64,000 nucleotides of DNA, taken from positions 1,488,001 to 1,552,000 of the forward strand of contig NZ_CP108394.1 of NCBI RefSeq assembly GCF_041435215.1, written 5' to 3'. The notes beneath the pieces were generated by a model that was not told the origin of the DNA, did not search any database, and saw nothing but the letters and a program-made list of their open reading frames with translations. The number at the start of each line of letters is the position of its first letter. Positions within the stretch are counted from its first letter, which is position 1. Origin of the DNA: Streptomyces sp. NBC_01314. Lineage in GTDB: Bacteria; Actinomycetota; Actinomycetes; Streptomycetales; Streptomycetaceae. This document shows positions 1-64,000 of this stretch, piece by piece. The position numbers and the translations under genes were made by a program.

Positions 1-635
1 ATGCCGGTGAAGCGTGCGGCCTCCTCACTGGCGCCGATCGCGAACAGGGAACGCCCGAACGGGGTGGCGTGCAGGACGATCACGGCGATGACGAGCAGCA
101 CCAGGAAGGGGATGAGTGCCCGGGGAACGAAGCTGTCGCCGATCCGGCCGGCCGCGAAGTCGAGGTACTGCGTGGGGAAGTCGGTCACCGCGTCGGAGCC
201 GAGCACGATCTGCGCGATGCCCCGGTAGGCGGCGAGCGTACCGATGGTGACGGCGAGGGAGGACAGGCCGAGCCGGGTGACCAGCAGGCCGTTGATCAGT
301 CCGCAGACGACGCCGAGGAGGAGACAGATCGGGATGATCGCCTCGATGGTCAGGCCCTGGTTCCACAGGACGCCCATCACCGCGCCGGACAGGCCGGCGG
401 TGGAGGCGACCGACAGATCGATCTCGCCGGAGACCACGAGGAGGGTCATCGGGAGGGCGACCAGCGCGATCGGCAGGGTGTTGCCGATGAGGAAGGACAG
501 GTTGAGCGCGTTGCCGAAGCCGTCCACGGTGGAGAAGGACAGCAGGAGCACGACGATGAACGTGGCACCGACGGCCGAATCCCACCTTTTCAGGGCGGAC
601 CAGCGGCTCGCGCGCGACAGGGTGGAGTCAGCCAT
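1..635 (-). CDS. rhaQ: Rhamnose ABC transporter permease, C-terminus cut by window edge
   Basis: This is an inner-membrane permease of the ribose/rhamnose (BPD_transp_2) family. The visible 211 residues start [12 protein letters not shown] and contain several hydrophobic helices. They include the family signature ALPMTLLVVSGEIDLSVAS, followed by GLINGLLVTRLGLSSLAVTIGTL. The reading frame runs off the left edge, so about a third of a usual 320-340 residue protein is missing. The ATG at 635 overlaps the stop of the upstream permease (8 bp), which implies translational coupling. The rhamnose assignment rests on the neighbouring rhaI, aldolase and kinase genes. The binding protein (rhaS) would be expected just outside the window. 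Confidence 0.85.
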   Translation of the reverse strand, partial: MADSTLSRASRWSALKRWDSAVGATFIVVLLLSFSTVDGFGNALNLSFLIGNTLPIALVALPMTLLVVSGEIDLSVASTAGLSGAVMGVLWNQGLTIEAIIPICLLLGVVCGLINGLLVTRLGLSSLAVTIGTLAAYRGIAQIVLGSDAVTDFPTQYLDFAAGRIGDSFVPRALIPFLVLLVIAVIVLHATPFGRSLFAIGASEEAARFTG

Positions 636-1668
636 GGCGGGCGTTCCTCTTCTTCAGGGCTGCAGCCACCCGCAGCGCGACCACACGGTCCACCGCGATG
701 GCGAGGATGAGCAGGATGCCGTTGATGGCCAGCACCCACACCGAGCTGACGCCGAGGGCGGGCAGCACGCTGTTGATGGAGGTCAGCAGGAGGGCGCCGA
801 GCGCCGCGCCGTAGACACTGCCGGAGCCGCCGGTGAAGACGACGCCGCCGACCACGACGGCGCTGACGACGGTGAGTTCGTAGCCGTTGCCGGTGCTGGA
901 GTCGACGTTGCCGAAGCGGGCCAGGTAGAGCGCTCCGGCGAGGCCGGCGAGGGCGCCGCAGAAGGTGTAGGCGACCAGGATCCGCTTGCGGACCGGGATG
1001 CCGGCGAGCCGGGCGGCCTCCGGGTTGGAGCCGAGGGCGTACAGCTCGCGGCCGCTGCCGAAGTGCTTCATGTAGTACGCCGTGGCCACCAGCACCACCA
1101 CCGCGATCAGCGCCAGGTACGGCACCGCGGAGATACCGCCGGAGCCGAAGTCGATGAATCCGTCGGGCAGGGCGGACGCGGTGATCTGGCGGGAGCCGAC
1201 CCAGATCGAGTCGATGCCCCGGATGATGTAGAGCGTGCCGAGGGTGACCACGAGGGCGGGCACCTGGCCGAGGCTGACGAGCAGACCGTTCAGCAGGCCG
1301 AAGCCGATGCCCAGCAGGACCGCCAGGAGCACGGCCACGACCGGGTTCCCGCCGCCCTGGAGATAGATGCCGGCGGCGAAGGCGCTGATGCCGAGGGTGG
1401 AGCCGACCGACAGGTCGACGTTCCGGGTGATGACGACCAGCGACTGGCCTACGGCGACCAGCACCAGGATGGTCGCGTTGAGCAGGAGGTCCTTGATGCC
1501 CTGCTCGGTGAGGAACTCGCTGTTGCCCAGCTGGGTGACGACGATCATCACCAGGAAGACGACCAGGATGGCGAGTTCACGCATCTTGAAGACGCGGTCC
1601 ACGAGCCGGGTGCCGCTGGACTTGGGCACCTCGGCGACGGGGGTGTTCTGAGGGGTGGTCACCGTCAT
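628..1668 (-). CDS. rhaP: Rhamnose ABC transporter permease
   Basis: This is a 346-residue inner-membrane permease of the BPD_transp_2 family with about ten predicted helices. The sequence [20 protein letters not shown] is the family's conserved D-L-S-V/A-G segment, and [19 protein letters not shown] follows a cytoplasmic loop of [10 protein letters not shown] type that contacts the ATPase. The start is the ATG at 1668. It overlaps the TGA of the ATPase gene by 4 bp, and a longer upstream frame only reads through the ATPase gene. With the second permease it should form a heterodimeric channel. Substrate specificity is inferred from the operon, not from residues. Confidence 0.9.
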
Positions 1669-3182
1669 GCGGCGGCCCTCCCGGTGGCTGCGGCCATCAC
1701 GGTTTCCTCGGTGGCTTCGGAGCGAGGGATCTCGGCGGTGAGCCGGCCCTCGTGCATCACGAGCACGCGGTCGGCCATACCGAGGATCTCGGGCAGATCG
1801 GAGGAGATCATCAGCACGGCCACCCCGTCGGCGGCGAGCTGACTGAGGAGGCGGTGCACCTCGGCCTTCGTACCGACGTCGATGCCCCGGGTGGGCTCGT
1901 CGACGATCAGCACCTTCGGCCCGGTGGCGAGCCACTTGGCGAGGACGACCTTCTGCTGGTTGCCGCCGGACAGCGTGTTGACGCTGTCGGCGATCCGGGC
2001 GTACTTCACCTGGAGCTTGACGGCCCAGTCGAGGGAGCGGCTGCGTTCGGCGCCGCGGTCGACGAGCCCGGCCTTCACGGCCGTACGGAGTCCGGTGAGC
2101 CCGATGTTCCGCTCGATGGACATGTCCATCACCAGGCCCTGGGCGCGGCGGTCCTCGGGGACCAGGGCGAGCCCGGCGGCCATCGCGAGGGACGGGGCGC
2201 CGTTGGTGAGCGCCTTGCCACCGAGGTCGACCTCGCCCGCGTCCCAGCGGTCGATGCCGAAGACGGCTCGCGCCACCTCCGTACGGCCGGCGCCGACGAG
2301 GCCGGCCAGGCCGACGATCTCGCCGCGGCGGACGTCGAAGGAGATGTCGGTGAAGACGCCCTCGCGGGTCAGCCGACGCACGCTCAGCGCGACTTCGCCC
2401 GGCTCGACCTCCTGCTTCGGGTACAGCTCCGCCAGGTCGCGGCCGACCATGCGGCGTACCAGGTCGTCCTCGGTCATGCCCTCGGTCGGTTCGCTGGAGA
2501 TCCAGGCGCCGTCGCGCAGGGTGGTGACCCGCTGGCAGATCTGGAAGATCTCCTCCAGTCGGTGGGAGATGAAGAGGACGGCGGAGCCCTGCTCGCGCAG
2601 GGTGCGGACGACACCGAAGAGCCGGGCCACCTCGCTGCCGGTGAGGGCCGCCGTCGGCTCGTCCATGATCAGGACGCGGGCGTCGAAGGACAGCGCCTTG
2701 GCGATCTCGACGATCTGCTGGTCGGCGATGGACAGGCCGCGCGCCGGACGGTCGGGGTCGAGTTCGACGCCGAGCCGCTGCATCAGGGCGAGGGTGGCCA
2801 CGTGGGTGGCCCTGTGGTCGATGCGGCCGAGTGCGCGCCGCGGCTGGCGGCCCATGAAGATGTTCTCGGCGATCGAAAGGTCGGGGAAGAGAGTGGGCTC
2901 CTGGTAGATCACGGCGATACCCGCGTCGCGGGCGTCGGCCGGGCCGTGGAAGACCGTGGGCTCGCCGTCGAGGAGCACCTGACCGGAGTCCGGTCGGTGC
3001 ACCCCTGCGAGGCTCTTGATCAGGGTCGACTTGCCCGCGCCGTTCTCCCCGGCGATTGCGTGCACCTCGCCGGGGAACAGCTCGAAGGACACGTCCCGCA
3101 GGGCGCGGACGGCGCCGAAGGACTTGGAAATGCCCTTCAAGGCGAGAACGGGGGCCGGACCCGTGTCGGACCGGTGGGTCAT
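1665..3182 (-). CDS. rhaT: Rhamnose ABC transporter, tandem ATPase
   Basis: This 505-residue cytoplasmic protein carries two fused ABC ATPase domains, as in RbsA, MglA and RhaT. The first domain has Walker [10 protein letters not shown] near residue 45 and Walker [12 protein letters not shown]. The second half has a degenerate P-loop region (GLVGAGRTE) but an intact signature motif LSGGNQQKV and Walker [13 protein letters not shown], a pattern usual for this family. It is the first gene of the leftward transporter operon and overlaps rhaP by 4 bp. A promoter-like pair and an operator lie just upstream at 3237-3292. Confidence 0.92.
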
Positions 3183-3236
3183 GGGGGCTCCTCGACGACG
3201 GCCGGTGGCTAGCGGTGAAGCTGCCTCAGTGCGTCG

Positions 3237-3248
3237 TGAAAGGTTTCA
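3237..3248. promoter_or_regulatory. Operator-like inverted repeat upstream of rhaT
   Basis: The sequence TGAAAGGTTTCA is a 5-bp perfect inverted repeat with a 2-bp centre, 55 bp before the rhaT start. It matches the site before rhaI (TGAATCGTTTCA) at ten of twelve positions. Both look like LacI-family half sites. The regulator gene is not visible in the window. Confidence 0.6.
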
Positions 3249-3262
3249 ACTGGGTTGCCGGG

Positions 3263-3292
3263 ACGTTAGGCATCACACGCATGTCACGTCAA
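3263..3292 (-). promoter_or_regulatory. Putative promoter of the rhamnose transporter operon
   Basis: On the minus strand TTGACG (3292-3287) and TAACGT (3268-3263) are spaced by 18 bp. The operator at 3237-3248 would lie about 15 bp after the -10 box, consistent with repression by blocking initiation. Confidence 0.45.
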
Positions 3293-3302
3293 TGGGGTTC
3301 GG

Positions 3303-3317
3303 TCGAAATTCTTTCGA
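3303..3317. promoter_or_regulatory. Inverted repeat in the rha divergent promoter region
   Basis: TCGAAA and TTTCGA are perfect arms around a 3-base centre. The site lies midway between the two divergent promoters. It may be an additional regulator site or an AT-rich spacer; no function is assigned. Confidence 0.35.
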
Positions 3318-3365
3318 TAGAAGTGGTCACAACAGGGTCACGGCGAACGATATTCAGCCCAGGGG

Positions 3366-3394
3366 TTGACAGTCCGGCGAGCCGCTCATAGTTT
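3366..3394 (+). promoter_or_regulatory. Putative rhaI promoter
   Basis: A perfect TTGACA (3366-3371) is followed after 17 bp by TAGTTT (3389-3394), close to the HrdB-type consensus. The operator TGAATCGTTTCA begins 8 bp downstream, at the expected transcription start. Confidence 0.6.
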
Positions 3395-3401
3395 CCGGTA
3401 C

Positions 3402-3413
3402 TGAATCGTTTCA
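3402..3413. promoter_or_regulatory. Operator-like site upstream of rhaI
   Basis: TGAATCGTTTCA has a central CG and near-perfect dyad symmetry, the usual form of LacI-family operators. It overlaps the predicted transcription start of rhaI and resembles the site at 3237-3248. Confidence 0.6.
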
Positions 3414-3440
3414 GACATCGAAGCCGGTAGGAGCCCTGAC

Positions 3441-4601
3441 GTGACCGAGCTCGCCGCGGTGAAGGCCGCCCTCAAGACCCAGGCCATCGAGACGCCGTCG
3501 TGGGCGTACGGAAACTCCGGAACACGCTTCAAGGTGTTCGCCCAACAGGGTGTTCCGCGCGATCCCTGGGAGAAGCTGGACGACGCCGGGAAGGTCCACG
3601 AGTTCACCGGCGTGGCCCCGACCGTCGCGCTGCACATCCCCTGGGACAAGGTCGAGGACTATGCGGCCCTCGCCAAGCACGCGCAGGAGCGTGGCGTGAA
3701 GCTGGGCGCCATCAACTCCAACACCTTCCAGGACGACGACTACAAGCTGGGCAGCGTCTGCCACCCGGACGCGGCGATCCGCCGCAAGGCCGTCGATCAT
3801 CTGCTGGAGTGCGTCGACATCATGGACGCGACCGGGTCCCAGGACCTGAAGCTGTGGTTCGCGGACGGTACGAACTATCCCGGCCAGGACGACATCCGTG
3901 AGCGGCAGGACCGGCTGGCCGAGGCGCTCGCCGAGGTCTACGCGCGGCTCGGGGACGAGCAGCGGATGCTGCTGGAGTACAAGTTCTTCGAGCCGGCGTT
4001 CTACGCGACCGACGTGCCGGACTGGGGCACCGCCTACGCCCACTGCCTGAAGCTCGGGCCGAAGGCGCAGGTCGTGGTCGACACCGGGCACCACGCGCCG
4101 GGGACCAACATCGAGTTCATCGTGGCGACGCTGCTGCGCGAGGGGAAGCTCGGCGCGTTCGACTTCAACTCCCGGTTCTACGCGGACGACGACCTGATGG
4201 TGGGCTCCGCCGACCCGTTCCAGCTGTTCCGGATCATGTACGAGGTCGTGCGGGGCGGCGGGTTCACTCCCGAGGTCGCGTTCATGCTCGACCAGTGCCA
4301 CAACATCGAGGCGAAGATCCCGGCGATCATCCGGTCGGTGATGAACGTGCAGGAGGCCACGGCGAAGGCACTGCTGGTGGACACCGCCGCGTTGCGCTCC
4401 GCTCAGCAGGCCGGGGACGTGCTGGAGGCCAACGCCGTGCTGATGGACGCGTACAACACGGATGTGCGGCCGTTGCTGCGTGAGGTGCGCGAGGAGATGG
4501 GGCTGGATGCCGACCCCATGGGGGCGTACCGCCGGTCCGGGTGGGCGTCGAAGATCGTTGAGGAGCGGGTCGGTGGAGAGCAGGCCGGTTGGGGGGCGTG
4601 A
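3441..4601 (+). CDS. rhaI: L-rhamnose isomerase (Streptomyces subtype)
   Basis: This cytoplasmic enzyme converts L-rhamnose to L-rhamnulose, the first catabolic step. The 386-residue protein is a TIM-barrel isomerase of the gram-positive RhaI group, unrelated in detail to E. coli RhaA. Recognisable segments are LGAINSNTFQDDDYKLGS, LKLWFADGTNYPGQDD, and the metal-site region VVDTGHHAPGTNIEF followed by LGAFDFNSRFYADDDL. The start is a GTG preceded by the ribosome-binding sequence GGTAGGAG about 8 bases upstream. It is the first gene of the rightward rhamnose operon, which continues with the fused aldolase and the kinase. Confidence 0.93.
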   Translation: MTELAAVKAALKTQAIETPSWAYGNSGTRFKVFAQQGVPRDPWEKLDDAGKVHEFTGVAPTVALHIPWDKVEDYAALAKHAQERGVKLGAINSNTFQDDDYKLGSVCHPDAAIRRKAVDHLLECVDIMDATGSQDLKLWFADGTNYPGQDDIRERQDRLAEALAEVYARLGDEQRMLLEYKFFEPAFYATDVPDWGTAYAHCLKLGPKAQVVVDTGHHAPGTNIEFIVATLLREGKLGAFDFNSRFYADDDLMVGSADPFQLFRIMYEVVRGGGFTPEVAFMLDQCHNIEAKIPAIIRSVMNVQEATAKALLVDTAALRSAQQAGDVLEANAVLMDAYNTDVRPLLREVREEMGLDADPMGAYRRSGWASKIVEERVGGEQAGWGA

Positions 4602-4682
4602 CCGCTGCGCCGGGCTGAAGCCGATTGCCGTATCTCGTCCGCCGGGTTCCGTCGGTCCCGCGCTGCGGGCCGGTTCGTGACC

Positions 4683-4733
4683 GGTCGCGCCCACGCGGCG
4701 GTAGCCGCATATCGACCACGGTCCCGCGCCCCT
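4683..4733. repeat. Intergenic repeat, copy 1
   Basis: The element begins GGTCGCGCCCACGCGGCGG, continues with GCCGCATATCGACCACGG, and ends in CCGCGCCCCTC. It contains the small hairpin GCGGC-ggta-GCCGC. A close second copy lies at 46396-46444. Similar intergenic elements recur in Streptomyces genomes. It fills much of the 179-bp gap between rhaI and the aldolase gene, where no further gene is seen. Confidence 0.6.
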
Positions 4734-4780
4734 CTCTCTCGCACCCTCTAGTCACACGTCACCGTAAGGATTGATCTCGC

Positions 4781-6820
4781 ATGGCAACCCATCCCGAAGC
4801 TGCCGCTCTTCTCGCCCGGTCCCGTCGGCTCGGTGCCGATCCGCGTAACACCAACTACGCCGGCGGCAACACGTCCGCCAAGGGGACCGACACCGATCCC
4901 GTCACCGGGGGTGATGTGGAGCTGATGTGGGTGAAGGGGTCCGGGGGCGACCTCGGGACGCTCACCGAGGCGGGGCTGGCCGTACTGCGGCTGGACCGGA
5001 TGCGGGCGCTCGTCGACGTGTACCCGGGGGTGGAGCGCGAGGACGAGATGGTGGCCGCGTTCGACTACTGCCTGCACGGTAAGGGTGGGGCGGCGCCGTC
5101 CATCGACACCGCCATGCACGGGCTGGTGGACGCCGCCCACGTCGATCATCTGCACCCCGACTCCGGGATCGCGCTCGCCTGCGCGGCCGACGGGGAGAAG
5201 CTGACCGCCGAGTGTTTCGGGGACAGCGTGGTGTGGGTGCCGTGGCGGCGGCCCGGCTTCCAGCTCGGGCTGGACATCGCGGCGATCAAGCGGGAGAACC
5301 CGCAGGCCATCGGGTGTGTGCTGGGCGGACACGGGATCACCGCCTGGGGCGAGACCGCCGAGGAGTGCGAGAGGAACTCGCTGCACATCATCCGTACCGC
5401 CGAGCGGTTCCTCGTCGAGCGGGGGAAGGCCGAGCCGTTCGGGCCCGCCGTCGAGGGGTACGCGGCGCTCGCCGCCTCGGAGCGCCGGGAGCGGGCCGCC
5501 GCCCTGGCGCCGCACGTCCGGGCGATCGCCTCGCAGGACAGGCCGCAGGTCGGCCACTTCACCGACGCGGACGTCGTCCTCGACTTCCTGGCGAGCGCGG
5601 AGCACCCGCGCCTCGCCGCCCTGGGCACCTCGTGCCCCGACCACTTCCTGCGTACGAAGGTCCGGCCGCTCGTGCTGGACCTTCCGCCGGCCGCCGATCT
5701 CGACACGGCGATCGCACGGCTGAAGGAACTGCACGCCGAGTACCGGGACGAGTACGCCGCCTACTACCAGCGGCACGCCGAGCCCGACTCCCCCGCGATG
5801 CGCGGCGCCGACCCGGCGATCGTGCTGATCCCGGGCGTGGGCATGTTCAGCTTCGGCAAGGACAAGCAGACCGCGCGGGTGGCCGGCGAGTTCTACGTCA
5901 ACGCGATCAACGTGATGCGGGGCGCCGAGGCCGTGTCGACGTACGCGCCGATCGAGGAGTCGGAGAAGTTCCGCATCGAGTACTGGGCGCTGGAGGAGGC
6001 CAAGCTCCAGCGGATGCCCAAGGCGAAGCCGCTCGCGACGCGGGTGGCGCTCGTCACGGGTGCGGGGAGCGGGATCGGCAAGGCCATCGCCCAGCGGCTG
6101 GTCGCCGAGGGTGCCTGTGTCGTCGTCGCCGATCTCAACGGCGAGAACGCCGCTTCCGTCGCCGAGGAGCTGGGCGGGGCCGACAAGGCCGTCGCCGTGA
6201 CCGTCGACGTGACGGACGAGGAGCAGATCGGTGAGGCGTTCAAGGCCGCCGCGCTGGCCTTCGGCGGTGTCGATCTCGTCGTCAACAACGCGGGCATCTC
6301 GATCTCCAAGCCGCTGCTGGAGACGTCGGCGAGGGACTGGGATCTCCAGCACGACATCATGGCGCGCGGTTCCTTCCTCGTGTCGCGTGAGGCGGCCCGG
6401 GTGATGATCGCGCAGGGGCTGGGCGGCGACATCATCTACATCGCCTCGAAGAACGCCGTCTTCGCCGGACCCAACAACATCGCCTACTCCGCCACCAAGG
6501 CCGACCAGGCGCACCAGGTGCGACTGCTGGCCGCCGAGCTGGGTGAGCACGGCATCCGCGTCAACGGGGTCAACCCGGACGGTGTGGTGCGCGGCTCCGG
6601 GATCTTCGCGGCCGGCTGGGGTGCCCAGCGCGCGGCGACCTACGGGATCGAGGAGGAGAAGCTGGGCGAGTTCTACGCGCAGCGGACCATCCTCAAGCGC
6701 GAGGTGCTGCCGGACCACGTGGCGAACGCGGTGTTCGCGCTGACGGGCGGGGAGCTGACGCACACCACCGGTCTGCACATCCCGGTCGACGCCGGCGTGG
6801 CCGCCGCCTTCCTCCGATGA
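4781..6820 (+). CDS. rhaD: Bifunctional rhamnulose-1-phosphate aldolase / lactaldehyde dehydrogenase
   Basis: This 679-residue fusion should split L-rhamnulose-1-phosphate into dihydroxyacetone phosphate and L-lactaldehyde and then oxidise the lactaldehyde. Residues 1-400 are a class II aldolase domain with zinc-binding histidines in HVDHLHPDSGIA and GGHGITAWGE. From about residue 420 there is a short-chain dehydrogenase with the NAD motif TGAGSGIG, NNAG, and the catalytic YSATK. This arrangement is the known RhaE-RhaW fusion (yuxG-like) of gram-positive rhamnose pathways. Its stop overlaps the start of rhaB by 4 bp. That lactate is the product is inferred from family knowledge and from the lutABC genes downstream. 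Confidence 0.93.
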   Translation: MATHPEAAALLARSRRLGADPRNTNYAGGNTSAKGTDTDPVTGGDVELMWVKGSGGDLGTLTEAGLAVLRLDRMRALVDVYPGVEREDEMVAAFDYCLHGKGGAAPSIDTAMHGLVDAAHVDHLHPDSGIALACAADGEKLTAECFGDSVVWVPWRRPGFQLGLDIAAIKRENPQAIGCVLGGHGITAWGETAEECERNSLHIIRTAERFLVERGKAEPFGPAVEGYAALAASERRERAAALAPHVRAIASQDRPQVGHFTDADVVLDFLASAEHPRLAALGTSCPDHFLRTKVRPLVLDLPPAADLDTAIARLKELHAEYRDEYAAYYQRHAEPDSPAMRGADPAIVLIPGVGMFSFGKDKQTARVAGEFYVNAINVMRGAEAVSTYAPIEESEKFRIEYWALEEAKLQRMPKAKPLATRVALVTGAGSGIGKAIAQRLVAEGACVVVADLNGENAASVAEELGGADKAVAVTVDVTDEEQIGEAFKAAALAFGGVDLVVNNAGISISKPLLETSARDWDLQHDIMARGSFLVSREAARVMIAQGLGGDIIYIASKNAVFAGPNNIAYSATKADQAHQVRLLAAELGEHGIRVNGVNPDGVVRGSGIFAAGWGAQRAATYGIEEEKLGEFYAQRTILKREVLPDHVANAVFALTGGELTHTTGLHIPVDAGVAAAFLR

Positions 6821-8280
6821 GCACGCAGGCGACGAGCGGCTCCGTGAAGTCGTACGCGGCGGTCGACCTCGGTGCGTCCAGTGGGCGTGTCATGGTCGGC
6901 CGCGCGGGGCGGGACTCGCTGGAGCTGGTCGAGGCCCACCGGTTCCCCAATCGCCCGGTGCGCACGCCCGAGGGGCTGCGCTGGGACGTGCTGTCGCTGT
7001 ACGCGGGCGTCCTGGACGGGCTGAGGGCGGCCGGGCAGGTCGACTCCGTCGGGATCGACAGCTGGGCCGTCGACTATGGGCTTCTGGACGCGGACGGTGC
7101 TCTGCTGGGCAATCCGGTGCACTACCGGGACGCCCGTACCGAGGGTGTCGCGGAGAAGGTGTGGGCCACCGTGCCCGCCGCCGAGCTGTACGCGGCTACC
7201 GGGTTGCAGTACGCGCCCTTCAACACGCTGTACCAGCTGGTCGCCGCCCGGTCCTCCGCCCAACTCGCCTACGCGAAGAAGCTGTTGCTCATCCCCGATC
7301 TGCTGACGTACTGGCTGACCGGTGAGCTGGGCACCGAGCTGACCAACGCCTCGACGACGCAGTTGATCGATCCCCGCACGCGCGACTGGTCGTACGACGT
7401 GGCGGCACGGCTCGGGGTCGACCTGGAGCTGTTCGCGCCGCTGCGGCGGCCCGGCGATCCGGCGGGACTGCTTCAGCGGCGGGTGCTGGAGGAGACCGGG
7501 CTGACAGGACCGGTTCCGGTGACGACGGTCGGGTCGCACGACACCGCCTCGGCGGTGACCGCCGTCCCGGCGACCGGTGAGCGGTTCGCGTACATCTGCA
7601 CCGGCACCTGGTCTCTGGCCGGCCTGGAGCTGGAGGCGCCGGTGCTGACCGAGGCGAGCCGGGCGGCCAACTTCACCAATGAGCTGGGGCTCGACGGCAC
7701 GGTCCGTTACCTCCGGAACATCATGGGGCTGTGGCTGCTCCAGGAATGCGTACGGGAGTGGGGGAACCCGGATCTCGGCGAGCTGCTGCGGGCCGCCGCG
7801 GCGGTGCCCGCGCTGCGGTCGGTCGTGGACGCCGGGGACGCCGCGTTCCTCGCGCCCGGCCGGATGCCGGAGCGGATCGCCGAGGCGTGCCGGGCGTCGG
7901 GACAGCCCGTTCCGGAGACGCCCGCCGAGATCACCCGCTGCATCCTCGACTCGCTGGCCCTCGCCCACCGGCGGGCCGTCACCGAGGCCCAGGCCCTCGC
8001 CGACCATCCCGTGGACGTCGTTCACATCGTCGGCGGCGGCACCCGTAACGCCCTGCTCTGCCAGCTCACCGCCGACGCCTGCGGGCTGCCGGTGGTGGCG
8101 GGACCGGCGGAGGCGGCGGCCCTGGGCAACGTCCTCGTCCAGGCCCGCACCCACGGCCTGGTCGGCGACCGGGCCTCGATGCGGCAACTCCTCGCCGACA
8201 CCCAGCCGCTGGTGCGGTACGAGCCCCAGGGCGATCCGGCGGCCTGGCGCGCGGCGGAGGCCCGGCTCACCGAAAGGTGA
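6817..8280 (+). CDS. rhaB: Rhamnulokinase
   Basis: This is a 487-residue FGGY-family sugar kinase that phosphorylates L-rhamnulose at position 1. The N-terminal domain starts AAVDLGASSGRVMVG, the phosphate-binding loop of the family, and contains the segment GIDSWAVDYGLLD. The C-terminal domain has YICTGTWSLAGLE and HIVGGGTRNALLCQLTAD. It overlaps the aldolase gene by 4 bp and completes the isomerase-aldolase-kinase set. The 216-bp gap to lutA holds only a short tandem repeat, so read-through into lutABC is possible. Confidence 0.93.
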   Translation: MSTQATSGSVKSYAAVDLGASSGRVMVGRAGRDSLELVEAHRFPNRPVRTPEGLRWDVLSLYAGVLDGLRAAGQVDSVGIDSWAVDYGLLDADGALLGNPVHYRDARTEGVAEKVWATVPAAELYAATGLQYAPFNTLYQLVAARSSAQLAYAKKLLLIPDLLTYWLTGELGTELTNASTTQLIDPRTRDWSYDVAARLGVDLELFAPLRRPGDPAGLLQRRVLEETGLTGPVPVTTVGSHDTASAVTAVPATGERFAYICTGTWSLAGLELEAPVLTEASRAANFTNELGLDGTVRYLRNIMGLWLLQECVREWGNPDLGELLRAAAAVPALRSVVDAGDAAFLAPGRMPERIAEACRASGQPVPETPAEITRCILDSLALAHRRAVTEAQALADHPVDVVHIVGGGTRNALLCQLTADACGLPVVAGPAEAAALGNVLVQARTHGLVGDRASMRQLLADTQPLVRYEPQGDPAAWRAAEARLTER

Positions 8281-8323
8281 GCCGGACGCCCCCTGAGGGG
8301 CCGTTTCCTGAGGGCCGATCCCA

Positions 8324-8379
8324 GCGGACCGTTTCCAGCGGGCCGATCCCGGCGGACCCTTTCCAGCGGGCCGTTCCCG
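8324..8379. repeat. 28-bp tandem repeat, two copies
   Basis: Two adjacent 28-base units begin GCGGACC and run to CCCG, differing at two positions. Related partial units flank them from about 8300 to 8390. The repeat occupies the gap between rhaB and lutA. No stem with a U-tract was found, so it is not an obvious terminator. Confidence 0.6.
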
Positions 8380-8496
8380 GCGGCGGTCCGCTCGCGGGTT
8401 CGCCCTCTCCGGCGATCGGCGCTCGGTGCCTCTCGCCCTCCGCCTGCTCACGTCGTACCCTGCACTCATCCGATGACCGACCCCCGAGGAGCCGCG

Positions 8497-9252
8497 ATGC
8501 GTGTCGCCCTGTTCCTGACCTGTGTCAACGACACGCTCTACCCGGACACCGGCCGGGCCGTGGTGAAACTGCTGACCAGGTTGGGTGTCGACGTCGACTT
8601 CCCGATGGGGCAGACCTGCTGCGGACAGGCGCACTACAACACCGGGTACCGACGGGAGGCCGAACCACTGGCCCGGCAGTTCTCCGATGTATTCCGGGAC
8701 TACGAGGCGATCGTGACGCCGTCCGGCTCATGCGGGGCGATGGTGCGGGAGCTGTATCCGCGGATGGGTGAACGCGCGCGGGCGGAGGGGCGCGGCGACA
8801 CCCTGGCACGGACGCTGGCGCCGGTCGTGCCGAAGACCTACGAGCTGACCGAGTTCCTGGTGGACGTGCTGGGCGTGACCGACGTCGGGGCGTACTACCC
8901 GCACAAGGTGACCTACCACCCGACCTGCCACGGGCTGCGGAGCCTCGGCCTCGGCGAGCGGCCGCACCGGCTGCTCCGGGCCGTGAAGGGGCTGGAGCTG
9001 GTGGAGCTGCCGGGCGCCGACGAGTGCTGCGGTTTCGGCGGTACGTTCGCCGTGAAGAACTCCGATGTCTCGGCGGCCATGGGCACGGACAAGGTGCGCA
9101 ACGCCGAGTCGACGGGCGCCGAGGTGCTGTGCGCGGCCGACAACTCGTGCCTGATGCACATCGGCGGCACGATGACCCGGCTGCGCACGGCCGTACGGCC
9201 GGTTCACATCGCGGAGATCCTGGCGAGCACGGAAGAGGAGCCCCTCGTATGA
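8497..9252 (+). CDS. lutA: L-lactate oxidation complex, Fe-S subunit LutA
   Basis: This 251-residue cytoplasmic protein belongs to the LutA/LldE family, which with LutB and LutC oxidises L-lactate to pyruvate. It has two CCG domains: TCCGQAHYNTG near residue 45 and ECCGFGGTFAVKN near residue 175. Such cysteine-rich motifs bind Fe-S centres or act in disulfide chemistry in heterodisulfide-reductase-like subunits. The start at 8497 is chosen because GAGGAG precedes it by about 6 bases. An upstream ATG at 8473 lacks such a site. The stop overlaps lutB by 4 bp. Confidence 0.92.
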   Translation: MRVALFLTCVNDTLYPDTGRAVVKLLTRLGVDVDFPMGQTCCGQAHYNTGYRREAEPLARQFSDVFRDYEAIVTPSGSCGAMVRELYPRMGERARAEGRGDTLARTLAPVVPKTYELTEFLVDVLGVTDVGAYYPHKVTYHPTCHGLRSLGLGERPHRLLRAVKGLELVELPGADECCGFGGTFAVKNSDVSAAMGTDKVRNAESTGAEVLCAADNSCLMHIGGTMTRLRTAVRPVHIAEILASTEEEPLV

Positions 9253-10727
9253 GCGGGACGTTCGTCGGTATGCCGGCCTTCCCGAAGGCCGCGCACGAAG
9301 CCGTGCACAACACGACCCTGCGCGGCAATCTGCGCCACGCCACCCACACCATCCGGGCCAAACGCGCGGCCGCGGTCGCGGAGATGTCCGACTGGGCCGC
9401 GCTGCGCGAGGCCGGCAAGCAGATCAAGGACCACACGCTCCGTCATCTCGACCGGTATCTCGTGCAGCTGGAGGAGGCGGTCACGGCCGCGGGCGGCACG
9501 GTCCACTGGGCCGCCGACGCGGACGAGGCCAACCGGATCGTCACGTATCTCGTCAAGGCGACCGGGGAGAGCGAGGTCGTCAAGATCAAGTCGATGGCCA
9601 CGCAGGAGATCGGGCTGAACGAGGCGCTGGAGGCCGAGGGCATCAACGCCTACGAGACCGACCTCGCCGAACTCATCGTGCAGTTGGGCAAGGACCGGCC
9701 CTCACACATCCTCGTCCCGGCGATCCACCGCAACCGGGGCGAGATCCGGGACATCTTCGCGCGCGAGATGAGCGAGTGGGGCCGCCCGGCCCCCGAAGGT
9801 CTCACCGACACACCCGCCGAGCTGGCGGACGCCGCGCGGCTGCATCTGCGGGAGAAGTTCCTGCGCGCCAAGGTCGGTGTCTCCGGCGCCAACTTCATGG
9901 TCGCCGACACCGGCACGCTGGTGGTCGTGGAGTCCGAGGGCAACGGCCGGATGTGCCTCACCCTGCCCGAGACCCTGATCTCCGTCGTCGGCATCGAGAA
10001 GATCGTCCCGACCTGGCGGGACCTGGAGGTGTTCCTGCAGACCCTCCCGCGCTCCTCCACGGCCGAGCGGATGAACCCGTACACCTCGACCTGGACGGGC
10101 ACGACCGCCGAGGACGGCCCGCAGACCTTCCACCTCGTCCTCATCGACAACGGCCGCACCGACACGCTCGCCGACGAGGTCGGCCGCCAGGCCCTGCGCT
10201 GCATCCGCTGCTCGGCCTGCCTCAACGTCTGCCCGGTGTACGAGCGGGCGGGCGGCCACGCGTACGGCTCGGTCTACCCGGGCCCGATCGGCGCCATCCT
10301 CAGCCCCCAGCTCCGGGGTACGGGGAGCGAGATCGACGCCTCCCTGCCGTACGCCTCCTCGCTGTGCGGCGCCTGCTACGAGGTGTGCCCGGTCGCCATC
10401 GACATCCCCGAGGTGCTGGTGCATCTGCGGGAGCGGGTCGTGCAGGGCGGCCCGGTGACGGAGCAGGGCAACAAGGTCGTGCTCAAGCCCGCGAAGGGGC
10501 ACGCCGCCGAGCGGGCGGCGATGCGCGCGGCCCGCTGGGCGTTCAGCCACCCCGGCGCGCTGCGCACCGGGCAGCGGCTGGCGTCCCGCACCCGCCGCTT
10601 CCATCCCCGTACGCTGCCGGGCCCCGGCAAGGCGTGGAGCGCCAGCCGCGACCTCCCCGCGCTGCCGGCCGAGCCCTTCCGGGACTGGTGGCAGCGTACG
10701 AACGGTGGAAAGGAAACGGGCAAGTGA
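9249..10727 (+). CDS. lutB: L-lactate oxidation complex, Fe-S subunit LutB
   Basis: This 492-residue protein is the LutB/LldF subunit. It has an N-terminal LUD domain (about residues 60-290, including VSGANFMVADTGTLVVVES) and two 4Fe-4S clusters in CIRCSACLNVCPVY (about 317-330) and CGACYEVCPVAIDIP. The start ATG at 9249 overlaps the lutA stop. A longer in-frame extension upstream lies wholly inside lutA and is rejected. The complex would oxidise the L-lactate formed from rhamnose-derived lactaldehyde. Confidence 0.93.
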   Translation: MSGTFVGMPAFPKAAHEAVHNTTLRGNLRHATHTIRAKRAAAVAEMSDWAALREAGKQIKDHTLRHLDRYLVQLEEAVTAAGGTVHWAADADEANRIVTYLVKATGESEVVKIKSMATQEIGLNEALEAEGINAYETDLAELIVQLGKDRPSHILVPAIHRNRGEIRDIFAREMSEWGRPAPEGLTDTPAELADAARLHLREKFLRAKVGVSGANFMVADTGTLVVVESEGNGRMCLTLPETLISVVGIEKIVPTWRDLEVFLQTLPRSSTAERMNPYTSTWTGTTAEDGPQTFHLVLIDNGRTDTLADEVGRQALRCIRCSACLNVCPVYERAGGHAYGSVYPGPIGAILSPQLRGTGSEIDASLPYASSLCGACYEVCPVAIDIPEVLVHLRERVVQGGPVTEQGNKVVLKPAKGHAAERAAMRAARWAFSHPGALRTGQRLASRTRRFHPRTLPGPGKAWSASRDLPALPAEPFRDWWQRTNGGKETGK

Positions 10728-11410
10728 GCAGCAGGGATCTGATCCTGGGCCGGGTGCGGCGCGCCCTCGCCGACGTACCACGGGACGACACTCCCCCAGT
10801 GCCTGAAGGGCCTGGGAGGGACCCCCAGTACGAGCAGGCGGTCGCGCGGGACTATCTCCGTGAGCACGGAGCGCTGAGCGTCGCGGAGACGGTGGAGCTG
10901 CTGGCGGAGAACCTGGCGGACTACCGGGCGATCGTGCACCGCACGGACGCGGACGGGCTCGCCGAGGTCGTCGCGGGGCTGTTGCGCGAGCACGGCTCGA
11001 AGTCGGTGCTGTCTCCGCCGGGGCTGCGTGAGGAATGGTTGTCGGCGACCGACGTGACGCGGGTGCCGGACCGGCGGGAGAGCACTGCGGACGAGCTGGA
11101 CCAGGTCGACAGCGTCGTCACCGCCTGCGCCCTCGCCATCGCAGAGACCGGCACGATCGTCCTTGACGGCTCCCCCGACCAGGGCCGCCGCCGGATCACG
11201 CTCGTGCCCGACCACCACATCTGTGTCGTCCGCGTACCGGACCAGGTCGTGTCGTCGGTGCCGCAGGCCCTCGAACGCCTCGACCCGGCCCGCCCGTTGA
11301 CCTGGATCTCCGGGCCGTCCGCCACCAGTGACATCGAGCTGGACCGGGTGGAGGGGGTGCACGGACCGCGCACCCTGGAGGTCGTGCTGGTGACCGGAAA
11401 CGGCGGCTAG
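10724..11410 (+). CDS. lutC: L-lactate oxidation complex subunit LutC
   Basis: This 228-residue protein is a LUD-domain LutC/LldG subunit. The conserved part includes CALAIAETGTIVLDGSPDQG and the ending TWISGPSATSDIELDRVEGVHGPR. A GTG start overlaps the lutB stop (GTGA). Residues 23-36 are encoded by a palindromic repeat-like stretch (10791-10828) that looks inserted in frame between the helix-like N-terminus and the rest of the domain. Otherwise the gene appears intact. Confidence 0.9.
   Translation: MSSRDLILGRVRRALADVPRDDTPPVPEGPGRDPQYEQAVARDYLREHGALSVAETVELLAENLADYRAIVHRTDADGLAEVVAGLLREHGSKSVLSPPGLREEWLSATDVTRVPDRRESTADELDQVDSVVTACALAIAETGTIVLDGSPDQGRRRITLVPDHHICVVRVPDQVVSSVPQALERLDPARPLTWISGPSATSDIELDRVEGVHGPRTLEVVLVTGNGG
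10791..10828. repeat. Palindromic REP-like element inside lutC
   Basis: The 38-base stretch begins CTCCCCCAGTGCC, continues TGAAGGGCC and ends TGGGAGGGACCCCCAG. The halves TCCCCCAGTGCC and GGCCTGGGAGGGA can fold on each other. Its composition and symmetry resemble small repeats found scattered in Streptomyces genomes. It stays in frame and codes for a proline-rich TPPVPEGPGRDP segment. Confidence 0.5.
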
Positions 11411-11427
11411 CACCAGGACTTGGACTC

Positions 11428-11461
11428 GGCTTCCCGGACGTGGCAGCGCGGCCGGGAAGCC
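11428..11461 (+). terminator. Hairpin after lutC
   Basis: GGCTTCCCGG and CCGGGAAGCC form a perfect 10-bp stem with a 14-base loop 17 bases after the lutC stop. There is no U-tract, which is common for Streptomyces terminators. Confidence 0.55.
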
Positions 11462-11583
11462 CGCAGGCCGCGGTCGGCCGGATCTCGACGGTGGGCGGTC
11501 GTTCCGATGGCTGTCCGCCGGTCACGTACGTGGCGATCTTGCTAGGTTGGTGGCGTCTACACGCGCCAACACGGGGAGTTTCC

Positions 11584-12378
11584 ATGCCACTTGACCGTCC
11601 GGCGATCAACAGCGGTGTTCCGCACTCGGCCCGGATCTGGAACTACTGGCTCGGCGGCAAGGACTGCTACGAGATCGACCGGCAGGTCGGTGACGAGATC
11701 CGTGGGGTGAACCCCCAGATCGTCGACATCGCCCGCGCCCAGCGGGCGTTCCTGCGCAGAACGGTCACTCATCTGACCGAGGAGGCCGGCTTACGCCAGT
11801 TCCTCGACATCGGGACCGGGCTGCCATCCGCGGACAACACCCACGAGGTCGCCCAGCGCACGGCCCGGGACGCGCGCATCGTCTACGTCGACCACGACCC
11901 GACCGTCCTCGCCCACGCCAACGCCCTGCTCACCAGCACCCCCGAGGGCGCCACCGCCTTCGTCTCGGCCGATCTGCGCGACCCGGAGACCATCCTCGAA
12001 CGCGCGGCCGACACCCTCGACCTCGCCCGCCCGGTCGCCCTGTTGCTGCTCGGCATCACCGCCCATGTGCCCGACGAGAGCGTGTACGGCATCGTCACCC
12101 GGCTCCTCGACGCCCTGCCCTCCGGCAGCCACCTCGTGCTCGGTGACAGCACGGAGGTGTACCGGCCGGAGGCGATGCGGAGCATGGTCGAGCACTGGAA
12201 CAAAACGAGCGACAACCCGCGCGTCAACCGCTCCCCCGAGCAGCTCACCCGCTTCTTCGACGGGCTGGAACCGCTGGAACCCGGGCTCGTCTCCGTGGCC
12301 CGGTGGCGGTCCGAGCGGGGCGGCTCGGACGAGCCGTGGGAGGTGGACTGCTTCGGCGGGGTGGGGCGCAAGCCGTGA
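11584..12378 (+). CDS. SAM-dependent methyltransferase, DUF574 family
   Basis: This 264-residue cytoplasmic protein is of the DUF574 (Methyltransf_19) family, which is greatly expanded in Streptomyces. The N-terminus SGVPHSARIWNYWLGGKDCYE is the family hallmark. The SAM-binding region is FLDIGTGLPSADNTHEVAQ, with an acidic strand YVDHDPTVLAHA. The start at 11584 follows GGGGAG by 6 bases. An in-frame start 144 bases upstream is not supported. The substrate of these enzymes is unknown in most cases and neighbours give no hint. It stands alone between lutC and the UDG gene. Confidence 0.88.
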   Translation: MPLDRPAINSGVPHSARIWNYWLGGKDCYEIDRQVGDEIRGVNPQIVDIARAQRAFLRRTVTHLTEEAGLRQFLDIGTGLPSADNTHEVAQRTARDARIVYVDHDPTVLAHANALLTSTPEGATAFVSADLRDPETILERAADTLDLARPVALLLLGITAHVPDESVYGIVTRLLDALPSGSHLVLGDSTEVYRPEAMRSMVEHWNKTSDNPRVNRSPEQLTRFFDGLEPLEPGLVSVARWRSERGGSDEPWEVDCFGGVGRKP

Positions 12379-12423
12379 GCGTCGCGGCACAGCGATGACG
12401 ACGCGGGAACGACGACGCGGGCA

Positions 12424-13098
12424 CTACGGCTCACTCTTGGCCAACGCTTCGGCGGCCACCCTCAGATCCGACACCAGTCCCGCGTACGCGCCCTCGCGGT
12501 CGTCGGCGCGGAGTACGGCGGAAGGGTGGATCGTGGCCACTGCGTACGGCCCATGGGATCCGTCCGGGGGCATGGGCAACAGCGCGCCGCGGTCCTTGGT
12601 GACCCGGAAGGAGTTGCCGAGCAGTGTTCGGCCGGCGGTCGCGCCGAGGGCCACCACGATCTCGGGCCGGACCAGGCGCAGCTCGGCGAGCAGCCAGGGG
12701 CGGCAGGCGGCGGCCTCGCGCCGGTCCGGGGCCTTGTGGATACGGCGCTTGCCGCCGCCCGGTGGACGGGTGAACTTGAAGTGCTTGACCGCGTTGGTCA
12801 CGTAGGCCGTGTCCATGTCGATCCCGGCCTCCTCCAGCGCCCGCCGCAACAGCTGCCCGGCGGGGCCGACGAAGGGCTCGCCCTGCCGGTCCTCCTGGTC
12901 CCCCGGCTGCTCGCCTACGAGAAGGATCCGCGCGGACTCGTCCCCCTTGCCGAAGACCGTCCGGGTGGCGTTCTCGTGGAGGGGGCAGCCCCGGCAGTCC
13001 GCCGCGGCCCGGCGGTGGGCGGCGAGACCGCCACGGCTCGGGAGATACGGCTCGGCGTCGTAGGTCCGCCGGTCGCGCGCATGGTCGGTGGGGGTCAT
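12424..13098 (-). CDS. udgX: UdgX-type uracil-DNA glycosylase
   Basis: This 224-residue protein belongs to the family 4-like uracil-DNA glycosylases. Motif A is GEQPGDQED (62-70), the C-terminal motif is IHPSAVLR, and the diagnostic loop KRRIH is present at 117-121. In mycobacterial UdgX the histidine of that loop forms a covalent bond with the abasic product, so the enzyme traps itself on uracil-containing DNA. The iron-sulfur ligands visible are Cys35, Cys38 and Cys132. His106 (NAVKHFKF) sits where ordinary family 4 enzymes have the fourth cysteine. A strong ribosome site, AAGGAGGT, precedes the ATG. It is transcribed away from the EamA gene. Confidence 0.9.
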   Translation of the reverse strand: MTPTDHARDRRTYDAEPYLPSRGGLAAHRRAAADCRGCPLHENATRTVFGKGDESARILLVGEQPGDQEDRQGEPFVGPAGQLLRRALEEAGIDMDTAYVTNAVKHFKFTRPPGGGKRRIHKAPDRREAAACRPWLLAELRLVRPEIVVALGATAGRTLLGNSFRVTKDRGALLPMPPDGSHGPYAVATIHPSAVLRADDREGAYAGLVSDLRVAAEALAKSEP

Positions 13099-13199
13099 CC
13101 GCAGCCACCTCCTTCACCGGACAACGGCTCGGAACTCAATGCCGGGTACCCCCGGCGTCCTGGATCTTTCATGGATTGCCCCATGGGGGGCACTTACGG

Positions 13200-14090
13200 A
13201 TGATGGCCGCCCTCCTCGCTCTCGCGTCCGCCGCCCTGTACGGCATCGTCGACTTCGCCGGCGGGCTGCTGTCCCGGCGGGTGCACTTCGCCGTGGTCAC
13301 CCTGATCGGGCAGGCGGGCGGCCTCCTGACGGCGCTCGTGGTGGCGCTTTTGGTGGCGGCACCGGATGTGCGGCCGGCGGATGTGCTGTGGGGCGCGCTG
13401 TCCGGCGTCGGGAGCGGGGTGGCGATGACGTTCCTGAACCGGGGTCTGAGCCGGGGCGGTATGACCGTGGTGGTGCCGGTCAACGCCTTGACCGGGGTCG
13501 CGCTGTCCGTGCTGTGCGGGGTCGCCCTGCTCGGCGACCGGCCCGCCGGTGTGGCCTGGCTGGGCATCTGCGTGACGCTGCCGGCGCTGTGGCTGGTGTC
13601 GGGCGGGGGCGCGGCGAGGACCACCGGGAAGGGGACCAGGTCCGCCGACGCGGGGGGCCCGGCGGGGTCCGCCGGGCTTCGGACGGGGGCGGCCTCGGAC
13701 GGGCTGGTCGCCGGCCTCGGTGTGGCGGTGCAGTATCTCGGGCCGGCCCGGGCCGGCGCGGAGAGCGGGGTGTGGCCGGTGGTCGCGGGGCGGGCGGCAG
13801 CGGTCGTTCTCCTGCTCCCGTGGCTGTGGCGGCACGGGGGGCGGTTCCGCCGGCCGCCGGAGGTGTGGGGGAAGGCCGGCGCGATCGGGGCGGGCGCCGC
13901 GCTCGCGCTGATCCTCTACCTGTGGGCGGCCCAGCGGCAGATGCTGTCCGTCGTGGTCGTCCTCGCCTCCCTGTACCCGGCCGTCCCCACGGTCCTCGGC
14001 CTGACCCTGCTGCACGAACGGGTGACCCCGCGGCAGGCGGTCGGACTCGTCAGCACGGCGATCGCCATCGTCCTGCTCCCCCTGGGCTGA
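13200..14090 (+). CDS. EamA/DMT-family transporter
   Basis: This 296-residue membrane protein has about ten hydrophobic helices in two EamA repeats: LALASAALYGIVDFAGGLLS at the start and AALALILYLWAAQRQMLSVV in the second half. The family exports or imports small metabolites and amino acids; the substrate here is unknown. The start is ambiguous. ATG codons at 13200 and 13203 lie about 9 bases after a G-rich run, and a TTG at 13176 would add eight residues. A loop of charged and glycine residues (about 140-165) separates the two repeats. Confidence 0.82.
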   Translation: MMAALLALASAALYGIVDFAGGLLSRRVHFAVVTLIGQAGGLLTALVVALLVAAPDVRPADVLWGALSGVGSGVAMTFLNRGLSRGGMTVVVPVNALTGVALSVLCGVALLGDRPAGVAWLGICVTLPALWLVSGGGAARTTGKGTRSADAGGPAGSAGLRTGAASDGLVAGLGVAVQYLGPARAGAESGVWPVVAGRAAAVVLLLPWLWRHGGRFRRPPEVWGKAGAIGAGAALALILYLWAAQRQMLSVVVVLASLYPAVPTVLGLTLLHERVTPRQAVGLVSTAIAIVLLPLG

Positions 14091-14207
14091 CGGCCTCTCG
14101 GCCCGGCCAGGCAGGAGTCGCCCCAGGTGGGAGGCGGTACGGGCCGTGTCCTGGGACCCGTACGGCGGTCACGGACGGTGGCCGGGGCGGCGGAACAAAC
14201 TTGGATG

Positions 14208-14247
14208 GTTCATTTTCTTGAACTGTTCGTGTTTATGAGGGTAGGTT
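14208..14247 (+). promoter_or_regulatory. furA promoter with inverted repeat
   Basis: GTTCA (14208-14212) and TGAAC (14219-14223) form an inverted repeat around six bases. The second arm overlaps a possible -35 box TTGAAC (14218-14223), followed after 18 bp by TAGGTT (14242-14247). The position suggests autoregulation by the Fur-family protein. Transcription would start at or very near the ATG at 14255. Confidence 0.45.
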
Positions 14248-14254
14248 GGTCGCC

Positions 14255-14704
14255 ATGACCGCATCCCAGCCTCCGAACACCGCCGAGGAGCTGCGCGGTG
14301 CCGGCTTGCGGGTGACGGCCGCGCGCGTGGCGCTGCTGGAAACCGTCCGGGACGGCGACCACCTCGGTGTCGAAGCGATCGCCTCAGGAGTGCGCGATCG
14401 TGTGGGCCACATATCGCTCCAGGCCGTGTACGAGGCTCTGAACGCGCTCACCGGCGTCGGGCTCGTACGCCGCCTCGAACCACCCGGCAGCCCGGCTCTG
14501 TACGAGGGCCGCGTCGGGGACAACCACCACCACCTCGTGTGCCGCGCGTGCGCCGCCGTGGTCGACGTCGACTGCGCGGTCGGGCATGCCCCGTGCCTGA
14601 CCGCCTCCGACGACCGCGGCTTCGCGATCGACGAGGCCGAGGTCATCTACTGGGGGCTGTGTCCCCGGTGTTCTCAAGCCAAAGCCAGCATTTCAGCACC
14701 CTGA
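14255..14704 (+). CDS. furA: Fur-family redox/metal regulator of katG
   Basis: This 149-residue DNA-binding regulator has a winged-helix domain ([15 protein letters not shown] to [20 protein letters not shown], about residues 15-75) and a metal/dimerisation domain. The latter contains [17 protein letters not shown] and a second CxxC in LCPRC, consistent with structural zinc and a sensing site. Its place directly before katG matches the FurA/FurS-catalase-peroxidase pairs known in mycobacteria and Streptomyces, where it represses katG until oxidation. The ATG at 14255 is preferred; a TTG nine bases earlier is possible. The gap to katG is 30 bp. Confidence 0.9.
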
Positions 14705-16951
<2,247 letters not shown>

Positions 16952-16966
16952 TCGTCCCGATCACGG

Positions 16967-17006
16967 CGTCCGGGCCGGCCCCTCGCGGGGCCGGCCCGGA
17001 CGTTTT
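16967..17006 (+). terminator. katG terminator
   Basis: CGTCCGGGCCGGCCCC pairs perfectly with GGGGCCGGCCCGGACG around a TCGC loop and is followed by TTTT, a classic intrinsic terminator. The remaining gap to 17237 shows no gene. Confidence 0.92.
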
Positions 17007-17237
17007 CGTAGGCAGGCATGGGATCGGACGACCGGATCAGCCGACCGTGGGACGACCGGACCCGGTACGGGCGGGCGGGCCGTTCGTGTCCTTCCACTCG
17101 GCTACGGGGACACGCCCTCCGGTGTGGGCCCCGACGAGAAGACACCGCCGCGAGCGGCGAACGAGACGACCCGCACCGCCGGGGACCCCGCCTCCACGCA
17201 GCCCTGTTCAGGACGGCCGCCGCGGCCCTGACCCCGG

Positions 17238-18047
17238 TCACCCCGTGGGGCGGGCGTCCTCCGGGGCGCCGATCCAACGGCTCGCCTCGACGTCGGCGGA
17301 GGTGTCCCGCAGCAGGGTCGGGGCGATGACCAGCTCCTCGACGACCGTCCGCTGCGGGAGCGTGGCGCACAGCAGTACGGCCCGTGCCACGTCCTCCGGC
17401 TGCACCATGGCCGCCCGCTGCTCCTCGCTCGGCGGGGCGGCGCGGCTGTCCAGGATCGGGGTGTTGACCTCGCCGGGGAGGATGCGGGTGGCGCGGATCA
17501 GGTCGTTGCGGAAGGTGTTGTGCAGATAGGTCATGAAGTTGCGCACGCCGGCCTTCGCCGCGCCGTAGGGGGCTCCACCGAGGAGGGTGGGCCGGATCGC
17601 GGCGAGCGAGGAGATGGTGATGATCGAGCCGCCGCCGCGCTCCAGCATGTCCGGCAGGACGGCCCGGGTGAGCAGGTAGACGGCGGTCAGGTTGACGCCC
17701 AGGACGGCGTTCCACTCGTCCTCGCCGATCCAGCGGACGTCGACGACCCTGCTGGCGCCGCCCGCGTTGTTGACGAGGATGTCGACGGGCCCGGCGGCGT
17801 CCCGGGTCCAGTCGACCAACTCCCGGACCTCGTCGGCGTTCTCGACATGCGTGGAGTGGGTGAACGCCGCGCCTCCGGCGTCCTCGATGACGGCGGCGAC
17901 CTCGTCGAGGATGTGCTGGCGGCGTCCGACGAGGACCACCGTCGCGCCCTCCTCGGCGAGCATCAGCGCCGTCTCCCGGCCGATGCCGGTGCCTGCCCCG
18001 GTGATCAGCGCGGTCTTTCCGTCGAGTTGCCCGTCGTGGTTGCCCAT
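17238..18047 (-). CDS. Short-chain dehydrogenase/reductase
   Basis: This is a 269-residue NAD(P)-dependent SDR. The cofactor motif is TGAGTGIG near residue 17, followed by NNAGG near 95. The catalytic Ser is in ISSLAAI, and the catalytic Tyr-Lys pair is in APYGAAKAG. The cofactor preference is unclear. The substrate is unknown. It follows the IclR-family gene with 89 bp between them and may share its transcript, and the divergent operon encodes another SDR and an idonate-type dehydrogenase. The start is the ATG at 18047; upstream frame extensions read into the IclR gene out of its frame. Confidence 0.85.
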   Translation of the reverse strand: MGNHDGQLDGKTALITGAGTGIGRETALMLAEEGATVVLVGRRQHILDEVAAVIEDAGGAAFTHSTHVENADEVRELVDWTRDAAGPVDILVNNAGGASRVVDVRWIGEDEWNAVLGVNLTAVYLLTRAVLPDMLERGGGSIITISSLAAIRPTLLGGAPYGAAKAGVRNFMTYLHNTFRNDLIRATRILPGEVNTPILDSRAAPPSEEQRAAMVQPEDVARAVLLCATLPQRTVVEELVIAPTLLRDTSADVEASRWIGAPEDARPTG

Positions 18048-18136
18048 GCCCGTCCGCCCGCCCTCCCGGCCAGGGGCGCGCCCACGCGCCCTCAGGAACG
18101 AGGATCCCCTCCCCCGGGGCCCGTGGGGAGGGTGCG

Positions 18137-18904
18137 TCAGCGGGCGGGCAGCCGGACGCCCAGCTCGGCCGCCGCCGACCGCAGCAGCGGGACCATGGCG
18201 ACGAGGTCGTCCAGGCCGCGGCGGAAGGCCGGCGCGGCGGTGGAGAGGGCGGCGAAGACGGTGCCGTCGGGGCGCAGCACCGGGACCGCCACGGCGCGCA
18301 GGCCGGCGTGGTGTTCCTCGTCGGCGGTGGCGTAGCCGAGTTCGGCGGCGCGGGCCACGTGGGCGCGCAGGACGTCGCGGTCGGTGACGCTGTTCGGTCC
18401 GTGCGGGGTCAGCTCGACGCGGTCCAGGAGGTCGGCGCGTACGTCGTCGGGGGCGAAGGCCATGAGGACCTTGCCCATCGAGGTGCAGTGCAGCGGCCCG
18501 TGGCGGCCCGGCTCGCTGCGGACACCGACCGGCAGGGGGCCGTCCACGTAGTGCACGTACAGCTGCCGGGTGCCGTCGAGGACGGACATCAGGGTGGCTT
18601 CCTCGGTCTGCCGTGTCACACGCTGCATCACCGGGAGGGCGGTGCCGGCGAATCCGTACACCTGACCGGCCTGCTGGCCGAGCTGGAAGAGCTTGAGGCC
18701 GGGTTTGTAGCGCTTGCCGTCGGTCTCGAACTCCACCAGGCCCTCGCGGCAGAGGGAGTTGACCAGCCGGTGGGCCGTGCTGACGGGGACGCCGCTGGCT
18801 CGGGCCAGTTCGGACAGGGTGATGCCGTGCGGGTGCTCGCCCACCAGGACGAGCAGCCGGATCGCCCGTCCGACGACATCCGCCGGTACCTCGCTGCTGC
18901 TCAC
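18137..18904 (-). CDS. IclR-family transcriptional regulator
   Basis: This 255-residue regulator has an N-terminal winged helix-turn-helix (ITLSELARASGVPVSTAHRL, about 28-47) and a C-terminal IclR effector domain (GKVLMAFAPDDV, ELGYATADEEHHAGLRAVAVPV). It is divergent from the gluconate/idonate-type operon, the usual position for a local regulator of that pathway. Three copies of a CCACTGnnnGGAAAG-like sequence lie in the shared promoter region. Whether it represses or activates cannot be read directly; sites downstream of the predicted idn promoter favour repression. Confidence 0.9.
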   Translation of the reverse strand: MSSSEVPADVVGRAIRLLVLVGEHPHGITLSELARASGVPVSTAHRLVNSLCREGLVEFETDGKRYKPGLKLFQLGQQAGQVYGFAGTALPVMQRVTRQTEEATLMSVLDGTRQLYVHYVDGPLPVGVRSEPGRHGPLHCTSMGKVLMAFAPDDVRADLLDRVELTPHGPNSVTDRDVLRAHVARAAELGYATADEEHHAGLRAVAVPVLRPDGTVFAALSTAAPAFRRGLDDLVAMVPLLRSAAAELGVRLPAR

Positions 18905-18916
18905 GGCGGCAAATTA

Positions 18917-18931
18917 CCACTGGATGGAAAG
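18917..18931 (+). promoter_or_regulatory. Candidate IclR-protein binding site 1
   Basis: CCACTGGATGGAAAG matches the inverted site 3 (CCACTGAGCGGAAAG on the minus strand) at twelve of fifteen positions. It lies just ahead of the IclR gene start. Confidence 0.45.
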
Positions 18932-18982
18932 ACCTCCCACTCAGCGGTGCCATCCACAGCCCCACGACGCGCCACCCGATGG

Positions 18983-19012
18983 TTGACATCGACCCCCTGC
19001 CACGCCGACGAT
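18983..19012 (+). promoter_or_regulatory. Putative promoter of the idonate/gluconate operon
   Basis: TTGACA (18983-18988) is followed after 18 bp by GACGAT (19007-19012), a weak -10. Candidate regulator sites 2 and 3 lie immediately downstream. Confidence 0.4.
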
Positions 19013-19013
19013 G

Positions 19014-19048
19014 CTTTCCATTGAGCAGACAGCCTTTCCGCTCAGTGG
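19014..19048 (-). promoter_or_regulatory. Candidate IclR-protein binding sites 2 and 3
   Basis: CTTTCCATTGAGC starts at 19014 and CTTTCCGCTCAGTGG starts at 19034, exactly 20 bp apart and so on the same face of the helix. The second also forms a TTTCC/GGAAA inverted repeat at 19035-19052. Confidence 0.5.
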
Positions 19049-19147
19049 GAAATTGGCGGGTCGCGTGGAGCGGTCCGCAGACTGCTCGGCTCCGCCGGCG
19101 GGCAGTCCCCGTCGCCCGCCACACCGAGCCACAGCCGAGAGGTCCGC

Positions 19148-19918
19148 ATGAGCCACCCCCTCTTCGACGTCACCGCCAAGGTCGCTCTGGTCACCGGGTC
19201 GAGCCGTGGCATCGGCCGGGCGCTGGCCGTCGGCCTCCTGGAGGCCGGCTGCACGGTCGTCCTCAACGGCCGGGACACGGTCGCCCTGGAGACCGCCCGC
19301 AAGGAGCTGGCCGAGACCTTCGGGGAGGCGGTCCGTGCGGAGGCGTTCGACGTCACCGACTCCGCCGCGGTCGCCGCCGCCGTCACCCGGATCGAGGACC
19401 GGGCCGGACCGATCGACATCCTGGTCAACAACACCGGAGCCCAACGCCGTGCCCCGTTCCTCGACTTCACCGACGAGGACTGGCACGGCCTGCTCGACAC
19501 CAACCTCACCAGCGCCTTCCTCGTGGGCCGCGAGGTCGCCCGCCGCATGGTCCCCCGGGGCCACGGCAAGATCATCAACATCTGCTCGCTGCAGAGCGAG
19601 GCGGTACGCCCCGGCATCGCCCCCTATGCGGCGACCAAGGGCGGCCTGAAGATGCTCACCAAGGGCATGTGCGCCGACCTCGGGCCGCACGGCATCCAGG
19701 TCAACGGCATCGGTCCCGGCTACTTCGACACCGAACTCACCTCCGCGCTGGTCGCGGACGAGGAGTTCAGCGCCTGGGTGCGGGGGCGCACTCCCGCCGG
19801 CCGCTGGGGCAAGGTGGAGGACCTGGTCGGTGCCCTGCTCTTCCTCTCCTCCCCCGCCTCCGACTTCGTCAACGGGCAGCTGTTGTACGTCGACGGCGGC
19901 ATGCTGTCTGTCCTGTGA
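19148..19918 (+). CDS. idnO: Gluconate 5-dehydrogenase-like SDR
   Basis: This 256-residue short-chain dehydrogenase resembles gluconate 5-dehydrogenase (Ga5DH/IdnO), which interconverts 5-ketogluconate and D-gluconate. It has the cofactor motif TGSSRGIG (about 18-25), NNTGAQRR, the catalytic Ser in NICSLQSE, and PYAATKGG with the catalytic Tyr and Lys. The next gene, 26 bp downstream, is an idonate-type dehydrogenase. The pair thus matches the L-idonate route via 5-ketogluconate. A gluconate kinase is not seen here. Other sugar acids are possible substrates. Confidence 0.8.
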   Translation: MSHPLFDVTAKVALVTGSSRGIGRALAVGLLEAGCTVVLNGRDTVALETARKELAETFGEAVRAEAFDVTDSAAVAAAVTRIEDRAGPIDILVNNTGAQRRAPFLDFTDEDWHGLLDTNLTSAFLVGREVARRMVPRGHGKIINICSLQSEAVRPGIAPYAATKGGLKMLTKGMCADLGPHGIQVNGIGPGYFDTELTSALVADEEFSAWVRGRTPAGRWGKVEDLVGALLFLSSPASDFVNGQLLYVDGGMLSVL

Positions 19919-19944
19919 CCCGGCCGACCCCCCAAGGAGTCCCC

Positions 19945-20985
19945 ATGCACGCGTGCGTTGTCCACGGAGCCGGCGATCTCCGGGTCGAGGAGCGGCCGTA
20001 CGACGGTCCCGCGCCCGGTGAGATCGCGGTCGCCGTCGCGCTCGGCGGGATCTGCGGTTCCGATCTGCACTACTACCACCGGGGCCGGGTGGGCGACTTC
20101 GCCGTGAGCGAGCCCATGGTGCTCGGCCACGAGGTGGTGGGCCATGTCGCCGCGCTCGGGCCCGGGGTCGAGGGGCCGGCCGCTCCGGCGGTGGGCACGG
20201 CCGTCGCGATCCATCCGGCCACACCCTGCGGGGTCTGTCCCGAGTGCGCGCGCGGCACGCGCAACATCTGCCCGCACACCCGCTATCTGGGCAGCGCGGC
20301 CCACACTCCGCACGTGCAGGGCGGGTTCGCCCAGGTCATCGCCGTGCCCGCCGGTCAGGTCCGGGAGCTGCCGCCCGGACTCGACCTGCGCCGTGCCGTG
20401 CTCGCCGAGCCGCTGGCGGTGGCGCTGCACGCCGTGCGCCGGGCGGGTGAGGTGAAGGGCAAGCGGGTGCTGGTCACCGGCGCCGGTCCGATCGGCTGTC
20501 TGGTCGTCGCGGTGCTGCGGCACGCGGGCGCCGCCGAGGTCGTCGTCAGCGATCTCCACGAGGAGCCGCTGCGGATCGCCGGCGAGGTGGGCGCCACCGC
20601 CACCGCGCGGGCGGACCGGCCCGCCGATCCCGCCTGGGCCGGTGTCTTCGACATCGCCGTCGAGGCGTCCGGGGCACCGGCCGGACTGCGCAGTTGCGTG
20701 GAGCGGGTACGGCGTGGCGGAACCGTGGTCATGCTCGGGCTGCTGCCGCCCGGGGAGATCGGGCTGCTCGGCAATGTCGCGGTCACCCGTGAACTGGAAC
20801 TGCGCGGGTCCTTCCGCTTCGACACCGAGTTCGACGAGGCCCTGTCCCTGCTGGCCCAGGGCCTCCCTGTCGACCCGGTCGTCACGCACACCTTCCCGCT
20901 GGAGCGGTCCGTCGCCGCGTTCGACACGGCTCAGGACCGCACGGTCGCCTCCAAGGTGCTGCTGGATCTGTCCGGGGAGGCGTGA
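19945..20985 (+). CDS. idnD: L-idonate 5-dehydrogenase-like zinc alcohol dehydrogenase
   Basis: This 346-residue medium-chain dehydrogenase has the catalytic-zinc segment GGICGSDLHYYHRGRVG and GHEVVGHV, and a structural-zinc loop CGVCPECARGTRNIC. The NAD site is VLVTGAGPIGCLVVAVL. The residues HYYHRGRVGDF match idonate 5-dehydrogenases rather than sorbitol dehydrogenases. It should oxidise L-idonate to 5-ketogluconate, feeding the SDR encoded just upstream. The ATG at 19945 follows AAGGAG by 6 bases. Confidence 0.82.
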   Translation: MHACVVHGAGDLRVEERPYDGPAPGEIAVAVALGGICGSDLHYYHRGRVGDFAVSEPMVLGHEVVGHVAALGPGVEGPAAPAVGTAVAIHPATPCGVCPECARGTRNICPHTRYLGSAAHTPHVQGGFAQVIAVPAGQVRELPPGLDLRRAVLAEPLAVALHAVRRAGEVKGKRVLVTGAGPIGCLVVAVLRHAGAAEVVVSDLHEEPLRIAGEVGATATARADRPADPAWAGVFDIAVEASGAPAGLRSCVERVRRGGTVVMLGLLPPGEIGLLGNVAVTRELELRGSFRFDTEFDEALSLLAQGLPVDPVVTHTFPLERSVAAFDTAQDRTVASKVLLDLSGEA

Positions 20986-21050
20986 GTGGCGTCGGACCTC
21001 GGTGAAGGTCCACAGCAGGCTGGTGCCGGTGCCCCACGTCCACTGTTGGG

Positions 21051-21090
21051 CGGGCGTGGGGGGCGTGGGGCGGGTGTGGGGGGCGTGGGG
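21051..21090. repeat. 20-bp tandem duplication
   Basis: The unit CGGGCGTGGGGGGCGTGGGG is followed directly by the same 20 bases with one C-to-T change. The G-rich strand is the plus strand. It lies between convergent idnD and iolG. Confidence 0.75.
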
Positions 21091-21098
21091 TGCATCCA

Positions 21099-21116
21099 CT
21101 TCGGCCGAAGCCGAAG
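21099..21116. terminator. Hairpin between convergent idnD and iolG
   Basis: CTTCGGC and GCCGAAG pair around CGAA, forming a compact stem-loop that could end transcription from both sides. No U-tract follows. Confidence 0.45.
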
Positions 21117-21155
21117 GAGACATCACATGTCTCTGACCCAAGGAGCCGTCGCAGA

Positions 21156-22196
21156 TCAGCCGTAGAGGTCGGGGCGTTCGACGAGATCGACCTCGACGCG
21201 GACGCCCTCGGTCTGGGCGCGGACGGCCGCCTCGGAGATCGCGGCGACGGCGTACCCGTCCCAGGTGCTGGGCCCGGTGATCTCGCCGCGGCGGGTGGCG
21301 TCGACCCATGCCTGGACCTGACGGTCGTAGGCGTCCTCGAAGCGCTCGATGTAGCTCGGGGTGACCGTGCCGCCCCAGCGTCCGGCCGCGTTGACGAGCA
21401 TGTCGTGTCCGTCACCGATGCGGGCCGTGCCGTTCTCGCAGACCGCCTCGGCCTGGACCTGGTAGCCGTAGCGGGCGGTGAGGAAGATCTCCACGTCGAC
21501 GACGGCGCCGCCGTCGGTCTCGAAGACGACGAACTGCGGGTCGTTCAGGCCCTCGGGGGCGTGCGCGGACGGCCGTGGCCGCAGCACGGTGACGGCGGTG
21601 ATCTCCTGGCCGAGCAGCCAGCGGGTGACGTCCATCTCGTGGGCGACGGAGTCGTTGATCACCATGGCGTCGGTGAATCCGGGCGGGGCCTCGGCGTTGC
21701 GGTGCCGCTGGTGCAGCAGCAGTGTCCGGCCCAGCTCACCACTGTCCAGCAGGGACTTGAGCTTGACGTACTCGCGGTCGTAGCGGCGCATGAAACCCAC
21801 CTGCACCCTGCGGTGGCCCAATCGCTGTTCGGCTTCCAGCAGACGCAGCGCGGAGGCGGGCTCCGTGGTGAGGGGCTTCTCGCACAGGACCGGCAGGTCG
21901 TGCTCGAAGGCGGTGAGCAGGGCCGCCTCGTGGGCGGGACCCGGGGAGGCGACGAGGACGGCGTCGACGCCCGGTGCGGCCAGCGCCTCGGCGGTCTCGG
22001 CGTAGGCCGCGCATCCCTCGACGCCGGCGGCGATCGCCTTGGCCCGGTCGCTGTCGAGGTCCACGACGGCGGCCACACGGGCGCCGCTGATCACCTCGGT
22101 GAGCCGGCGCACGTGATCGGCGCCCATCCGGCCGGTGCCGATGACGGCGACACCGAGTGAGCCGTGCTGATTACCGGTTGAGCCCTGCTGGGACAT
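21156..22196 (-). CDS. iolG: Inositol 2-dehydrogenase
   Basis: This 346-residue Gfo/Idh/MocA oxidoreductase should oxidise myo-inositol to 2-keto-myo-inositol with NAD. The Rossmann motif is [28 protein letters not shown] carries the family EKP lysine, and QVGFMRRYD and [14 protein letters not shown] are typical of IolG. The start is the ATG at 22196, preceded by GAAAGGAAGG; a longer frame upstream lacks support. It stands apart from the main iol operon and on the other strand, and the 14-bp palindrome seen before the other iol genes is not found upstream. Confidence 0.85.
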
Positions 22197-22475
22197 GCCG
22201 TTCCTTCCTTTCGGCGACCTCGGCGACCTCGGCGACGTCACCCTTGTCGAACCGTCAGTTTTCCGACGAGGTCGAACGTGGCCTCGGTCTCCCCCGAGCG
22301 GACCTCCTTCACACGTTCCCGCCGCGCCTCGTCGCACGGAGCACCGCCGCGGCGCCGCACGGCACGTCGTGAACGGCGCCGTCGGCGGAATCCCGTTTCC
22401 CCTCGCTCTCGCCACCGGTTAGGCTCCCCCGGCGCGCGTGAGGCGTGTGCACATCAAGGTGGGGGCACGGGGGAC

Positions 22476-23282
22476 ATGGTCGACGATTTCGCCGATTCCG
22501 GAACGCATTCCGGAGCGGCTTCCGGAGCAGATTCAGGGGCGGCTTCCGGACCGGATTCGGGAGCGGTTTCCGGAGGGGATTTCGGGGCCGATCCCCGATC
22601 CGGCTCCAAGAAGGAAATGGGCACGGGGGCCCAGGTGTTCTCGGCGGTGGCGGCCGTCGGGGTGATTCTGGGAGGTATGTGGTTGCTGGGGGACCTCCTC
22701 GACCAGACGCCCGATTCCCAGGGACCGGCTGTCTGCTCGTCCTCGGACGACGCCTCACCGGCATCGCGGGGAAAGGTCTCCGGCGCGCAGCTCTGCACCG
22801 CGCTGAACCGATCCGACCTGCCCGAACTCCTCGGCACGCCGACCGATCAGGCGGTGACCGCGTCGGGCGGTGAAAGCAAGTCCAGCTGGGCCGACGGCAC
22901 CAAGACCGTCACCCCCGAGGCGACCGTCACGCTGGAGACCTACAGCGTGGAGCTCTCGGCGTCCTACGAGGACCTGCCGGTCGCCGAGTCGGTCGGGTAC
23001 CTGGGCGCGAGCGCCGAGACCAGGACCGTCCTGGGGCGCCCGGCGGTCCTCTACTCGGACCGGACCCTCGCCATCTCCTTCGGGGGCGACGGCAGCGACC
23101 CCCAGTCCGGCCCCGGCGGCGTCGCCCGTCGGCTGCTGGTCGCGACCGACCCGAAGGACAGCGGCAGCACGTACGAGCTCGTCGTCTGGCGCCAGGACTC
23201 CGTGATTCCCGACGACGAGGCCCTGTTCCGTGTCGCCGAGAAGGTCCTACCGACGATCCCGGGCTGGAAACCGGCCGGCTGA
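22476..23282 (+). CDS. Membrane-anchored protein of unknown function (DUF6215-like)
   Basis: I do not recognise a function. The 268-residue protein starts with a low-complexity Ser-Gly-Ala region (residues 8-45) encoded by near-repeats. A single hydrophobic helix follows (VFSAVAAVGVILGGMWLLGDLL, about 55-76), then an outward domain with two cysteines, one in PAVCSSSDD and one in GAQLCTALNRSDLPELLGTP. The LCTAL...LLGTP segment resembles the Streptomyces DUF6215 family; that naming is tentative. The ATG at 22476 is chosen because the frame upstream is arginine-rich and unlike protein. The 279-bp gap before it shows no gene. Confidence 0.7.
   Translation: MVDDFADSGTHSGAASGADSGAASGPDSGAVSGGDFGADPRSGSKKEMGTGAQVFSAVAAVGVILGGMWLLGDLLDQTPDSQGPAVCSSSDDASPASRGKVSGAQLCTALNRSDLPELLGTPTDQAVTASGGESKSSWADGTKTVTPEATVTLETYSVELSASYEDLPVAESVGYLGASAETRTVLGRPAVLYSDRTLAISFGGDGSDPQSGPGGVARRLLVATDPKDSGSTYELVVWRQDSVIPDDEALFRVAEKVLPTIPGWKPAG
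22499..22590. repeat. Degenerate in-frame repeats of an 18-base type
   Basis: Units such as GGAGCGGCTTCCGGA and GGAGCGGTTTCCGGAGGG recur through the 5' end of the DUF6215-like gene. They code for an SGAASGADSGAASG-type linker. Confidence 0.6.
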
Positions 23283-23299
23283 CGAGCCATCAGGGAAAC

Positions 23300-23540
23300 G
23301 CGGCTCCCTCGGGCAGGCCGCTGACCTGCGTGGCCACGCGCGCGGAGTTCGACAGGCTCGGCGTCCCCACGTGCCTCTCCCCCTCCGACTGCGTCGGCAA
23401 GGACAACAGCGGCGACGGCGACGGCGTCCGCACCGAGCCGCTGACCATGGACGCGATCTACGGCGAAGTGCGCGATCTGGCCCGGATCTTCGAGGTCGAG
23501 GAGCGCGGCGAGAAGCTGGTGACCGAGTTGCGGGGCGGTC
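23300..23540 (+). pseudogene. Fragment of an iron/cobalamin ABC transporter solute-binding protein
   Basis: The frame reads RAEFDRLGVPTCLSPSDC, then VGKDNSGDGDGVRTEPLTMD and AIYGEVRDLARIFEVEERGEK. This resembles the middle of FecB/BtuF-type periplasmic binding proteins (T-M-D-x-I-Y-x-E-V-R-D-L). No signal peptide, lipobox, N-terminal lobe or C-terminal lobe is present, and the sequence loses sense after TELRGG near 23540. Flanking genes are the DUF6215-like gene and the LacI regulator, neither related to iron uptake. I read it as a decayed internal fragment. It could instead be a very short expressed relic. Confidence 0.6.
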
Positions 23541-23592
23541 CGGTTTCTGGGCCCGCTCCCCCAGGCAGTCGGCCGCATAGGGCCGAGCCGGG

Positions 23593-24624
23593 TCAGACAG
23601 GCTTCGCCGTCGTGCCCCGGAGGACGAGACGCGGGGTCAGCACGACCTCGCGAGGTTCCGTGCGGTCCTCGTCCAGGCGCTCGACGGCGGCGGTCACCGC
23701 GTGCCGGGCCTGCTCCTCGGCCCCCTGGCTGACCGTGGTCAGGTTGAAGCAGCTCAGCCGGGAGTGCGTGTCGTCGTCGTAGCCGACCACGGAGACCCGG
23801 CCCGGGACGTCGACCCCGGCACGGGCCAGGGCGGCCAGGACGCCGATGGCGCACTGGTCGTTGAAGGCGATGACAGCGGTGGGCAGTTCGCCGGCTTCGA
23901 GCAGCCGGCGCGCGGCCCACTCGCCCGCCGCTTCGGTGTGGTCGCCGCGTAGCACGCTGACATGCTCGTCCAAGCCGTGGCGGCGCATGGCGCCGCGATA
24001 GCCGCGGCGACGGTCGGTGGCGATCACGCCCTTGCCGCCGTCGACATACGTGATCGCGCGGTGGCCGAGCCCGACGAGGTGGTCGACGATCTGCCCGACC
24101 CCGTCGTCGTCGGCGGTGCGTACGACGTCCAGGGCGGCGTCGGAGATCCTGCGGCCGACCGCGATGACCGGCGACTTGCGGTCGAGGGCGACGAGGGTCG
24201 CGGTGGGGGCGGTCGGGCCGAGCAGGATCAGGGCTTCGCTGCGGTAGGCGAGGAGTGTCTCGACGGCCGTGCGCTCGTCGCGGGTGCGCGTCTGGGTGCT
24301 GAGCACCAGGTCGTAGCCGACCTCCTCGGCCGCCGTGTGGAGGTGCTCGACCAGCTCGGCGTGGAAGGGGCTGTAGATGTCGATCATGACACCCAGGAGC
24401 CGACTGCGTCGGCTGGCGAGCATGCTGGCCGTACGGTCCACCTGATAGCCGAGGTCGGCGGCCGCCCTGAGGACACGCTGCCGCGTCTGCTCACTGGGGC
24501 CGGACACACCACGCAGCACCAGAGACACCGACGCGGTGGACAGACCCACCCGCGCGGCCACGTCCTCCAGCCGGGGACGCTTGCTCGCGCCGTTGCGGTG
24601 ACGTGTGGAATCGCCGTCGCCCAC
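23593..24624 (-). CDS. LacI-family regulator of inositol genes
   Basis: This 343-residue repressor-type protein has an N-terminal LacI helix-turn-helix (RPRLEDVAARVGLSTASVSL, about residues 17-36) and a periplasmic-binding-like effector domain (GVMIDIYSPFHAELVEHL, VIAFNDQCAIGVLAALARAGV, VSVVGYDDD). The GTG at 24624 follows AGGGGAGG by 5 bases; an ATG 57 bases upstream lacks a good site. It is divergent from the inositol transporter. A perfect 14-bp palindrome, TTAAAGCGCTTTAA, lies between them and again before iolC, so this protein is the likely local regulator (IolR-like in role). The ligand is not known from sequence. Confidence 0.88.
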   Translation of the reverse strand: MGDGDSTRHRNGASKRPRLEDVAARVGLSTASVSLVLRGVSGPSEQTRQRVLRAAADLGYQVDRTASMLASRRSRLLGVMIDIYSPFHAELVEHLHTAAEEVGYDLVLSTQTRTRDERTAVETLLAYRSEALILLGPTAPTATLVALDRKSPVIAVGRRISDAALDVVRTADDDGVGQIVDHLVGLGHRAITYVDGGKGVIATDRRRGYRGAMRRHGLDEHVSVLRGDHTEAAGEWAARRLLEAGELPTAVIAFNDQCAIGVLAALARAGVDVPGRVSVVGYDDDTHSRLSCFNLTTVSQGAEEQARHAVTAAVERLDEDRTEPREVVLTPRLVLRGTTAKPV

Positions 24625-24661
24625 CTGTGCCTCCCCTGCGAAATCTGCTGGCGCAACACCC

Positions 24662-24690
24662 TTGACACGCTCACAAAACAAGCTGATAGT
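24662..24690 (+). promoter_or_regulatory. Promoter of the inositol transporter operon
   Basis: TTGACA (24662-24667) and GATAGT (24685-24690) are separated by 17 bp. The operator at 24699 covers the expected start of transcription. Confidence 0.7.
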
Positions 24691-24698
24691 ACCAGAAC

Positions 24699-24712
24699 TT
24701 AAAGCGCTTTAA
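24699..24712. promoter_or_regulatory. LacI-type operator, copy 1
   Basis: TTAAAGCGCTTTAA is a perfect 14-bp palindrome with central CG, placed between the LacI gene and the transporter operon. The identical sequence occurs at 28862-28875. Confidence 0.85.
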
Positions 24713-24815
24713 ATTGTTCTGACGTTCCGACGACGTCACTCGTCGCTCCTCGCGGACCTCCCCCACGGCCGCCGTTCCACTCACCCTCCCAGTTGCACAG
24801 TGAGGTGCACGCATC

Positions 24816-25835
24816 ATGAACCGCACATCCCTTCCCCGCTCCCGCAGAACCGCCTCGGCCATGGCCGTGGCCGCCGCGGCCACCCTGGTCCTCGCGGGCT
24901 GTTCCAGCAGTTCCGGCGGCAAGGACGCCGAGGAAGGCGGGGCGGACGCCGCGGCCGGCAAGGCCGACACCCCCCGTATGAAGATCGCGATGGTCACCCA
25001 CGCGCCCTCCGGCGACACCTTCTGGGACATCATCCGCAAGGGCGCCCAGGCCGCCGCCGCGAAGGACAACGTCGAGCTGATCTACTCCAACGACGAGAGC
25101 GCCAGCGGCCAGGCGACCCTGATCCAGAACGCGATCGACCAGAAGGTCGACGGCATCGCCGTCACCCTCGCCAAGCCGGACGCCCTCAAGGACGCCATCG
25201 CCAAGGCGCAGAAGGCCGGCATCCCCGTCGTCGGATTCAACTCCGGTATGGACGTGTGGAAGGAGCAGGGGCTGCTGTCCTTCTTCGGACAGGACGAGGC
25301 GGTCTCCGGCGAGGCCTTCGGCAAGAAGCTCAACGAGAACGGCGCCAAGCACGCGCTCTGCGTCGTCCAGGTCCAGGGGCACGTGGGCCTGGAGGCCCGC
25401 TGCGCCGGCGTGAAGAAGACCTTCAAGGGCAAGACCGAGAACCTCTACGTCAACGGCAACGACATGCCCGCGACGAAGTCCACCATCTCGGCCAAGCTCA
25501 AGCAGGACTCCTCGATCGACCAGGTCGTCACCCTGGGCGCCCCGTTCGCGCTGACGGCGGTGGAGTCGATCTCGGATGCGGGCAGCAAGGCGAAGGTCGC
25601 GACGTTCGACCTGAACAAGGAGCTGACGGACTCGATCAAGGGCGGTGACATCGAGTTCGCCGTCGACCAGCAGCCTTACCTGCAGGGCTACCTGTCGGTG
25701 GACTCGCTGTGGCTCTACAAGAACAACGGCAACTACAGCAGTGGCGGTGAGGCGCCCGTCCTCACCGGTCCGGCTTTCGTCGAGAAGAGCAACGTCGACA
25801 CGATCGCCAAGTTCGCCGCGAAGGGCACCCGGTGA
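24816..25835 (+). CDS. Inositol-type ABC transporter solute-binding lipoprotein
   Basis: This 339-residue protein is a sugar-binding lipoprotein of the periplasmic-binding-protein 4 (RbsB-like) type. The signal peptide runs to the lipobox LAGC with Cys29, followed by a Ser/Gly linker. The binding domain begins KIAMVTHAPSGDTFWDII and includes DGIAVTLAKPDALKDAI and FNSGMDVWKEQG. It is the first gene of a transporter operon with its own promoter and operator and a leader of about 120 bases. Inositol as ligand is inferred from the adjacent iol genes and shared operator. Confidence 0.88.
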   Translation: MNRTSLPRSRRTASAMAVAAAATLVLAGCSSSSGGKDAEEGGADAAAGKADTPRMKIAMVTHAPSGDTFWDIIRKGAQAAAAKDNVELIYSNDESASGQATLIQNAIDQKVDGIAVTLAKPDALKDAIAKAQKAGIPVVGFNSGMDVWKEQGLLSFFGQDEAVSGEAFGKKLNENGAKHALCVVQVQGHVGLEARCAGVKKTFKGKTENLYVNGNDMPATKSTISAKLKQDSSIDQVVTLGAPFALTAVESISDAGSKAKVATFDLNKELTDSIKGGDIEFAVDQQPYLQGYLSVDSLWLYKNNGNYSSGGEAPVLTGPAFVEKSNVDTIAKFAAKGTR

Positions 25836-25842
25836 TCCGATC

Positions 25843-26919
25843 ATGACCCAAGCAACGGCACCGGCGACGAGTTCCTCCTCGTCGCCGGCTCCGCCGGCCG
25901 CCCAGAAGGACGGCCGTACCGCACAACGCTCCCTGGGCCGACGCCTGTTGGCCCGCCCCGAGGTCGGCGCGTTGATCGCCGCGATCGGTGTGTACGCGTT
26001 CTTCTTCGCCGCCGCCCCGTCGTTCCGTGAGGCCGGCTCGCTGGCGACCGTGCTCTACCAGGCCTCCGTCATGGGCATCATGGCGATCCCGGTGGCCCTG
26101 CTGATGATCGGCGGGGAGTTCGACCTGTCCGCCGGTGTCGCGGTCACCACCTCCGCGCTGACCGCCGCGATTGTCACCTTCCAGCTGACGGTGAACGTGT
26201 GGACCGGCGTGATCGTCGCGCTGATCGTGTCCCTCGCCGTCGGCGCGTTCAACGGCTGGCTGCTGATCAGGACCGGGCTGCCCAGCTTCCTGGTCACGCT
26301 GGGTTCGTTCCTGATCCTCCAGGGCTCCAACCTCGCGGTCACGAAGATCTTCACGGGCAACGTGGCGTCCGACTCGATCGCCGACATGGACGGTTTCGAC
26401 CAGGCGAAGAGCGTCTTCGCCTCGGAGGTGTCGATCGGCGGCGTCGACCTCAAGATCACGATCTTCTACTGGCTGGTGTTCGCGGCGATCGCCACCTGGC
26501 TGCTGCTGCGCACCAAGTTCGGCAACTGGATCTTCGCCGTCGGCGGCAGCAAGGACAGTGCGCGGGCCGTCGGCGTACCCGTGAACTTCACGAAGATCGC
26601 CCTGTTCATGGGGGTCGGGGCCGGGGCCTGGTTCGTGGGCATGCACCTGTTGTTCTCGTTCAACACGGTGCAGTCCAACGAGGGCGTGGGCAACGAGTTC
26701 CTGTACATCATCGCCGCGGTGATCGGCGGCTGCCTGCTGACCGGCGGCTACGGTTCCGCGGTCGGCCCGGTCATCGGCGCCTTCATCTTCGGCATGGTCA
26801 ACCAGGGCATCGTCTACGCCAACTGGAACCCCGACTGGTTCAAGGCCTTCCTCGGCGTGATGCTCCTGATCGCCGCCCTCGTCAACTTGTGGGTCCGCAG
26901 CCAAGCGACCCGGAGGTGA
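25843..26919 (+). CDS. Inositol-type ABC transporter permease
   Basis: This 358-residue inner-membrane permease belongs to the BPD_transp_2 family. After a soluble N-terminus of about 35 residues there are about nine helices. The conserved [20 protein letters not shown] segment and the [19 protein letters not shown] loop match ribose and inositol permeases. A long external loop with [20 protein letters not shown] is present, as in other sugar permeases of the group. Only one permease gene is found, so a homodimer is expected. The ATG at 25843 lies 7 bp after the binding-protein stop. Confidence 0.88.
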
Positions 26920-26927
26920 ACCACCCC

Positions 26928-27827
26928 ATGACAACCACGAACGAAGCCGTCCTCACCGACGGCAAACCCCAGGACGGCACCCCCGTCGTCGAACTGCGTG
27001 ACGCGGGCAAGGCGTACGGCAACATCCGCGCCCTGCACAGCGTGAACCTCACCGTCCACCCCGGCAAGGTCACCTGCGTGCTGGGCGACAACGGCGCCGG
27101 CAAGTCCACCCTCATCAAAATCATCTCCGGACTGCACCAGCACACCGAGGGCGAGTTCGTCATCGACGGCAGGCCGGTGCGCTTCTCCACCCCGCGCGAA
27201 GCCCTGGACGCCGGAATCGCCACCGTCTACCAGGACCTGGCGACCGTGCCCCTGATGCCGGTGTGGCGCAACTTCTTCCTCGGCTCGGAGATGACCAAGG
27301 GCCCCTGGCCGATCCGCCGTCTCGACATCGAGAAGATGAAGAAGACCGCGGACGAGGAACTGCGGAACATGGGCATCGTCCTGGACGACCTCGACCAGCC
27401 CATCGGCACCCTCTCCGGCGGCCAGCGCCAGTGCGTCGCCATCGCCCGCGCCGTCTACTTCGGCGCCCGCGTCCTCATCCTCGACGAGCCCACCGCCGCC
27501 CTCGGCGTCAAACAGTCCGGCGTCGTGCTGAAGTACATCGCCGCCGCCCGGGACAAGGGCCTGGGCGTCATCTTCATCACCCACAACCCGCACCACGCCT
27601 ACATGGTCGGAGACCACTTCAGCGTCCTGCGCCTCGGCACCCTCGAACTCTCCGCCGCCCGCGACCAGGTCAGCCTCGAAGAACTCACCAACCACATGGC
27701 CGGCGGCACCGAACTCGCCGCCCTCAAACACGAACTCGCCCAGGTACGCGGCGTCGACGTCGACGAACTCCCCGAGGATGCAGACCTCACCGCCCCAGTG
27801 GCGGCAACGTCCGAACCGACCACGTGA
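26928..27827 (+). CDS. Inositol-type ABC transporter ATPase, single domain
   Basis: This 299-residue cytoplasmic ATPase has Walker [11 protein letters not shown] (about residues 48-57), signature [14 protein letters not shown], Walker [12 protein letters not shown] and the switch histidine in [10 protein letters not shown]. Unlike the 505-residue tandem RhaT-type ATPase at 1665-3182, it carries a single nucleotide-binding domain, so it should act as a homodimer. The C-terminal 50 residues are acidic and poorly conserved. The gene follows the permease by 8 bp. Confidence 0.9.
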
Positions 27828-27880
27828 CCCGGCCCAGACGCTCCACCGTCATCCCCTGACACCTCGGAAGGCACCCCGTC

Positions 27881-28738
27881 GTGAAGATCGCCCTCGACCC
27901 GTACATGATCCGCGATGTCCCGCTCCTCGAACTGCCCGCGGTGGTCGCCGAGTTGGGCTACGAGTGGATCGAGCTCTCCCCCCGAGAGGACTTCATCCCC
28001 TTCTTCCGCCATCCGCGCGTGGACGACGCCACCGTACGGAAGTTCCGCAAGGCGTTGGACGCGGCGGGTGTCGGGATCTCCTCCCTCCTGCCCCTCTTCC
28101 GCTGGTCCGGCCCCGACGAGGACGCCCGGCAGGCCGCCGTCCGCTACTGGAAGCGGTCCATCCAGATCTGCTCGGACCTCGGCGTGGACAGCATGATCTC
28201 CGAGTTCAACGGCCGCCCCGAGGACCCGGACCGCAGCGAGGCCCAGTTCTGGAAGTCGATGGACGAACTCCTCCCGCTCTTCGAGCAGGAAGGCATCAAG
28301 CTCGCCCTGGAGCCGCACCCGGACGACTTCGTCGAGGACGGCCACGACGCAGTGAACCTGATCCGCGGAATCAACCACCCCAACGTCAGCTTCCTCTACT
28401 GCGCCCCGCACACCTTCCACATCGGCAATGACGCCCCCGGCATCATCAAGCGCGCGGGCGACCTGCTCACCCATGTCCATCTGGCCGACGTCCTCGACCA
28501 CACGGCCTCCTCGGGCAACCGCTACATCCTCAACCCGCCCGGCACGACGGCACGGGTCCACCAGCACCTCGACATGGGCCAGGGCGAGGTCGACTTCGAC
28601 GAACTCTTCCGCGAACTGCGCACGAACGGGTTCGACGGCACCCTCACGTCCTGCGTCTTCGCCTGGGAGGACCGCGCCAAGGAGTCGTCCGTCCTCATGC
28701 GGAAGAAGATCGACGAGTACCTGGCCACCTGGTCCTGA
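27881..28738 (+). CDS. IolH-like sugar phosphate isomerase/epimerase
   Basis: This 285-residue TIM-barrel protein is of the AP-endonuclease-2 (xylose-isomerase-like) superfamily. The start KIALDPYMIRDVPLLELPAV and LSPREDFIPFFRHPRVDD closely resemble IolH proteins of inositol clusters. Metal-binding residues are expected in ALEPHPDDF, HVHLADV and the late HQHLDMGQGEVD. The exact reaction of IolH is not established. It starts with GTG 53 bp after the ATPase gene, with GGAAGG upstream, and probably belongs to the transporter operon. Confidence 0.8.
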   Translation: MKIALDPYMIRDVPLLELPAVVAELGYEWIELSPREDFIPFFRHPRVDDATVRKFRKALDAAGVGISSLLPLFRWSGPDEDARQAAVRYWKRSIQICSDLGVDSMISEFNGRPEDPDRSEAQFWKSMDELLPLFEQEGIKLALEPHPDDFVEDGHDAVNLIRGINHPNVSFLYCAPHTFHIGNDAPGIIKRAGDLLTHVHLADVLDHTASSGNRYILNPPGTTARVHQHLDMGQGEVDFDELFRELRTNGFDGTLTSCVFAWEDRAKESSVLMRKKIDEYLATWS

Positions 28739-28815
28739 AGCCCCGGGCTCGGGCCTGGGCAGCCTGACCGTCCGCGATGGCGAACCAGGTCCGAGCAGGC
28801 TGTCGCGACAACCTA

Positions 28816-28844
28816 TTGACATGACATGTCGGCGAAGGCATCGT
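28816..28844 (+). promoter_or_regulatory. Putative iolC operon promoter
   Basis: TTGACA (28816-28821) and CATCGT (28839-28844) are 17 bp apart. The -10 is weak, but the operator follows 18 bp downstream. Confidence 0.5.
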
Positions 28845-28861
28845 TCTCGCCGCAGGCGCTT

Positions 28862-28875
28862 TTAAAGCGCTTTAA
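28862..28875. promoter_or_regulatory. LacI-type operator, copy 2
   Basis: TTAAAGCGCTTTAA is identical to the site at 24699-24712. It lies 30 bp before iolC, where bound repressor would block transcription. Confidence 0.85.
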
Positions 28876-28905
28876 GTCTCGTTTTGAGCAAGGGAAACCG
28901 CTGTT

Positions 28906-29874
28906 ATGCCGTACGAAGTGCTGACCATGGGCCGTGTGGGAGTGGATGTGTATCCCCTTCAGACCGGCGTGGGACTGGCCGAGGTCACCTCGTTCGGCAA
29001 GTACCTCGGCGGCAGCCCGACCAACGTCGCCGTCGCCGCGGCCCGCTACGGGCACAGCGCGAGCGTCGTCACCAAGACCGGCCGCGACCCGTTCGGGGAC
29101 TTCGTCCGGCAGGCGCTGGAGGGATACGGCGTCGACTCCGGCTTCGTCAGCACGTCGGACATCGCGCCGACGCCGGTGACGTTCTGCGAGATCTTCCCGC
29201 CGGACGACTTCCCGCTGTACTTCTACCGACTGCCCAAGGCCCCTGACCTGGACATCCGTCCGGAGGAGCTGGACCTCGAGGCCGTACGCGACGCCCATGT
29301 CCTCTGGATGACCGGGACCGGGCTGAGCGAGGAGCCGAGCCGCTCGACCACCCTCGCCGCGCTGGCGCACCGGGCGAAGGCCGGCACGACGGTCTTCGAC
29401 CTGGACTGGCGGCCGATGTTCTGGTCGGACCCGGCCGAGGCCCGCACGTACTACGCCGAGGCCCTGCGCCACACCACGGTCGCCGTCGGGAACCTCGACG
29501 AGTGCGAGGTGGCGACCGGGGAACGCGAGCCGTACGCCGCCGCGAAGGCACTGCTCGCCGCCGGTGTGGAGCTGGCCGTGGTCAAGCAGGGCCCCAAGGG
29601 CGTGCTGGCCATGGGCCGCGACGGCTCGATGATCGAGATCCCGCCGGTCCCGGTGGACGTCGTCAACGGCCTCGGCGCGGGTGACGCCTTCGGCGGCGCG
29701 CTGTGCCACGGCCTGCTGGCCGGCTGGGACACGCGCCGCACGGTGTCCTTCGCCAACGCGGCCGGCGCGATCGTGGCGGGCCGGCTGTCCTGCTCCGACG
29801 CCATGCCCACCGAGGCCGAGGTCGAGGCCAAGCTCCGCGAGGCAGCCCTCGCATCCGCCGAACGAGAGGTGTGA
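28906..29874 (+). CDS. iolC: 5-dehydro-2-deoxygluconokinase
   Basis: This 322-residue PfkB-family kinase phosphorylates 2-deoxy-5-keto-D-gluconate in inositol breakdown. It begins VLTMGRVGVDVYPLQTGVGL, then has FGKYLGGSPTNVAVAAARYG, the substrate-binding PfkB motif. The C-terminal motif VNGLGAGDAFGGALCHGLL contains the catalytic Asp. It is the first gene of the main iol operon, 30 bp after operator copy 2, and precedes the aldolase gene by 4 bp. Confidence 0.93.
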   Translation: MPYEVLTMGRVGVDVYPLQTGVGLAEVTSFGKYLGGSPTNVAVAAARYGHSASVVTKTGRDPFGDFVRQALEGYGVDSGFVSTSDIAPTPVTFCEIFPPDDFPLYFYRLPKAPDLDIRPEELDLEAVRDAHVLWMTGTGLSEEPSRSTTLAALAHRAKAGTTVFDLDWRPMFWSDPAEARTYYAEALRHTTVAVGNLDECEVATGEREPYAAAKALLAAGVELAVVKQGPKGVLAMGRDGSMIEIPPVPVDVVNGLGAGDAFGGALCHGLLAGWDTRRTVSFANAAGAIVAGRLSCSDAMPTEAEVEAKLREAALASAEREV

Positions 29875-29878
29875 CGCC

Positions 29879-30751
29879 ATGCTGCCCGACAACGTGAGCC
29901 GGATCGTGGGGGCCCGCGTCGGTGACCCCGGCGCCATCGCGACGGCCGCCGCACGCCGTGTGAAGGCGACCTCGCTGCTCGGCGAGCACGGCAAGGCCAT
30001 GATCATCGCCGCCGACCACCCCGCACGCGGCGCCAACGGCGTCGGCGGCGACCCGAACGCGATGGCCGACCGGTTCAAGCTGCTCGACCGGCTGTGTGTG
30101 GCGCTGGAACGGCCTGGTGTGACGGGGGCGTTGGCCACCGCCGACATCCTGGAGGACCTGCTGCTGCTCGGTGTCCTCGACGGCAAGAGCGTCTTCGGTT
30201 CCATGAACCGGGGCGGTCTCGCGGGTTCGGTCTTCGAGATCGACGACCGATTCACCGGGTACGACGCGGCGACCATCGCCGCGATGGGCTTCGACGGCGG
30301 CAAGATGCTCACCCGCATCGCCCTCGACGACCCGGCCACCCCGTCGATCCTGGAGAACACCGCCCGTGCGGTCGATGAGCTGAATGACCGTCAACTGATA
30401 GCCATGGTCGAGCCGTTCCTCTCCGTCTGGCAGGACGGGAAGATCCGCAACGACCTCTCCCCCGAGGCCGTCGCCAAGTCCATCACCATCGCCTCCGGGC
30501 TGGGCCGCCGCACCGCCTACACCTGGCTGAAGCTGCCGGTCGTCGACGACATGGAACGCGTCCTCGCCTCCTCCACCCTGCCCGCGCTGCTGCTGGGCGG
30601 TGAGGTCAAGGACGCCGACGCGGCCTTCGCCTCCTGGGGCAAGGCACTCAAGCAGCCCACCGCGCAGGGCCTGGTCGTCGGCCGCTCCCTGCTCTACCCC
30701 TCGTCCGGCGATGTCGCCGGAGCCGTGGACCGGGCGGTGAGCCTGCTGTGA
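29879..30751 (+). CDS. Cgl0158-type aldolase, probable IolJ replacement
   Basis: This 290-residue TIM-barrel protein resembles the DeoC/LacD-like Cgl0158 family found in actinobacterial inositol clusters. It is likely to cleave 2-deoxy-5-keto-gluconate-6-phosphate to dihydroxyacetone phosphate and malonate semialdehyde. Useful segments are AMIIAADHPARGANGVGG near the start, FDGGKMLTRIALDD, and YTWLKLPVVDDME with the likely Schiff-base lysine. Its place between iolC and iolB fits the missing aldolase step. The reaction is inferred from context. It overlaps iolB by a GTGA. Confidence 0.8.
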   Translation: MLPDNVSRIVGARVGDPGAIATAAARRVKATSLLGEHGKAMIIAADHPARGANGVGGDPNAMADRFKLLDRLCVALERPGVTGALATADILEDLLLLGVLDGKSVFGSMNRGGLAGSVFEIDDRFTGYDAATIAAMGFDGGKMLTRIALDDPATPSILENTARAVDELNDRQLIAMVEPFLSVWQDGKIRNDLSPEAVAKSITIASGLGRRTAYTWLKLPVVDDMERVLASSTLPALLLGGEVKDADAAFASWGKALKQPTAQGLVVGRSLLYPSSGDVAGAVDRAVSLL

Positions 30752-31638
30752 GCGACGCGAACAGGTACCACCTGCCGAGGGGGACTTCCGCCGACGGCCC
30801 GTACGACCTCCTGGTCACGCCGGAGTCGGCGGGCTGGGGATACTCCGGCCTCAGGGTGCTGACTCTGAAGGCGGGCGAGGCACATGCCCTGTCCACCGGG
30901 GACTCCGAGTTCCTGGTCCTACCGCTGACGGGCTCCTGCACCGTCACCACGGACGGCAAGGCCTTCGAACTGGCCGGTCGAACGGGCGTGTTCGCCTCGG
31001 CCACCGACTTCGCCTATGTGCCGCGCGGGTCGCAGACTCTCATCAGCAGCGCGTCCGGGGGACGGTTCGCGCTGCCCTCCGCCCGTACCGGGCGGAACGG
31101 CCTTCCCGCCCGGTACGGGCGCAAGGAGGACGTGCCCGTCGAACTGCGCGGCGCCGGAGCGTGCTCCCGGCAGGTCAACAACTACTGCCTGCCGGGCACG
31201 TTCGAGGCCGAGCAGTTGCTGGTGTGCGAAGTACTGACCCCCGGTGGCAACTGGTCGTCGTATCCGCCGCACAAGCACGACGAGGTGCGCATCGACGAGG
31301 CCGGCGACCCGGTCGAGTCGGAGCTGGAGGAGATCTACTACTTCGAGGTCGCCGGCGACGGGAACGGCTTCGGCTACCAGCGGGTCTACGGGACGGCCGA
31401 GCGGCCGATCGACGTGCTCGCCGAGATCCGCTCCGGCGACACCGTCCTCATCCCGCACGGCTGGCACGGCCCGTCCGTCGCCGCGCCCGGCTACGACCTG
31501 TACTACCTCAACGTCATGGCCGGTCCCGGGCAGGACCGCGCCTGGCTGATCTGCGACGACCCCGCGCACGGCTGGGTGCGCGGCACCTGGGCCGCGCAGG
31601 ACGTCGACGACCGGCTGCCCTTCGGAGAGAACCGATGA
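30748..31638 (+). CDS. iolB: 5-deoxy-glucuronate isomerase
   Basis: This 296-residue bicupin enzyme converts 5-deoxy-glucuronate to 2-deoxy-5-keto-gluconate. The metal-binding cupin motif is SSYPPHKHDEVR with three ligands in His-x-His and a later Glu in LEEIYYFEVAGDGNGFGYQR, both typical of IolB. Later, VLIPHGWHGPSVAAPGYDLYY is also conserved. The GTG start overlaps the aldolase stop, and the stop overlaps iolD by 4 bp. Confidence 0.93.
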   Translation: MSDANRYHLPRGTSADGPYDLLVTPESAGWGYSGLRVLTLKAGEAHALSTGDSEFLVLPLTGSCTVTTDGKAFELAGRTGVFASATDFAYVPRGSQTLISSASGGRFALPSARTGRNGLPARYGRKEDVPVELRGAGACSRQVNNYCLPGTFEAEQLLVCEVLTPGGNWSSYPPHKHDEVRIDEAGDPVESELEEIYYFEVAGDGNGFGYQRVYGTAERPIDVLAEIRSGDTVLIPHGWHGPSVAAPGYDLYYLNVMAGPGQDRAWLICDDPAHGWVRGTWAAQDVDDRLPFGENR

Positions 31639-33518
31639 ACACGGTACGACTGACAACCGCCCAGGCCCTCGTGCGCTTCCTGGCCAATCAGTACAGCGAG
31701 CGCGACGGCCAGGAGCACCGCCTCATCCCCGGCGTCTGGGGCATCTTCGGGCACGGCAACGTCGCCGGCATCGGCCAGGCCCTCCTCCAGGCCGCGGCGA
31801 CCGGCGAGGCCGACCTGCCCTACTACTTGGCGCGCAACGAGCAGGGCATGGTGCACGCGTCGGTGGCGTACGCGAAGATGCGCGACCGGCTGGCGGCCTT
31901 CGCCTGCACGGCGTCGACCGGGCCCGGCTCGACCAACATGATCACGGGTGCCGCGCTGGCGACGACCAACCGCATCCCCGTACTCCTGCTGCCCAGCGAC
32001 ATGTTCGCCACCCGTGCCGCCGACCCCGTCCTCCAACAGCTGGAGGACACCCGGGGCGGGGACGTCACCGTCAACGACGCCTTCCGTGCCGTGTCCAAGT
32101 ACTTCGACCGCATCTCACGCCCCGAGCAGCTGATCCCGGCCGCGCTGGCCGCGATGCGGGTGCTCACCGACCCCGTCGAAACCGGCGCCGTCACCCTCGC
32201 GCTGCCGCAGGACGTGCAGGCGGAAGGCTTCGACTGGCCGCTTTCCTTCTTCCGCCGTCGCGTCTGGCACGTAGGCCGCCCGGTCCCCGAACCCGCTGCG
32301 GTCGAGCGGGCCGCCGCGCTGCTGCGCGGCGCGCGGAAGCCACTGATCGTTGCCGGTGGCGGCACGGTGTACTCCGGCGCCGAGACCCAGCTGCGGGCCT
32401 TCGCCGAAGCCACCGGCATCCCGGTCGCGGACACCCACGCAGGCAAGGGCGCGGTGGCCTGGGACCACCCCTGCGCGGTCGGCGGCATCGGCTCGACCGG
32501 CTCCTACGCCGCGAACGAGCTGGCGAAGGAAGCCGATGTCGTCCTCGGTATCGGCACCCGTTACTCCGACTTCACCACCGCCAGCCACACCGTCTTCGGC
32601 AACCCCGGCGTCACCTTCGTCAACCTCAACGTGGCCCGCCTCGACGCGGTCAAGCACTCCGCCGAGCCGCTGGTCGCCGACGCCCGCCTCGGTATCCAGG
32701 CTCTCGCGGGCGTGCTGACGGACTGGGAGGTCGACCCCTCCTACCGCCGCCGCACCCGAGAACTGATCGCCCGCACCAGGGAGATCGAGGAGGAGTGCTT
32801 CGCCCCCGAGCGCAACACCGGCGCACTCCCCGCCCAGACCCAGATCCTCGGCGCGCTCAATGACGTACTCGGTGACCGTGACGTCGTCATCAACGCGGCC
32901 GGCTCCATGCCCGGCGACCTCCAGCAACTGTGGCGGGCCCGGGACCCGAAGGCCTACCACGTCGAATACGCCTACTCCTGCATGGGCTACGAGGTCGCCG
33001 CCGGCGTCGGCGCCAAGATGGCCGACCCCTCCCGCGAGGTCGTCGTCCTGGTCGGCGACGGCTCCTATCTGATGATGGCCCAGGAAATCGTGACCATGGT
33101 CTCCGAGGGGCTGAAGACCATCATCGTCCTCGTCCAGAACCACGGCTTCGCCTCCATCGGCGCCCTGTCGGAGTCGCTGGGCTCGCAGCGCTTCGGCACC
33201 AAGTACCGCTTCCGCGACGGCAGTTCGGGACAGCTCGACGGCGAAGTGCTCCCCGTCGATCTCGCCGCCAACGCCTCCTCCCTCGGCGCGTACGTCCTGC
33301 ACGCCACCTCCGTGGACGAGTTCCGCGCCGCGATGGAGAAGGCCAAGGCCGCGACCCGCACCACGGTCGTGCACGTCGAGACCGACCTCTACGGGCCCAA
33401 CCCGCCCGGCCACGGCTGGTGGGACGTCCCCGTCAGCGAGACCTCGGCCCTGGACTCCACCCGCACCGCGTACGAGACGTACGCCGCCCACAAGCGCGAC
33501 CAGCGGCACTACCTGTAA
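31635..33518 (+). CDS. iolD: Trihydroxycyclohexanedione hydrolase
   Basis: This 627-residue thiamine-diphosphate enzyme hydrolyses the diketo-inositol ring to 5-deoxy-glucuronate. It has the three domains of the acetolactate synthase family: the N-terminal Pyr domain (ACTASTGPGSTNMITGAALA), the middle domain (ADTHAGKGAVAWDHP), and the C-terminal PP domain with VVVLVGDGSYLMMAQEI and the cofactor-binding continuation VQNHGFASIGALSES. Length is normal for IolD. The ATG at 31635 overlaps iolB by 4 bp. Confidence 0.94.
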   Translation: MNTVRLTTAQALVRFLANQYSERDGQEHRLIPGVWGIFGHGNVAGIGQALLQAAATGEADLPYYLARNEQGMVHASVAYAKMRDRLAAFACTASTGPGSTNMITGAALATTNRIPVLLLPSDMFATRAADPVLQQLEDTRGGDVTVNDAFRAVSKYFDRISRPEQLIPAALAAMRVLTDPVETGAVTLALPQDVQAEGFDWPLSFFRRRVWHVGRPVPEPAAVERAAALLRGARKPLIVAGGGTVYSGAETQLRAFAEATGIPVADTHAGKGAVAWDHPCAVGGIGSTGSYAANELAKEADVVLGIGTRYSDFTTASHTVFGNPGVTFVNLNVARLDAVKHSAEPLVADARLGIQALAGVLTDWEVDPSYRRRTRELIARTREIEEECFAPERNTGALPAQTQILGALNDVLGDRDVVINAAGSMPGDLQQLWRARDPKAYHVEYAYSCMGYEVAAGVGAKMADPSREVVVLVGDGSYLMMAQEIVTMVSEGLKTIIVLVQNHGFASIGALSESLGSQRFGTKYRFRDGSSGQLDGEVLPVDLAANASSLGAYVLHATSVDEFRAAMEKAKAATRTTVVHVETDLYGPNPPGHGWWDVPVSETSALDSTRTAYETYAAHKRDQRHYL

Positions 33519-33547
33519 GTCCCGTCCCCGTAAAGGAAACCCGCACC

Positions 33548-35044
<1,497 letters not shown>

Positions 35045-35079
35045 CCTTCCCCCACAGGGACTTTTCGAAAGGCACCCCC

Positions 35080-36276
35080 ATGACGACTTCGGGCAAGCCC
35101 ATCTCCGTCGCGGTCATCGGCGCCGGTATGGCCGGCCGCAGCCATGCCTCCGGTTACCGCAACGTCAACACGGTCTTCGGCGCCGGGCTGCCGCCGGTCC
35201 GGCTGGCCGCGATAGCCGACGCCAATGTCGCGCTGGGCGAGGACGCCGCGCGCCGCTACGGGTTCGAGAAGGCGCTTCCCAGCTGGGAGGCCGTGGTCGA
35301 GGACCCGACGATCGACGCGGTGAGCATCGTCGTCGGAAACGCCCTGCACCGGCCGATCGCGGAGGCGCTGGTCGCGGCGGGCAAGCACGTGCTGTGCGAG
35401 AAGCCGTTGGCCGGGTCGCTCGAAGACGCCCGTGCGATGGCCGAGTTGGAGCGTTCCGCCGAGGTCGTCACCTCCGTCGGCTACACCTTCCGCCGCTCCC
35501 CCGGCATCGCCGCGATCCGCGACCACGTCCAGCGCGGCGAGCTGGGTGACCTGACCCTGTTCGGCGGCCGATACTGGTGCGACTACGCGATCGACCCGAA
35601 CGGCCCGCTGAGCTGGCGGTTCAAGGGCGGCCCGGGTTCCGGCGCGCTGGGTGACGTCGGCTCGCACGTCATCGACGCCGCCGAGTACGTGGCCGGGCCC
35701 ATCGCCTCGGTCTCCGGTGCCATGCTGTCGACGCAGATCCCCAAGCGCCCGCTGCCGCTGGGCGCAGTCGTCGGGCACAACGCCGCACCGGTCTCCGAGG
35801 AGTTCGGCGAGGTCGAGAACGAGGACACCGCGTCGTTCACGGCCCGCTTCGAGTCCGGGCTCGTGGGCACGTTCTCGGTGACGCGCACCGGCTTCGGCCT
35901 GCCCAACGGGCTTTTCTTCGACGTCCTGGGCCTCGGCGGCCGGGCCGCGTTCGACCAGCACCGGCCCGCCGAGTACCTCTTCGACGACGCCCAGCCCGAC
36001 GGCCGTACGCGCGGCGCCCGGCAGATCATCGCCGGACCGCAGATGCCGTACTTCGCGGGCGGCGTCCCCATGGAGGCGGCCGGTGTGGGTGCCGGCAACG
36101 GCGACAACTTCATCTACCAGGCCCGCGCCTTCCTCGACCAGGTCGCGGGGGTCGCCGAGCCGCTGCCGGCCTGTGCCACGTTCGCCGACGCGCTGCGGAC
36201 GATGGAGATCATCAAGGCCGTCGTCGAGTCCTCCCGGGCCGGTGGCACCGCCGTCGCGGTCCCGCCCGTCGCCTGA
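35080..36276 (+). CDS. Gfo/Idh/MocA-family oxidoreductase
   Basis: This is a 398-residue NAD(P)-dependent sugar oxidoreductase, longer than the IolG at 21156-22196. The cofactor site is VAVIGAGMAGRSHASGYRN, the family lysine lies in CEKPLAGSLEDARAM, and GALGDVGSHVIDAAEYVAG is the usual GDxGxHxxD catalytic stretch. It may oxidise another inositol isomer or a keto-inositol, working with the isomerase encoded 43 bp downstream; this is inferred from the operon. ATG at 35080 follows CGAAAGG. Confidence 0.85.
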   Translation: MTTSGKPISVAVIGAGMAGRSHASGYRNVNTVFGAGLPPVRLAAIADANVALGEDAARRYGFEKALPSWEAVVEDPTIDAVSIVVGNALHRPIAEALVAAGKHVLCEKPLAGSLEDARAMAELERSAEVVTSVGYTFRRSPGIAAIRDHVQRGELGDLTLFGGRYWCDYAIDPNGPLSWRFKGGPGSGALGDVGSHVIDAAEYVAGPIASVSGAMLSTQIPKRPLPLGAVVGHNAAPVSEEFGEVENEDTASFTARFESGLVGTFSVTRTGFGLPNGLFFDVLGLGGRAAFDQHRPAEYLFDDAQPDGRTRGARQIIAGPQMPYFAGGVPMEAAGVGAGNGDNFIYQARAFLDQVAGVAEPLPACATFADALRTMEIIKAVVESSRAGGTAVAVPPVA

Positions 36277-36281
36277 CCACC

Positions 36282-36308
36282 GTAGAGCTCGTAGAGCCCG
36301 TAGAGAAG
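36282..36308. repeat. Short 9-bp tandem repeat
   Basis: GTAGAGCTC, GTAGAGCCC and GTAGAGAAG follow one another in the gap before the last iol-operon gene. Confidence 0.6.
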
Positions 36309-36319
36309 GAAAAGGACAC

Positions 36320-37318
36320 ATGGCCCTCAAGCTCGGCGCCTACACCGCCTGCCTGCACGACCGGACACTCCCCGAGGCCCTCGACATCCTCAAGGAGAAC
36401 GGTCTGACCTCGGTCGAGGTCAACACCGGCGGCTTCATCCCCTCCCCGCACTGCCCGGTCGACCTGCTGCTGTCCTCGGCCACGGCCCGCGAGGAGTACC
36501 TGGCGGCCTTCGCCGACCGGGGCATGGAACTCACCGGCCTCAACTGCAACGGCAACCCGCTCAACCCGCTTCCTGGTGTCGGCCCCAAGCACGCCGACGA
36601 CCTGCGCCGCACCATCCGCCTCGCGGGCCTGCTCGGCGTGAAGCACGTCGTCACCATGTCCGGCACACCGGGCTCCGACCCCGACGCCAAGTACCCCTCC
36701 TGGGTCGTCAACCCCTGGGACGGCGTCTACATGGACGTCCTGGACTACCAGTGGGGCGTGGCCGTCGAGTTCTGGAAGGAGATCGACGCGCTCGCCCGGG
36801 AGAACGACATCCGGGTGGCCATCGAGATGCACCCGCACAACGTGGTGTTCTCCCCGGTCACACTGAAGCGTCTCGTCGACGAGGGCGGTCTGACGAACGT
36901 CGGCGCGGAGATGGACCCCTCGCACCTGATGTGGCAGGGCATGGACATCGTGGCCTCCGTCAAGTGGCTGGGCCCGCTGGTGTTCCACGCCGCCGCGAAG
37001 GACGCCACGCTCTGCCCCGGCGCCGACATCCGCGGTGTCCTGGACACGTCGTTCACGCGCGTGCCCGCCGATGCGCACGGCAAGGTCCCCACCGGCTACG
37101 GCTTCTGGTGCAACGCCTGGCCCGAGAACCCGGCCTGGAAGTTCGTCGCCGTCGGCGAGGGCAACGACGTCCCCTTCTGGACCGAGTTCCTGCGCGCCCT
37201 CGCCGACATCGACCCGGACATGGCCGTGAACATCGAGCACGAGGACGCGGCCTACTCCCAGACGGAGGGCCTGGCCCTGGCGGCGAAGAATCTGCACGCG
37301 GCATCGGCAGCCGTCTGA
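36320..37318 (+). CDS. Xylose-isomerase-like TIM-barrel protein of the iol operon
   Basis: This 332-residue protein belongs to the AP-endonuclease-2 superfamily of sugar phosphate isomerases and epimerases. It begins LKLGAYTACLHDRTLPEAL. Probable metal ligands are in VAIEMHPHNVVF, VGAEMDPSHLMWQGMD, VFHAAAKDATLC and NIEHEDAAY. It lacks the INPIGWxNDD start of canonical IolE dehydratases, so I do not name it iolE, though it could fill that role. It is the last gene before a strong palindrome. ATG follows AAGGAAAAGG. Confidence 0.82.
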   Translation: MALKLGAYTACLHDRTLPEALDILKENGLTSVEVNTGGFIPSPHCPVDLLLSSATAREEYLAAFADRGMELTGLNCNGNPLNPLPGVGPKHADDLRRTIRLAGLLGVKHVVTMSGTPGSDPDAKYPSWVVNPWDGVYMDVLDYQWGVAVEFWKEIDALARENDIRVAIEMHPHNVVFSPVTLKRLVDEGGLTNVGAEMDPSHLMWQGMDIVASVKWLGPLVFHAAAKDATLCPGADIRGVLDTSFTRVPADAHGKVPTGYGFWCNAWPENPAWKFVAVGEGNDVPFWTEFLRALADIDPDMAVNIEHEDAAYSQTEGLALAAKNLHAASAAV

Positions 37319-37337
37319 CGGACGCCCCTGCCTCGAC

Positions 37338-37371
37338 CCGGGGCCGCGCCCACCGGTGGGCGCGGCCCCGG
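37338..37371. terminator. Bidirectional terminator between the iol operon and the monooxygenase gene
   Basis: A perfect palindrome with 17-bp arms, left arm CCGGGGCCGCGCCCACC, lies between convergent genes. There is no loop or U-tract in the DNA as written; an RNA hairpin would open a few central pairs. Confidence 0.8.
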
Positions 37372-37424
37372 TTGAGCCGACTCGCCTCCACCACGGCTCG
37401 CCTCACGGTGGGGGCGGGCCCGAT

Positions 37425-38603
37425 CTACGACGCCTGCCGCTCGTCGAAAGCGTCGATTCCCCACGCGCCCGCATGGGGGCCGAACTCGTTCTCCGCCGCC
37501 TGCGCCGCCAGGCGGGCGTTCCGGGCGCGTGCCTCCGGCCCGTCCGGGAGGTGGTAGTCCTCACCCGCCTTCGCCGAACCGGCCTGCGCCTTCGTGGCGG
37601 TGGCCAGCCGCCGGCCGACGTACCGGTCCAGCGCGTCGGGTACGTCGGCCGGTGCCGCGTCCGCGAGGCAGTCGCCGAGCACCGCCGCGTCGACCAGGGC
37701 CTGGGCCGCGCCCTGGGCTTGGAACGGCACCATCGCGTGAGCGCTGTCGCCGAGCAGGGTCACGCGCCCGGAGCTCCAGCGGGCGAGCGGGGCCCGGGTA
37801 TGGATGCCGTAGCGGAGCACCGTCCCCGTCCGTCCGAGGACGTCGAGCACCCGGGGGTCCCACCCTTCGAACGCGCGCAGATACTCCCCCGGCTCGGCCC
37901 GAGCGGTCCACGACTCCTGCGCCGCCCCGGTTTCGATGACGCCCACGACGTTGAGCAGTTCCCCTCGTCGCACCCAGTAGTGCACGAAGTGCCGTCCGGG
38001 CCCGAGCCAGAGCGCGTACTCCGGGAGGTCCAGGCCGGCCACCTCGTCGGCCGGCAGCAGGGCCCGGTAGGCGGCGGTCCCCGAGAACAGGGCCTCGTCG
38101 GCGCCGAACAGCCACTGGCGGGCCCGGGAACGTACGCCGTCCGCGGCGACGACGAGGTCCGCCTCCAGGCGCTCCCCGTCGGCCGTCGTCACCCGCGCGG
38201 ACCCGCCGTCCTGCTCGATGCCGACGACCACGGTGTTCAGCCGCACCGACTCGGGCGGCACGGCGGCGGCCAGGGCCTGGTGCAGGTCGGCCCGGTGGGC
38301 CTGGAGGTACGGCGCCCCGAACGCGTCCTCGACCTCGCGGCCCAGCGCGAAGCCGCAGATCTCACCGCCGTCGGACCAGGTGCGAAAGCTCAGCCGGGAC
38401 GGCCGGCTGGACCGGGCGGCGACCACGTCGAGCAGCCCCAGCCGACGCAGGACGCGGGTGGCGTTGGGCGCGAGCTGGATCCCCGCGCCGATCTCGGTGA
38501 ACCGCGGCGCCTGCTCGACGAGCGTCACGTCGCACCCGGCGCGCCGCAGACTCAGTGTCGCGGCCAGTCCCCCGATACCCGCCCCCACGACGATCGCCCT
38601 CAT
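37425..38603 (-). CDS. FAD-dependent aromatic-ring monooxygenase
   Basis: This 392-residue flavoprotein is of the class A (salicylate hydroxylase-like) group. The FAD/NADH motif GAGIGGLAATLSLRRAG is near residue 8, DGVRSRARQWLFG is the DG motif, and GRVTLLGDSAHAMVPFQAQGA is the GD motif. It would hydroxylate an aromatic acid; the substrate is unknown. It is next to an AraC/GyrI-like regulator on the same strand but not joined to a visible pathway. Confidence 0.85.
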   Translation of the reverse strand: MRAIVVGAGIGGLAATLSLRRAGCDVTLVEQAPRFTEIGAGIQLAPNATRVLRRLGLLDVVAARSSRPSRLSFRTWSDGGEICGFALGREVEDAFGAPYLQAHRADLHQALAAAVPPESVRLNTVVVGIEQDGGSARVTTADGERLEADLVVAADGVRSRARQWLFGADEALFSGTAAYRALLPADEVAGLDLPEYALWLGPGRHFVHYWVRRGELLNVVGVIETGAAQESWTARAEPGEYLRAFEGWDPRVLDVLGRTGTVLRYGIHTRAPLARWSSGRVTLLGDSAHAMVPFQAQGAAQALVDAAVLGDCLADAAPADVPDALDRYVGRRLATATKAQAGSAKAGEDYHLPDGPEARARNARLAAQAAENEFGPHAGAWGIDAFDERQAS

Positions 38604-38696
38604 GTCCCCACCTCAGGTCGACGTCGTTTCACGCTACCGGCGGACGACGACCGGAGGGGAGGCGCGCGACGACGCGAAGTCGCCGCGCGCCGGCGC

Positions 38697-39563
38697 TCAG
38701 AGCGGAGTCCGCTCCACCGGAATCCACAGCTCCGCGTCCGCCTGCGCCGCGTCCTGCGACAGCCGGGTCCGCAGGATCTCGGGGCCCGGTCGGCTCCGGT
38801 ACGGATTGGACGGGAACCACTGCGTGAACACGTCCCGCCACAGATACTGCAGCGCCTGTGGGAACGGTCCGGAGTTCTCGAAGACGGCCCAGGTCCCCGC
38901 CGGGACGGTCAGCTCGTCCATGCCGTCGGGCGCGGTGGCGCGGGTCACCGCCCCGTGGAAGTAGTCGAGTTCGGTCCCTTCGGCCCGGCTCTCGGCAATG
39001 TTGTCACTGATCGAGACGATCCCCTGCGGCTCCTGATCGGACAGGCTCTCGATCTGCCGAAGTGTCTCCTGGCCGATGCTCCGGATGAAGTCGGCGATCG
39101 CCGGGTTCACACCCTCGTGCACGAGCGGGACCCGGGTCCTCCTCCCGACCACCCGGAACTCCTCCCTCTCCACGACGCGGTATCGCATGCTGCTGCTCCC
39201 TTCGACGACGAGGCGGAAGGACATCCGGGGCTGGGACCGCAGCGTCGCGCCGGTCCGCCGGGCCTCACCGGGGCCGACGCCGTGCAGGGCACGGAACGCC
39301 CGTGCGAACGCCTCCCCCGAGCCGTAGCCGTAGCGCACGGCGATCTCCAGCAGGGTCCGTTCGCCGGCCAGCACCTCGGCGCCGGCGACGGTGAGCCGTC
39401 GGCGCCGGACGTACTCCGACAGCGGCATGCCCGCGAGCGCGGAGAAGAGCCGCCGCAGGTGGTACTCCGACGTCACCGCGATCCGTGCCAGGTCGGCCAC
39501 CTCGATCGGCTGGTCGAGATGGCGCTCGATGTGCTCCATGGCCTGGTTCAGCCGCTCCAGCAC
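38697..39563 (-). CDS. AraC-family regulator with GyrI-like domain
   Basis: This 288-residue protein has an N-terminal AraC helix-turn-helix pair (PIEVADLARIAVTSEYHLRR and LLEIAVRYGYGSGEAFARAF) and a C-terminal GyrI-like small-molecule-binding domain (VVEREEFRVVGRRTRVPLVH, VPAGTWAVFENSGPFP, ILRTRL). This order is shared with Rob/MarA-type and BmrR-like regulators that sense drugs or metabolites. The GTG at 39563 follows GAAAGGAAGGAG by 7 bases. A G-quadruplex-type run lies about 80 bp upstream. Confidence 0.85.
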   Translation of the reverse strand: MLERLNQAMEHIERHLDQPIEVADLARIAVTSEYHLRRLFSALAGMPLSEYVRRRRLTVAGAEVLAGERTLLEIAVRYGYGSGEAFARAFRALHGVGPGEARRTGATLRSQPRMSFRLVVEGSSSMRYRVVEREEFRVVGRRTRVPLVHEGVNPAIADFIRSIGQETLRQIESLSDQEPQGIVSISDNIAESRAEGTELDYFHGAVTRATAPDGMDELTVPAGTWAVFENSGPFPQALQYLWRDVFTQWFPSNPYRSRPGPEILRTRLSQDAAQADAELWIPVERTPL

Positions 39564-39641
39564 CCCGGTCTCCTTCCTTTCGCTCACCACGCTAGGAAGA
39601 AGCCACCTTGCCGCACCCGACATCCTGTGCCCGCTCCGGTC

Positions 39642-39662
39642 GGGTGGGTGGGTGGGTGGGTG
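39642..39662 (+). other. G-quadruplex-type repeat
   Basis: Five GGG runs separated by single T bases (GGGTGGGTGGGTGGGTGGGT) lie in the 173-bp gap upstream of the AraC-like gene. G3 tracts with one-base loops are the most stable quadruplex class. Confidence 0.7.
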
Positions 39663-39736
39663 AGTAAGCGGGCGAACTGGCCGGCCACAGGCCGCACACG
39701 GCGAAGGGCACCCATGAGCCAGTGCTCTGGGCAGGC

Positions 39737-40111
39737 TCAACGCCGGGCCAGCGCCAGCACACTCAGACCGAACATCAGGACGCCCAGGGGGAGATGGACC
39801 GACGGGACGTGCGCGATACCGAGCACGACCTGGACCGAGGCGAGTACGAGGAAGCCCGACGCGTGCCGGACCGGCCGGGGCGAGCCGCCGCCCGGCTTCC
39901 ACGCCAGCACCGCCGCGAGCACGTACAGCATCGACGCCCCGTACATCACACGGGCCCCGACACTGTGCAGCGTCTCTCCGTAGGACGAAGTCAGCAGCAG
40001 TCCGGCGGAGACCGCCTGGAGGAAGATGGTCAAGGTCTGCAGGGCGATCGCGATCCGCAGGAACGAGGAGCCGCGCTGTGCGTTCGCCGTCGCCGTCACC
40101 TGAGTGGCCAT
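39737..40111 (-). CDS. Small four-helix membrane protein
   Basis: I do not recognise a family. The 124-residue protein has about four hydrophobic helices (IALQTLTIFLQAVSAGLLL, MYGASMLYVLAAVLAW, ASGFLVLASVQVVLGIAHV, LPLGVLMFGLSVLALA) and short loops. It is divergent from the ECF41 sigma gene across a 102-bp gap and may be its target or partner. No cysteine or conserved charged motif suggests chemistry. Confidence 0.7.
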   Translation of the reverse strand: MATQVTATANAQRGSSFLRIAIALQTLTIFLQAVSAGLLLTSSYGETLHSVGARVMYGASMLYVLAAVLAWKPGGGSPRPVRHASGFLVLASVQVVLGIAHVPSVHLPLGVLMFGLSVLALARR

Positions 40112-40213
40112 GCCACAGTCCCCTTTTCCGCCCTCGGGCAGTAGATCGATAAGGTCTCACCGGTACGACGACGCGAGCCCGCGAAAGGTAAGGCGAGGGG
40201 GGCGGCCGAAGGC

Positions 40214-41131
40214 ATGGGGACTATGGGGGCCGGCACGGACGGGACGGCAGGCGAGCGACGCCAACTGGTCAACATCGCCTACCGGTTGCTCGGTTCGGTG
40301 ACCGAGGCCGAGGACGCCGTACAGGATGCCTACGCACGCTGGTACGGGCTGCCACGGGGCCGGCAGGAGGAGATCCTGTCCCCCGGCGCCTGGCTGACGA
40401 CGGTGACCGGCCGTATCTGCCTGGACCTGCTCAGTTCGGCGCGGGCCCGCCGTGAACGCTATGTCGGCGCGTGGCTGCCCGAGCCGCTGCCCGACCGCAC
40501 CGAGCGGGACCACACGGACGGCGTCGGCCCCACCGGTCCCGCGGACCCCGCCGACCAGATCGTCATGGACGAGTCGGTGGCCATGGCCTTCCTCGTCGTC
40601 CTGGAGTCGATGACGCCCGCCGAGCGGGTGGCGTTCGTCCTGCACGACGTCTTCCGGTACCCGTTCGCCGAGATCGCCGACGTCCTTGGCCGGACGCCCG
40701 CGGCCTGCAAGCAGCTGGCGGCCTCCGCCCGACGACGGGTCGGCGGCGCGCGCGCTCCGGTGACGGCGACCGGCCGATCCGACGTGGTGCGGCGCGTCAA
40801 AGTGGCGTGGGAGACCAGGGACATCGCGGCCCTCGTCAATCTCCTCGACCCGGCCGCCGTGATGACCGCCGACGGCGGCGGCATGGTCGGCACCGTCCTG
40901 CGCCCGGTCGAGGGCGGCGCGCGCATCGCCGAGTACATGGCCGCCATCGCCGACAGGGCTCCGGGGCTCGAACTCCTGGAGCGGTCGGTCAACGGCGTAC
41001 CGGGCCTGGTGGCCCGGCGTGCCGGCGTCGTCATGACCGTGGCCTCGTTCGGCATCTCCGAGGGACGCGTCACCCACATCTGGGCGGTCCGCAACCCCGA
41101 GAAGCTGCGGCCGTGGGGGCGGGAGGGCTAG
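40214..41131 (+). CDS. ECF41-group RNA polymerase sigma factor with SnoaL-like domain
   Basis: This 305-residue extracytoplasmic-function sigma factor has sigma region 2 (about 15-80: LLGSVTEAEDAVQDAYARW), the ECF41 linker signature WLPEP at 87-91, and sigma region 4 (about 130-180: RYPFAEIADVLGRTPAACKQ). A C-terminal SnoaL-like domain ends in NPEKL (294-298). In this group the C-terminal domain replaces a separate anti-sigma factor and modulates activity. Targets are usually next to the sigma gene. No ECF41-type promoter was found in the short gap to the membrane-protein gene. Confidence 0.9.
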   Translation: MGTMGAGTDGTAGERRQLVNIAYRLLGSVTEAEDAVQDAYARWYGLPRGRQEEILSPGAWLTTVTGRICLDLLSSARARRERYVGAWLPEPLPDRTERDHTDGVGPTGPADPADQIVMDESVAMAFLVVLESMTPAERVAFVLHDVFRYPFAEIADVLGRTPAACKQLAASARRRVGGARAPVTATGRSDVVRRVKVAWETRDIAALVNLLDPAAVMTADGGGMVGTVLRPVEGGARIAEYMAAIADRAPGLELLERSVNGVPGLVARRAGVVMTVASFGISEGRVTHIWAVRNPEKLRPWGREG

Positions 41132-41229
41132 TGCCTGTCGTACGCCTCTGCCCTCGGCGGAGTGCACGAAGTCGACGTGGGCCCTACCCGCACCGGAGCG
41201 CGCCGGTAGAGCGCGACGCTTCGGAGTGA

Positions 41230-41268
41230 CTCGGGCACCGGCGGGCATCTCCCCCACCGGTGCCCGAG
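41230..41268. terminator. Bidirectional terminator between the sigma factor and P450 genes
   Basis: CTCGGGCACCGG and CCGGTGCCCGAG form a perfect 12-bp stem with a 15-base loop between the convergent genes. Confidence 0.85.
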
Positions 41269-41274
41269 AGTGTG

Positions 41275-42579
41275 TCAGGCGAGGGTCACCTCGACCGGTA
41301 GCTTCTTGATGCCGTTGACGAAGTTGGAGCGGACGCGCGGGACGTCACCGACGAGGCGGATGTCGGCGAGGCGTGGGATCAGCTCCTCGAACATGATGCG
41401 GATCTCCGTGCGGGCCAGCAGGTTGCCCAGGCACAGGTGCGGGCTGCCCTTGCCGAAGGTGACGTGGTCGTTGTCGGCACGGGCGACGTCGAGGTCGTAG
41501 GGGTTGCCGAAGACCTCCTCGTCGCGGTTGCCGGAGGCGTACCACATGACGACCTTGTCGCCCTCCTTGACCTGCTTGCCGCCGAGTTCGACGTCACGGG
41601 TCGCGGTGCGGCGGAAGTGGTAGACGGGGGACGCCCAGCGCAGGAACTCCTCGGTCGCCGTCGGGATCAGCGACGGGTCCTCCTGGAGGCGGGCGAGCTG
41701 CTCCGGGTGCTGGAGCAGGGCCAGCATGGAGTGGGTGATGGTGTGGCGGGTGGTCTCGTTGCCGGCGACGACGAGGAGCAGGAAGTAGTTGTCGAAGTCC
41801 TGCGCGGAGAGCGGGACGCCGTCGCGCGGGGTGGTGTTGACCAGCTTGGAGACCAGGTCGGTGCCGTCGCCGCCGCGTCGCTGCCGGGCCAGTTCGCGGC
41901 CGTACTCGAAGACTTCGAGGGAGGCGGGTGAGCGGAACGGCAGGTGCCGGTACTGCTCGCTCTCCGCGCTGTTCAGCAGGACGTCGGCATAGTCGGGGTC
42001 GGTGTTGCCGATGATGCGGTTGCCCCAGTCGATGAGCCGCTGGTTGTCCTCCGGCGGGACATCGAGGAGCCGGGCGAGGACGTTGATGGGGAAGTCGGCG
42101 GAGACGTCGGCGACGAAGTCGAAGGTGCCCTTGGCGAGGGCCGCGTCGAGGGTGGTGGCGGTGAGGCCGCGCAGGAAGTCGGTGTAGCTGTTGATGACAC
42201 TCGCGCCGAACTGGCGCTGGATCACGCTGCGCAGCGCGCGGTGGCGGACGCCGTCCAGCTCCAGGATGGAGGCGCGGGTCTTGATCTGATCGTCGTCCAC
42301 CTCTTCGAGGTTGACGAACCTCGTCGAGGTGAAGGTCTCGGCGTCGCGGTCGACGCGGGCGATGTCGGCGTGCCGGGTGACCGCCCAGAAGCCGGAGTTG
42401 GGGGCCTCCTCCGGCTGCCAGTGCACCGGGTCCTCGTGGCGCAGGGTGTGGAACATGCGCCACGGGGTGACGCCGTCGGTGAAGTTGTCGAGGTCGGCGA
42501 GGTCCACGTCGTCCAGCGGCATGGGCTCCTGGACGGCTTCGCGCACGAGGGCGGGGGGGAGGTGGGCGGAAGTGGTCAT
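41275..42579 (-). CDS. Cytochrome P450
   Basis: This 434-residue soluble bacterial P450 has the I-helix oxygen motif AGNETTRHT, the ExxR motif in EFLRWASPVYHFRR, and the haem loop FGKGSPHLCLGN with Cys383 as ligand. The start ATG at 42579 is preferred. A GTG at 42603 overlaps the upstream gene stop but has no ribosome site. It lies 20 bp after the glutamine-synthetase-like gene and faces away from ferredoxin and reductase genes that probably supply its electrons. P450 next to a GS-like gene and a 3Fe-4S ferredoxin recalls the mycobacterial morpholine/piperidine monooxygenase clusters. The substrate is unknown. Confidence 0.9.
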   Translation of the reverse strand: MTTSAHLPPALVREAVQEPMPLDDVDLADLDNFTDGVTPWRMFHTLRHEDPVHWQPEEAPNSGFWAVTRHADIARVDRDAETFTSTRFVNLEEVDDDQIKTRASILELDGVRHRALRSVIQRQFGASVINSYTDFLRGLTATTLDAALAKGTFDFVADVSADFPINVLARLLDVPPEDNQRLIDWGNRIIGNTDPDYADVLLNSAESEQYRHLPFRSPASLEVFEYGRELARQRRGGDGTDLVSKLVNTTPRDGVPLSAQDFDNYFLLLVVAGNETTRHTITHSMLALLQHPEQLARLQEDPSLIPTATEEFLRWASPVYHFRRTATRDVELGGKQVKEGDKVVMWYASGNRDEEVFGNPYDLDVARADNDHVTFGKGSPHLCLGNLLARTEIRIMFEELIPRLADIRLVGDVPRVRSNFVNGIKKLPVEVTLA

Positions 42580-42599
42580 GGCGGTGGTTCTCCCGGGCT

Positions 42600-43970
42600 T
42601 CACAGGTGGTAGGCGTACTCGGTGAACTCCCAGTCGGTGACGTGCCGTTGGAAGCGTGCGACCTCATCGCGCTTGTAGGTGAGGTACGAGGTGGTGAAGT
42701 CCTTGCCGAGGAGCTCGGTGAGGGCGGTGTCCGCCTCCAGCGCGTCGAGGGCGGCGGGCAGGCTCATCGGCAGCACGGCCGCTCGGGCGGTGTCGTAGCC
42801 GTAGCCCTCCAGCGGGGCGGGGGGCTCCGCGCCGGCCCGGACGCCGAGCAGCGCGGCGGCGAGCGTGCCCGCGATCAGCAGATACGGGTTGGCTCCGGCG
42901 TCGCCGAGCCGCAGTTCCAGACGGGCGCCGGAGCCGCGCTCGGGCGGGATGCGGACCATGGCGCTGCGGTTGTCCAGGCCCCAGTCGATCAGCCAGGGCG
43001 CGAGGGTGTCCGGGCCGAACCGCTTGTAGGAGTTGACCGTCGGGTTGGCGAGGGCGGCGAGGGCCGGGGCGTGGGCGAGGACGCCGGCGATGGCGTGGCG
43101 GGCGGTGTCGGACAGCCCGTACCGGCCCGCCGGGTCGTCGAAGGTGTTGTGTCCCCGCTCGTCGTCGCAGGACAGGTGGATGTGGAAGCCGGAGCCGCCC
43201 GCGTCGTTGAAGGGCCGGGCCATGAAGGTGGCGAGGCGGCCCTCCTTGCGCGCGAGTTCCTTGACGGCGGCCTTGAAGCGGAAGGAGCGGTCGGCGGCCG
43301 AGAGGGCCTCGGAATGCGTCAGGTTGATCTCGAACTGGCCGCCGTCGAACTCGTGGTTGCCGTTGGTGACGCCGATGCGCAGGTCGCGGAGCCGGCGCAG
43401 GGTGCGCAACAGGTGGTTGTCGGGGTCGGCGCGCAGGCCGGCGGTGTAGACGGCGCCGGCGGCGCCCGAGTAGCGCTTCCAGCCGCTGGGGGACGCGGGG
43501 TCCTCGTCGCAGAGGAAGTACTCGAGTTCGGGTCCGACGACCGGGCGCAGGCCCTGCTCGGCGCAGCGGGCGAGCACCGAGCGCAGCAGGTCGCGGGGGG
43601 ACTCGGGGGCAGGTGCCCCGGTGGCCGGGTCGATGGTCTCGCCGAGACAGGTGGCGACTCCGGGCTCCCAGGGCAGGGCGAGCAGGGTGTCGAGGTCCGG
43701 GCGCACATGGATGTCGGGCAGGCCGGCGTCGAGGCCTCCGGGCACGGGGACGACGTTGCCCTGGGGTGAGGTGTGGTAGACCGCCCGGCAGAAGGCGAGT
43801 CCGTGCTCGCAGGCCGTCGGCAGCTGGTCGAGCAGTACATCGCGGGCCCGGTCGGTGCCGATGAGGTCGGGGTAGGTCACCCGGACCACGTCGATGCCCT
43901 CTGCGGCCAGTCGCTCCTGGTAGTGCCCGACGGCGTAGTGCCCGACGGGCGGCGTTTCGGATGCGCTCAC
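42600..43970 (-). CDS. Glutamine-synthetase-like gamma-glutamyl ligase
   Basis: This 456-residue protein has the glutamine synthetase fold. Beta-grasp residues come first (EGIDVVRVTYPDLIGTDRARD); the catalytic domain holds VGPELEYFL, NHEFDGGQFEIN, GSGFHIHLS, and the glutamate/ATP segment VRIPPERGSGARLELRLGDAGANPYL. It is not a typical GlnA: it lacks a recognisable adenylylation site and sits in a catabolic cluster. Such proteins usually join glutamate to an amine (PuuA, GlnA3/4, anilide or isopropylamide ligases). The GTG at 43970 follows GAGGAG. An operator copy overlaps its promoter. Confidence 0.85.
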   Translation of the reverse strand: MSASETPPVGHYAVGHYQERLAAEGIDVVRVTYPDLIGTDRARDVLLDQLPTACEHGLAFCRAVYHTSPQGNVVPVPGGLDAGLPDIHVRPDLDTLLALPWEPGVATCLGETIDPATGAPAPESPRDLLRSVLARCAEQGLRPVVGPELEYFLCDEDPASPSGWKRYSGAAGAVYTAGLRADPDNHLLRTLRRLRDLRIGVTNGNHEFDGGQFEINLTHSEALSAADRSFRFKAAVKELARKEGRLATFMARPFNDAGGSGFHIHLSCDDERGHNTFDDPAGRYGLSDTARHAIAGVLAHAPALAALANPTVNSYKRFGPDTLAPWLIDWGLDNRSAMVRIPPERGSGARLELRLGDAGANPYLLIAGTLAAALLGVRAGAEPPAPLEGYGYDTARAAVLPMSLPAALDALEADTALTELLGKDFTTSYLTYKRDEVARFQRHVTDWEFTEYAYHL

Positions 43971-43998
43971 CGTTGTCTCCTCGACGACTGGGGCCAAT

Positions 43999-44014
43999 TA
44001 TTTGATTCCAAACG
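43999..44014. promoter_or_regulatory. Cluster operator, copy 1 (before GS-like gene)
   Basis: TATTTGATTCCAAACG lies 29 bp before the GS-like start and overlaps the -10 box. Two further copies are at 44106 and 50572; together they read YRTTTGRDKCYAAACG. Confidence 0.6.
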
Positions 44015-44040
44015 ATAAGAACGACTCCATCGGCCCGCAA
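44012..44040 (-). promoter_or_regulatory. Putative promoter of the GS-P450 operon
   Basis: On the minus strand TTGCGG (44040-44035) and TATCGT (44017-44012) are 17 bp apart. Confidence 0.5.
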
Positions 44041-44077
44041 GGGGCCGGCCACAAAAAATTATCCACCTGGACAGGTA

Positions 44078-44106
44078 TTGACCAGGAGTGGACGACTTTC
44101 TATGTT
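44078..44106 (+). promoter_or_regulatory. Putative promoter of the ferredoxin operon
   Basis: TTGACC (44078-44083) and TATGTT (44101-44106) are 17 bp apart. Operator copy 2 covers the expected transcription start. Confidence 0.6.
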
Positions 44107-44121
44107 GTTTGAAGCCAAACG
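44106..44121. promoter_or_regulatory. Cluster operator, copy 2 (before ferredoxin gene)
   Basis: TGTTTGAAGCCAAACG lies directly between the -10 box and the ribosome site GGAGG of the ferredoxin gene. Confidence 0.6.
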
Positions 44122-44135
44122 AGCTGGAGGTCCCC

Positions 44136-44324
44136 ATGAAGGTCGTCGTCGACATGAACAAGTGCCAGGACCACGGACAGTGCGTGTTCGCCGCCCCGGA
44201 CGTCTTCCAGCTCGACGGGAACGGGCGCCTGGCCTACGTCAGCGACCCCGACGACGCGCTGCTCGACGAGGTCGAGGAAGCCGCCGACGTCTGTCCGCTC
44301 CAGGCCATCCGGATCGAGGCCTGA
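44136..44324 (+). CDS. 3Fe-4S ferredoxin
   Basis: This 62-residue ferredoxin has CysxxHisxxCys at 10-16 and Cys53-Pro, giving three cysteine ligands and so a 3Fe-4S cluster, as in Streptomyces P450 redox partners and MorB of morpholine degraders. The strong GGAGG site five bases before the ATG at 44136 decides the start; an upstream ATG at 44088 would overlap the promoter. It precedes the reductase gene by 4 bp and most likely serves the P450 at 41275-42579. Confidence 0.93.
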   Translation: MKVVVDMNKCQDHGQCVFAAPDVFQLDGNGRLAYVSDPDDALLDEVEEAADVCPLQAIRIEA

Positions 44325-44328
44325 GCAG

Positions 44329-45537
44329 ATGAGCACACGCGTTGTCGTCGCCGGCGCCTCCATGGCGGGTCTGCGGGCCGCCGAGCAGCTGCGGGCGGCG
44401 GGCTGGACCGGGGCCGTCACCGTCGTCGGCGACGAGCCGCACATGCCCTACAACCGGCCCCCGCTCTCCAAGGAGGTGCTGGCAGGCAAGGCGCCCTTCG
44501 AGTCTCTGGCCTTCCGTCCCCGCGCGAGCGTGGCCGACGTGGAGTGGCGGCTCGGCACGCGGGTCGCCGCCGCGCGCCTCGACGAGCGGACCGTCGAGCT
44601 GGACGACGGCTCGACACTGTCGTACGACGGTCTGGTCGTCGCCACCGGTATGCGGCCGCGTCGGCTCGGCTGCTCCGGTCCGCTCGCCGGCCGCCACACG
44701 GTCCGTACGGTGGCCGACGCGCAGGGCCTGCGGGACGAGCTGACCCGGCCCGGTGCCCGGGTGGTCGTGATCGGCGCCGGGTTCATCGGCTGCGAGGTCG
44801 CCGCCACGGCCGTGGGCCTCGGGGTCGCCGAGGTGACCGTGGTCGATCCGCTGCCGCTGCCCATGGTCGGTCCGCTCGGTGAGCTGCTCGGTCGCACGCT
44901 GCTGCGCCGGCACGAGGAGCGCGGGGTGCGGTTCGCGCTCGGCACGGGCGTCGCCGGGTTCGAGGGCGAGGAGCGGGTCACGGGTGTGGTGCTCGGCGAC
45001 GGGACCGTACTGCCCGCCGACGTGGTGGTGGAGTCGGTGGGCTCGGTCGCCAACGTCGAGTGGCTGGAGGGCAACGGCCTCGACCTGTCCGACGGAGTGC
45101 TCACCTGCGAGCAGCTGCGGGTCGGCGGGCGGCCCGAGGTGGTCGCCGTCGGCGATGTCGCCCGTTTCCCCAACGCCCGCTACGACGGCGTACCCCGCCG
45201 GGTCGAGCACTGGTCGATTCCCACGGACACCGCCAAGCACGCGGCGAAGGTGCTGGTCGGCCATCTCACCGGCGCGGAGGCGCAGTCGGCTGCCTTCGGA
45301 CCGCTGCCCACCTTCTGGAGCGACCAGCACGACTTCCGGCTCCAGTCCTTCGGCGCGCCGGTCCTCGGCCGGGACGACGTACGGGTCCTGGACGGCGACC
45401 CGGCCGCGGACGTCCTGGTCGGCTACCACCACGACGGCCGGCTGGTCGGCGTCGTCGCGCTCGGCGGCCCCGCCACCGTGTCCGCCGCCGCCCGCTACCG
45501 CGCCGAGCTGCTCAAGCAGCCCGCCCTCACCGCGTAA
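44329..45537 (+). CDS. FAD-dependent ferredoxin reductase
   Basis: This 402-residue flavoprotein has an FAD site VVVAGASMAGLRAAEQLR (Ser in place of the usual second Gly), the segment MPYNRPPLSKEVLAGK, an NAD site VVVIGAGFIGCEVAATAVG, and EVVAVGDVARFPN. It is the usual putidaredoxin-reductase type that passes electrons from NAD(P)H to a ferredoxin. With the adjacent 3Fe-4S ferredoxin it would form the electron chain for the nearby P450. It is followed after 14 bp by the decarboxylase-like gene. Confidence 0.92.
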   Translation: MSTRVVVAGASMAGLRAAEQLRAAGWTGAVTVVGDEPHMPYNRPPLSKEVLAGKAPFESLAFRPRASVADVEWRLGTRVAAARLDERTVELDDGSTLSYDGLVVATGMRPRRLGCSGPLAGRHTVRTVADAQGLRDELTRPGARVVVIGAGFIGCEVAATAVGLGVAEVTVVDPLPLPMVGPLGELLGRTLLRRHEERGVRFALGTGVAGFEGEERVTGVVLGDGTVLPADVVVESVGSVANVEWLEGNGLDLSDGVLTCEQLRVGGRPEVVAVGDVARFPNARYDGVPRRVEHWSIPTDTAKHAAKVLVGHLTGAEAQSAAFGPLPTFWSDQHDFRLQSFGAPVLGRDDVRVLDGDPAADVLVGYHHDGRLVGVVALGGPATVSAAARYRAELLKQPALTA

Positions 45538-45551
45538 GGACCCTCCTGACC

Positions 45552-46364
45552 ATGACCAGTGTCCGTGGATACTTCCACCCCAAGACGGCGAGCGGCGGCT
45601 CGTCGCTCATCCCCTCCCCGCCCTGGCGCTACTCGGGCGACCTGCTCACCGTCGAGTACCGCACGGACCCCGCGCGGGTGCGTGAACTGCTGCCGGAGCC
45701 ACTGGAGTTGGCCGACGAGGACCCCGGCGCGGTCGCGCTGATCTGGGCCGACTGGCAGTCCTGCTCGGCGTCGGGGGCGGAACTGCTCGACCCCGTGCTC
45801 TCCCAGTACAAGGAGGCCTTCGCGGTCGTCCGCTGCGCGTACAGGGGGCGGACGTACTCGCGGTGCGTCTACATCTGGGTCGACAAGGACTTCGCGATCG
45901 CCCGCGGGCTGCACCAGGGATATCCGAAGAAGCTCGGGTCCATCCACCAGGCGCGGCCCCATCCGCTGGGGCCCGCGCCGCGGATCGAGGCGGGGGCGCG
46001 ATTCGGGGCGACGCTGGCGGCGGCGGACCGGCGGCTCGCGCAGACCGTGGTGACGCTGCGGGAGCCGGCCGAGACGAACGGGTTCGTGAACGCGCATCCC
46101 ATGGCTCATCACCGGTGGCTGCCGTCCATCGAGAAGGGGAAGGGATTGGCCCTCGATGAGCTGATCGAGACCGGGGCGGCTTCCTTCGAGGGGGGTCGGC
46201 CGTGGGTGGGTGAGGCCGAGTTGGAGCTGTTCGAGGCGCCGACCGAGGAGTTGGCCCGCCTGGAGATCCGTGAGCCGATCGCCGCGTACTACCGGCAGGT
46301 GGGGGTCGTCTGGGACGGCGGACGGTTGTTGGAGTCCGGGCTGTCGGGCGCGAGCGCCGAGTAG
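45552..46364 (+). CDS. Acetoacetate-decarboxylase-family protein
   Basis: This 270-residue protein has the acetoacetate decarboxylase fold. The Schiff-base motif is retained in GYPKKLGS, with Lys126 and Lys127 matching Lys115 and Lys116 of the clostridial enzyme. It is therefore likely to be an active decarboxylase, aldolase or dehydratase that works through an imine. The natural substrate is unknown; its place between redox partners and HpaE/D/G-like genes suggests a keto acid of the ring-cleavage pathway or an early aldehyde step. The gap to the next gene contains a copy of an intergenic repeat. Confidence 0.85.
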   Translation: MTSVRGYFHPKTASGGSSLIPSPPWRYSGDLLTVEYRTDPARVRELLPEPLELADEDPGAVALIWADWQSCSASGAELLDPVLSQYKEAFAVVRCAYRGRTYSRCVYIWVDKDFAIARGLHQGYPKKLGSIHQARPHPLGPAPRIEAGARFGATLAAADRRLAQTVVTLREPAETNGFVNAHPMAHHRWLPSIEKGKGLALDELIETGAASFEGGRPWVGEAELELFEAPTEELARLEIREPIAAYYRQVGVVWDGGRLLESGLSGASAE

Positions 46365-46395
46365 GCCCGTCGTCGAACGCGGGTGGTCGGGGGCT

Positions 46396-46444
46396 GGTCG
46401 CGCCCACGCGGCGGAGCCGCATATCCACCCAGCCCCGCGCACCC
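46396..46444. repeat. Intergenic repeat, copy 2
   Basis: It begins GGTCGCGCCCACGCGGCGGA, continues GCCGCATATCCACCC and ends CCGCGCACCC, closely matching 4683-4733. The hairpin here is GCGGC-gga-GCCGC. Confidence 0.6.
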
Positions 46445-46487
46445 AGGTGAGCGGGTCCGTCCCTATCCCGAGAAGGAATCCCCTTTC

Positions 46488-47948
46488 ATGTCTGACAAAA
46501 TCGTCGTCGCCGGCGTCTCCGTCGACACCCGGCACTGGATCGGCGGACAGCGGGTCGCCTCCGCCGAGACCTTCACCGACGTCTCCCCCGTCGACGGTCG
46601 TGTCCTCGGCGAGATCGCTCGTGGCGGTCCCGGCGAGGTCGACGCCGCTGTCGCCGCCGCCCGTGAGGCCTTTCCCGGCTGGGCCGCCACCCCCCGCACC
46701 GAACGCGCCCGGGTCCTGCACGCCATCGCCGACGGGGTCGAGAAGCGGCTCGAAGAGCTGGCCGTCGTCGAGACGAACGACAACGGGGCGCTGCTGCGGT
46801 CGCACCGGCGGGGTGTGATGCCGCGGGTGGCGCACAACTTCCGGTTCTTCGCCGACCGGCTGCTGACGCTGGAACACGAGGACTTCGAGACGCGCGGGCA
46901 CACCAACCGGGTGAGCTGGGACCCGGCTGGGCCGTCCGTGCTGATCACGCCGTGGAACGCGCCGCTGATGCTGGCCACCTGGAAGGTCGCCCCGGCCCTC
47001 GCCGCCGGCAACACGGTGATCCTCAAGCCCGCCGAGTGGACCCCGCTGACCGCGTCGCTGCTGGCGGACATCGCCGCCGAGGCGGGGCTGCCCGCCGGGG
47101 TGCTCAATGTCGTCCAGGGGTACGGCTCTGAGATCGGTGACGCGCTCACCTCGCACCCGGACGTGCGCCGGATCAGCTTCACGGGATCGGTGCCGACGGC
47201 CAGGCGGATCGCCGGGTCGGCGGCGCCCAACCTCACCCCGCTGAGCCTCGAACTCGGCGGCAAGTCACCGCTGTTGGTGTTCGCGGACGCCGATCTGGAC
47301 CTGGCCGTGGACCTCGCGGTGGAGCAGTACGACAACGCCGGGCAGGTGTGCCTGGCCGCGACACGGTTCCTCGTGGAGGAGTCGGTGGCGGAGGAGTTCA
47401 CCCGGCGGTTCGTGGAGAAGGCGTCGGCGCTGAAGCAGGGTGACCCGCGCGACGAGGCCACCGACATCGGGCCCACCATCCATCCCCGGCAGCTGGAGAA
47501 GATCGACGGGTTCGTGCGGCGGGCCGTGGCCGACGGGGCCCGTGCGGTCATCGGTGGGCACCGCGAGGGCGAGCAGTACTACGCGCCCACCCTGCTCACC
47601 GATGTCGCCCAGGACTCGGAGATCGTGCAGGAGGAGGTCTTCGGGCCGGTCCTGACGCTCCAGACCTTCGCCGACGAGGACGAGGCGGTCCGGCTCGCCA
47701 ACGACACCCGTTTCGGACTGGCCGCCACCCTCGCCACCGGTGACACCGAGCGCGCCTCGCGGGTGACCGAGCGGCTGGTGGCGGGCACGGTGTGGGTGAA
47801 CTGCTTCTTCGTCCGTGATCTGCGGGCTCCTTTCGGCGGCTCCCGTCACTCCGGGGTCGGCCGGGAGGGCGGCACCTGGAGCTTCGACTTCTACTGCGAC
47901 GTGAAGAACACCGTGACCGCGCCGAACGGATGGAACAACCATGGGTGA
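46488..47948 (+). CDS. HpaE-like semialdehyde dehydrogenase
   Basis: This 486-residue aldehyde dehydrogenase has the substrate/cofactor motif LELGGKSPLLVFADADLD and the catalytic Cys in NAGQVCLAATRFLV. The C-terminal ending SGVGREGGTWSFDFYCDVKNT is typical of 5-carboxymethyl-2-hydroxymuconate semialdehyde dehydrogenases (HpaE). It would oxidise the ring-cleavage semialdehyde formed by the HpaD-like enzyme encoded next. The two genes overlap by 8 bp. Confidence 0.85.
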   Translation: MSDKIVVAGVSVDTRHWIGGQRVASAETFTDVSPVDGRVLGEIARGGPGEVDAAVAAAREAFPGWAATPRTERARVLHAIADGVEKRLEELAVVETNDNGALLRSHRRGVMPRVAHNFRFFADRLLTLEHEDFETRGHTNRVSWDPAGPSVLITPWNAPLMLATWKVAPALAAGNTVILKPAEWTPLTASLLADIAAEAGLPAGVLNVVQGYGSEIGDALTSHPDVRRISFTGSVPTARRIAGSAAPNLTPLSLELGGKSPLLVFADADLDLAVDLAVEQYDNAGQVCLAATRFLVEESVAEEFTRRFVEKASALKQGDPRDEATDIGPTIHPRQLEKIDGFVRRAVADGARAVIGGHREGEQYYAPTLLTDVAQDSEIVQEEVFGPVLTLQTFADEDEAVRLANDTRFGLAATLATGDTERASRVTERLVAGTVWVNCFFVRDLRAPFGGSRHSGVGREGGTWSFDFYCDVKNTVTAPNGWNNHG

Positions 47949-48855
47949 GATCGTCGGGGCGGGGCTCCTCGCCCATGTCCCCACCATCGTCCTGCCGGAG
48001 GCCGACCGGCTGGAGCTGAACGGGGGCAAGGAGATCACCCTCGTCACCGGCCTCCAGGAGCTGCGCCGGGACGTCTTCGACCGCGATGCCGCCAACGACT
48101 ACGACACCGTCGTCGTCCTCGACTCGCACTGGGCGACCACCGTCGAGTTCGTCGTCGCCGCACAGCAGCGCCGGGCCGGTCTCTTCACCTCCGAGGAGCT
48201 GCCGCGCGGGATGTGCCGGATGCCGTACGACTTCCCCGGTGATCCCGAACTCGCCCTGAACATCGAGAGGTTCGCGGACAAGCACGGCACCTGGATCACC
48301 GCGATCGAGGACGAGTACCTGCCGATCTACTACGCCACGATCAACCTGTGGAAGTTCCTCGGCGAGGGTCTGCCCGACAAGCGGTGGGTGAGCATCGGGG
48401 TCTGTCAGACCGGCGACATGGAGGACCATCTGCGGCTGGGGCGGGCGCTCGCCGACGGGATCGCCGCCACCCCAGGGCGACGGGTCCTCGTCATCGCCTC
48501 GGGCGCGCTGTCGCACACCTTCTGGCCGCTGCGCGAGCTGCGTGACCACGAGGCCGGCGACCCGGCGCACATCTTCACGCCCGAGGCGCGCGCGGCCGAC
48601 CAAGAACGGATCGCCTGGTTCAAGGAGGGCCGGCACGACAAGGTCCTCGACACCATGGACGAGTTCTGGAAGCACAAGCCCGAGGCGAAGTTCTTCCACT
48701 ACCTGATGCTGGCCGGCGCCCTGGGCGAACAGGACTGCGTCGCCAAGGGCCGCCAGTACGGCGAGTACGAGAACTCCATCGGCACCGGTCAGGTGCACCT
48801 GTGGTTCGACCGCCCGGCCGCCGGCTGGACCGGCACTCCGCACCGACTCCCCTAG
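47941..48855 (+). CDS. LigB-type extradiol dioxygenase, HpaD-like
   Basis: This 304-residue protein resembles E. coli-type 3,4-dihydroxyphenylacetate 2,3-dioxygenase of the LigB superfamily. Shared points are the start LLAHVPTIVLPE, VVVLDSHWATTVEF with a metal histidine, GLFTSEELP, VLVIASGALSHTFW, and the ending SIGTGQVHLWF. It uses iron to open a catechol ring next to the hydroxyl groups. HpaE- and HpaG-like genes on either side support a homoprotocatechuate-like substrate, but a different catechol is possible. Confidence 0.85.
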   Translation: MGEIVGAGLLAHVPTIVLPEADRLELNGGKEITLVTGLQELRRDVFDRDAANDYDTVVVLDSHWATTVEFVVAAQQRRAGLFTSEELPRGMCRMPYDFPGDPELALNIERFADKHGTWITAIEDEYLPIYYATINLWKFLGEGLPDKRWVSIGVCQTGDMEDHLRLGRALADGIAATPGRRVLVIASGALSHTFWPLRELRDHEAGDPAHIFTPEARAADQERIAWFKEGRHDKVLDTMDEFWKHKPEAKFFHYLMLAGALGEQDCVAKGRQYGEYENSIGTGQVHLWFDRPAAGWTGTPHRLP

Positions 48856-48866
48856 GAAGGCCCGCC

Positions 48867-49712
48867 ATGCCCGAGTACCGCCGCATCCTCCTCGACGGAG
48901 CCACCGTCCAGGTCACCGTCGACGGCGACGAACTGGTCGCCGGGGACGGCCGCCGCGTCAAGACCGAGGAGGCCCGGCACCTCCCGCCGGTCGTGCCGTC
49001 GAAGGTGATCGCCGTCCACCTCAACCACCGCAGCCGCGTGGACGAGTTCCGGATCGGACTCCCGGACACGCCCACCTACTTCCACAAGCCGACCTCCTCC
49101 CTCAACAGCCACAAGGGCGCCGTCGTCCGCCCCGACGGCTGCAAGTGGCTCAACTACGAGGGCGAGGTCGCCATCGTCATCGGCAGGACCGCGCGGAACA
49201 TCGCGCCGCAGGACGCGGGCGAGTACATCGCCGGGTACACCGTCGCCAACGACTACGGTCTGCACGACTTCCGTGACACCGACGCCGGTTCGATGCTGCG
49301 GGTGAAGGGTTCCGACACCCTCTGCCCGCTCGGTCCCGGGCTCGTCACCGACTGGGACTTCCACGGAAAGCGGCTGCGGACGTACGTCAACGGCGAGGTC
49401 GTCCAGGACGGTTCGACGGACGAGATGAAGTGGGACATGCACTATCTCGTCGCCGACATCGCCCGCACCATCACGCTGTACCCGGGGGACGTCCTGCTCT
49501 CCGGCACCCCGGCCAACTCCCGGCCCGTACAGCCCGGCGACGTCGTCGAGGTGGAGGTGGAGGGCCTCGGCCGGCTCACCAACCACATCGTCACCGGCCC
49601 CACCCCGGTCCGCACCGACGTCGGCGCACAGCCCACCGAGTCCGAGGAGGTCCTCTCCACGGCGCTCGGCGGCGACTGGGAGTTCCGTGGCGTCCGCCCG
49701 CCCCGGCGGTGA
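48867..49712 (+). CDS. FAH-family hydrolase/decarboxylase, HpaG-like
   Basis: This 281-residue protein belongs to the fumarylacetoacetate hydrolase family. It has FHKPTSSLNSHKGAVV, the metal-site glutamates in LNYEGEVAIVIG, AGYTVANDYGLHDF, LRVKGSDTLCPLGPGLV and LLSGTPANS. These features fit HpaG-type enzymes that isomerise and decarboxylate the oxidised ring-cleavage product. The N-terminal 40 residues are extra compared with minimal family members. The gene is 11 bp after the dioxygenase gene and 59 bp before the TetR gene. Confidence 0.85.
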   Translation: MPEYRRILLDGATVQVTVDGDELVAGDGRRVKTEEARHLPPVVPSKVIAVHLNHRSRVDEFRIGLPDTPTYFHKPTSSLNSHKGAVVRPDGCKWLNYEGEVAIVIGRTARNIAPQDAGEYIAGYTVANDYGLHDFRDTDAGSMLRVKGSDTLCPLGPGLVTDWDFHGKRLRTYVNGEVVQDGSTDEMKWDMHYLVADIARTITLYPGDVLLSGTPANSRPVQPGDVVEVEVEGLGRLTNHIVTGPTPVRTDVGAQPTESEEVLSTALGGDWEFRGVRPPRR

Positions 49713-49771
49713 CGTCCGGGCGCGGTCACGGGCAGGTGGCGGGCGGGAGGCAGGCGGGTAGGGTCACGCGC

Positions 49772-50431
49772 ATGACCGATTCCGCCGACGCCGCCGACGC
49801 CCCGAAGAGTCGACGGCCACGCAGGCGCCTCAACTACGGCGAGGGACGCGAGGCTCTGCTGAACGCCGCCGTGCACGTGGTGGCGCGGGGCGGGTTGCGC
49901 AGGCTCACCTACCGGGCCGTCGCGGAGGAGGCGGGGGTCACCCACGGGCTCGTCGTGCACCACTTCGGGTCGCGTGACGCCCTGATCGAGGAGGCCCTCG
50001 CCCACACCATCCGCACCTCGCTCAACACCAGCTCCCTCGAACCGGGCACCGGCAAGGTCGCGGACTTCTCCACCGGGCTGTCCGAGATGGTCACGGCCGA
50101 CCCGGACACCCAGGCCTTCCAGTACGAGCTGCTGCTCGAATCCCGGCGCCGGCCGGAGCTGCTGCCGCAGATCCGCGAGCTGTACGACGAGTACTTCGAC
50201 GCCGCCCGGCGCGAGCTGGGCCGGATGCTGCCGGCCGGCGCGGACAAGGCGCTGACCCGGCTGGTCTTCGCCGCGCTCGACGGTCTGGTCCTGCATCAGC
50301 TCGTCCTCGGCGAGCCCGACGTCACGGACGCCGCTCTGGAGGAGCTGCGCTCCCTGTTGCGGCTGCTCGACGCCAACGGCGGCGCCCACCGAACCCGTGC
50401 CGCCGACGAAGCCGGCGACGCCCACGCATAG
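49772..50431 (+). CDS. TetR-family regulator of the amine/aromatic cluster
   Basis: This 219-residue regulator has a TetR helix-turn-helix near residues 30-75 (LTYRAVAEEAGVTHGLVVHHFGSRDALIEEALAH) and an all-helical ligand domain. The first 20 residues are basic. It is the only regulator in the cluster and is followed by a strong terminator. Three copies of a 16-bp dyad lie at the promoters for the GS-P450, ferredoxin and permease operons, which makes it the most likely binding protein. The ligand would be the pathway substrate or an intermediate; this is inferred. Confidence 0.85.
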   Translation: MTDSADAADAPKSRRPRRRLNYGEGREALLNAAVHVVARGGLRRLTYRAVAEEAGVTHGLVVHHFGSRDALIEEALAHTIRTSLNTSSLEPGTGKVADFSTGLSEMVTADPDTQAFQYELLLESRRRPELLPQIRELYDEYFDAARRELGRMLPAGADKALTRLVFAALDGLVLHQLVLGEPDVTDAALEELRSLLRLLDANGGAHRTRAADEAGDAHA

Positions 50432-50452
50432 CCGCTGACCTCAGCGGTTCCG

Positions 50453-50481
50453 GCCCCGGACGTGCGGCGTCCGGGGCTTTT
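50453..50481 (+). terminator. Terminator after the TetR gene
   Basis: GCCCCGGACG pairs with CGTCCGGGGC around TGCGG and is followed by TTTT, an intrinsic terminator. Confidence 0.9.
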
Positions 50482-50571
50482 CGGCGTCCCGGCGCGGGAC
50501 CGGAAAACCCGGCGGAAATCTTCACGGGACCCCTTGCCAAACGGATAGTTCGGGCTCACGATGAGGCAACT

Positions 50572-50587
50572 CGTTTGGGTCTAAACG
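50572..50587. promoter_or_regulatory. Cluster operator, copy 3 (before permease gene)
   Basis: CGTTTGGGTCTAAACG has perfect 5-bp arms and matches copies 1 and 2. It lies 36 bp before the chosen permease start. Confidence 0.65.
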
Positions 50588-50622
50588 AATCCATCCCTCC
50601 CCGTCCCCGACAGGTGATCCGA

Positions 50623-52080
50623 GTGGACAGTCAGACGGCGGTCGCCCCGCACAGCTCGCAGGATCCATCCACGGCAGGCAGGCTCAAGCCCGATTCCCTG
50701 GGCGTCCTGGGCATCCTGTTCTTCGTCCTTTCCGCCCAGGCCCCGCTGACCGGCATAGCCGGAGCCGTGCCCATCGCCGTCGTCATCGGCAACGGGGCCG
50801 GTGTCCCCGCCGCGTATCTCGCCGCCGGCGTCGTGATCCTGCTGTTCTCCATCGGCTTCGTCGCCATGGGCCGCCACGTCGTGGACGCCGGCGCCTTCTA
50901 CACGTACATCGGCAAGGGCCTGGGCCGCTCGACCGGGTCCGGCAGCGCCGGCGTCGCGCTCTTCGCCTACTGCGCCATCCAGGCCGCGATGTACGGGCTC
51001 TACGGCGCGACGGTGAGCGGCCTCGTCGAGCACTACGCCGACGTGACGATCGCCTGGTGGGTGTGGGCGCTGGTCACCATGGTGGTGGTCCAGGTCCTCG
51101 GCGCCGCCGGGATCGAGATGGGCGCCAAGCTCCTGGCCGTGTTCGTCCTGGCGGAGTTCAGCATCCTGATCGCCTTCGCCTTCGTGACCTTCTTCAAGGG
51201 CGGCGGCCCCGAAGGGCTCGGCCTCGCCGACAGCTTCTCGCCGGACGCGGCGCTCCAGGGCGCTCCCGGTGTGGCGCTGATGTTCGCCGTGGCATCGATG
51301 TTCGGCTTCGAGGCGACCGCCATCTACGGCGAGGAGGCCCGGGAGCCGAAGAAGACGGTGCCGCGCGCCACCTATCTGTCGGTCGCGGTCGTCACCGGCT
51401 TCTTCGCCTTCACCTCGTGGATGCTGGTCTCCGCGCACGGCGCGGCACAGGCGATGGCGGAGGCGGGCAAGGCGCTGGAGAGCGGTGACGCCGCGGGCTG
51501 GGTCTTCGCCCCCATCGCGGCGGAGTTCGGCGCGTGGACCGGCGACGTGCTGCCCGTCCTGCTGGCCACCTCGCTGTTCGCGGGCATCCTGGCGTTCCAC
51601 AACTCCGCCAACCGCTACCTGTTCTCCCTGGGCCGTGAGGGTCTGCTGCCGCGCGGGCTGACCTCGCTCAACCGGCGCCACTCCCCCTGGGCGGCCGGCC
51701 TCGTCCAGACCGTGATCGCGGCGGCCCTGGTCATCCCGTTCGCGCTCCTGGGCAAGGACCCCGTGCTGACGCTCTTCTCCTGGTTCAGCGGTGTGGCAGT
51801 CCTGGCGATGATGCTCCTGTACTTCCTGACCTCCGTCTCCGTGGTCGTCTTCTTCCGCCGCACCCGTGCCGACACCCGGCCGTGGAACACGCTGATCGCA
51901 CCGGTCCTGGGCGCGCTCGGCATCGCCTGGGCGATCTGGCTGATCATCGAGAACTTCACCACGCTCATCGGCGGCGACCGGGCCACCGCCGTGTGGCTGC
52001 AACTGACCGTCCCCGCGGTGCTGGTGCTGGGTCTCGTCGTGGCACGGGTGACCCGGGACCGCCGGACAATCGCGGACTGA
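50623..52080 (+). CDS. APC-family amino acid/amine permease
   Basis: This 485-residue protein has about twelve hydrophobic helices. The APC start is LGILFFVLSAQAPLTGIAGA, helix 1; helix 6 region is FGFEATAIYGEEAREPKKTV, a consensus of the superfamily. It would import an amino acid or amine by cation symport, consistent with the glutamyl-ligase and hydrolase genes nearby. The GTG at 50623 is preferred, with AGGTGA upstream; a TTG at 50575 lies inside the operator. The gene heads the permease-dehydrogenase-hydrolase operon. Confidence 0.85.
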   Translation: MDSQTAVAPHSSQDPSTAGRLKPDSLGVLGILFFVLSAQAPLTGIAGAVPIAVVIGNGAGVPAAYLAAGVVILLFSIGFVAMGRHVVDAGAFYTYIGKGLGRSTGSGSAGVALFAYCAIQAAMYGLYGATVSGLVEHYADVTIAWWVWALVTMVVVQVLGAAGIEMGAKLLAVFVLAEFSILIAFAFVTFFKGGGPEGLGLADSFSPDAALQGAPGVALMFAVASMFGFEATAIYGEEAREPKKTVPRATYLSVAVVTGFFAFTSWMLVSAHGAAQAMAEAGKALESGDAAGWVFAPIAAEFGAWTGDVLPVLLATSLFAGILAFHNSANRYLFSLGREGLLPRGLTSLNRRHSPWAAGLVQTVIAAALVIPFALLGKDPVLTLFSWFSGVAVLAMMLLYFLTSVSVVVFFRRTRADTRPWNTLIAPVLGALGIAWAIWLIIENFTTLIGGDRATAVWLQLTVPAVLVLGLVVARVTRDRRTIAD

Positions 52081-52130
52081 CCGCCACGCACCTTCACCGG
52101 TTCGAACCCTCACAAAGAGCCCCCGCCCGA

Positions 52131-52158
52131 AGAACCCCGCACAAAGAACCCCGCACAA
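52131..52158. repeat. 14-bp tandem repeat
   Basis: AGAACCCCGCACAA occurs twice in direct succession in the 98-bp gap between the permease and dehydrogenase genes. Confidence 0.65.
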
Positions 52159-52178
52159 AGACAGGAAGAGGAGAGCTG

Positions 52179-53672
52179 ATGCCCGCCGCCCTCGCCCACG
52201 ACGACCTGCTCCGTCGCGCCAAGGAACTGGATCTGCCCGACCAGCACCACATCGACGGGGTGGACGAGCCGGGCGGGGGCGCCTCCTTCGCCGTCGTGTC
52301 ACCCCGTGACGGTCAGGTCCTCGTCGAGGTCGCCGACGCGCGGAGCGCCGAGGTCGACCTGGCCGTGGCCGCCGCCCGCCGCGCCTTCGACTCGGGCCCC
52401 TGGCCCCGCCTGGCACCCGCCGACCGAGGCCGGATCCTGCTCCGCGTCGCCGAACTCCTGGAGGAGCGGCGGGAGGAGCTCGCCCTGACCATCACCCTGG
52501 AGATGGGCAAGCCGTTCAGGGAAGCGCACGACATCGAGCTGCGCGCCGCGATCAACACCTTCCGCTGGTACGGGCAGCTGGCCGACAAACTCACCGACGA
52601 GTCGCCCCACACCTCCCCCGACGCCCTGGCCCTGGTCACCCGCGAACCGACGGGTGTCGTGGGCGCGGTGGTGCCGTGGAACTTCCCCCTGACACTGGCG
52701 AGCTGGAAGGTGGCCCCGGCGCTGGCCGCCGGCTGCACGGTCGTCCTGAAGCCCTCGGAGAACTCCCCGCTGTCCGCCCTGCTGCTGGGCCGGATCGCCA
52801 CCGAGGCCGGACTGCCGCCGGGCGTCCTCAACGTCGTCACCGGGGACGGGCCGACGGCCGGGCGGGCGATCGGACTGCACCCCGATGTGGACGTGCTGGC
52901 CTTCACCGGCTCCACGGCCGTGGGCCGGCACTTCCTGCGCTACGCCGCCGACTCCAACCTCAAGCGGGTCTGGCTGGAGCTGGGCGGCAAGTCGCCGAAC
53001 ATCATCCTCCCCGACGCCCCCGACCTGGAAAAGGCCGCCGCCACCGCCGCCTGGGGCATCTTCTTCAACCAGGGCGAGATGTGCACCGCCCCGTCCCGGC
53101 TCCTGGTGCACTCCTCCGTCGCCGAACGCGTCACCGAGGCGATCGTGGCCCGCGCCCGGGAACTGCGCGTCGGCGACCCGCTGGACCCGGCCACCGAGAT
53201 GGGCGCGCTGGTCCGCGGGGCCCATCTGGAGCGCGTCCTCGGCCACATCGGCACGGGTGTCGCCGAAGGCGCGCGACTGCGAGCGGGCGGCGAGCGCACC
53301 CTGACGGACACCGGCGGCAGCTATCTGCGGCCCACCGTCTTCGACCGGGTGGACCCCGGCATGCGGCTGGCCCGCGAGGAGATCTTCGGCCCCGTCCTGT
53401 CCGTCCTCACCTTCGACGACCTCGACGAGGCCGTACGGCTGGCCAACGACACCGAGTACGGTCTCGCCGCCGGCCTGTGGACCTCCGACCTGTCCACCGC
53501 CCACCAGGTCTCCCGCGCGCTCAGGGCCGGCACGGTCTGGGTCAACTGCTACGAGGAGGGGGATCTGACCGTGCCCTTCGGCGGGATGAGGCAGTCGGGC
53601 AACGGCCGCGACAAGTCCGCCCACGCCATCGAGAAGTACACCGAGCTGAAGACCACGTGGATCCAGCTGTGA
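52179..53672 (+). CDS. Aldehyde dehydrogenase, PuuC-like
   Basis: This 497-residue NAD(P) aldehyde dehydrogenase resembles gamma-glutamyl-aminoaldehyde (PuuC) and related amine-derived aldehyde dehydrogenases. It has GAVVPWNFPLTLASWKVAPA, the glutamate in WLELGGKSPNIIL, the catalytic Cys in NQGEMCTAPSRLLV and the ending NGRDKSAHAIEKYTELKTTW, which is typical of PuuC. It would oxidise an aldehyde to an acid before the glutamyl group is removed by the next gene product. A GTGA overlap joins the two. The ribosome site is GGAAGAGGAG. Confidence 0.88.
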   Translation: MPAALAHDDLLRRAKELDLPDQHHIDGVDEPGGGASFAVVSPRDGQVLVEVADARSAEVDLAVAAARRAFDSGPWPRLAPADRGRILLRVAELLEERREELALTITLEMGKPFREAHDIELRAAINTFRWYGQLADKLTDESPHTSPDALALVTREPTGVVGAVVPWNFPLTLASWKVAPALAAGCTVVLKPSENSPLSALLLGRIATEAGLPPGVLNVVTGDGPTAGRAIGLHPDVDVLAFTGSTAVGRHFLRYAADSNLKRVWLELGGKSPNIILPDAPDLEKAAATAAWGIFFNQGEMCTAPSRLLVHSSVAERVTEAIVARARELRVGDPLDPATEMGALVRGAHLERVLGHIGTGVAEGARLRAGGERTLTDTGGSYLRPTVFDRVDPGMRLAREEIFGPVLSVLTFDDLDEAVRLANDTEYGLAAGLWTSDLSTAHQVSRALRAGTVWVNCYEEGDLTVPFGGMRQSGNGRDKSAHAIEKYTELKTTWIQL

Positions 53673-54370
53673 CCCGGCCCCTGATAGCGGTACCCGCCCG
53701 CTTCTCCGCCACGACCTCCGCACTGCGGTACGCCGCCGAGGTCAACGCCCGCGCCCTGATCGAGGCCGTCTGGCGGGCGGGCGGCGAACCCGCGAGCATC
53801 CACCCCGCCGCCGGCGACGTGGCCGCCCGCCTCGCCCGCTTCGACGGCGTCCTCCTCCCGGGCGGCGGTGACCTCGCCCCGTACCGCTACGGCGCCACGG
53901 ACACCCACGACAGCGTGTACGACGTCGACGAGGTACAGGACGCCTTCGACCTCGAAGCCGCCCGCGCCGCCCTGCACTCGGGCATCCCCCTGCTGGCGGT
54001 CTGCCGGGGCCTGCAGGTCGTCAACGTCGCCCTCGGCGGCACCCTGGAACAGGACATGGGCGGCCCGGAGCGCGAACACCGCCACCTCGCGCACCCGGTG
54101 GCGCTCCGGCGCGGAACCGTGCTGGAGCGGGCCACCGGCGCGCAGAAGGTGGAGGCGTCCTGCTACCACCACCAGCGGGTGGACCGGCTGGGCGAGGGTC
54201 TGGAGGTCACCGCCCGCGCCGCCGACGGCACCGCGGAAGGACTCGAACTCCGGGGCGCCCCCGGCTGGTTCGCCGCCGTCCAGTGGCACCCCGAGGACAC
54301 CGCCCACGAGGACACCGCGCAACAGGCCCTCTTCGACGCCCTCGTACGGGCCGCCGGGGACCGACGCTGA
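53669..54370 (+). CDS. Class I glutamine amidotransferase-like hydrolase, PuuD-like
   Basis: This 233-residue protein resembles gamma-glutamyl-gamma-aminobutyrate hydrolase (PuuD, peptidase C26 group). The nucleophile is Cys112 in LLAVCRGLQVVN, and His207 with Glu209 in QWHPED complete the triad. The N-terminal region has LLPGGGDLAPYRYG, the usual oxyanion/substrate loop of the family. It should split a gamma-glutamyl amide formed by the GS-like ligase. A GTG start overlaps the dehydrogenase stop. It ends at a bidirectional hairpin before cobN. Confidence 0.9.
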   Translation: MTRPLIAVPARFSATTSALRYAAEVNARALIEAVWRAGGEPASIHPAAGDVAARLARFDGVLLPGGGDLAPYRYGATDTHDSVYDVDEVQDAFDLEAARAALHSGIPLLAVCRGLQVVNVALGGTLEQDMGGPEREHRHLAHPVALRRGTVLERATGAQKVEASCYHHQRVDRLGEGLEVTARAADGTAEGLELRGAPGWFAAVQWHPEDTAHEDTAQQALFDALVRAAGDRR

Positions 54371-54406
54371 AACCGGCGGCCGAGGACGCCCCGCACCGCC
54401 GGTTTC
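54369..54406. terminator. Bidirectional terminator between the hydrolase gene and cobN
   Basis: GAAACCGGCGG and CCGCCGGTTTC form a perfect 11-bp stem around a 16-base loop, overlapping the hydrolase stop codon. Confidence 0.8.
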
Positions 54407-54413
54407 GTGGCCG

Positions 54414-57400
54414 TCAGTCCTCGCCGCCCTCCAGGTCCCCTTCCGCCTCCAGGTACACCCGACGCAGCCCCTCCAGCACCGCCGGGTCGGGCTTCTCCCA
54501 CATGCCGCGCGACTCCGCCTCCAGCAGCCGTTCGGCGATGCCGTGCAGGGCCCAGGGGTTGGCCCGCTGCAGGAACTCGCGGTTGGTCTCGTCCAGGACG
54601 TAGGTCTCGGTGAGCTTGTCGTACATCCAGTCGGCGATCACGCCGGTGGTGGCGTCGTAGCCGAACAGGTAGTCGACGGTGGCGGCGAGTTCGAAGGCGC
54701 CCTTGTAGCCGTGGCGGCGCATCGCCTCGATCCACTTGGGGTTGACGACACGGGCGCGGAAGACGCGGGAGGTCTCCTCGACGAGGGTGCGGGTGCGGAC
54801 CGTCTCGGGGCGGGTGGAGTCGCCGATGTACGCCTCGGGGGCCGTGCCGCGCAGGGCGCGGACGGTGGCCACCATGCCGCCGTGGTACTGGAAGTAGTCG
54901 TCGGAGTCGGCGATGTCGTGCTCACGGGTGTCCGTGTTCTTCGCGGCGACCTCGATCCGCTTGTACGCGGTCTCCATCTCCTCGCGGGCCGGACGCCCGT
55001 CGAGTTCCCGGCCGTAGGCGTAGCCGCCCCACACCGTGTAGACCTCGGCGAGGTCGGCGTCGGTGCGCCAGTCGCGGGAGTCGATGAGCTGGAGCAGGCC
55101 GGCGCCGTACGTGCCGGGACGGGAGCCGAAGATACGGGTGGTGGCCCGGCGTTCGTCGCCGTGGGACGCCAGGTCGGCCTGGACGTGGGCGCGGACGTGG
55201 TTGGTCCCGGCCGGCTCGTCCAGGGAGGCGGCGAGACGTACGGCGTCGTCGAGCAGCCCGATGGTGTGCGGGAAGGCGTCGCGGAAGAAGCCCGAGATGC
55301 GCAGGGTGACGTCGATGCGCGGACGGCCCAGCTCCTCCTGCGGGATGGCCTCCAGGCCGGTCACGCGGCGGGAGGCGTCGTCCCAGACCGGGCGGACGCC
55401 GAGCAGGGCGAGGGCCTCGGCCACGTCGTCGCCGGCCGTGCGCATGGCGCTCGTGCCCCACAGCGAGAGGCCGACGGAGGTGGGCCATTCGCCGTTGTCG
55501 GCGCGGTAGCGCTCCAGCAGGGAGTCCGCGAGGGCCTGGCCGGTCTCCCAGGCGAGGCGGGAGGGGACGGCCTTGGGGTCGACGGAGTAGAAGTTGCGGC
55601 CCGTCGGCAGGACGTTGACCAGGCCGCGCAGCGGGGAGCCCGAGGGGCCCGCCGGGACGAAGCCGCCGTTCAGGGCGTGCACACTGTGGTCGAGTTCGGC
55701 CGTGGTCGCGGCGAGCCGGGGCACGACCTCGCGGGCGGCGAACTCCAGGATCGCGGCGACCTGTTCGCCGTGCTCGGTGGGGACGGCGGCCGGGTCCCAG
55801 CCCGCGTCCTCCATCGCCTGCACCAGCGTGCGGGCCTTCTCCTCGGCCTCGTCGGCGGTCGTGCGGGTCGCGGCGGACTCGTCGAGGCCGAGGGCCTCGC
55901 GCAGGCCGGGCAGGGCCGTGGTGCCGCCCCAGATCTGGCGGGCACGGAGGACGGCGAGGACCAGGTTGACGTGGTCGGCGCCGGTGGGCGGGTTGCCGAG
56001 GACGTGCAGACCGTCGCGGATCTGGGCGTCCTTGACCTCGCACAGCCAGCCGTCGACGTGCAGCAGGAAGTCGTCGAAGCCGTCGTCCTCCGGGCGGTCG
56101 TTCAGGCCGAGGTCGTGGTCGAGCCTGGCGGCCTGGATGAGGGTCCAGATCTGGGCGCGGATCGCCGGGAGCTTCGCCGGGTCCATGGAGGAGATCTGCG
56201 CGTACTCGTCGAGGAGTTGCTCAAGACGCGCGATGTCGCCGTACGAGTCGGCGCGGGCCATCGGCGGGACCAGGTGGTCGACGAGGGTGGCGTGGACGCG
56301 GCGCTTGGCCTGGGTGCCCTCGCCCGGGTCGTTGACGAGGAAGGGGTAGACGAGGGGGAGGTCGCCGAGGGCTGCGTCGGGGCCGCAGGCGGCGGACAGG
56401 CCCGCGTTCTTGCCGGGCAGCCACTCCAGGTTGCCGTGCTTGCCGAGGTGGATCATCGCGTCGGCGCCGAAGCCGCCGTCGTCGGCACGGGCCGCGATCC
56501 AGCGGTAGGCGGCCAGGTAGTGGTGGGAGGGCGGGAGGTCCGGGTCGTGGTAGATCGCGATCGGGTTCTCGCCGAAACCGCGCGGCGGCTGGATGAGGAT
56601 CAGCAGATTGCCGAAGCGGAGGGCCGCGAGGACGATGTCGCCCTCCGGGTTGGCGCTGCGGTCGACGAACATCTCACCGGGCGCCGGGCCCCAGTGTTCC
56701 TCGACGGCGGTGCGCAGTTCCGCAGGGAGCGTGGCGTACCAGCGGCGGTAGTCGGCCGCGGGGATACGGACCGGGTTGCGGGCCAGTTGCTCCTCGGTGA
56801 GCCAGTCCTGGTCGTGGCCGCCGGCCTCGATGAGCGCGCGGATCAGTTCGTCGCCGTCGCCGGAGGCCAGCCCGGGGACGTCGGCGCCCCCGAAGTCGTA
56901 GCCCTCTTCGCGCAGTCGGCGCAGGAGGGCGACCGCGCTGGCGGGGGTGTCCAGGCCGACCGCGTTGCCGATGCGGGAGTGCTTGGTCGGGTAGGCGGAC
57001 AGGACGAGCGCGAGACGCTTGTCGGCGTTGGCGATGTGCCGAAGTCGCGCGTGGCGTACGGCGATTCCGGCGACGCGGGCGGCGCGCTCGGGGTCGGCGA
57101 CGTAGGCCGGGAGGCCGTCCTCGTCGATCTCCTTGAAGGAGAACGGGACGGTGATCAGACGGCCGTCGAACTCGGGGACGGCGATCTGGCTGGCCGCGTC
57201 GAGCGGGGAGACACCCTCGTCGCTCTCCGCCCAGGCGGCGCGCGAGCCGGTCAGGCACAGGGCCTGCAGGATCGGCACGTCGAGACCGGTCAGGGCGCCC
57301 GCGTCCCAGGACTCGTCGTCGCCGCCGGCCGACGCCTCGGCGGGCTTGGTGCCGCCCGCCGCGAGGACGGTGGTGACGATGGCGTCGGCGGCCCGCAGTT

Positions 57401-58043
57401 CCTCGATCAGCTCGGGCTCGGGGGCGCGCAGGGACGCCACGTACAGCGGCAGCGCGCGGGCGCCCGTGTCCTCGATCGCCTCGCACAGGGCGCCCACGAA
57501 CGCGGTGTTGCCGCTCATGTGGTGGGCCCGGTAGTAGAGCACGGCGACGGTCGGGCCGTCGGTGCCCTCTCGTGGGGTGCGCTCCAGCGGGCCCCAGGAC
57601 GGAGCCGGCGCGGGGGCGTCGAAGCCGTGCCCGGTGAGCAGGACGGTGTCGGAGAGGAAGCGGGCGAGCTGCTCCAGGTTGGCGGGGCCGCCGTGGGCGA
57701 GGTAGGCGTGCGCCTCGGCGGCGATGCCGACGGGGACCGTGGAGGCGGCCATCAGCTGGGCGTCGGGGGCCTGTTCACCGGTGAGGACGACGACCGGGCG
57801 GCCGTCGGCGAGCAGCAGGTCGAGGCCGTCCTGCCAGGCTCGGATACCGCCGAGGAGGCGGACGACGACCAGGCCGGCGCCGTCGAGGAGGGCCGGCAGG
57901 TCGTCCAGCGCGAGGCGGGAGGGGTTGGCGAAGCGGTACGGGACCGGGCCGTCGGCCGCGCGGGCGCTGAGCAGGTCGGTGTCGGACGTCGACAGGAGCA
58001 GGATGTGGGGCTGCGTCGAGCGCTCCCCGGACGATGGCTGCAT
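54414..58043 (-). CDS. cobN: Cobaltochelatase large subunit
   Basis: This 1209-residue protein inserts cobalt into hydrogenobyrinic acid a,c-diamide in aerobic cobalamin synthesis, with CobS and CobT or ChlD/ChlI-like partners. Family stretches include VAVLYYRAHHMSGNTAFVGA, MIHLGKHGNLEWLPGKNAGLS and YGFDD-like metal-site segments, and KGAFELAATVDYLFGYDATT near the C-terminus. Length matches actinobacterial CobN. Start ATG 58043. A cobalamin riboswitch lies in the leader, so expression should fall when cobalamin is plentiful. Confidence 0.95.
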   Translation of the reverse strand: MQPSSGERSTQPHILLLSTSDTDLLSARAADGPVPYRFANPSRLALDDLPALLDGAGLVVVRLLGGIRAWQDGLDLLLADGRPVVVLTGEQAPDAQLMAASTVPVGIAAEAHAYLAHGGPANLEQLARFLSDTVLLTGHGFDAPAPAPSWGPLERTPREGTDGPTVAVLYYRAHHMSGNTAFVGALCEAIEDTGARALPLYVASLRAPEPELIEELRAADAIVTTVLAAGGTKPAEASAGGDDESWDAGALTGLDVPILQALCLTGSRAAWAESDEGVSPLDAASQIAVPEFDGRLITVPFSFKEIDEDGLPAYVADPERAARVAGIAVRHARLRHIANADKRLALVLSAYPTKHSRIGNAVGLDTPASAVALLRRLREEGYDFGGADVPGLASGDGDELIRALIEAGGHDQDWLTEEQLARNPVRIPAADYRRWYATLPAELRTAVEEHWGPAPGEMFVDRSANPEGDIVLAALRFGNLLILIQPPRGFGENPIAIYHDPDLPPSHHYLAAYRWIAARADDGGFGADAMIHLGKHGNLEWLPGKNAGLSAACGPDAALGDLPLVYPFLVNDPGEGTQAKRRVHATLVDHLVPPMARADSYGDIARLEQLLDEYAQISSMDPAKLPAIRAQIWTLIQAARLDHDLGLNDRPEDDGFDDFLLHVDGWLCEVKDAQIRDGLHVLGNPPTGADHVNLVLAVLRARQIWGGTTALPGLREALGLDESAATRTTADEAEEKARTLVQAMEDAGWDPAAVPTEHGEQVAAILEFAAREVVPRLAATTAELDHSVHALNGGFVPAGPSGSPLRGLVNVLPTGRNFYSVDPKAVPSRLAWETGQALADSLLERYRADNGEWPTSVGLSLWGTSAMRTAGDDVAEALALLGVRPVWDDASRRVTGLEAIPQEELGRPRIDVTLRISGFFRDAFPHTIGLLDDAVRLAASLDEPAGTNHVRAHVQADLASHGDERRATTRIFGSRPGTYGAGLLQLIDSRDWRTDADLAEVYTVWGGYAYGRELDGRPAREEMETAYKRIEVAAKNTDTREHDIADSDDYFQYHGGMVATVRALRGTAPEAYIGDSTRPETVRTRTLVEETSRVFRARVVNPKWIEAMRRHGYKGAFELAATVDYLFGYDATTGVIADWMYDKLTETYVLDETNREFLQRANPWALHGIAERLLEAESRGMWEKPDPAVLEGLRRVYLEAEGDLEGGED

Positions 58044-58124
58044 GCGGCTGCTGGCCTTCCTCGGGGTCCGCGCCCCGGGCGGTGTCGGATCGGAGTCTCC
58101 CCTGCTCGGGCGGGACCGAGGGGT

Positions 58125-58262
58125 ACGGGGAAGGGAGTTCCTGACTCGCCCGCCCCTCCTGGGACGGACTCACAGTGGCGGGACCGCGCCGGACTCACAC
58201 CGGCTTCCTCCCCTGATCGCCATGGTGGCGTCGGCGGACCGGATGATCCACCAAGCAGCATA
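58125..58262 (-). ncRNA. Cobalamin riboswitch upstream of cobN
   Basis: On the minus strand the leader contains GAAGCCGGTGTGAGTCCGGC, then GGTCCCGCCACTGTGAGTCC, the conserved core of cobalamin riboswitches, and the B12 box GAGTCAGGAACTCC at 58147-58134. The 5' boundary is approximate. It precedes cobN by about 80 bases and does not cover the divergent cobG gene. Expected action is to lower cobN expression when adenosylcobalamin is bound; the mode (transcription or translation) is not clear. Confidence 0.9.
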
Positions 58263-58300
58263 GTAAGGGTCGCCTCAAAAGGGCGGAGGATACGTCCGTT

Positions 58301-59626
58301 GTGCCGGTGGGTATGCTCGCCGCCATGTCCACGCCTCCCGTCCGTTCATCGTCCCAGGCCACAGCGGTCACACGGGACCGTGGCGACGCCTGCCCGGGGA
58401 CGTTGCGGCTGCACGCGGCGGACGACGGGGCGCTGGCCCGGGTCCGGGTGCCCGGTGGTGTGCTGACCGTCCGCCAGGCCGAGGCGCTCGCGGACGCGGC
58501 GCGGCGGCTCGGCGATGGTGATCTTCACCTCACCTCGCGCGGCAATGTGCAGCTGCGGGGACTCGCCGACGGCTGCGGGGGCGAGCTGGCCGAGTCGCTG
58601 GACGCGGCCGGGCTGCTTCCCTCCGCCGGGCACGAGCGGGTGCGCAACATCGTGGCCTCGCCCCTGTCCGGGCTCGACGGGCGGGGCCTGCGGGACGTAC
58701 GGCCCTGGCTGTCGGCGCTCGACGCGGGGCTGTGCGCGAGCGACGCGGCGCGGGAGTTGTCGGGCCGGTTCCTGTTCGCGCTCGACGACGGGCGCGGGGA
58801 CGTGGCCGGGCTCGACGCCGATGTGACCGTGCGGGCGGCCGAGGACGGCGGTGCGCTGCTGGCCCTCGGAACGGCCGACGAGGCCCTGTCCGTGCCCGCC
58901 GAGAAGGCGCCCCGTGCCGCGCTGGCCGCCGCCGAGACCTTCTTGGCGGCGGCGCGGGAGAGCGGATCCCGGGTCTGGCGTGTGACCGAACTCCCACTCC
59001 AGGACGGGCTGCTCCGCCAGGTACACGGCCGTCTGGCCGCCGACGGCATCGACGCCGTGCGCCGGTCCCGGACCGGAACCGGGACGACCGGGGCCGGGGG
59101 CCCGCTTCCTGGCACGGTCGGCGACGCCCTCTGCGTACACGCACCCCTCGGGCGCCTCACCGCCCTCCAGTGGCGGGAGTTGACGCACCTCGCGTCCACG
59201 ACCCCGTGCGGTGAACTGCGACTGACACCCTGGCGCGGAGTCGTCGTCCCCACGCCGGGCATGCGCGAGGAACAGGCGTCCGAAGCGCTCGCACGGCTCT
59301 CCGTGACCGGTCTCGTCACCGATCCCGCCTCCCCGTGGCTCCGCGTCGGCGCCTGCGTCGGGCGGCCCGGATGCGCCAAGTCCCTTGCGGACGTGCGGGC
59401 GGACGCGACCGCGAGCCTCGACGCGGCCGGGCACGGCGTCCTCCCCGTGTACTGGTCCGGCTGCGAACGCCGCTGCGGGCACCCCAGGGGCGAACGGATC
59501 GACGTGGTGGCCGTGCCGGACGGCGGCTACCGGCTCTCCCGCACCGCCCCCGGGCAGGAACCGCGCACCACGTCCATGGCCGACCCCGGCCGACTCGCCA
59601 CCGCCCTGGCGGCGATCACCCCATGA
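58301..59626 (+). CDS. cobG: Precorrin-3B synthase
   Basis: This 441-residue enzyme is of the sulfite/nitrite reductase fold and carries out the oxygen-dependent ring step of aerobic cobalamin synthesis. It has two half-domains; the 4Fe-4S-type motif is [16 protein letters not shown] followed by [13 protein letters not shown]. The annotated GTG start has GGAGGA 10 bases upstream. An ATG at 58325 would give 433 residues and is a fair alternative. It begins the cobG-cobH-cobIJ operon. Confidence 0.88.
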
Positions 59627-59660
59627 CCCGCACGAACACACCCGCACCGACGACACCCGT

Positions 59661-60323
59661 ATGACGACCGAGAGCAGCGAGAAGACCACCGTGACCACGT
59701 ACGAGTACGAGAAGGACGGCCCGGCGATCTACCGCCAGTCCTTCGCCACCATCCGCGCGGAGGCGGACCTCGCGGCCCTGCCCGCCGATGTCAGCCAGGT
59801 CGCGGTCCGGATGATCCACGCCTGCGGAATGGTCGACCTCGTACGGGACTTGGCGTACACGCCCGACGTGGTGGCCCGTGCCCGTGCGGCCCTGCGCGCC
59901 GGGGCGCCCATCTTCACCGACGTCCGGATGGTCGCCAGTGGAGTGACCCGCAAGCGGCTGCCCGCCGACAACGACGTGCTGTGCACGCTCTCCGACCCGG
60001 CCGTCCCCGCGCTGGCGGCGAAGCTGGGCACCACGCGCAGCGCCGCCGCGCTGGAGCTGTGGCGGGACCGGCTGGAGGGGTCGGTCGTGGCCGTCGGCAA
60101 CGCGCCCACCGCGCTCTTCCGGCTCCTGGAGATGATCGAGGAGGGCGCGCCCCGGCCCGCCGCCGTCATCGGCGTGCCGGTCGGGTTCGTCGGCGCCGCC
60201 GAGTCCAAGGAGGCGCTCGCCGCGCACCCGTCGGGCCTGGAGCACATCGTCGTACGCGGCCGTCGTGGCGGGAGCGCCATGGCCGCCGCCGCGCTCAACG
60301 CGATCGCGAGTGAGGAAGAGTGA
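59661..60323 (+). CDS. cobH: Precorrin-8X methylmutase
   Basis: This 220-residue enzyme moves the C11 methyl group to C12, giving hydrogenobyrinic acid. Family signs are [13 protein letters not shown] with the catalytic His, [30 protein letters not shown] and [18 protein letters not shown], all close to CobH/CbiC. The ATG at 59661 has no strong ribosome site; a GTG at 59691 would give 210 residues, nearer the family length. The stop overlaps the next gene by GTGA. Confidence 0.92.
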
Positions 60324-61810
60324 AAGGCAAGCTGTACGGGGTGGGGCTCGGCCCCGGTGACCCGTCCCTGATGACCGTCCGGGCCGTCGAGGTGATCTCC
60401 GAGGCGGATGTGATCGCGTATCACAGCGCCCGCCACGGCCGTTCCATCGCCCGCTCGATCGCGGAGAAGCACCTGCGTGCCGACCACATCGAGGAGCGGC
60501 TGGTCTATCCGTTGACGACGGAGACCACCGACCATCCGGGCGGCTACAAGGGCGCGATGGAGGAGTTCTACGCGGAGGCGTCGGCGCGGCTGGCCGCCCA
60601 TCTCGACGCGGGGCGCACTGTCGCGGTCCTCGCGGAGGGCGACCCGCTCTTCTACGGCTCCTACATGCACATGCACAAGCGGCTCGTGGACCGCTACGAC
60701 ACCGAGGTCGTCCCCGGAGTCACGTCCGTGTCCGCCGCCGCCGCGCGTCTGGGGACGCCGCTCGTCGAGGGCGAGGAGGTGCTGACGATCCTGCCGGGCA
60801 CCCTCCCCGAGGAGGAACTGACCGCACGGCTCGCCGCGACGGACGTGGCCGTGGTGATGAAGCTGGGGCGGACCTTCACCAAGGTCCGCAGCGCGCTGGA
60901 GAGTTCGGGGCGGCTGGGCGAGGCCCGCTATGTCGAGCGGGCCACCATGCCCGGGGAGCGGATCGCCGAACTGGCGGACGTGGAACCGGAGTCGGTGCCG
61001 TACTTCTCGGTGGCCGTGCTGCCCAGCCGGGTCGACACCGAGCGGCCCCAGGCGCGGGAGCGGGGTGAGGTCGTCGTGGTCGGGACCGGGCCCGCCGGTC
61101 CGCTGTGGCTGACTCCGGAGACGCGGGGCGCGCTCGCCGCCGCCGACGACCTGGTCGGCTACACCACCTACCTGGACCGGGTGCCGCGGCGCGCGGGCCA
61201 GGTCCGGCACGGCTCGGACAACCGGGTCGAGTCGGAGCGCGCCGAGTTCGCCCTCGATCTGGCCCGGCGCGGGCGTCGGGTCGCGGTCGTCTCCGGTGGC
61301 GACCCGGGGGTCTTCGCCATGGCGACGGCCGTACTGGAGGTCGCCTCGCGGGAGGAGTACACGGACGTCCCGGTACGGGTGCTGCCGGGGGTGACCGCCG
61401 CCAACGCGGCCGCCGCCCGCGCGGGCGCCCCGCTCGGCCACGACTACGCCACGATCTCCCTCTCCGACCGGCTCAAGCCGTGGGAGGTCATCGCCGAGCG
61501 GCTGCGCGCGGCGGCCTCGGCGGACCTGGTGCTGGCCCTGTACAACCCCGGTTCGCGCAGCCGTGTGTGGCAGGTGGGCAAGGCGCGCGAGCTGCTGCTG
61601 GAGCATCGGGCGCCGGACACCCCGGTGGTGGTCGCGCGGGACGTGGGCGGCTCCGGCGAGCGCGTACGGATCGTACGGCTGGCCGACCTGGATCCGGCCG
61701 AGGTCGACATGCGCACGATCCTGCTGGTCGGCTCCTCGCAGACCCAGGTCGTACGGCGTGGGGACGGCGAGCGGATCGTCTGGACGCCCCGCCGGTATCC
61801 GGAGGCGTGA
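60320..61810 (+). CDS. cobIJ: Fused precorrin-2 C20- and precorrin-3B C17-methyltransferase
   Basis: This 496-residue fusion joins CobI (about 1-240) and CobJ (about 245-490). CobI begins [20 protein letters not shown] and has [17 protein letters not shown]. CobJ begins [18 protein letters not shown] and has [20 protein letters not shown]. Both halves show the SAM-binding loops of the tetrapyrrole methylase family. Fusion of CobI and CobJ is common in actinobacteria. GTG start overlaps cobH. Confidence 0.93.
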
Positions 61811-61844
61811 GCGGGGCGGTGCCGCGTGCGGCTGCCGCCGGGGT

Positions 61845-62591
61845 TCAGCGGGCCGGAAGGCGCTGTTGGACCCAGTGGGCAGCCGCCTCCGGGTCCGCCA
61901 CCACGGTGACGCCCTCGGGCACGGGCGGCCTGCGCACCACGACGACCGGCACCCCGGCCTCCCGGGCGGCGGTCAGTTTCGGCGCGGTGGCCGCTCCCCC
62001 GCTGTCCTTCGTCACGACGACGTCGACGGTGTGGCGGCGCAGCAGGTCCCGCTCCCCGTCGAGGGTGAAGGGGCCCCGGTCGAGCAGCACCTCCATCCGG
62101 GCCGGGTGCGGGGTCTCGGGCGGGTCGACGGACCGTACGAGGAACCACAGGTCGTCCAGGGCCGCGAAGGCGGCCAGGCCCAGGCGGCCGGTGGTGAGGA
62201 ACACGCGCCGGCCGAGCGTGGGCAGCAGTCGCGCGGCCTCCGCCAGGGAGCCGACGTCGTGCCAGTCGTCGCCGGCGGCCGGGACCCAGCCGGGCCGGCG
62301 CAGGGCGAGCAGGGGAACATGGGTGGTGGCGGCAGCCCGTGCCGCGTGGAAACTCATGATCCCGGCGAAAGGATGGGTGGCGTCGATGAGCGCGTCCACC
62401 CCGTGTTCGCGCAGCCAGGCGGCCAGCCCCTCGGCCCCGCCGAAGCCGCCGACGCGGACCTCGCCCGGGGGCAGCCGGGGGCTGGCGACCCGTCCGGCGA
62501 GGGAGCTGGTCAGCCGCAGGCCGGGCGTGCCGTGCAGCAGCTCGGCCAGGCGGCGGGCCTCCGTGGTTCCGCCGAGTATCAGTACGTGCAT
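61845..62591 (-). CDS. cobK: Precorrin-6A reductase
   Basis: This 248-residue NADPH-dependent reductase reduces a double bond of precorrin-6A. It begins LILGGTTEARRLAELLHG, has DALIDATHPFAGIMSFHA, and VDVVVTKDSGGAATAPKLTAA, the conserved CobK/CbiJ segments. Start ATG 62591; a longer frame upstream lies within the divergent cbiD gene. The start codons of cobK and cbiD are only 18 bp apart. Confidence 0.92.
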   Translation of the reverse strand: MHVLILGGTTEARRLAELLHGTPGLRLTSSLAGRVASPRLPPGEVRVGGFGGAEGLAAWLREHGVDALIDATHPFAGIMSFHAARAAATTHVPLLALRRPGWVPAAGDDWHDVGSLAEAARLLPTLGRRVFLTTGRLGLAAFAALDDLWFLVRSVDPPETPHPARMEVLLDRGPFTLDGERDLLRRHTVDVVVTKDSGGAATAPKLTAAREAGVPVVVVRRPPVPEGVTVVADPEAAAHWVQQRLPAR

Positions 62592-62609
62592 GGAAGTCCG
62601 GGTCCGTTC

Positions 62610-63818
62610 ATGAGCGGTGAAGCGAAAGACATCGGCGAAGCGAAAGACGTAGGTGCGGGGAAGGACGTAGGTGCGGGGAAGGACGTAGGTGCGGGGAAGG
62701 ACGTCGGCGAGGCCAAGGGTGGTCGCGCGGCCCAACTCAAGCACACCGGTCTGCGGCACGGCTGGACCACGGGTGCCTGTGCGACCGCCGCCACGACGGC
62801 CGCGTACACGGCGCTGCTGACCGGCGAGTTCCCCGACCCGGTGACCATCACCCTGCCGAAGGGGCAGACCCCGTCGTTCGCGCTCGCCGTCGAGGGGCTG
62901 ACGGGCGACAGCGCGATGGCGGGGATCGTGAAGGACGCGGGCGACGATCCGGACGTCACGCACGGCGCTCTGGTCCGGGCCACCGTGCGGCGGCTGCCCG
63001 CCGGGGCAGGGGTGGTCTTCCGGGCCGGCTCCGGCGTCGGGACGGTCACCCGTCCCGGCCTGCCCCTGCCGGTCGGCGAACCGGCGGTGAACCCGGTCCC
63101 CCGGCAGATGATGCGGGACCACGTGGCCGAGGTCGCCGCCCGGCACGGCGGCACCGGCGATGTCGAGATCACCCTCTCCGTCGACCACGGCGAGGAGATC
63201 GCCCGCTCCACCTGGAACCCCCGCCTGGGCATCCTCGGCGGACTGTCGATCCTCGGCACCACCGGGATCGTCGTCCCGTACTCCTGCTCGGCGTGGATCG
63301 ACTCCATCCGGCGGGGCGTGGACGTGGCGCGGGCGGCCGGGCGCAGGCATGTCGCCGGGTGCACGGGGTCGACGTCGGAGAAGACGGTCGTCGCCGAGTA
63401 CGCGCTGCCCGAGGACGCGCTGCTCGACATGGGTGACTTCGCGGGCGCGGTGCTCAAGTACGTGCGCCGGCATCCCGTCGACCGGCTGACCATCTGCGGC
63501 GGCTTCGCCAAGCTCTCCAAGCTCGCCGCCGGCCATCTCGACCTGCACTCCGCCCGTTCCCAGGTCGACAAGGGCTTCCTCGCCGAGCTGGCCCGGCGCG
63601 GCGGCGCGGACGAGGCGCTGGCCGCCGAGGTGGCCGGCGCCAACACCGGGCTCGCCGCGCTCCAGCTGTGCATGGCGGCCGGGGTGCCGCTCGGCGACCT
63701 GGTGGCGACGACGGCCCGCGACGAGGCACTGGCCGTGCTCCGGGGCGCGCCGGTCGCGGTCGACGTCATCTGCATCGACCGGGCGGGCACGGTCGTGGGC
63801 CGCAGCACGGTCGGTTAG
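62610..63818 (+). CDS. cbiD: Cobalt-precorrin-5B C1-methyltransferase (CbiD)
   Basis: This 402-residue protein has the CbiD core starting HTGLRHGWTTGACATAATTAA and including GDVEITLSVDHGEEIARST, CGGFAKLSKLAAGHLDLHS and ANTGLAALQLC. In the anaerobic pathway it methylates C1. Here it occurs with aerobic CobG and CobN. The first 42 residues are an unusual extension of repeated KDVGAG units coded by an 18-bp tandem repeat. Start is the ATG at 62610; a start after the repeat is possible but the first in-frame Met there falls inside the core. Confidence 0.9.
   Translation: MSGEAKDIGEAKDVGAGKDVGAGKDVGAGKDVGEAKGGRAAQLKHTGLRHGWTTGACATAATTAAYTALLTGEFPDPVTITLPKGQTPSFALAVEGLTGDSAMAGIVKDAGDDPDVTHGALVRATVRRLPAGAGVVFRAGSGVGTVTRPGLPLPVGEPAVNPVPRQMMRDHVAEVAARHGGTGDVEITLSVDHGEEIARSTWNPRLGILGGLSILGTTGIVVPYSCSAWIDSIRRGVDVARAAGRRHVAGCTGSTSEKTVVAEYALPEDALLDMGDFAGAVLKYVRRHPVDRLTICGGFAKLSKLAAGHLDLHSARSQVDKGFLAELARRGGADEALAAEVAGANTGLAALQLCMAAGVPLGDLVATTARDEALAVLRGAPVAVDVICIDRAGTVVGRSTVG
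62643..62714. repeat. 18-bp tandem repeat in the 5' end of cbiD
   Basis: Three near-identical 18-base units, consensus AAGGACGTAGGTGCGGGG (first unit AAAGACG...), start at 62643, 62661 and 62679; a diverged fourth starts at 62697. Weaker units precede from about 62622. Each unit adds six residues to CbiD. Confidence 0.85.
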
Positions 63819-63827
63819 CGCCCTCGG

Positions 63828-64000
63828 TCACTCCTGTCCGGCCACCGTGCGCAGGTAGGTGCCGAGGCGGGCGACGGCCGACGGGTTGCGGGGGCTCTCC
63901 ACCAGGTCGACGTAGTCGAGGACGAAGATCCGCTTGTGCCTGATCGCGGAGACGCCGCGCAGCGGGGCGTAGGAGAGCAGGAACTTCTTCTTCTGCTCGG
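63828..64000 (-). CDS. ABC transporter solute-binding protein, C-terminus only
   Basis: Only the last 57 or so residues are in the window, ending RLGTYLRTVAGQE. The stretch APLRGVSAIRHKRIFVLDYV resembles the C-terminal lobe of FecB/BtuF-type binding proteins for siderophores or cobalamin. It converges on cbiD with 9 bp between stop codons. The ligand cannot be told from this piece; cobalamin or an iron chelate fits. Confidence 0.7.
   Translation of the reverse strand, partial: EQKKKFLLSYAPLRGVSAIRHKRIFVLDYVDLVESPRNPSAVARLGTYLRTVAGQE

What the first reader, a model, noticed from the sequence alone, without database searches (positions are those of the whole stretch)
41275..54370. Possible glutamate-tagging pathway joined to a P450 and a catechol ring-cleavage pathway
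A GS-like ligase, P450, 3Fe-4S ferredoxin and reductase sit with HpaE-, HpaD- and HpaG-like genes, a TetR regulator, an APC permease, a PuuC-like dehydrogenase and a PuuD-like hydrolase. Known pieces are the Puu route (ligase, aldehyde dehydrogenase, hydrolase), the aniline route (GS-like plus amidotransferase-like), the morpholine/piperidine cluster (P450, 3Fe-4S ferredoxin, reductase, GS-like), and the homoprotocatechuate meta pathway. I do not know a described system that combines all of these. The inference is catabolism of an amine, perhaps an arylethylamine such as a tyramine- or dopamine-like compound. HpaB, HpaH, HpaI and an amine oxidase are not seen.
Basis: partly seen in the sequence, partly recalled or inferred. 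Interest (0 to 1): 0.75.

Follow-up and report, generated by a model that had tools for sequence, protein, structure and literature searches.

The report
Glutamate-tagged aromatic amine breakdown cluster
A set of twelve genes that stays together and shares its own DNA switch in many Streptomyces probably lets them eat tyramine- or dopamine-like amines by tagging them with glutamate and then cutting the aromatic ring, by a route for which I found no published description.

Summary
One was missed: an ADC-like gene (MppR/Sbi_00515 type) at 45552-46364. The block is one system. GS, P450, reductase, ADC-, HpaE-, HpaD- and HpaG-like genes occur together in 66 of 70 usable loci. GS and HpaD-like genes are each in 30 of 394 class genomes, both in 27. 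An 18-bp palindrome marks both halves (43998, 44105, 50571). With at most one mismatch it occurs four times in the 11.3 Mb genome, and in 41 of 199 genomes of the genus, 40 of them among the 42 with the GS. A MarR is at least as good a candidate reader as the TetR. PLP decarboxylases of four lineages, two nearest to aromatic ones, sit in 16 of 40 relatives' loci. My reading: an arylethylamine (tyramine, dopamine) is gamma-glutamylated, hydroxylated and ring-cleaved with the tag on. The ADC-like enzyme replaces HpaH and HpaI, releasing pyruvate plus gamma-glutamyl-aminobutyraldehyde, the PuuC substrate; PuuC/PuuD give GABA and glutamate. This would explain why PuuB, an amine oxidase, HpaH and HpaI are missing. 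Unity is well supported; substrate and chemistry are inferred.

The parts
41275..42579 (-). cytochrome P450, inferred to hydroxylate the ring of the tagged amine
   Evidence: PF00067; nearest solved chains 8vxi/8vxg CYP125MRCA, then CYP124/125; present in 66 of 70 loci
42600..43970 (-). GS-like gamma-glutamyl-amine ligase (alternative start TTG 43997)
   Evidence: PF00120; metal, Glu and ATP residues kept, Tyr179->Val and Glu327->Leu in E. coli GlnA numbering (roles of residues recalled)
43998..44015 (.). operator-like palindrome 1, on the GS side of the divergent promoter
44105..44122 (.). operator-like palindrome 2, on the ferredoxin side of the divergent promoter
44136..44324 (+). small [3Fe-4S]-type ferredoxin
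   Evidence: PF13370/PF13459; three-Cys pattern read in the sequence; start by Shine-Dalgarno
44329..45537 (+). FAD-dependent ferredoxin reductase
   Evidence: NCBIfam HcaD/AndAa-type hits, below cut-off
45552..46364 (+).
   Evidence: PF06314, TIGR04460 MppR 170 bits, cut-off 380, PDB 4jm3, 4zbo, 5upb with the Lys region PKK kept
46488..47948 (+). HpaE-like semialdehyde dehydrogenase
   Evidence: TIGR02299 537 bits, cut-off 638; 43% to E. coli HpaE
47941..48855 (+). HpaD-like LigB extradiol dioxygenase
   Evidence: PF02900, TIGR02298 121 bits, cut-off 316; His12 and His63 in all 34 sequences aligned, Glu248 in 33 (metal-ligand role recalled)
48867..49712 (+). HpaG-like FAH-fold decarboxylase/isomerase, single domain
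   Evidence: PF01557, TIGR02303 213 bits, cut-off 276
49772..50431 (+). TetR-family regulator
   Evidence: PF00440/PF17940; in 66 of 70 loci
50571..50588 (.). operator-like palindrome 3, upstream of the permease-PuuC-PuuD genes
   Evidence: a site upstream of APC in 64 of 66 loci
50623..52080 (+). APC-family amine/amino acid permease (start inferred)
   Evidence: NCBIfam APC-type models, below cut-off
52179..53672 (+). PuuC-like aldehyde dehydrogenase
   Evidence: 51% to E. coli PuuC; best NCBIfam model PuuC, below cut-off
53669..54370 (+). PuuD-like gamma-glutamyl hydrolase (Peptidase C26)
   Evidence: PF07722; 28% to E. coli PuuD; best NCBIfam model gamma-glutamyl-GABA hydrolase, below cut-off

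Best explanation
A single co-regulated pathway for an arylethylamine (tyramine, dopamine or a close relative) in which the glutamyl tag stays on during ring cleavage. (1) The APC permease takes the amine up; in some relatives it is also made by a clustered amino-acid decarboxylase. (2) The GS-like enzyme makes the gamma-glutamyl amide. (3) P450, ferredoxin and reductase add the second ring hydroxyl, giving gamma-glutamyl-dopamine. (4) The HpaD-like enzyme opens the ring, the HpaE-like enzyme oxidises the semialdehyde, the HpaG-like enzyme decarboxylates. (5) The ADC-like enzyme hydrates and splits the chain into pyruvate plus OHC-CH2-R; with R = CH2CH2-NH-gamma-Glu this is gamma-glutamyl-gamma-aminobutyraldehyde. 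(6) The PuuC-like enzyme oxidises it to gamma-glutamyl-GABA and the PuuD-like enzyme releases GABA and glutamate. Shown: gene content, conservation, co-occurrence, shared palindrome, GS pocket changes. Inferred: every reaction and the substrate.
For: Core in 66 of 70 loci. GS and HpaD-like each in 30 of 394 genomes, both in 27; GS in 42 and PuuD-like in 40 of 199, both in 36. One palindrome before both halves, in 40 of 42 GS-bearing and 1 of 157 other genomes of the genus. The GS keeps metal, Glu and ATP residues but has Val and Leu for Tyr179 and Glu327 of the ammonia pocket; PuuA also has Val there, and NpaA1 has Val201 where AtdA1 has Tyr205 (PMC11335346, passages). Group II PLP decarboxylases of four lineages (at most 36% identical between lineages) lie in 16 of the 40 loci and on the S. 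lunaelactis plasmid; two lineages are nearest to aromatic amino-acid decarboxylase structures. The window's genome has a relative (65%) of one of them, in two copies far away. No HpaH-like and no HpaI-like match (E<=0.001) in 8 of 16 cluster-bearing genomes, all 8 with the ADC gene in the cluster; a Sphingobium operon without GS has hpaH and hpcH instead. Carbon mapping of the textbook homoprotocatechuate pathway (recalled) gives the PuuC substrate, which accounts for a PuuC/PuuD tail without PuuB. Basic residues conserved in canonical HpaD (Lys9, Arg29, Arg42, His65, His116 of the E. coli protein) are replaced in the cluster family.
Against: No enzyme was assayed. No decarboxylase is in the window's cluster or in any of the 80 loci. 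For three of the four decarboxylase lineages (L176, L165, L187) the best NCBIfam model is a diaminobutyrate or aspartate decarboxylase, far below cut-off. AtdA1 glutamylates aniline with Tyr at the pocket position, so Val there is not decisive. The P450 is nearest to CYP125-type alkyl/steroid hydroxylases. PuuD-like proteins are below cut-off, absent in G389 and G529, and only distant and unlinked in G055, G096, G149, G164, G426, G468 and G484. L048 has GS, APC, PuuC and PuuD without ring-cleavage genes in 21 kb; L172 has P450, GS and ADC without HpaD in 17 kb. L015, L017, L055 and G157 (L203, L219) have GS and ring-cleavage genes but neither P450 nor decarboxylase in the fetched stretches. 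Novosphingobium has no PuuD-like gene nearby. The aldolase-dehydratase activity of Sbi_00515-type proteins is recalled, not read; other aldolase types were not searched in the 16 genomes.
Confidence: 0.5

Rival explanations
1. Tag removed before ring cleavage: the amine is glutamylated, oxidised by the P450 next to the nitrogen, and released as an arylacetaldehyde; the PuuC-like enzyme makes homoprotocatechuate, which the Hpa-like enzymes cleave. PuuD then only controls glutamyl-amide or glutamine levels, as AtdA2 does in the aniline route.
For: HpaE/D/G similarity; in the aniline and 1-naphthylamine routes the tag is lost on oxygenation and the GAT-like enzyme hydrolyses the amide back (PMC11335346, passages); a second amidotransferase-like gene lies in 17 of the 40 loci.
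Against: The HpaD-like family lacks basic positions conserved in canonical HpaD and scores 121 against a cut-off of 316 bits. PuuC-like and PuuD-like proteins scoring best against the gamma-glutamyl-GABA branch would be unexplained. GS and HpaD-like genes stay together in clusters without P450, such as L015, L017, L055, L192-L194 and L215.
Confidence: 0.2
2. Same logic but another side chain or ring: a benzylamine-, aniline- or aminophenol-type amine, giving a shorter tagged aldehyde.
For: GS pocket is compatible with other aromatic amines; no decarboxylase in any of the 80 loci.
Against: Decarboxylases in 16 of 40 other loci, two lineages nearest to aromatic amino-acid decarboxylases, and a PuuC/PuuD-type tail point to a two-carbon side chain.
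Confidence: 0.15
3. The P450 does not hydroxylate the ring but demethylates or oxidises an alkyl group, the natural substrate being a methylated or methoxylated phenethylamine.
For: CYP125-type P450; several relatives have a second P450 with ferredoxin, an LLM oxidoreductase, VanA/VanB-like proteins, PurU, FolD or a GcvT-like gene; L169 has the VanA-like gene and no P450 in its stretch.
Against: The small-genome clusters L176, L182, L183 and L196 keep the P450 without LLM, PurU or Rieske genes in the fetched stretch.
Confidence: 0.13
4. Two neighbouring but unrelated operons (a Puu-type amine operon and an aromatic-acid operon).
For: Each half resembles a known pathway; L048 has only the Puu-like half.
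Against: Conservation, co-occurrence and the shared palindrome; cluster found as a unit on a mobilizable plasmid and, as a diverged core without PuuD, in another phylum.
Confidence: 0.02

Closest known systems
Puu (gamma-glutamyl putrescine) pathway, E. coli
   Same: GS-like ligase (32%), PuuC-like dehydrogenase (51%), PuuD-like hydrolase (28%), permease
   Different: no PuuB oxidase or PuuE in the block; the aldehyde is inferred to come from a retro-aldol split of a cleaved ring; P450 and ring-cleavage genes added
Homoprotocatechuate (Hpa/Hpc) meta pathway
   Same: HpaE-, HpaD- and HpaG-like steps
   Different: no HpaF, HpaH, HpaI or HpaB in the block; ADC-like gene instead; all three proteins below the family cut-offs; distinct HpaD-like subfamily
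Aniline / 1-naphthylamine glutamylation (AtdA, TdnQ, NpaA)
   Same: glutamylate an aromatic amine, oxygenate it, then ring cleavage; amidotransferase-like partner
   Different: Rieske dioxygenase there, P450 here; tag lost before ring cleavage there, inferred kept here
Morpholine/piperidine clusters of mycobacteria (recalled, not compared)
   Same: P450, [3Fe-4S] ferredoxin, reductase, GS-like gene
   Different: no ring-cleavage genes recalled there; P450 here is CYP125-like
ADC-like aldolase-dehydratases (MppR, Sbi_00515, Swit_4259)
   Same: fold family and Lys region
   Different: here in a ring-cleavage operon as inferred HpaH+HpaI substitute

Membership tests
Puu pathway | gamma-glutamyl-putrescine ligase PuuA (NF045547) | tested here: not met
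   264 bits, cut-off 650; 32% to E. coli PuuA
Puu pathway | FAD oxidase PuuB in the operon | tested here: not met
   no such gene among the ORFs of the block
Puu pathway | PuuC and PuuD equivalogs | tested here: not met
   best-scoring models, but 563 of 850 and 67 of 266 bits
Homoprotocatechuate meta pathway | HpaD (TIGR02298) and HpaE (TIGR02299) at curated cut-off | tested here: not met
   121 of 316 and 537 of 638 bits
Homoprotocatechuate meta pathway | HpaH hydratase and HpaI aldolase | tested here: not met
   none in the block; no genome over cut-off in 16 tested; no match of either at E<=0.001 in 8 of 16; sub-threshold matches in the others, the window's genome included
Homoprotocatechuate meta pathway | cleaves free 3,4-dihydroxyphenylacetate | not testable with these tools
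   needs enzyme assay
Aniline-type glutamylation system | Rieske dioxygenase partner | tested here: not met
   P450 instead in the window block; VanA-like Rieske genes in 6 of the 40 loci
GS-like organic-amine ligases | glutamate/ATP/metal residues kept, ammonia pocket changed | tested here: met
   kept in the window GS; Val, Ile or Ala at 179 and no Glu at 327 in all 166 locus copies aligned (redundant loci included)
GS-like organic-amine ligases | acts on an aromatic amine | not testable with these tools
   needs enzyme assay
Morpholine/piperidine P450 clusters | CYP151-type P450 | not tested
   no reference sequence compared; nearest solved chains are CYP125-type
ADC-like aldolase-dehydratases | sequence relation and Schiff-base Lys region | tested here: met
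   MppR 152 bits, 4zbo/6eej 150 bits, 5upb 102 bits, 3bgt/3bh3 ADC 28 bits; PKK/PKQ aligned; lysine role and Sbi/Swit names recalled
ADC-like aldolase-dehydratases | pyruvate aldolase/dehydratase activity | not testable with these tools
   needs enzyme assay

The most novel reading that the evidence does not exclude
A previously undescribed convergent route: catecholamine- or tyramine-type amines are carried through extradiol ring cleavage as gamma-glutamyl amides, so that the aromatic ring becomes pyruvate and the tagged side chain becomes gamma-glutamyl-aminobutyraldehyde and then GABA. One ADC-like enzyme does the work of hydratase and aldolase. In Streptomyces the route has its own palindromic operator, perhaps read by a MarR regulator. 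It sits in about a fifth of the Streptomyces sampled, in 1.3-1.9 Mb actinobacteria, on a mobilizable plasmid and, diverged, in a Novosphingobium, and sometimes starts from an amino acid by a clustered decarboxylase.
Probability: 0.45. Interest if true: 0.85.

Novelty: new variant of a known kind. Interest (0 to 1): 0.74.

Why it matters
If right, it is a new way to degrade aromatic biogenic amines that joins the putrescine and homoprotocatechuate pathways at a shared intermediate. It gives a specific role to GS-like, P450, ADC-like and gamma-glutamyl hydrolase genes that carry only family names. It makes a testable regulon (an 18-bp palindrome almost confined, in the genus sample, to genomes with the cluster) and names the substrate to try. 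The same core in very small actinobacterial genomes suggests that the substrate is common in nature.

Tried and rejected
Rejected: two unrelated halves; plain Puu, Hpa or aniline membership (cut-offs not met or defining genes missing); TetR as the only possible reader of the palindrome, because the palindrome (at most 1 mismatch) is in clusters with the MarR and no TetR (L033, L048, L051, L060, L184, L187, L188, L190-L194, L201, L215). Against MarR: 64 loci with the palindrome show the TetR and no MarR within the fetched stretch. It is not settled which regulator binds.

Led nowhere: literature searches for such a pathway listed no paper that by title or abstract start describes it; searches for the ADC-like proteins (12 of 117 and 10 of 291 papers listed) showed none on them, so the aldolase-dehydratase activity is recalled. 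Residue 327 of the GS is Thr only in L192, L193, L194, L201, L215 and L221 (L221 overlaps L192), the P450-less lineage with a decarboxylase in each of the first five; suggestive, not used. The seven PF00282 matches of the own genome were compared only by script with the clustered ones where held as loci; the one GABA transaminase match over cut-off of 22 matches was not followed. No structure prediction was run. The palindrome's degenerate form was chosen after seeing window and relatives' sites; the genome and genus scans came after that choice. Of 60 shuffled control palindromes the mean counts were 1.3, 0.5 and 0.3, but the largest single ones reached 71, 31 and 14; which shuffles these were I did not look at.

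Dropped rows: one search counts used 70 of 80 loci (10 lacked flank). Of its 5 loci with room but no PuuC over threshold, L018, L025 and L062 do show a PuuC match. One search used 72 and 66 regions. One search used 24 cluster-family and 10 comparison HpaD sequences; one of the 24 (L143) is from G544, where no GS passed, and one of the 10 (Sphingobium) behaves like the cluster group. In one search matches under 250 bits were dropped: those I looked at come from an out-of-frame stretch of the L165 ORF over the HpaG-like gene. A first count of 12 of 40 loci with a decarboxylase became 16 of 40. The co-occurrence sets were typed.

Full report
OBSERVATION. The window is 64 kb of an 11.35 Mb genome (G000:C1:1488001-1552000). 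Its nearest named relatives by the GS gene are S. europaeiscabiei, S. stelliscabiei, S. scabiei and S. caniscabiei (92-95%), so I call the genus Streptomyces. Its nearest solved relatives are MppR (4jm3), 4zbo/6eej and 5upb, with 3bgt/3bh3 far behind (28 bits). From recall, 4zbo is Sbi_00515 and 5upb Swit_4259, pyruvate aldolase-dehydratases.

ONE SYSTEM. A pattern-based scan of one genome for each of 84,980 species with the GS gave 312 relatives, of which the best 80 loci were kept. Of the 70 with enough flank, P450, ferredoxin and reductase are each in 66, ADC-, HpaE-, HpaD- and HpaG-like in 69, TetR and APC in 66. The PuuC-like gene passes the threshold in 33 of 38 loci with at least 1.7 kb beyond APC. 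In a class-wide sample the GS (E<=1e-120) is in 30 of 394 genomes, the HpaD-like gene (E<=1e-60) in 30 of 394, both in 27. Within the genus the GS (E<=1e-150) is in 42 of 199 genomes, the PuuD-like gene (E<=1e-60) in 40 of 199, both in 36. Outside Streptomyces much of the same set, rearranged, is in small genomes of 1.3-1.9 Mb (family f25) and 2.0-3.3 Mb (f34); I could not name these taxa. A complete cluster sits on a mobilizable S. canus plasmid and one without P450, ferredoxin and reductase on a linear S. lunaelactis plasmid. A freshwater Novosphingobium plasmid has GS 36%, P450 41%, HpaD 54%, HpaE 53%, HpaG 76%, ADC 56% and a second ALDH together, but no PuuD-like gene nearby.

SHARED SWITCH. 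The palindrome TYGTTTGRNNYCAAACRA lies twice between the divergent GS and ferredoxin genes and once upstream of permease-PuuC-PuuD. All 72 GS/ferredoxin regions examined have at least one site (66 two) and 64 of 66 upstream-APC regions have one, with up to 2 mismatches. With at most one mismatch it occurs at four places in the whole genome: these three and G000:C1:1453040, 79 kb away. It occurs in 41 of 199 genomes of the genus, which include 40 of the 42 GS-bearing ones (not G146, G157) and 1 of 157 others (G121). The fourth site lies 55 bp behind a MarR gene and about 190 bp before a LysE-type gene; beside the MarR are an LLM oxidoreductase, an amidohydrolase and an ABC importer. Homologs of this MarR (43-60% identity) are in 21 of the 26 non-Streptomyces loci, but only 3 of those 26 have the palindrome with at most one mismatch (L164, L173, L180). 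Streptomyces clusters with the MarR and no TetR still carry the palindrome.

SUBSTRATE. (a) The GS keeps metal, glutamate and ATP residues but Tyr179 is Val and Glu327 is Leu (E. coli GlnA numbering; roles recalled). All 166 locus copies aligned have Val, Ile or Ala at 179 and none has Glu at 327 (153 Leu, the rest Thr, Met, Ile or Ala); loci are partly redundant. Val stands at the first position also in E. coli PuuA, and Val201 is a key residue of NpaA1 where AtdA1 has Tyr205 (PMC11335346, passages only). (b) Group II PLP decarboxylases lie in 16 of the 40 loci (L165, L172, L175-L177, L179, L182, L183, L187, L192-L197, L201) and on the S. lunaelactis plasmid, but in none of the 80 loci. They form four lineages at most 36% identical to each other (L172 is 52% to the L201 lineage). 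The Streptomyces/S. lunaelactis lineage is nearest to 5hsi, 6ebn and 7cwx (5hsi and 7cwx are tyrosine decarboxylases by recall). The small-genome lineage is nearest to 4obu, 5o5c and 7xin, the last a DOPA decarboxylase. By NCBIfam the best model is tyrosine decarboxylase for L193 but diaminobutyrate decarboxylase for L176 and L165 and aspartate decarboxylase for L187, all far below cut-off. The window's genome holds a 65% relative of the L165 enzyme near both chromosome ends (G000:C1:43679 and 11283143). (c) The HpaD-like family keeps the metal ligands but has lost several basic positions conserved in canonical HpaD. Together these favour an arylethylamine that is not free homoprotocatechuate at the ring-cleavage step.

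MECHANISM. From the textbook homoprotocatechuate pathway (recalled): a catechol with side chain R on C1 ends, after cleavage, oxidation, decarboxylation, hydration and retro-aldol, as pyruvate plus OHC-CH2-R. For R = CH2COOH this is succinic semialdehyde; for R = CH2CH2NH-gamma-Glu it is gamma-glutamyl-gamma-aminobutyraldehyde, the PuuC substrate. This single step explains why a PuuC/PuuD tail is attached to a ring-cleavage operon, why PuuB and an amine oxidase are missing, and, with the ADC-like enzyme as hydratase-aldolase, why HpaH and HpaI are missing. In line with that, no HpaH-like and no HpaI-like match (E<=0.001) is found in 8 of 16 cluster-bearing genomes (G389, G426, G460, G468, G484, G529, G545, G560), and none over cut-off in any; the other 8, the window's genome included, have sub-threshold matches of one or both. 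A Sphingobium operon with a 38% HpaD-like gene and no GS in the 25 kb shown has hpaH and hpcH instead.

AGAINST. PuuD-like genes are not universal: none in G389 and G529, and only distant, unlinked ones in G055, G096, G149, G164, G426, G468 and G484. Some loci have only part of the set (L048, L172, L186, L190). L015, L017, L055 and G157 (L203, L219) show neither P450 nor decarboxylase. In L169 a VanA-like Rieske gene is present and no P450. The P450 is CYP125-like. PuuD-like and PuuC-like proteins score best against the Puu models but below cut-off. All chemistry is inference.

KNOWN OR NEW. Aniline and 1-naphthylamine routes glutamylate an aromatic amine before a Rieske oxygenase, and their GAT-like enzyme hydrolyses the amide (PMC11335346, passages). 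Streptomyces gamma-glutamylation is described for polyamines and ethanolamine, and the words tyramine and dopamine do not occur in the main texts of the two papers searched (PMC9397018 and PMC5403932, passages). Catecholamines elicit siderophore production, and catechol angucycline production, in Streptomyces (PMC9814775, passages). Eight library searches listed no paper describing a pathway like this one (listings only); the library holds only open-licence papers, so this is weak evidence of absence.

VERDICT. Its unity is close to certain; arylethylamine as substrate is likely; retention of the glutamyl tag through ring cleavage is my best but unproven explanation.

Noticed in passing
G000:C1:1445600-1453900 (L236:1600-9909), outside the window: Second locus of the presumed regulon: ABC importer, amidohydrolase (Amidohydro_3), LLM oxidoreductase, MarR and LysE-type exporter next to the fourth palindrome; it may feed conjugated or methylated amines into the pathway.
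   Followed up: partly
G000:C1:43679-44674 and 11283143-11284138 (L208, L209), outside the window: PLP decarboxylase, 65% to the cluster-linked one of L165, in two copies near the chromosome ends; may supply the amine.
   Followed up: partly
L216 (S. canus plasmid NZ_CP107732.1) and L016-type loci: Enlarged clusters add a second P450 with ferredoxin and an LLM oxidoreductase; the S. canus plasmid also has FolD, PurU and a GcvT-like gene, which looks like one-carbon disposal after demethylation of methylated amines.
   Followed up: partly
L197, L175, L173 and others (17 of the 40 loci): A second class-I amidotransferase-like protein, in several loci between GS and P450, reminiscent of AtdA2/NpaA2 of the aniline route.
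   Followed up: no
L015, L017, L101 (and L055, less examined): P450-less variant: beside the GS lie a SnoaL/lumazine-binding-like protein and another ALDH instead of P450, ferredoxin and reductase; L015 and L017 also have a peptide-type ABC transporter.
   Followed up: partly
L048 (S. cavernae): GS, permease, PuuC- and PuuD-like genes without ring-cleavage genes in 21 kb, next to an N-formylglutamate amidohydrolase-family gene; palindromes still present.
   Followed up: no
L203 and L219 (G157): A 29% HpaD-like gene of the canonical type and HpaE/HpaG-like genes next to the GS, with the cluster-type ADC/HpaE/HpaD/HpaG/PuuC/PuuD set 19-25 kb away.
   Followed up: partly
window 37425-38603: FAD monooxygenase nearest to 3-hydroxybenzoate 6-monooxygenase (below cut-off); seen near the block in 2 of the 80 loci (L005, L006).
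   Followed up: no
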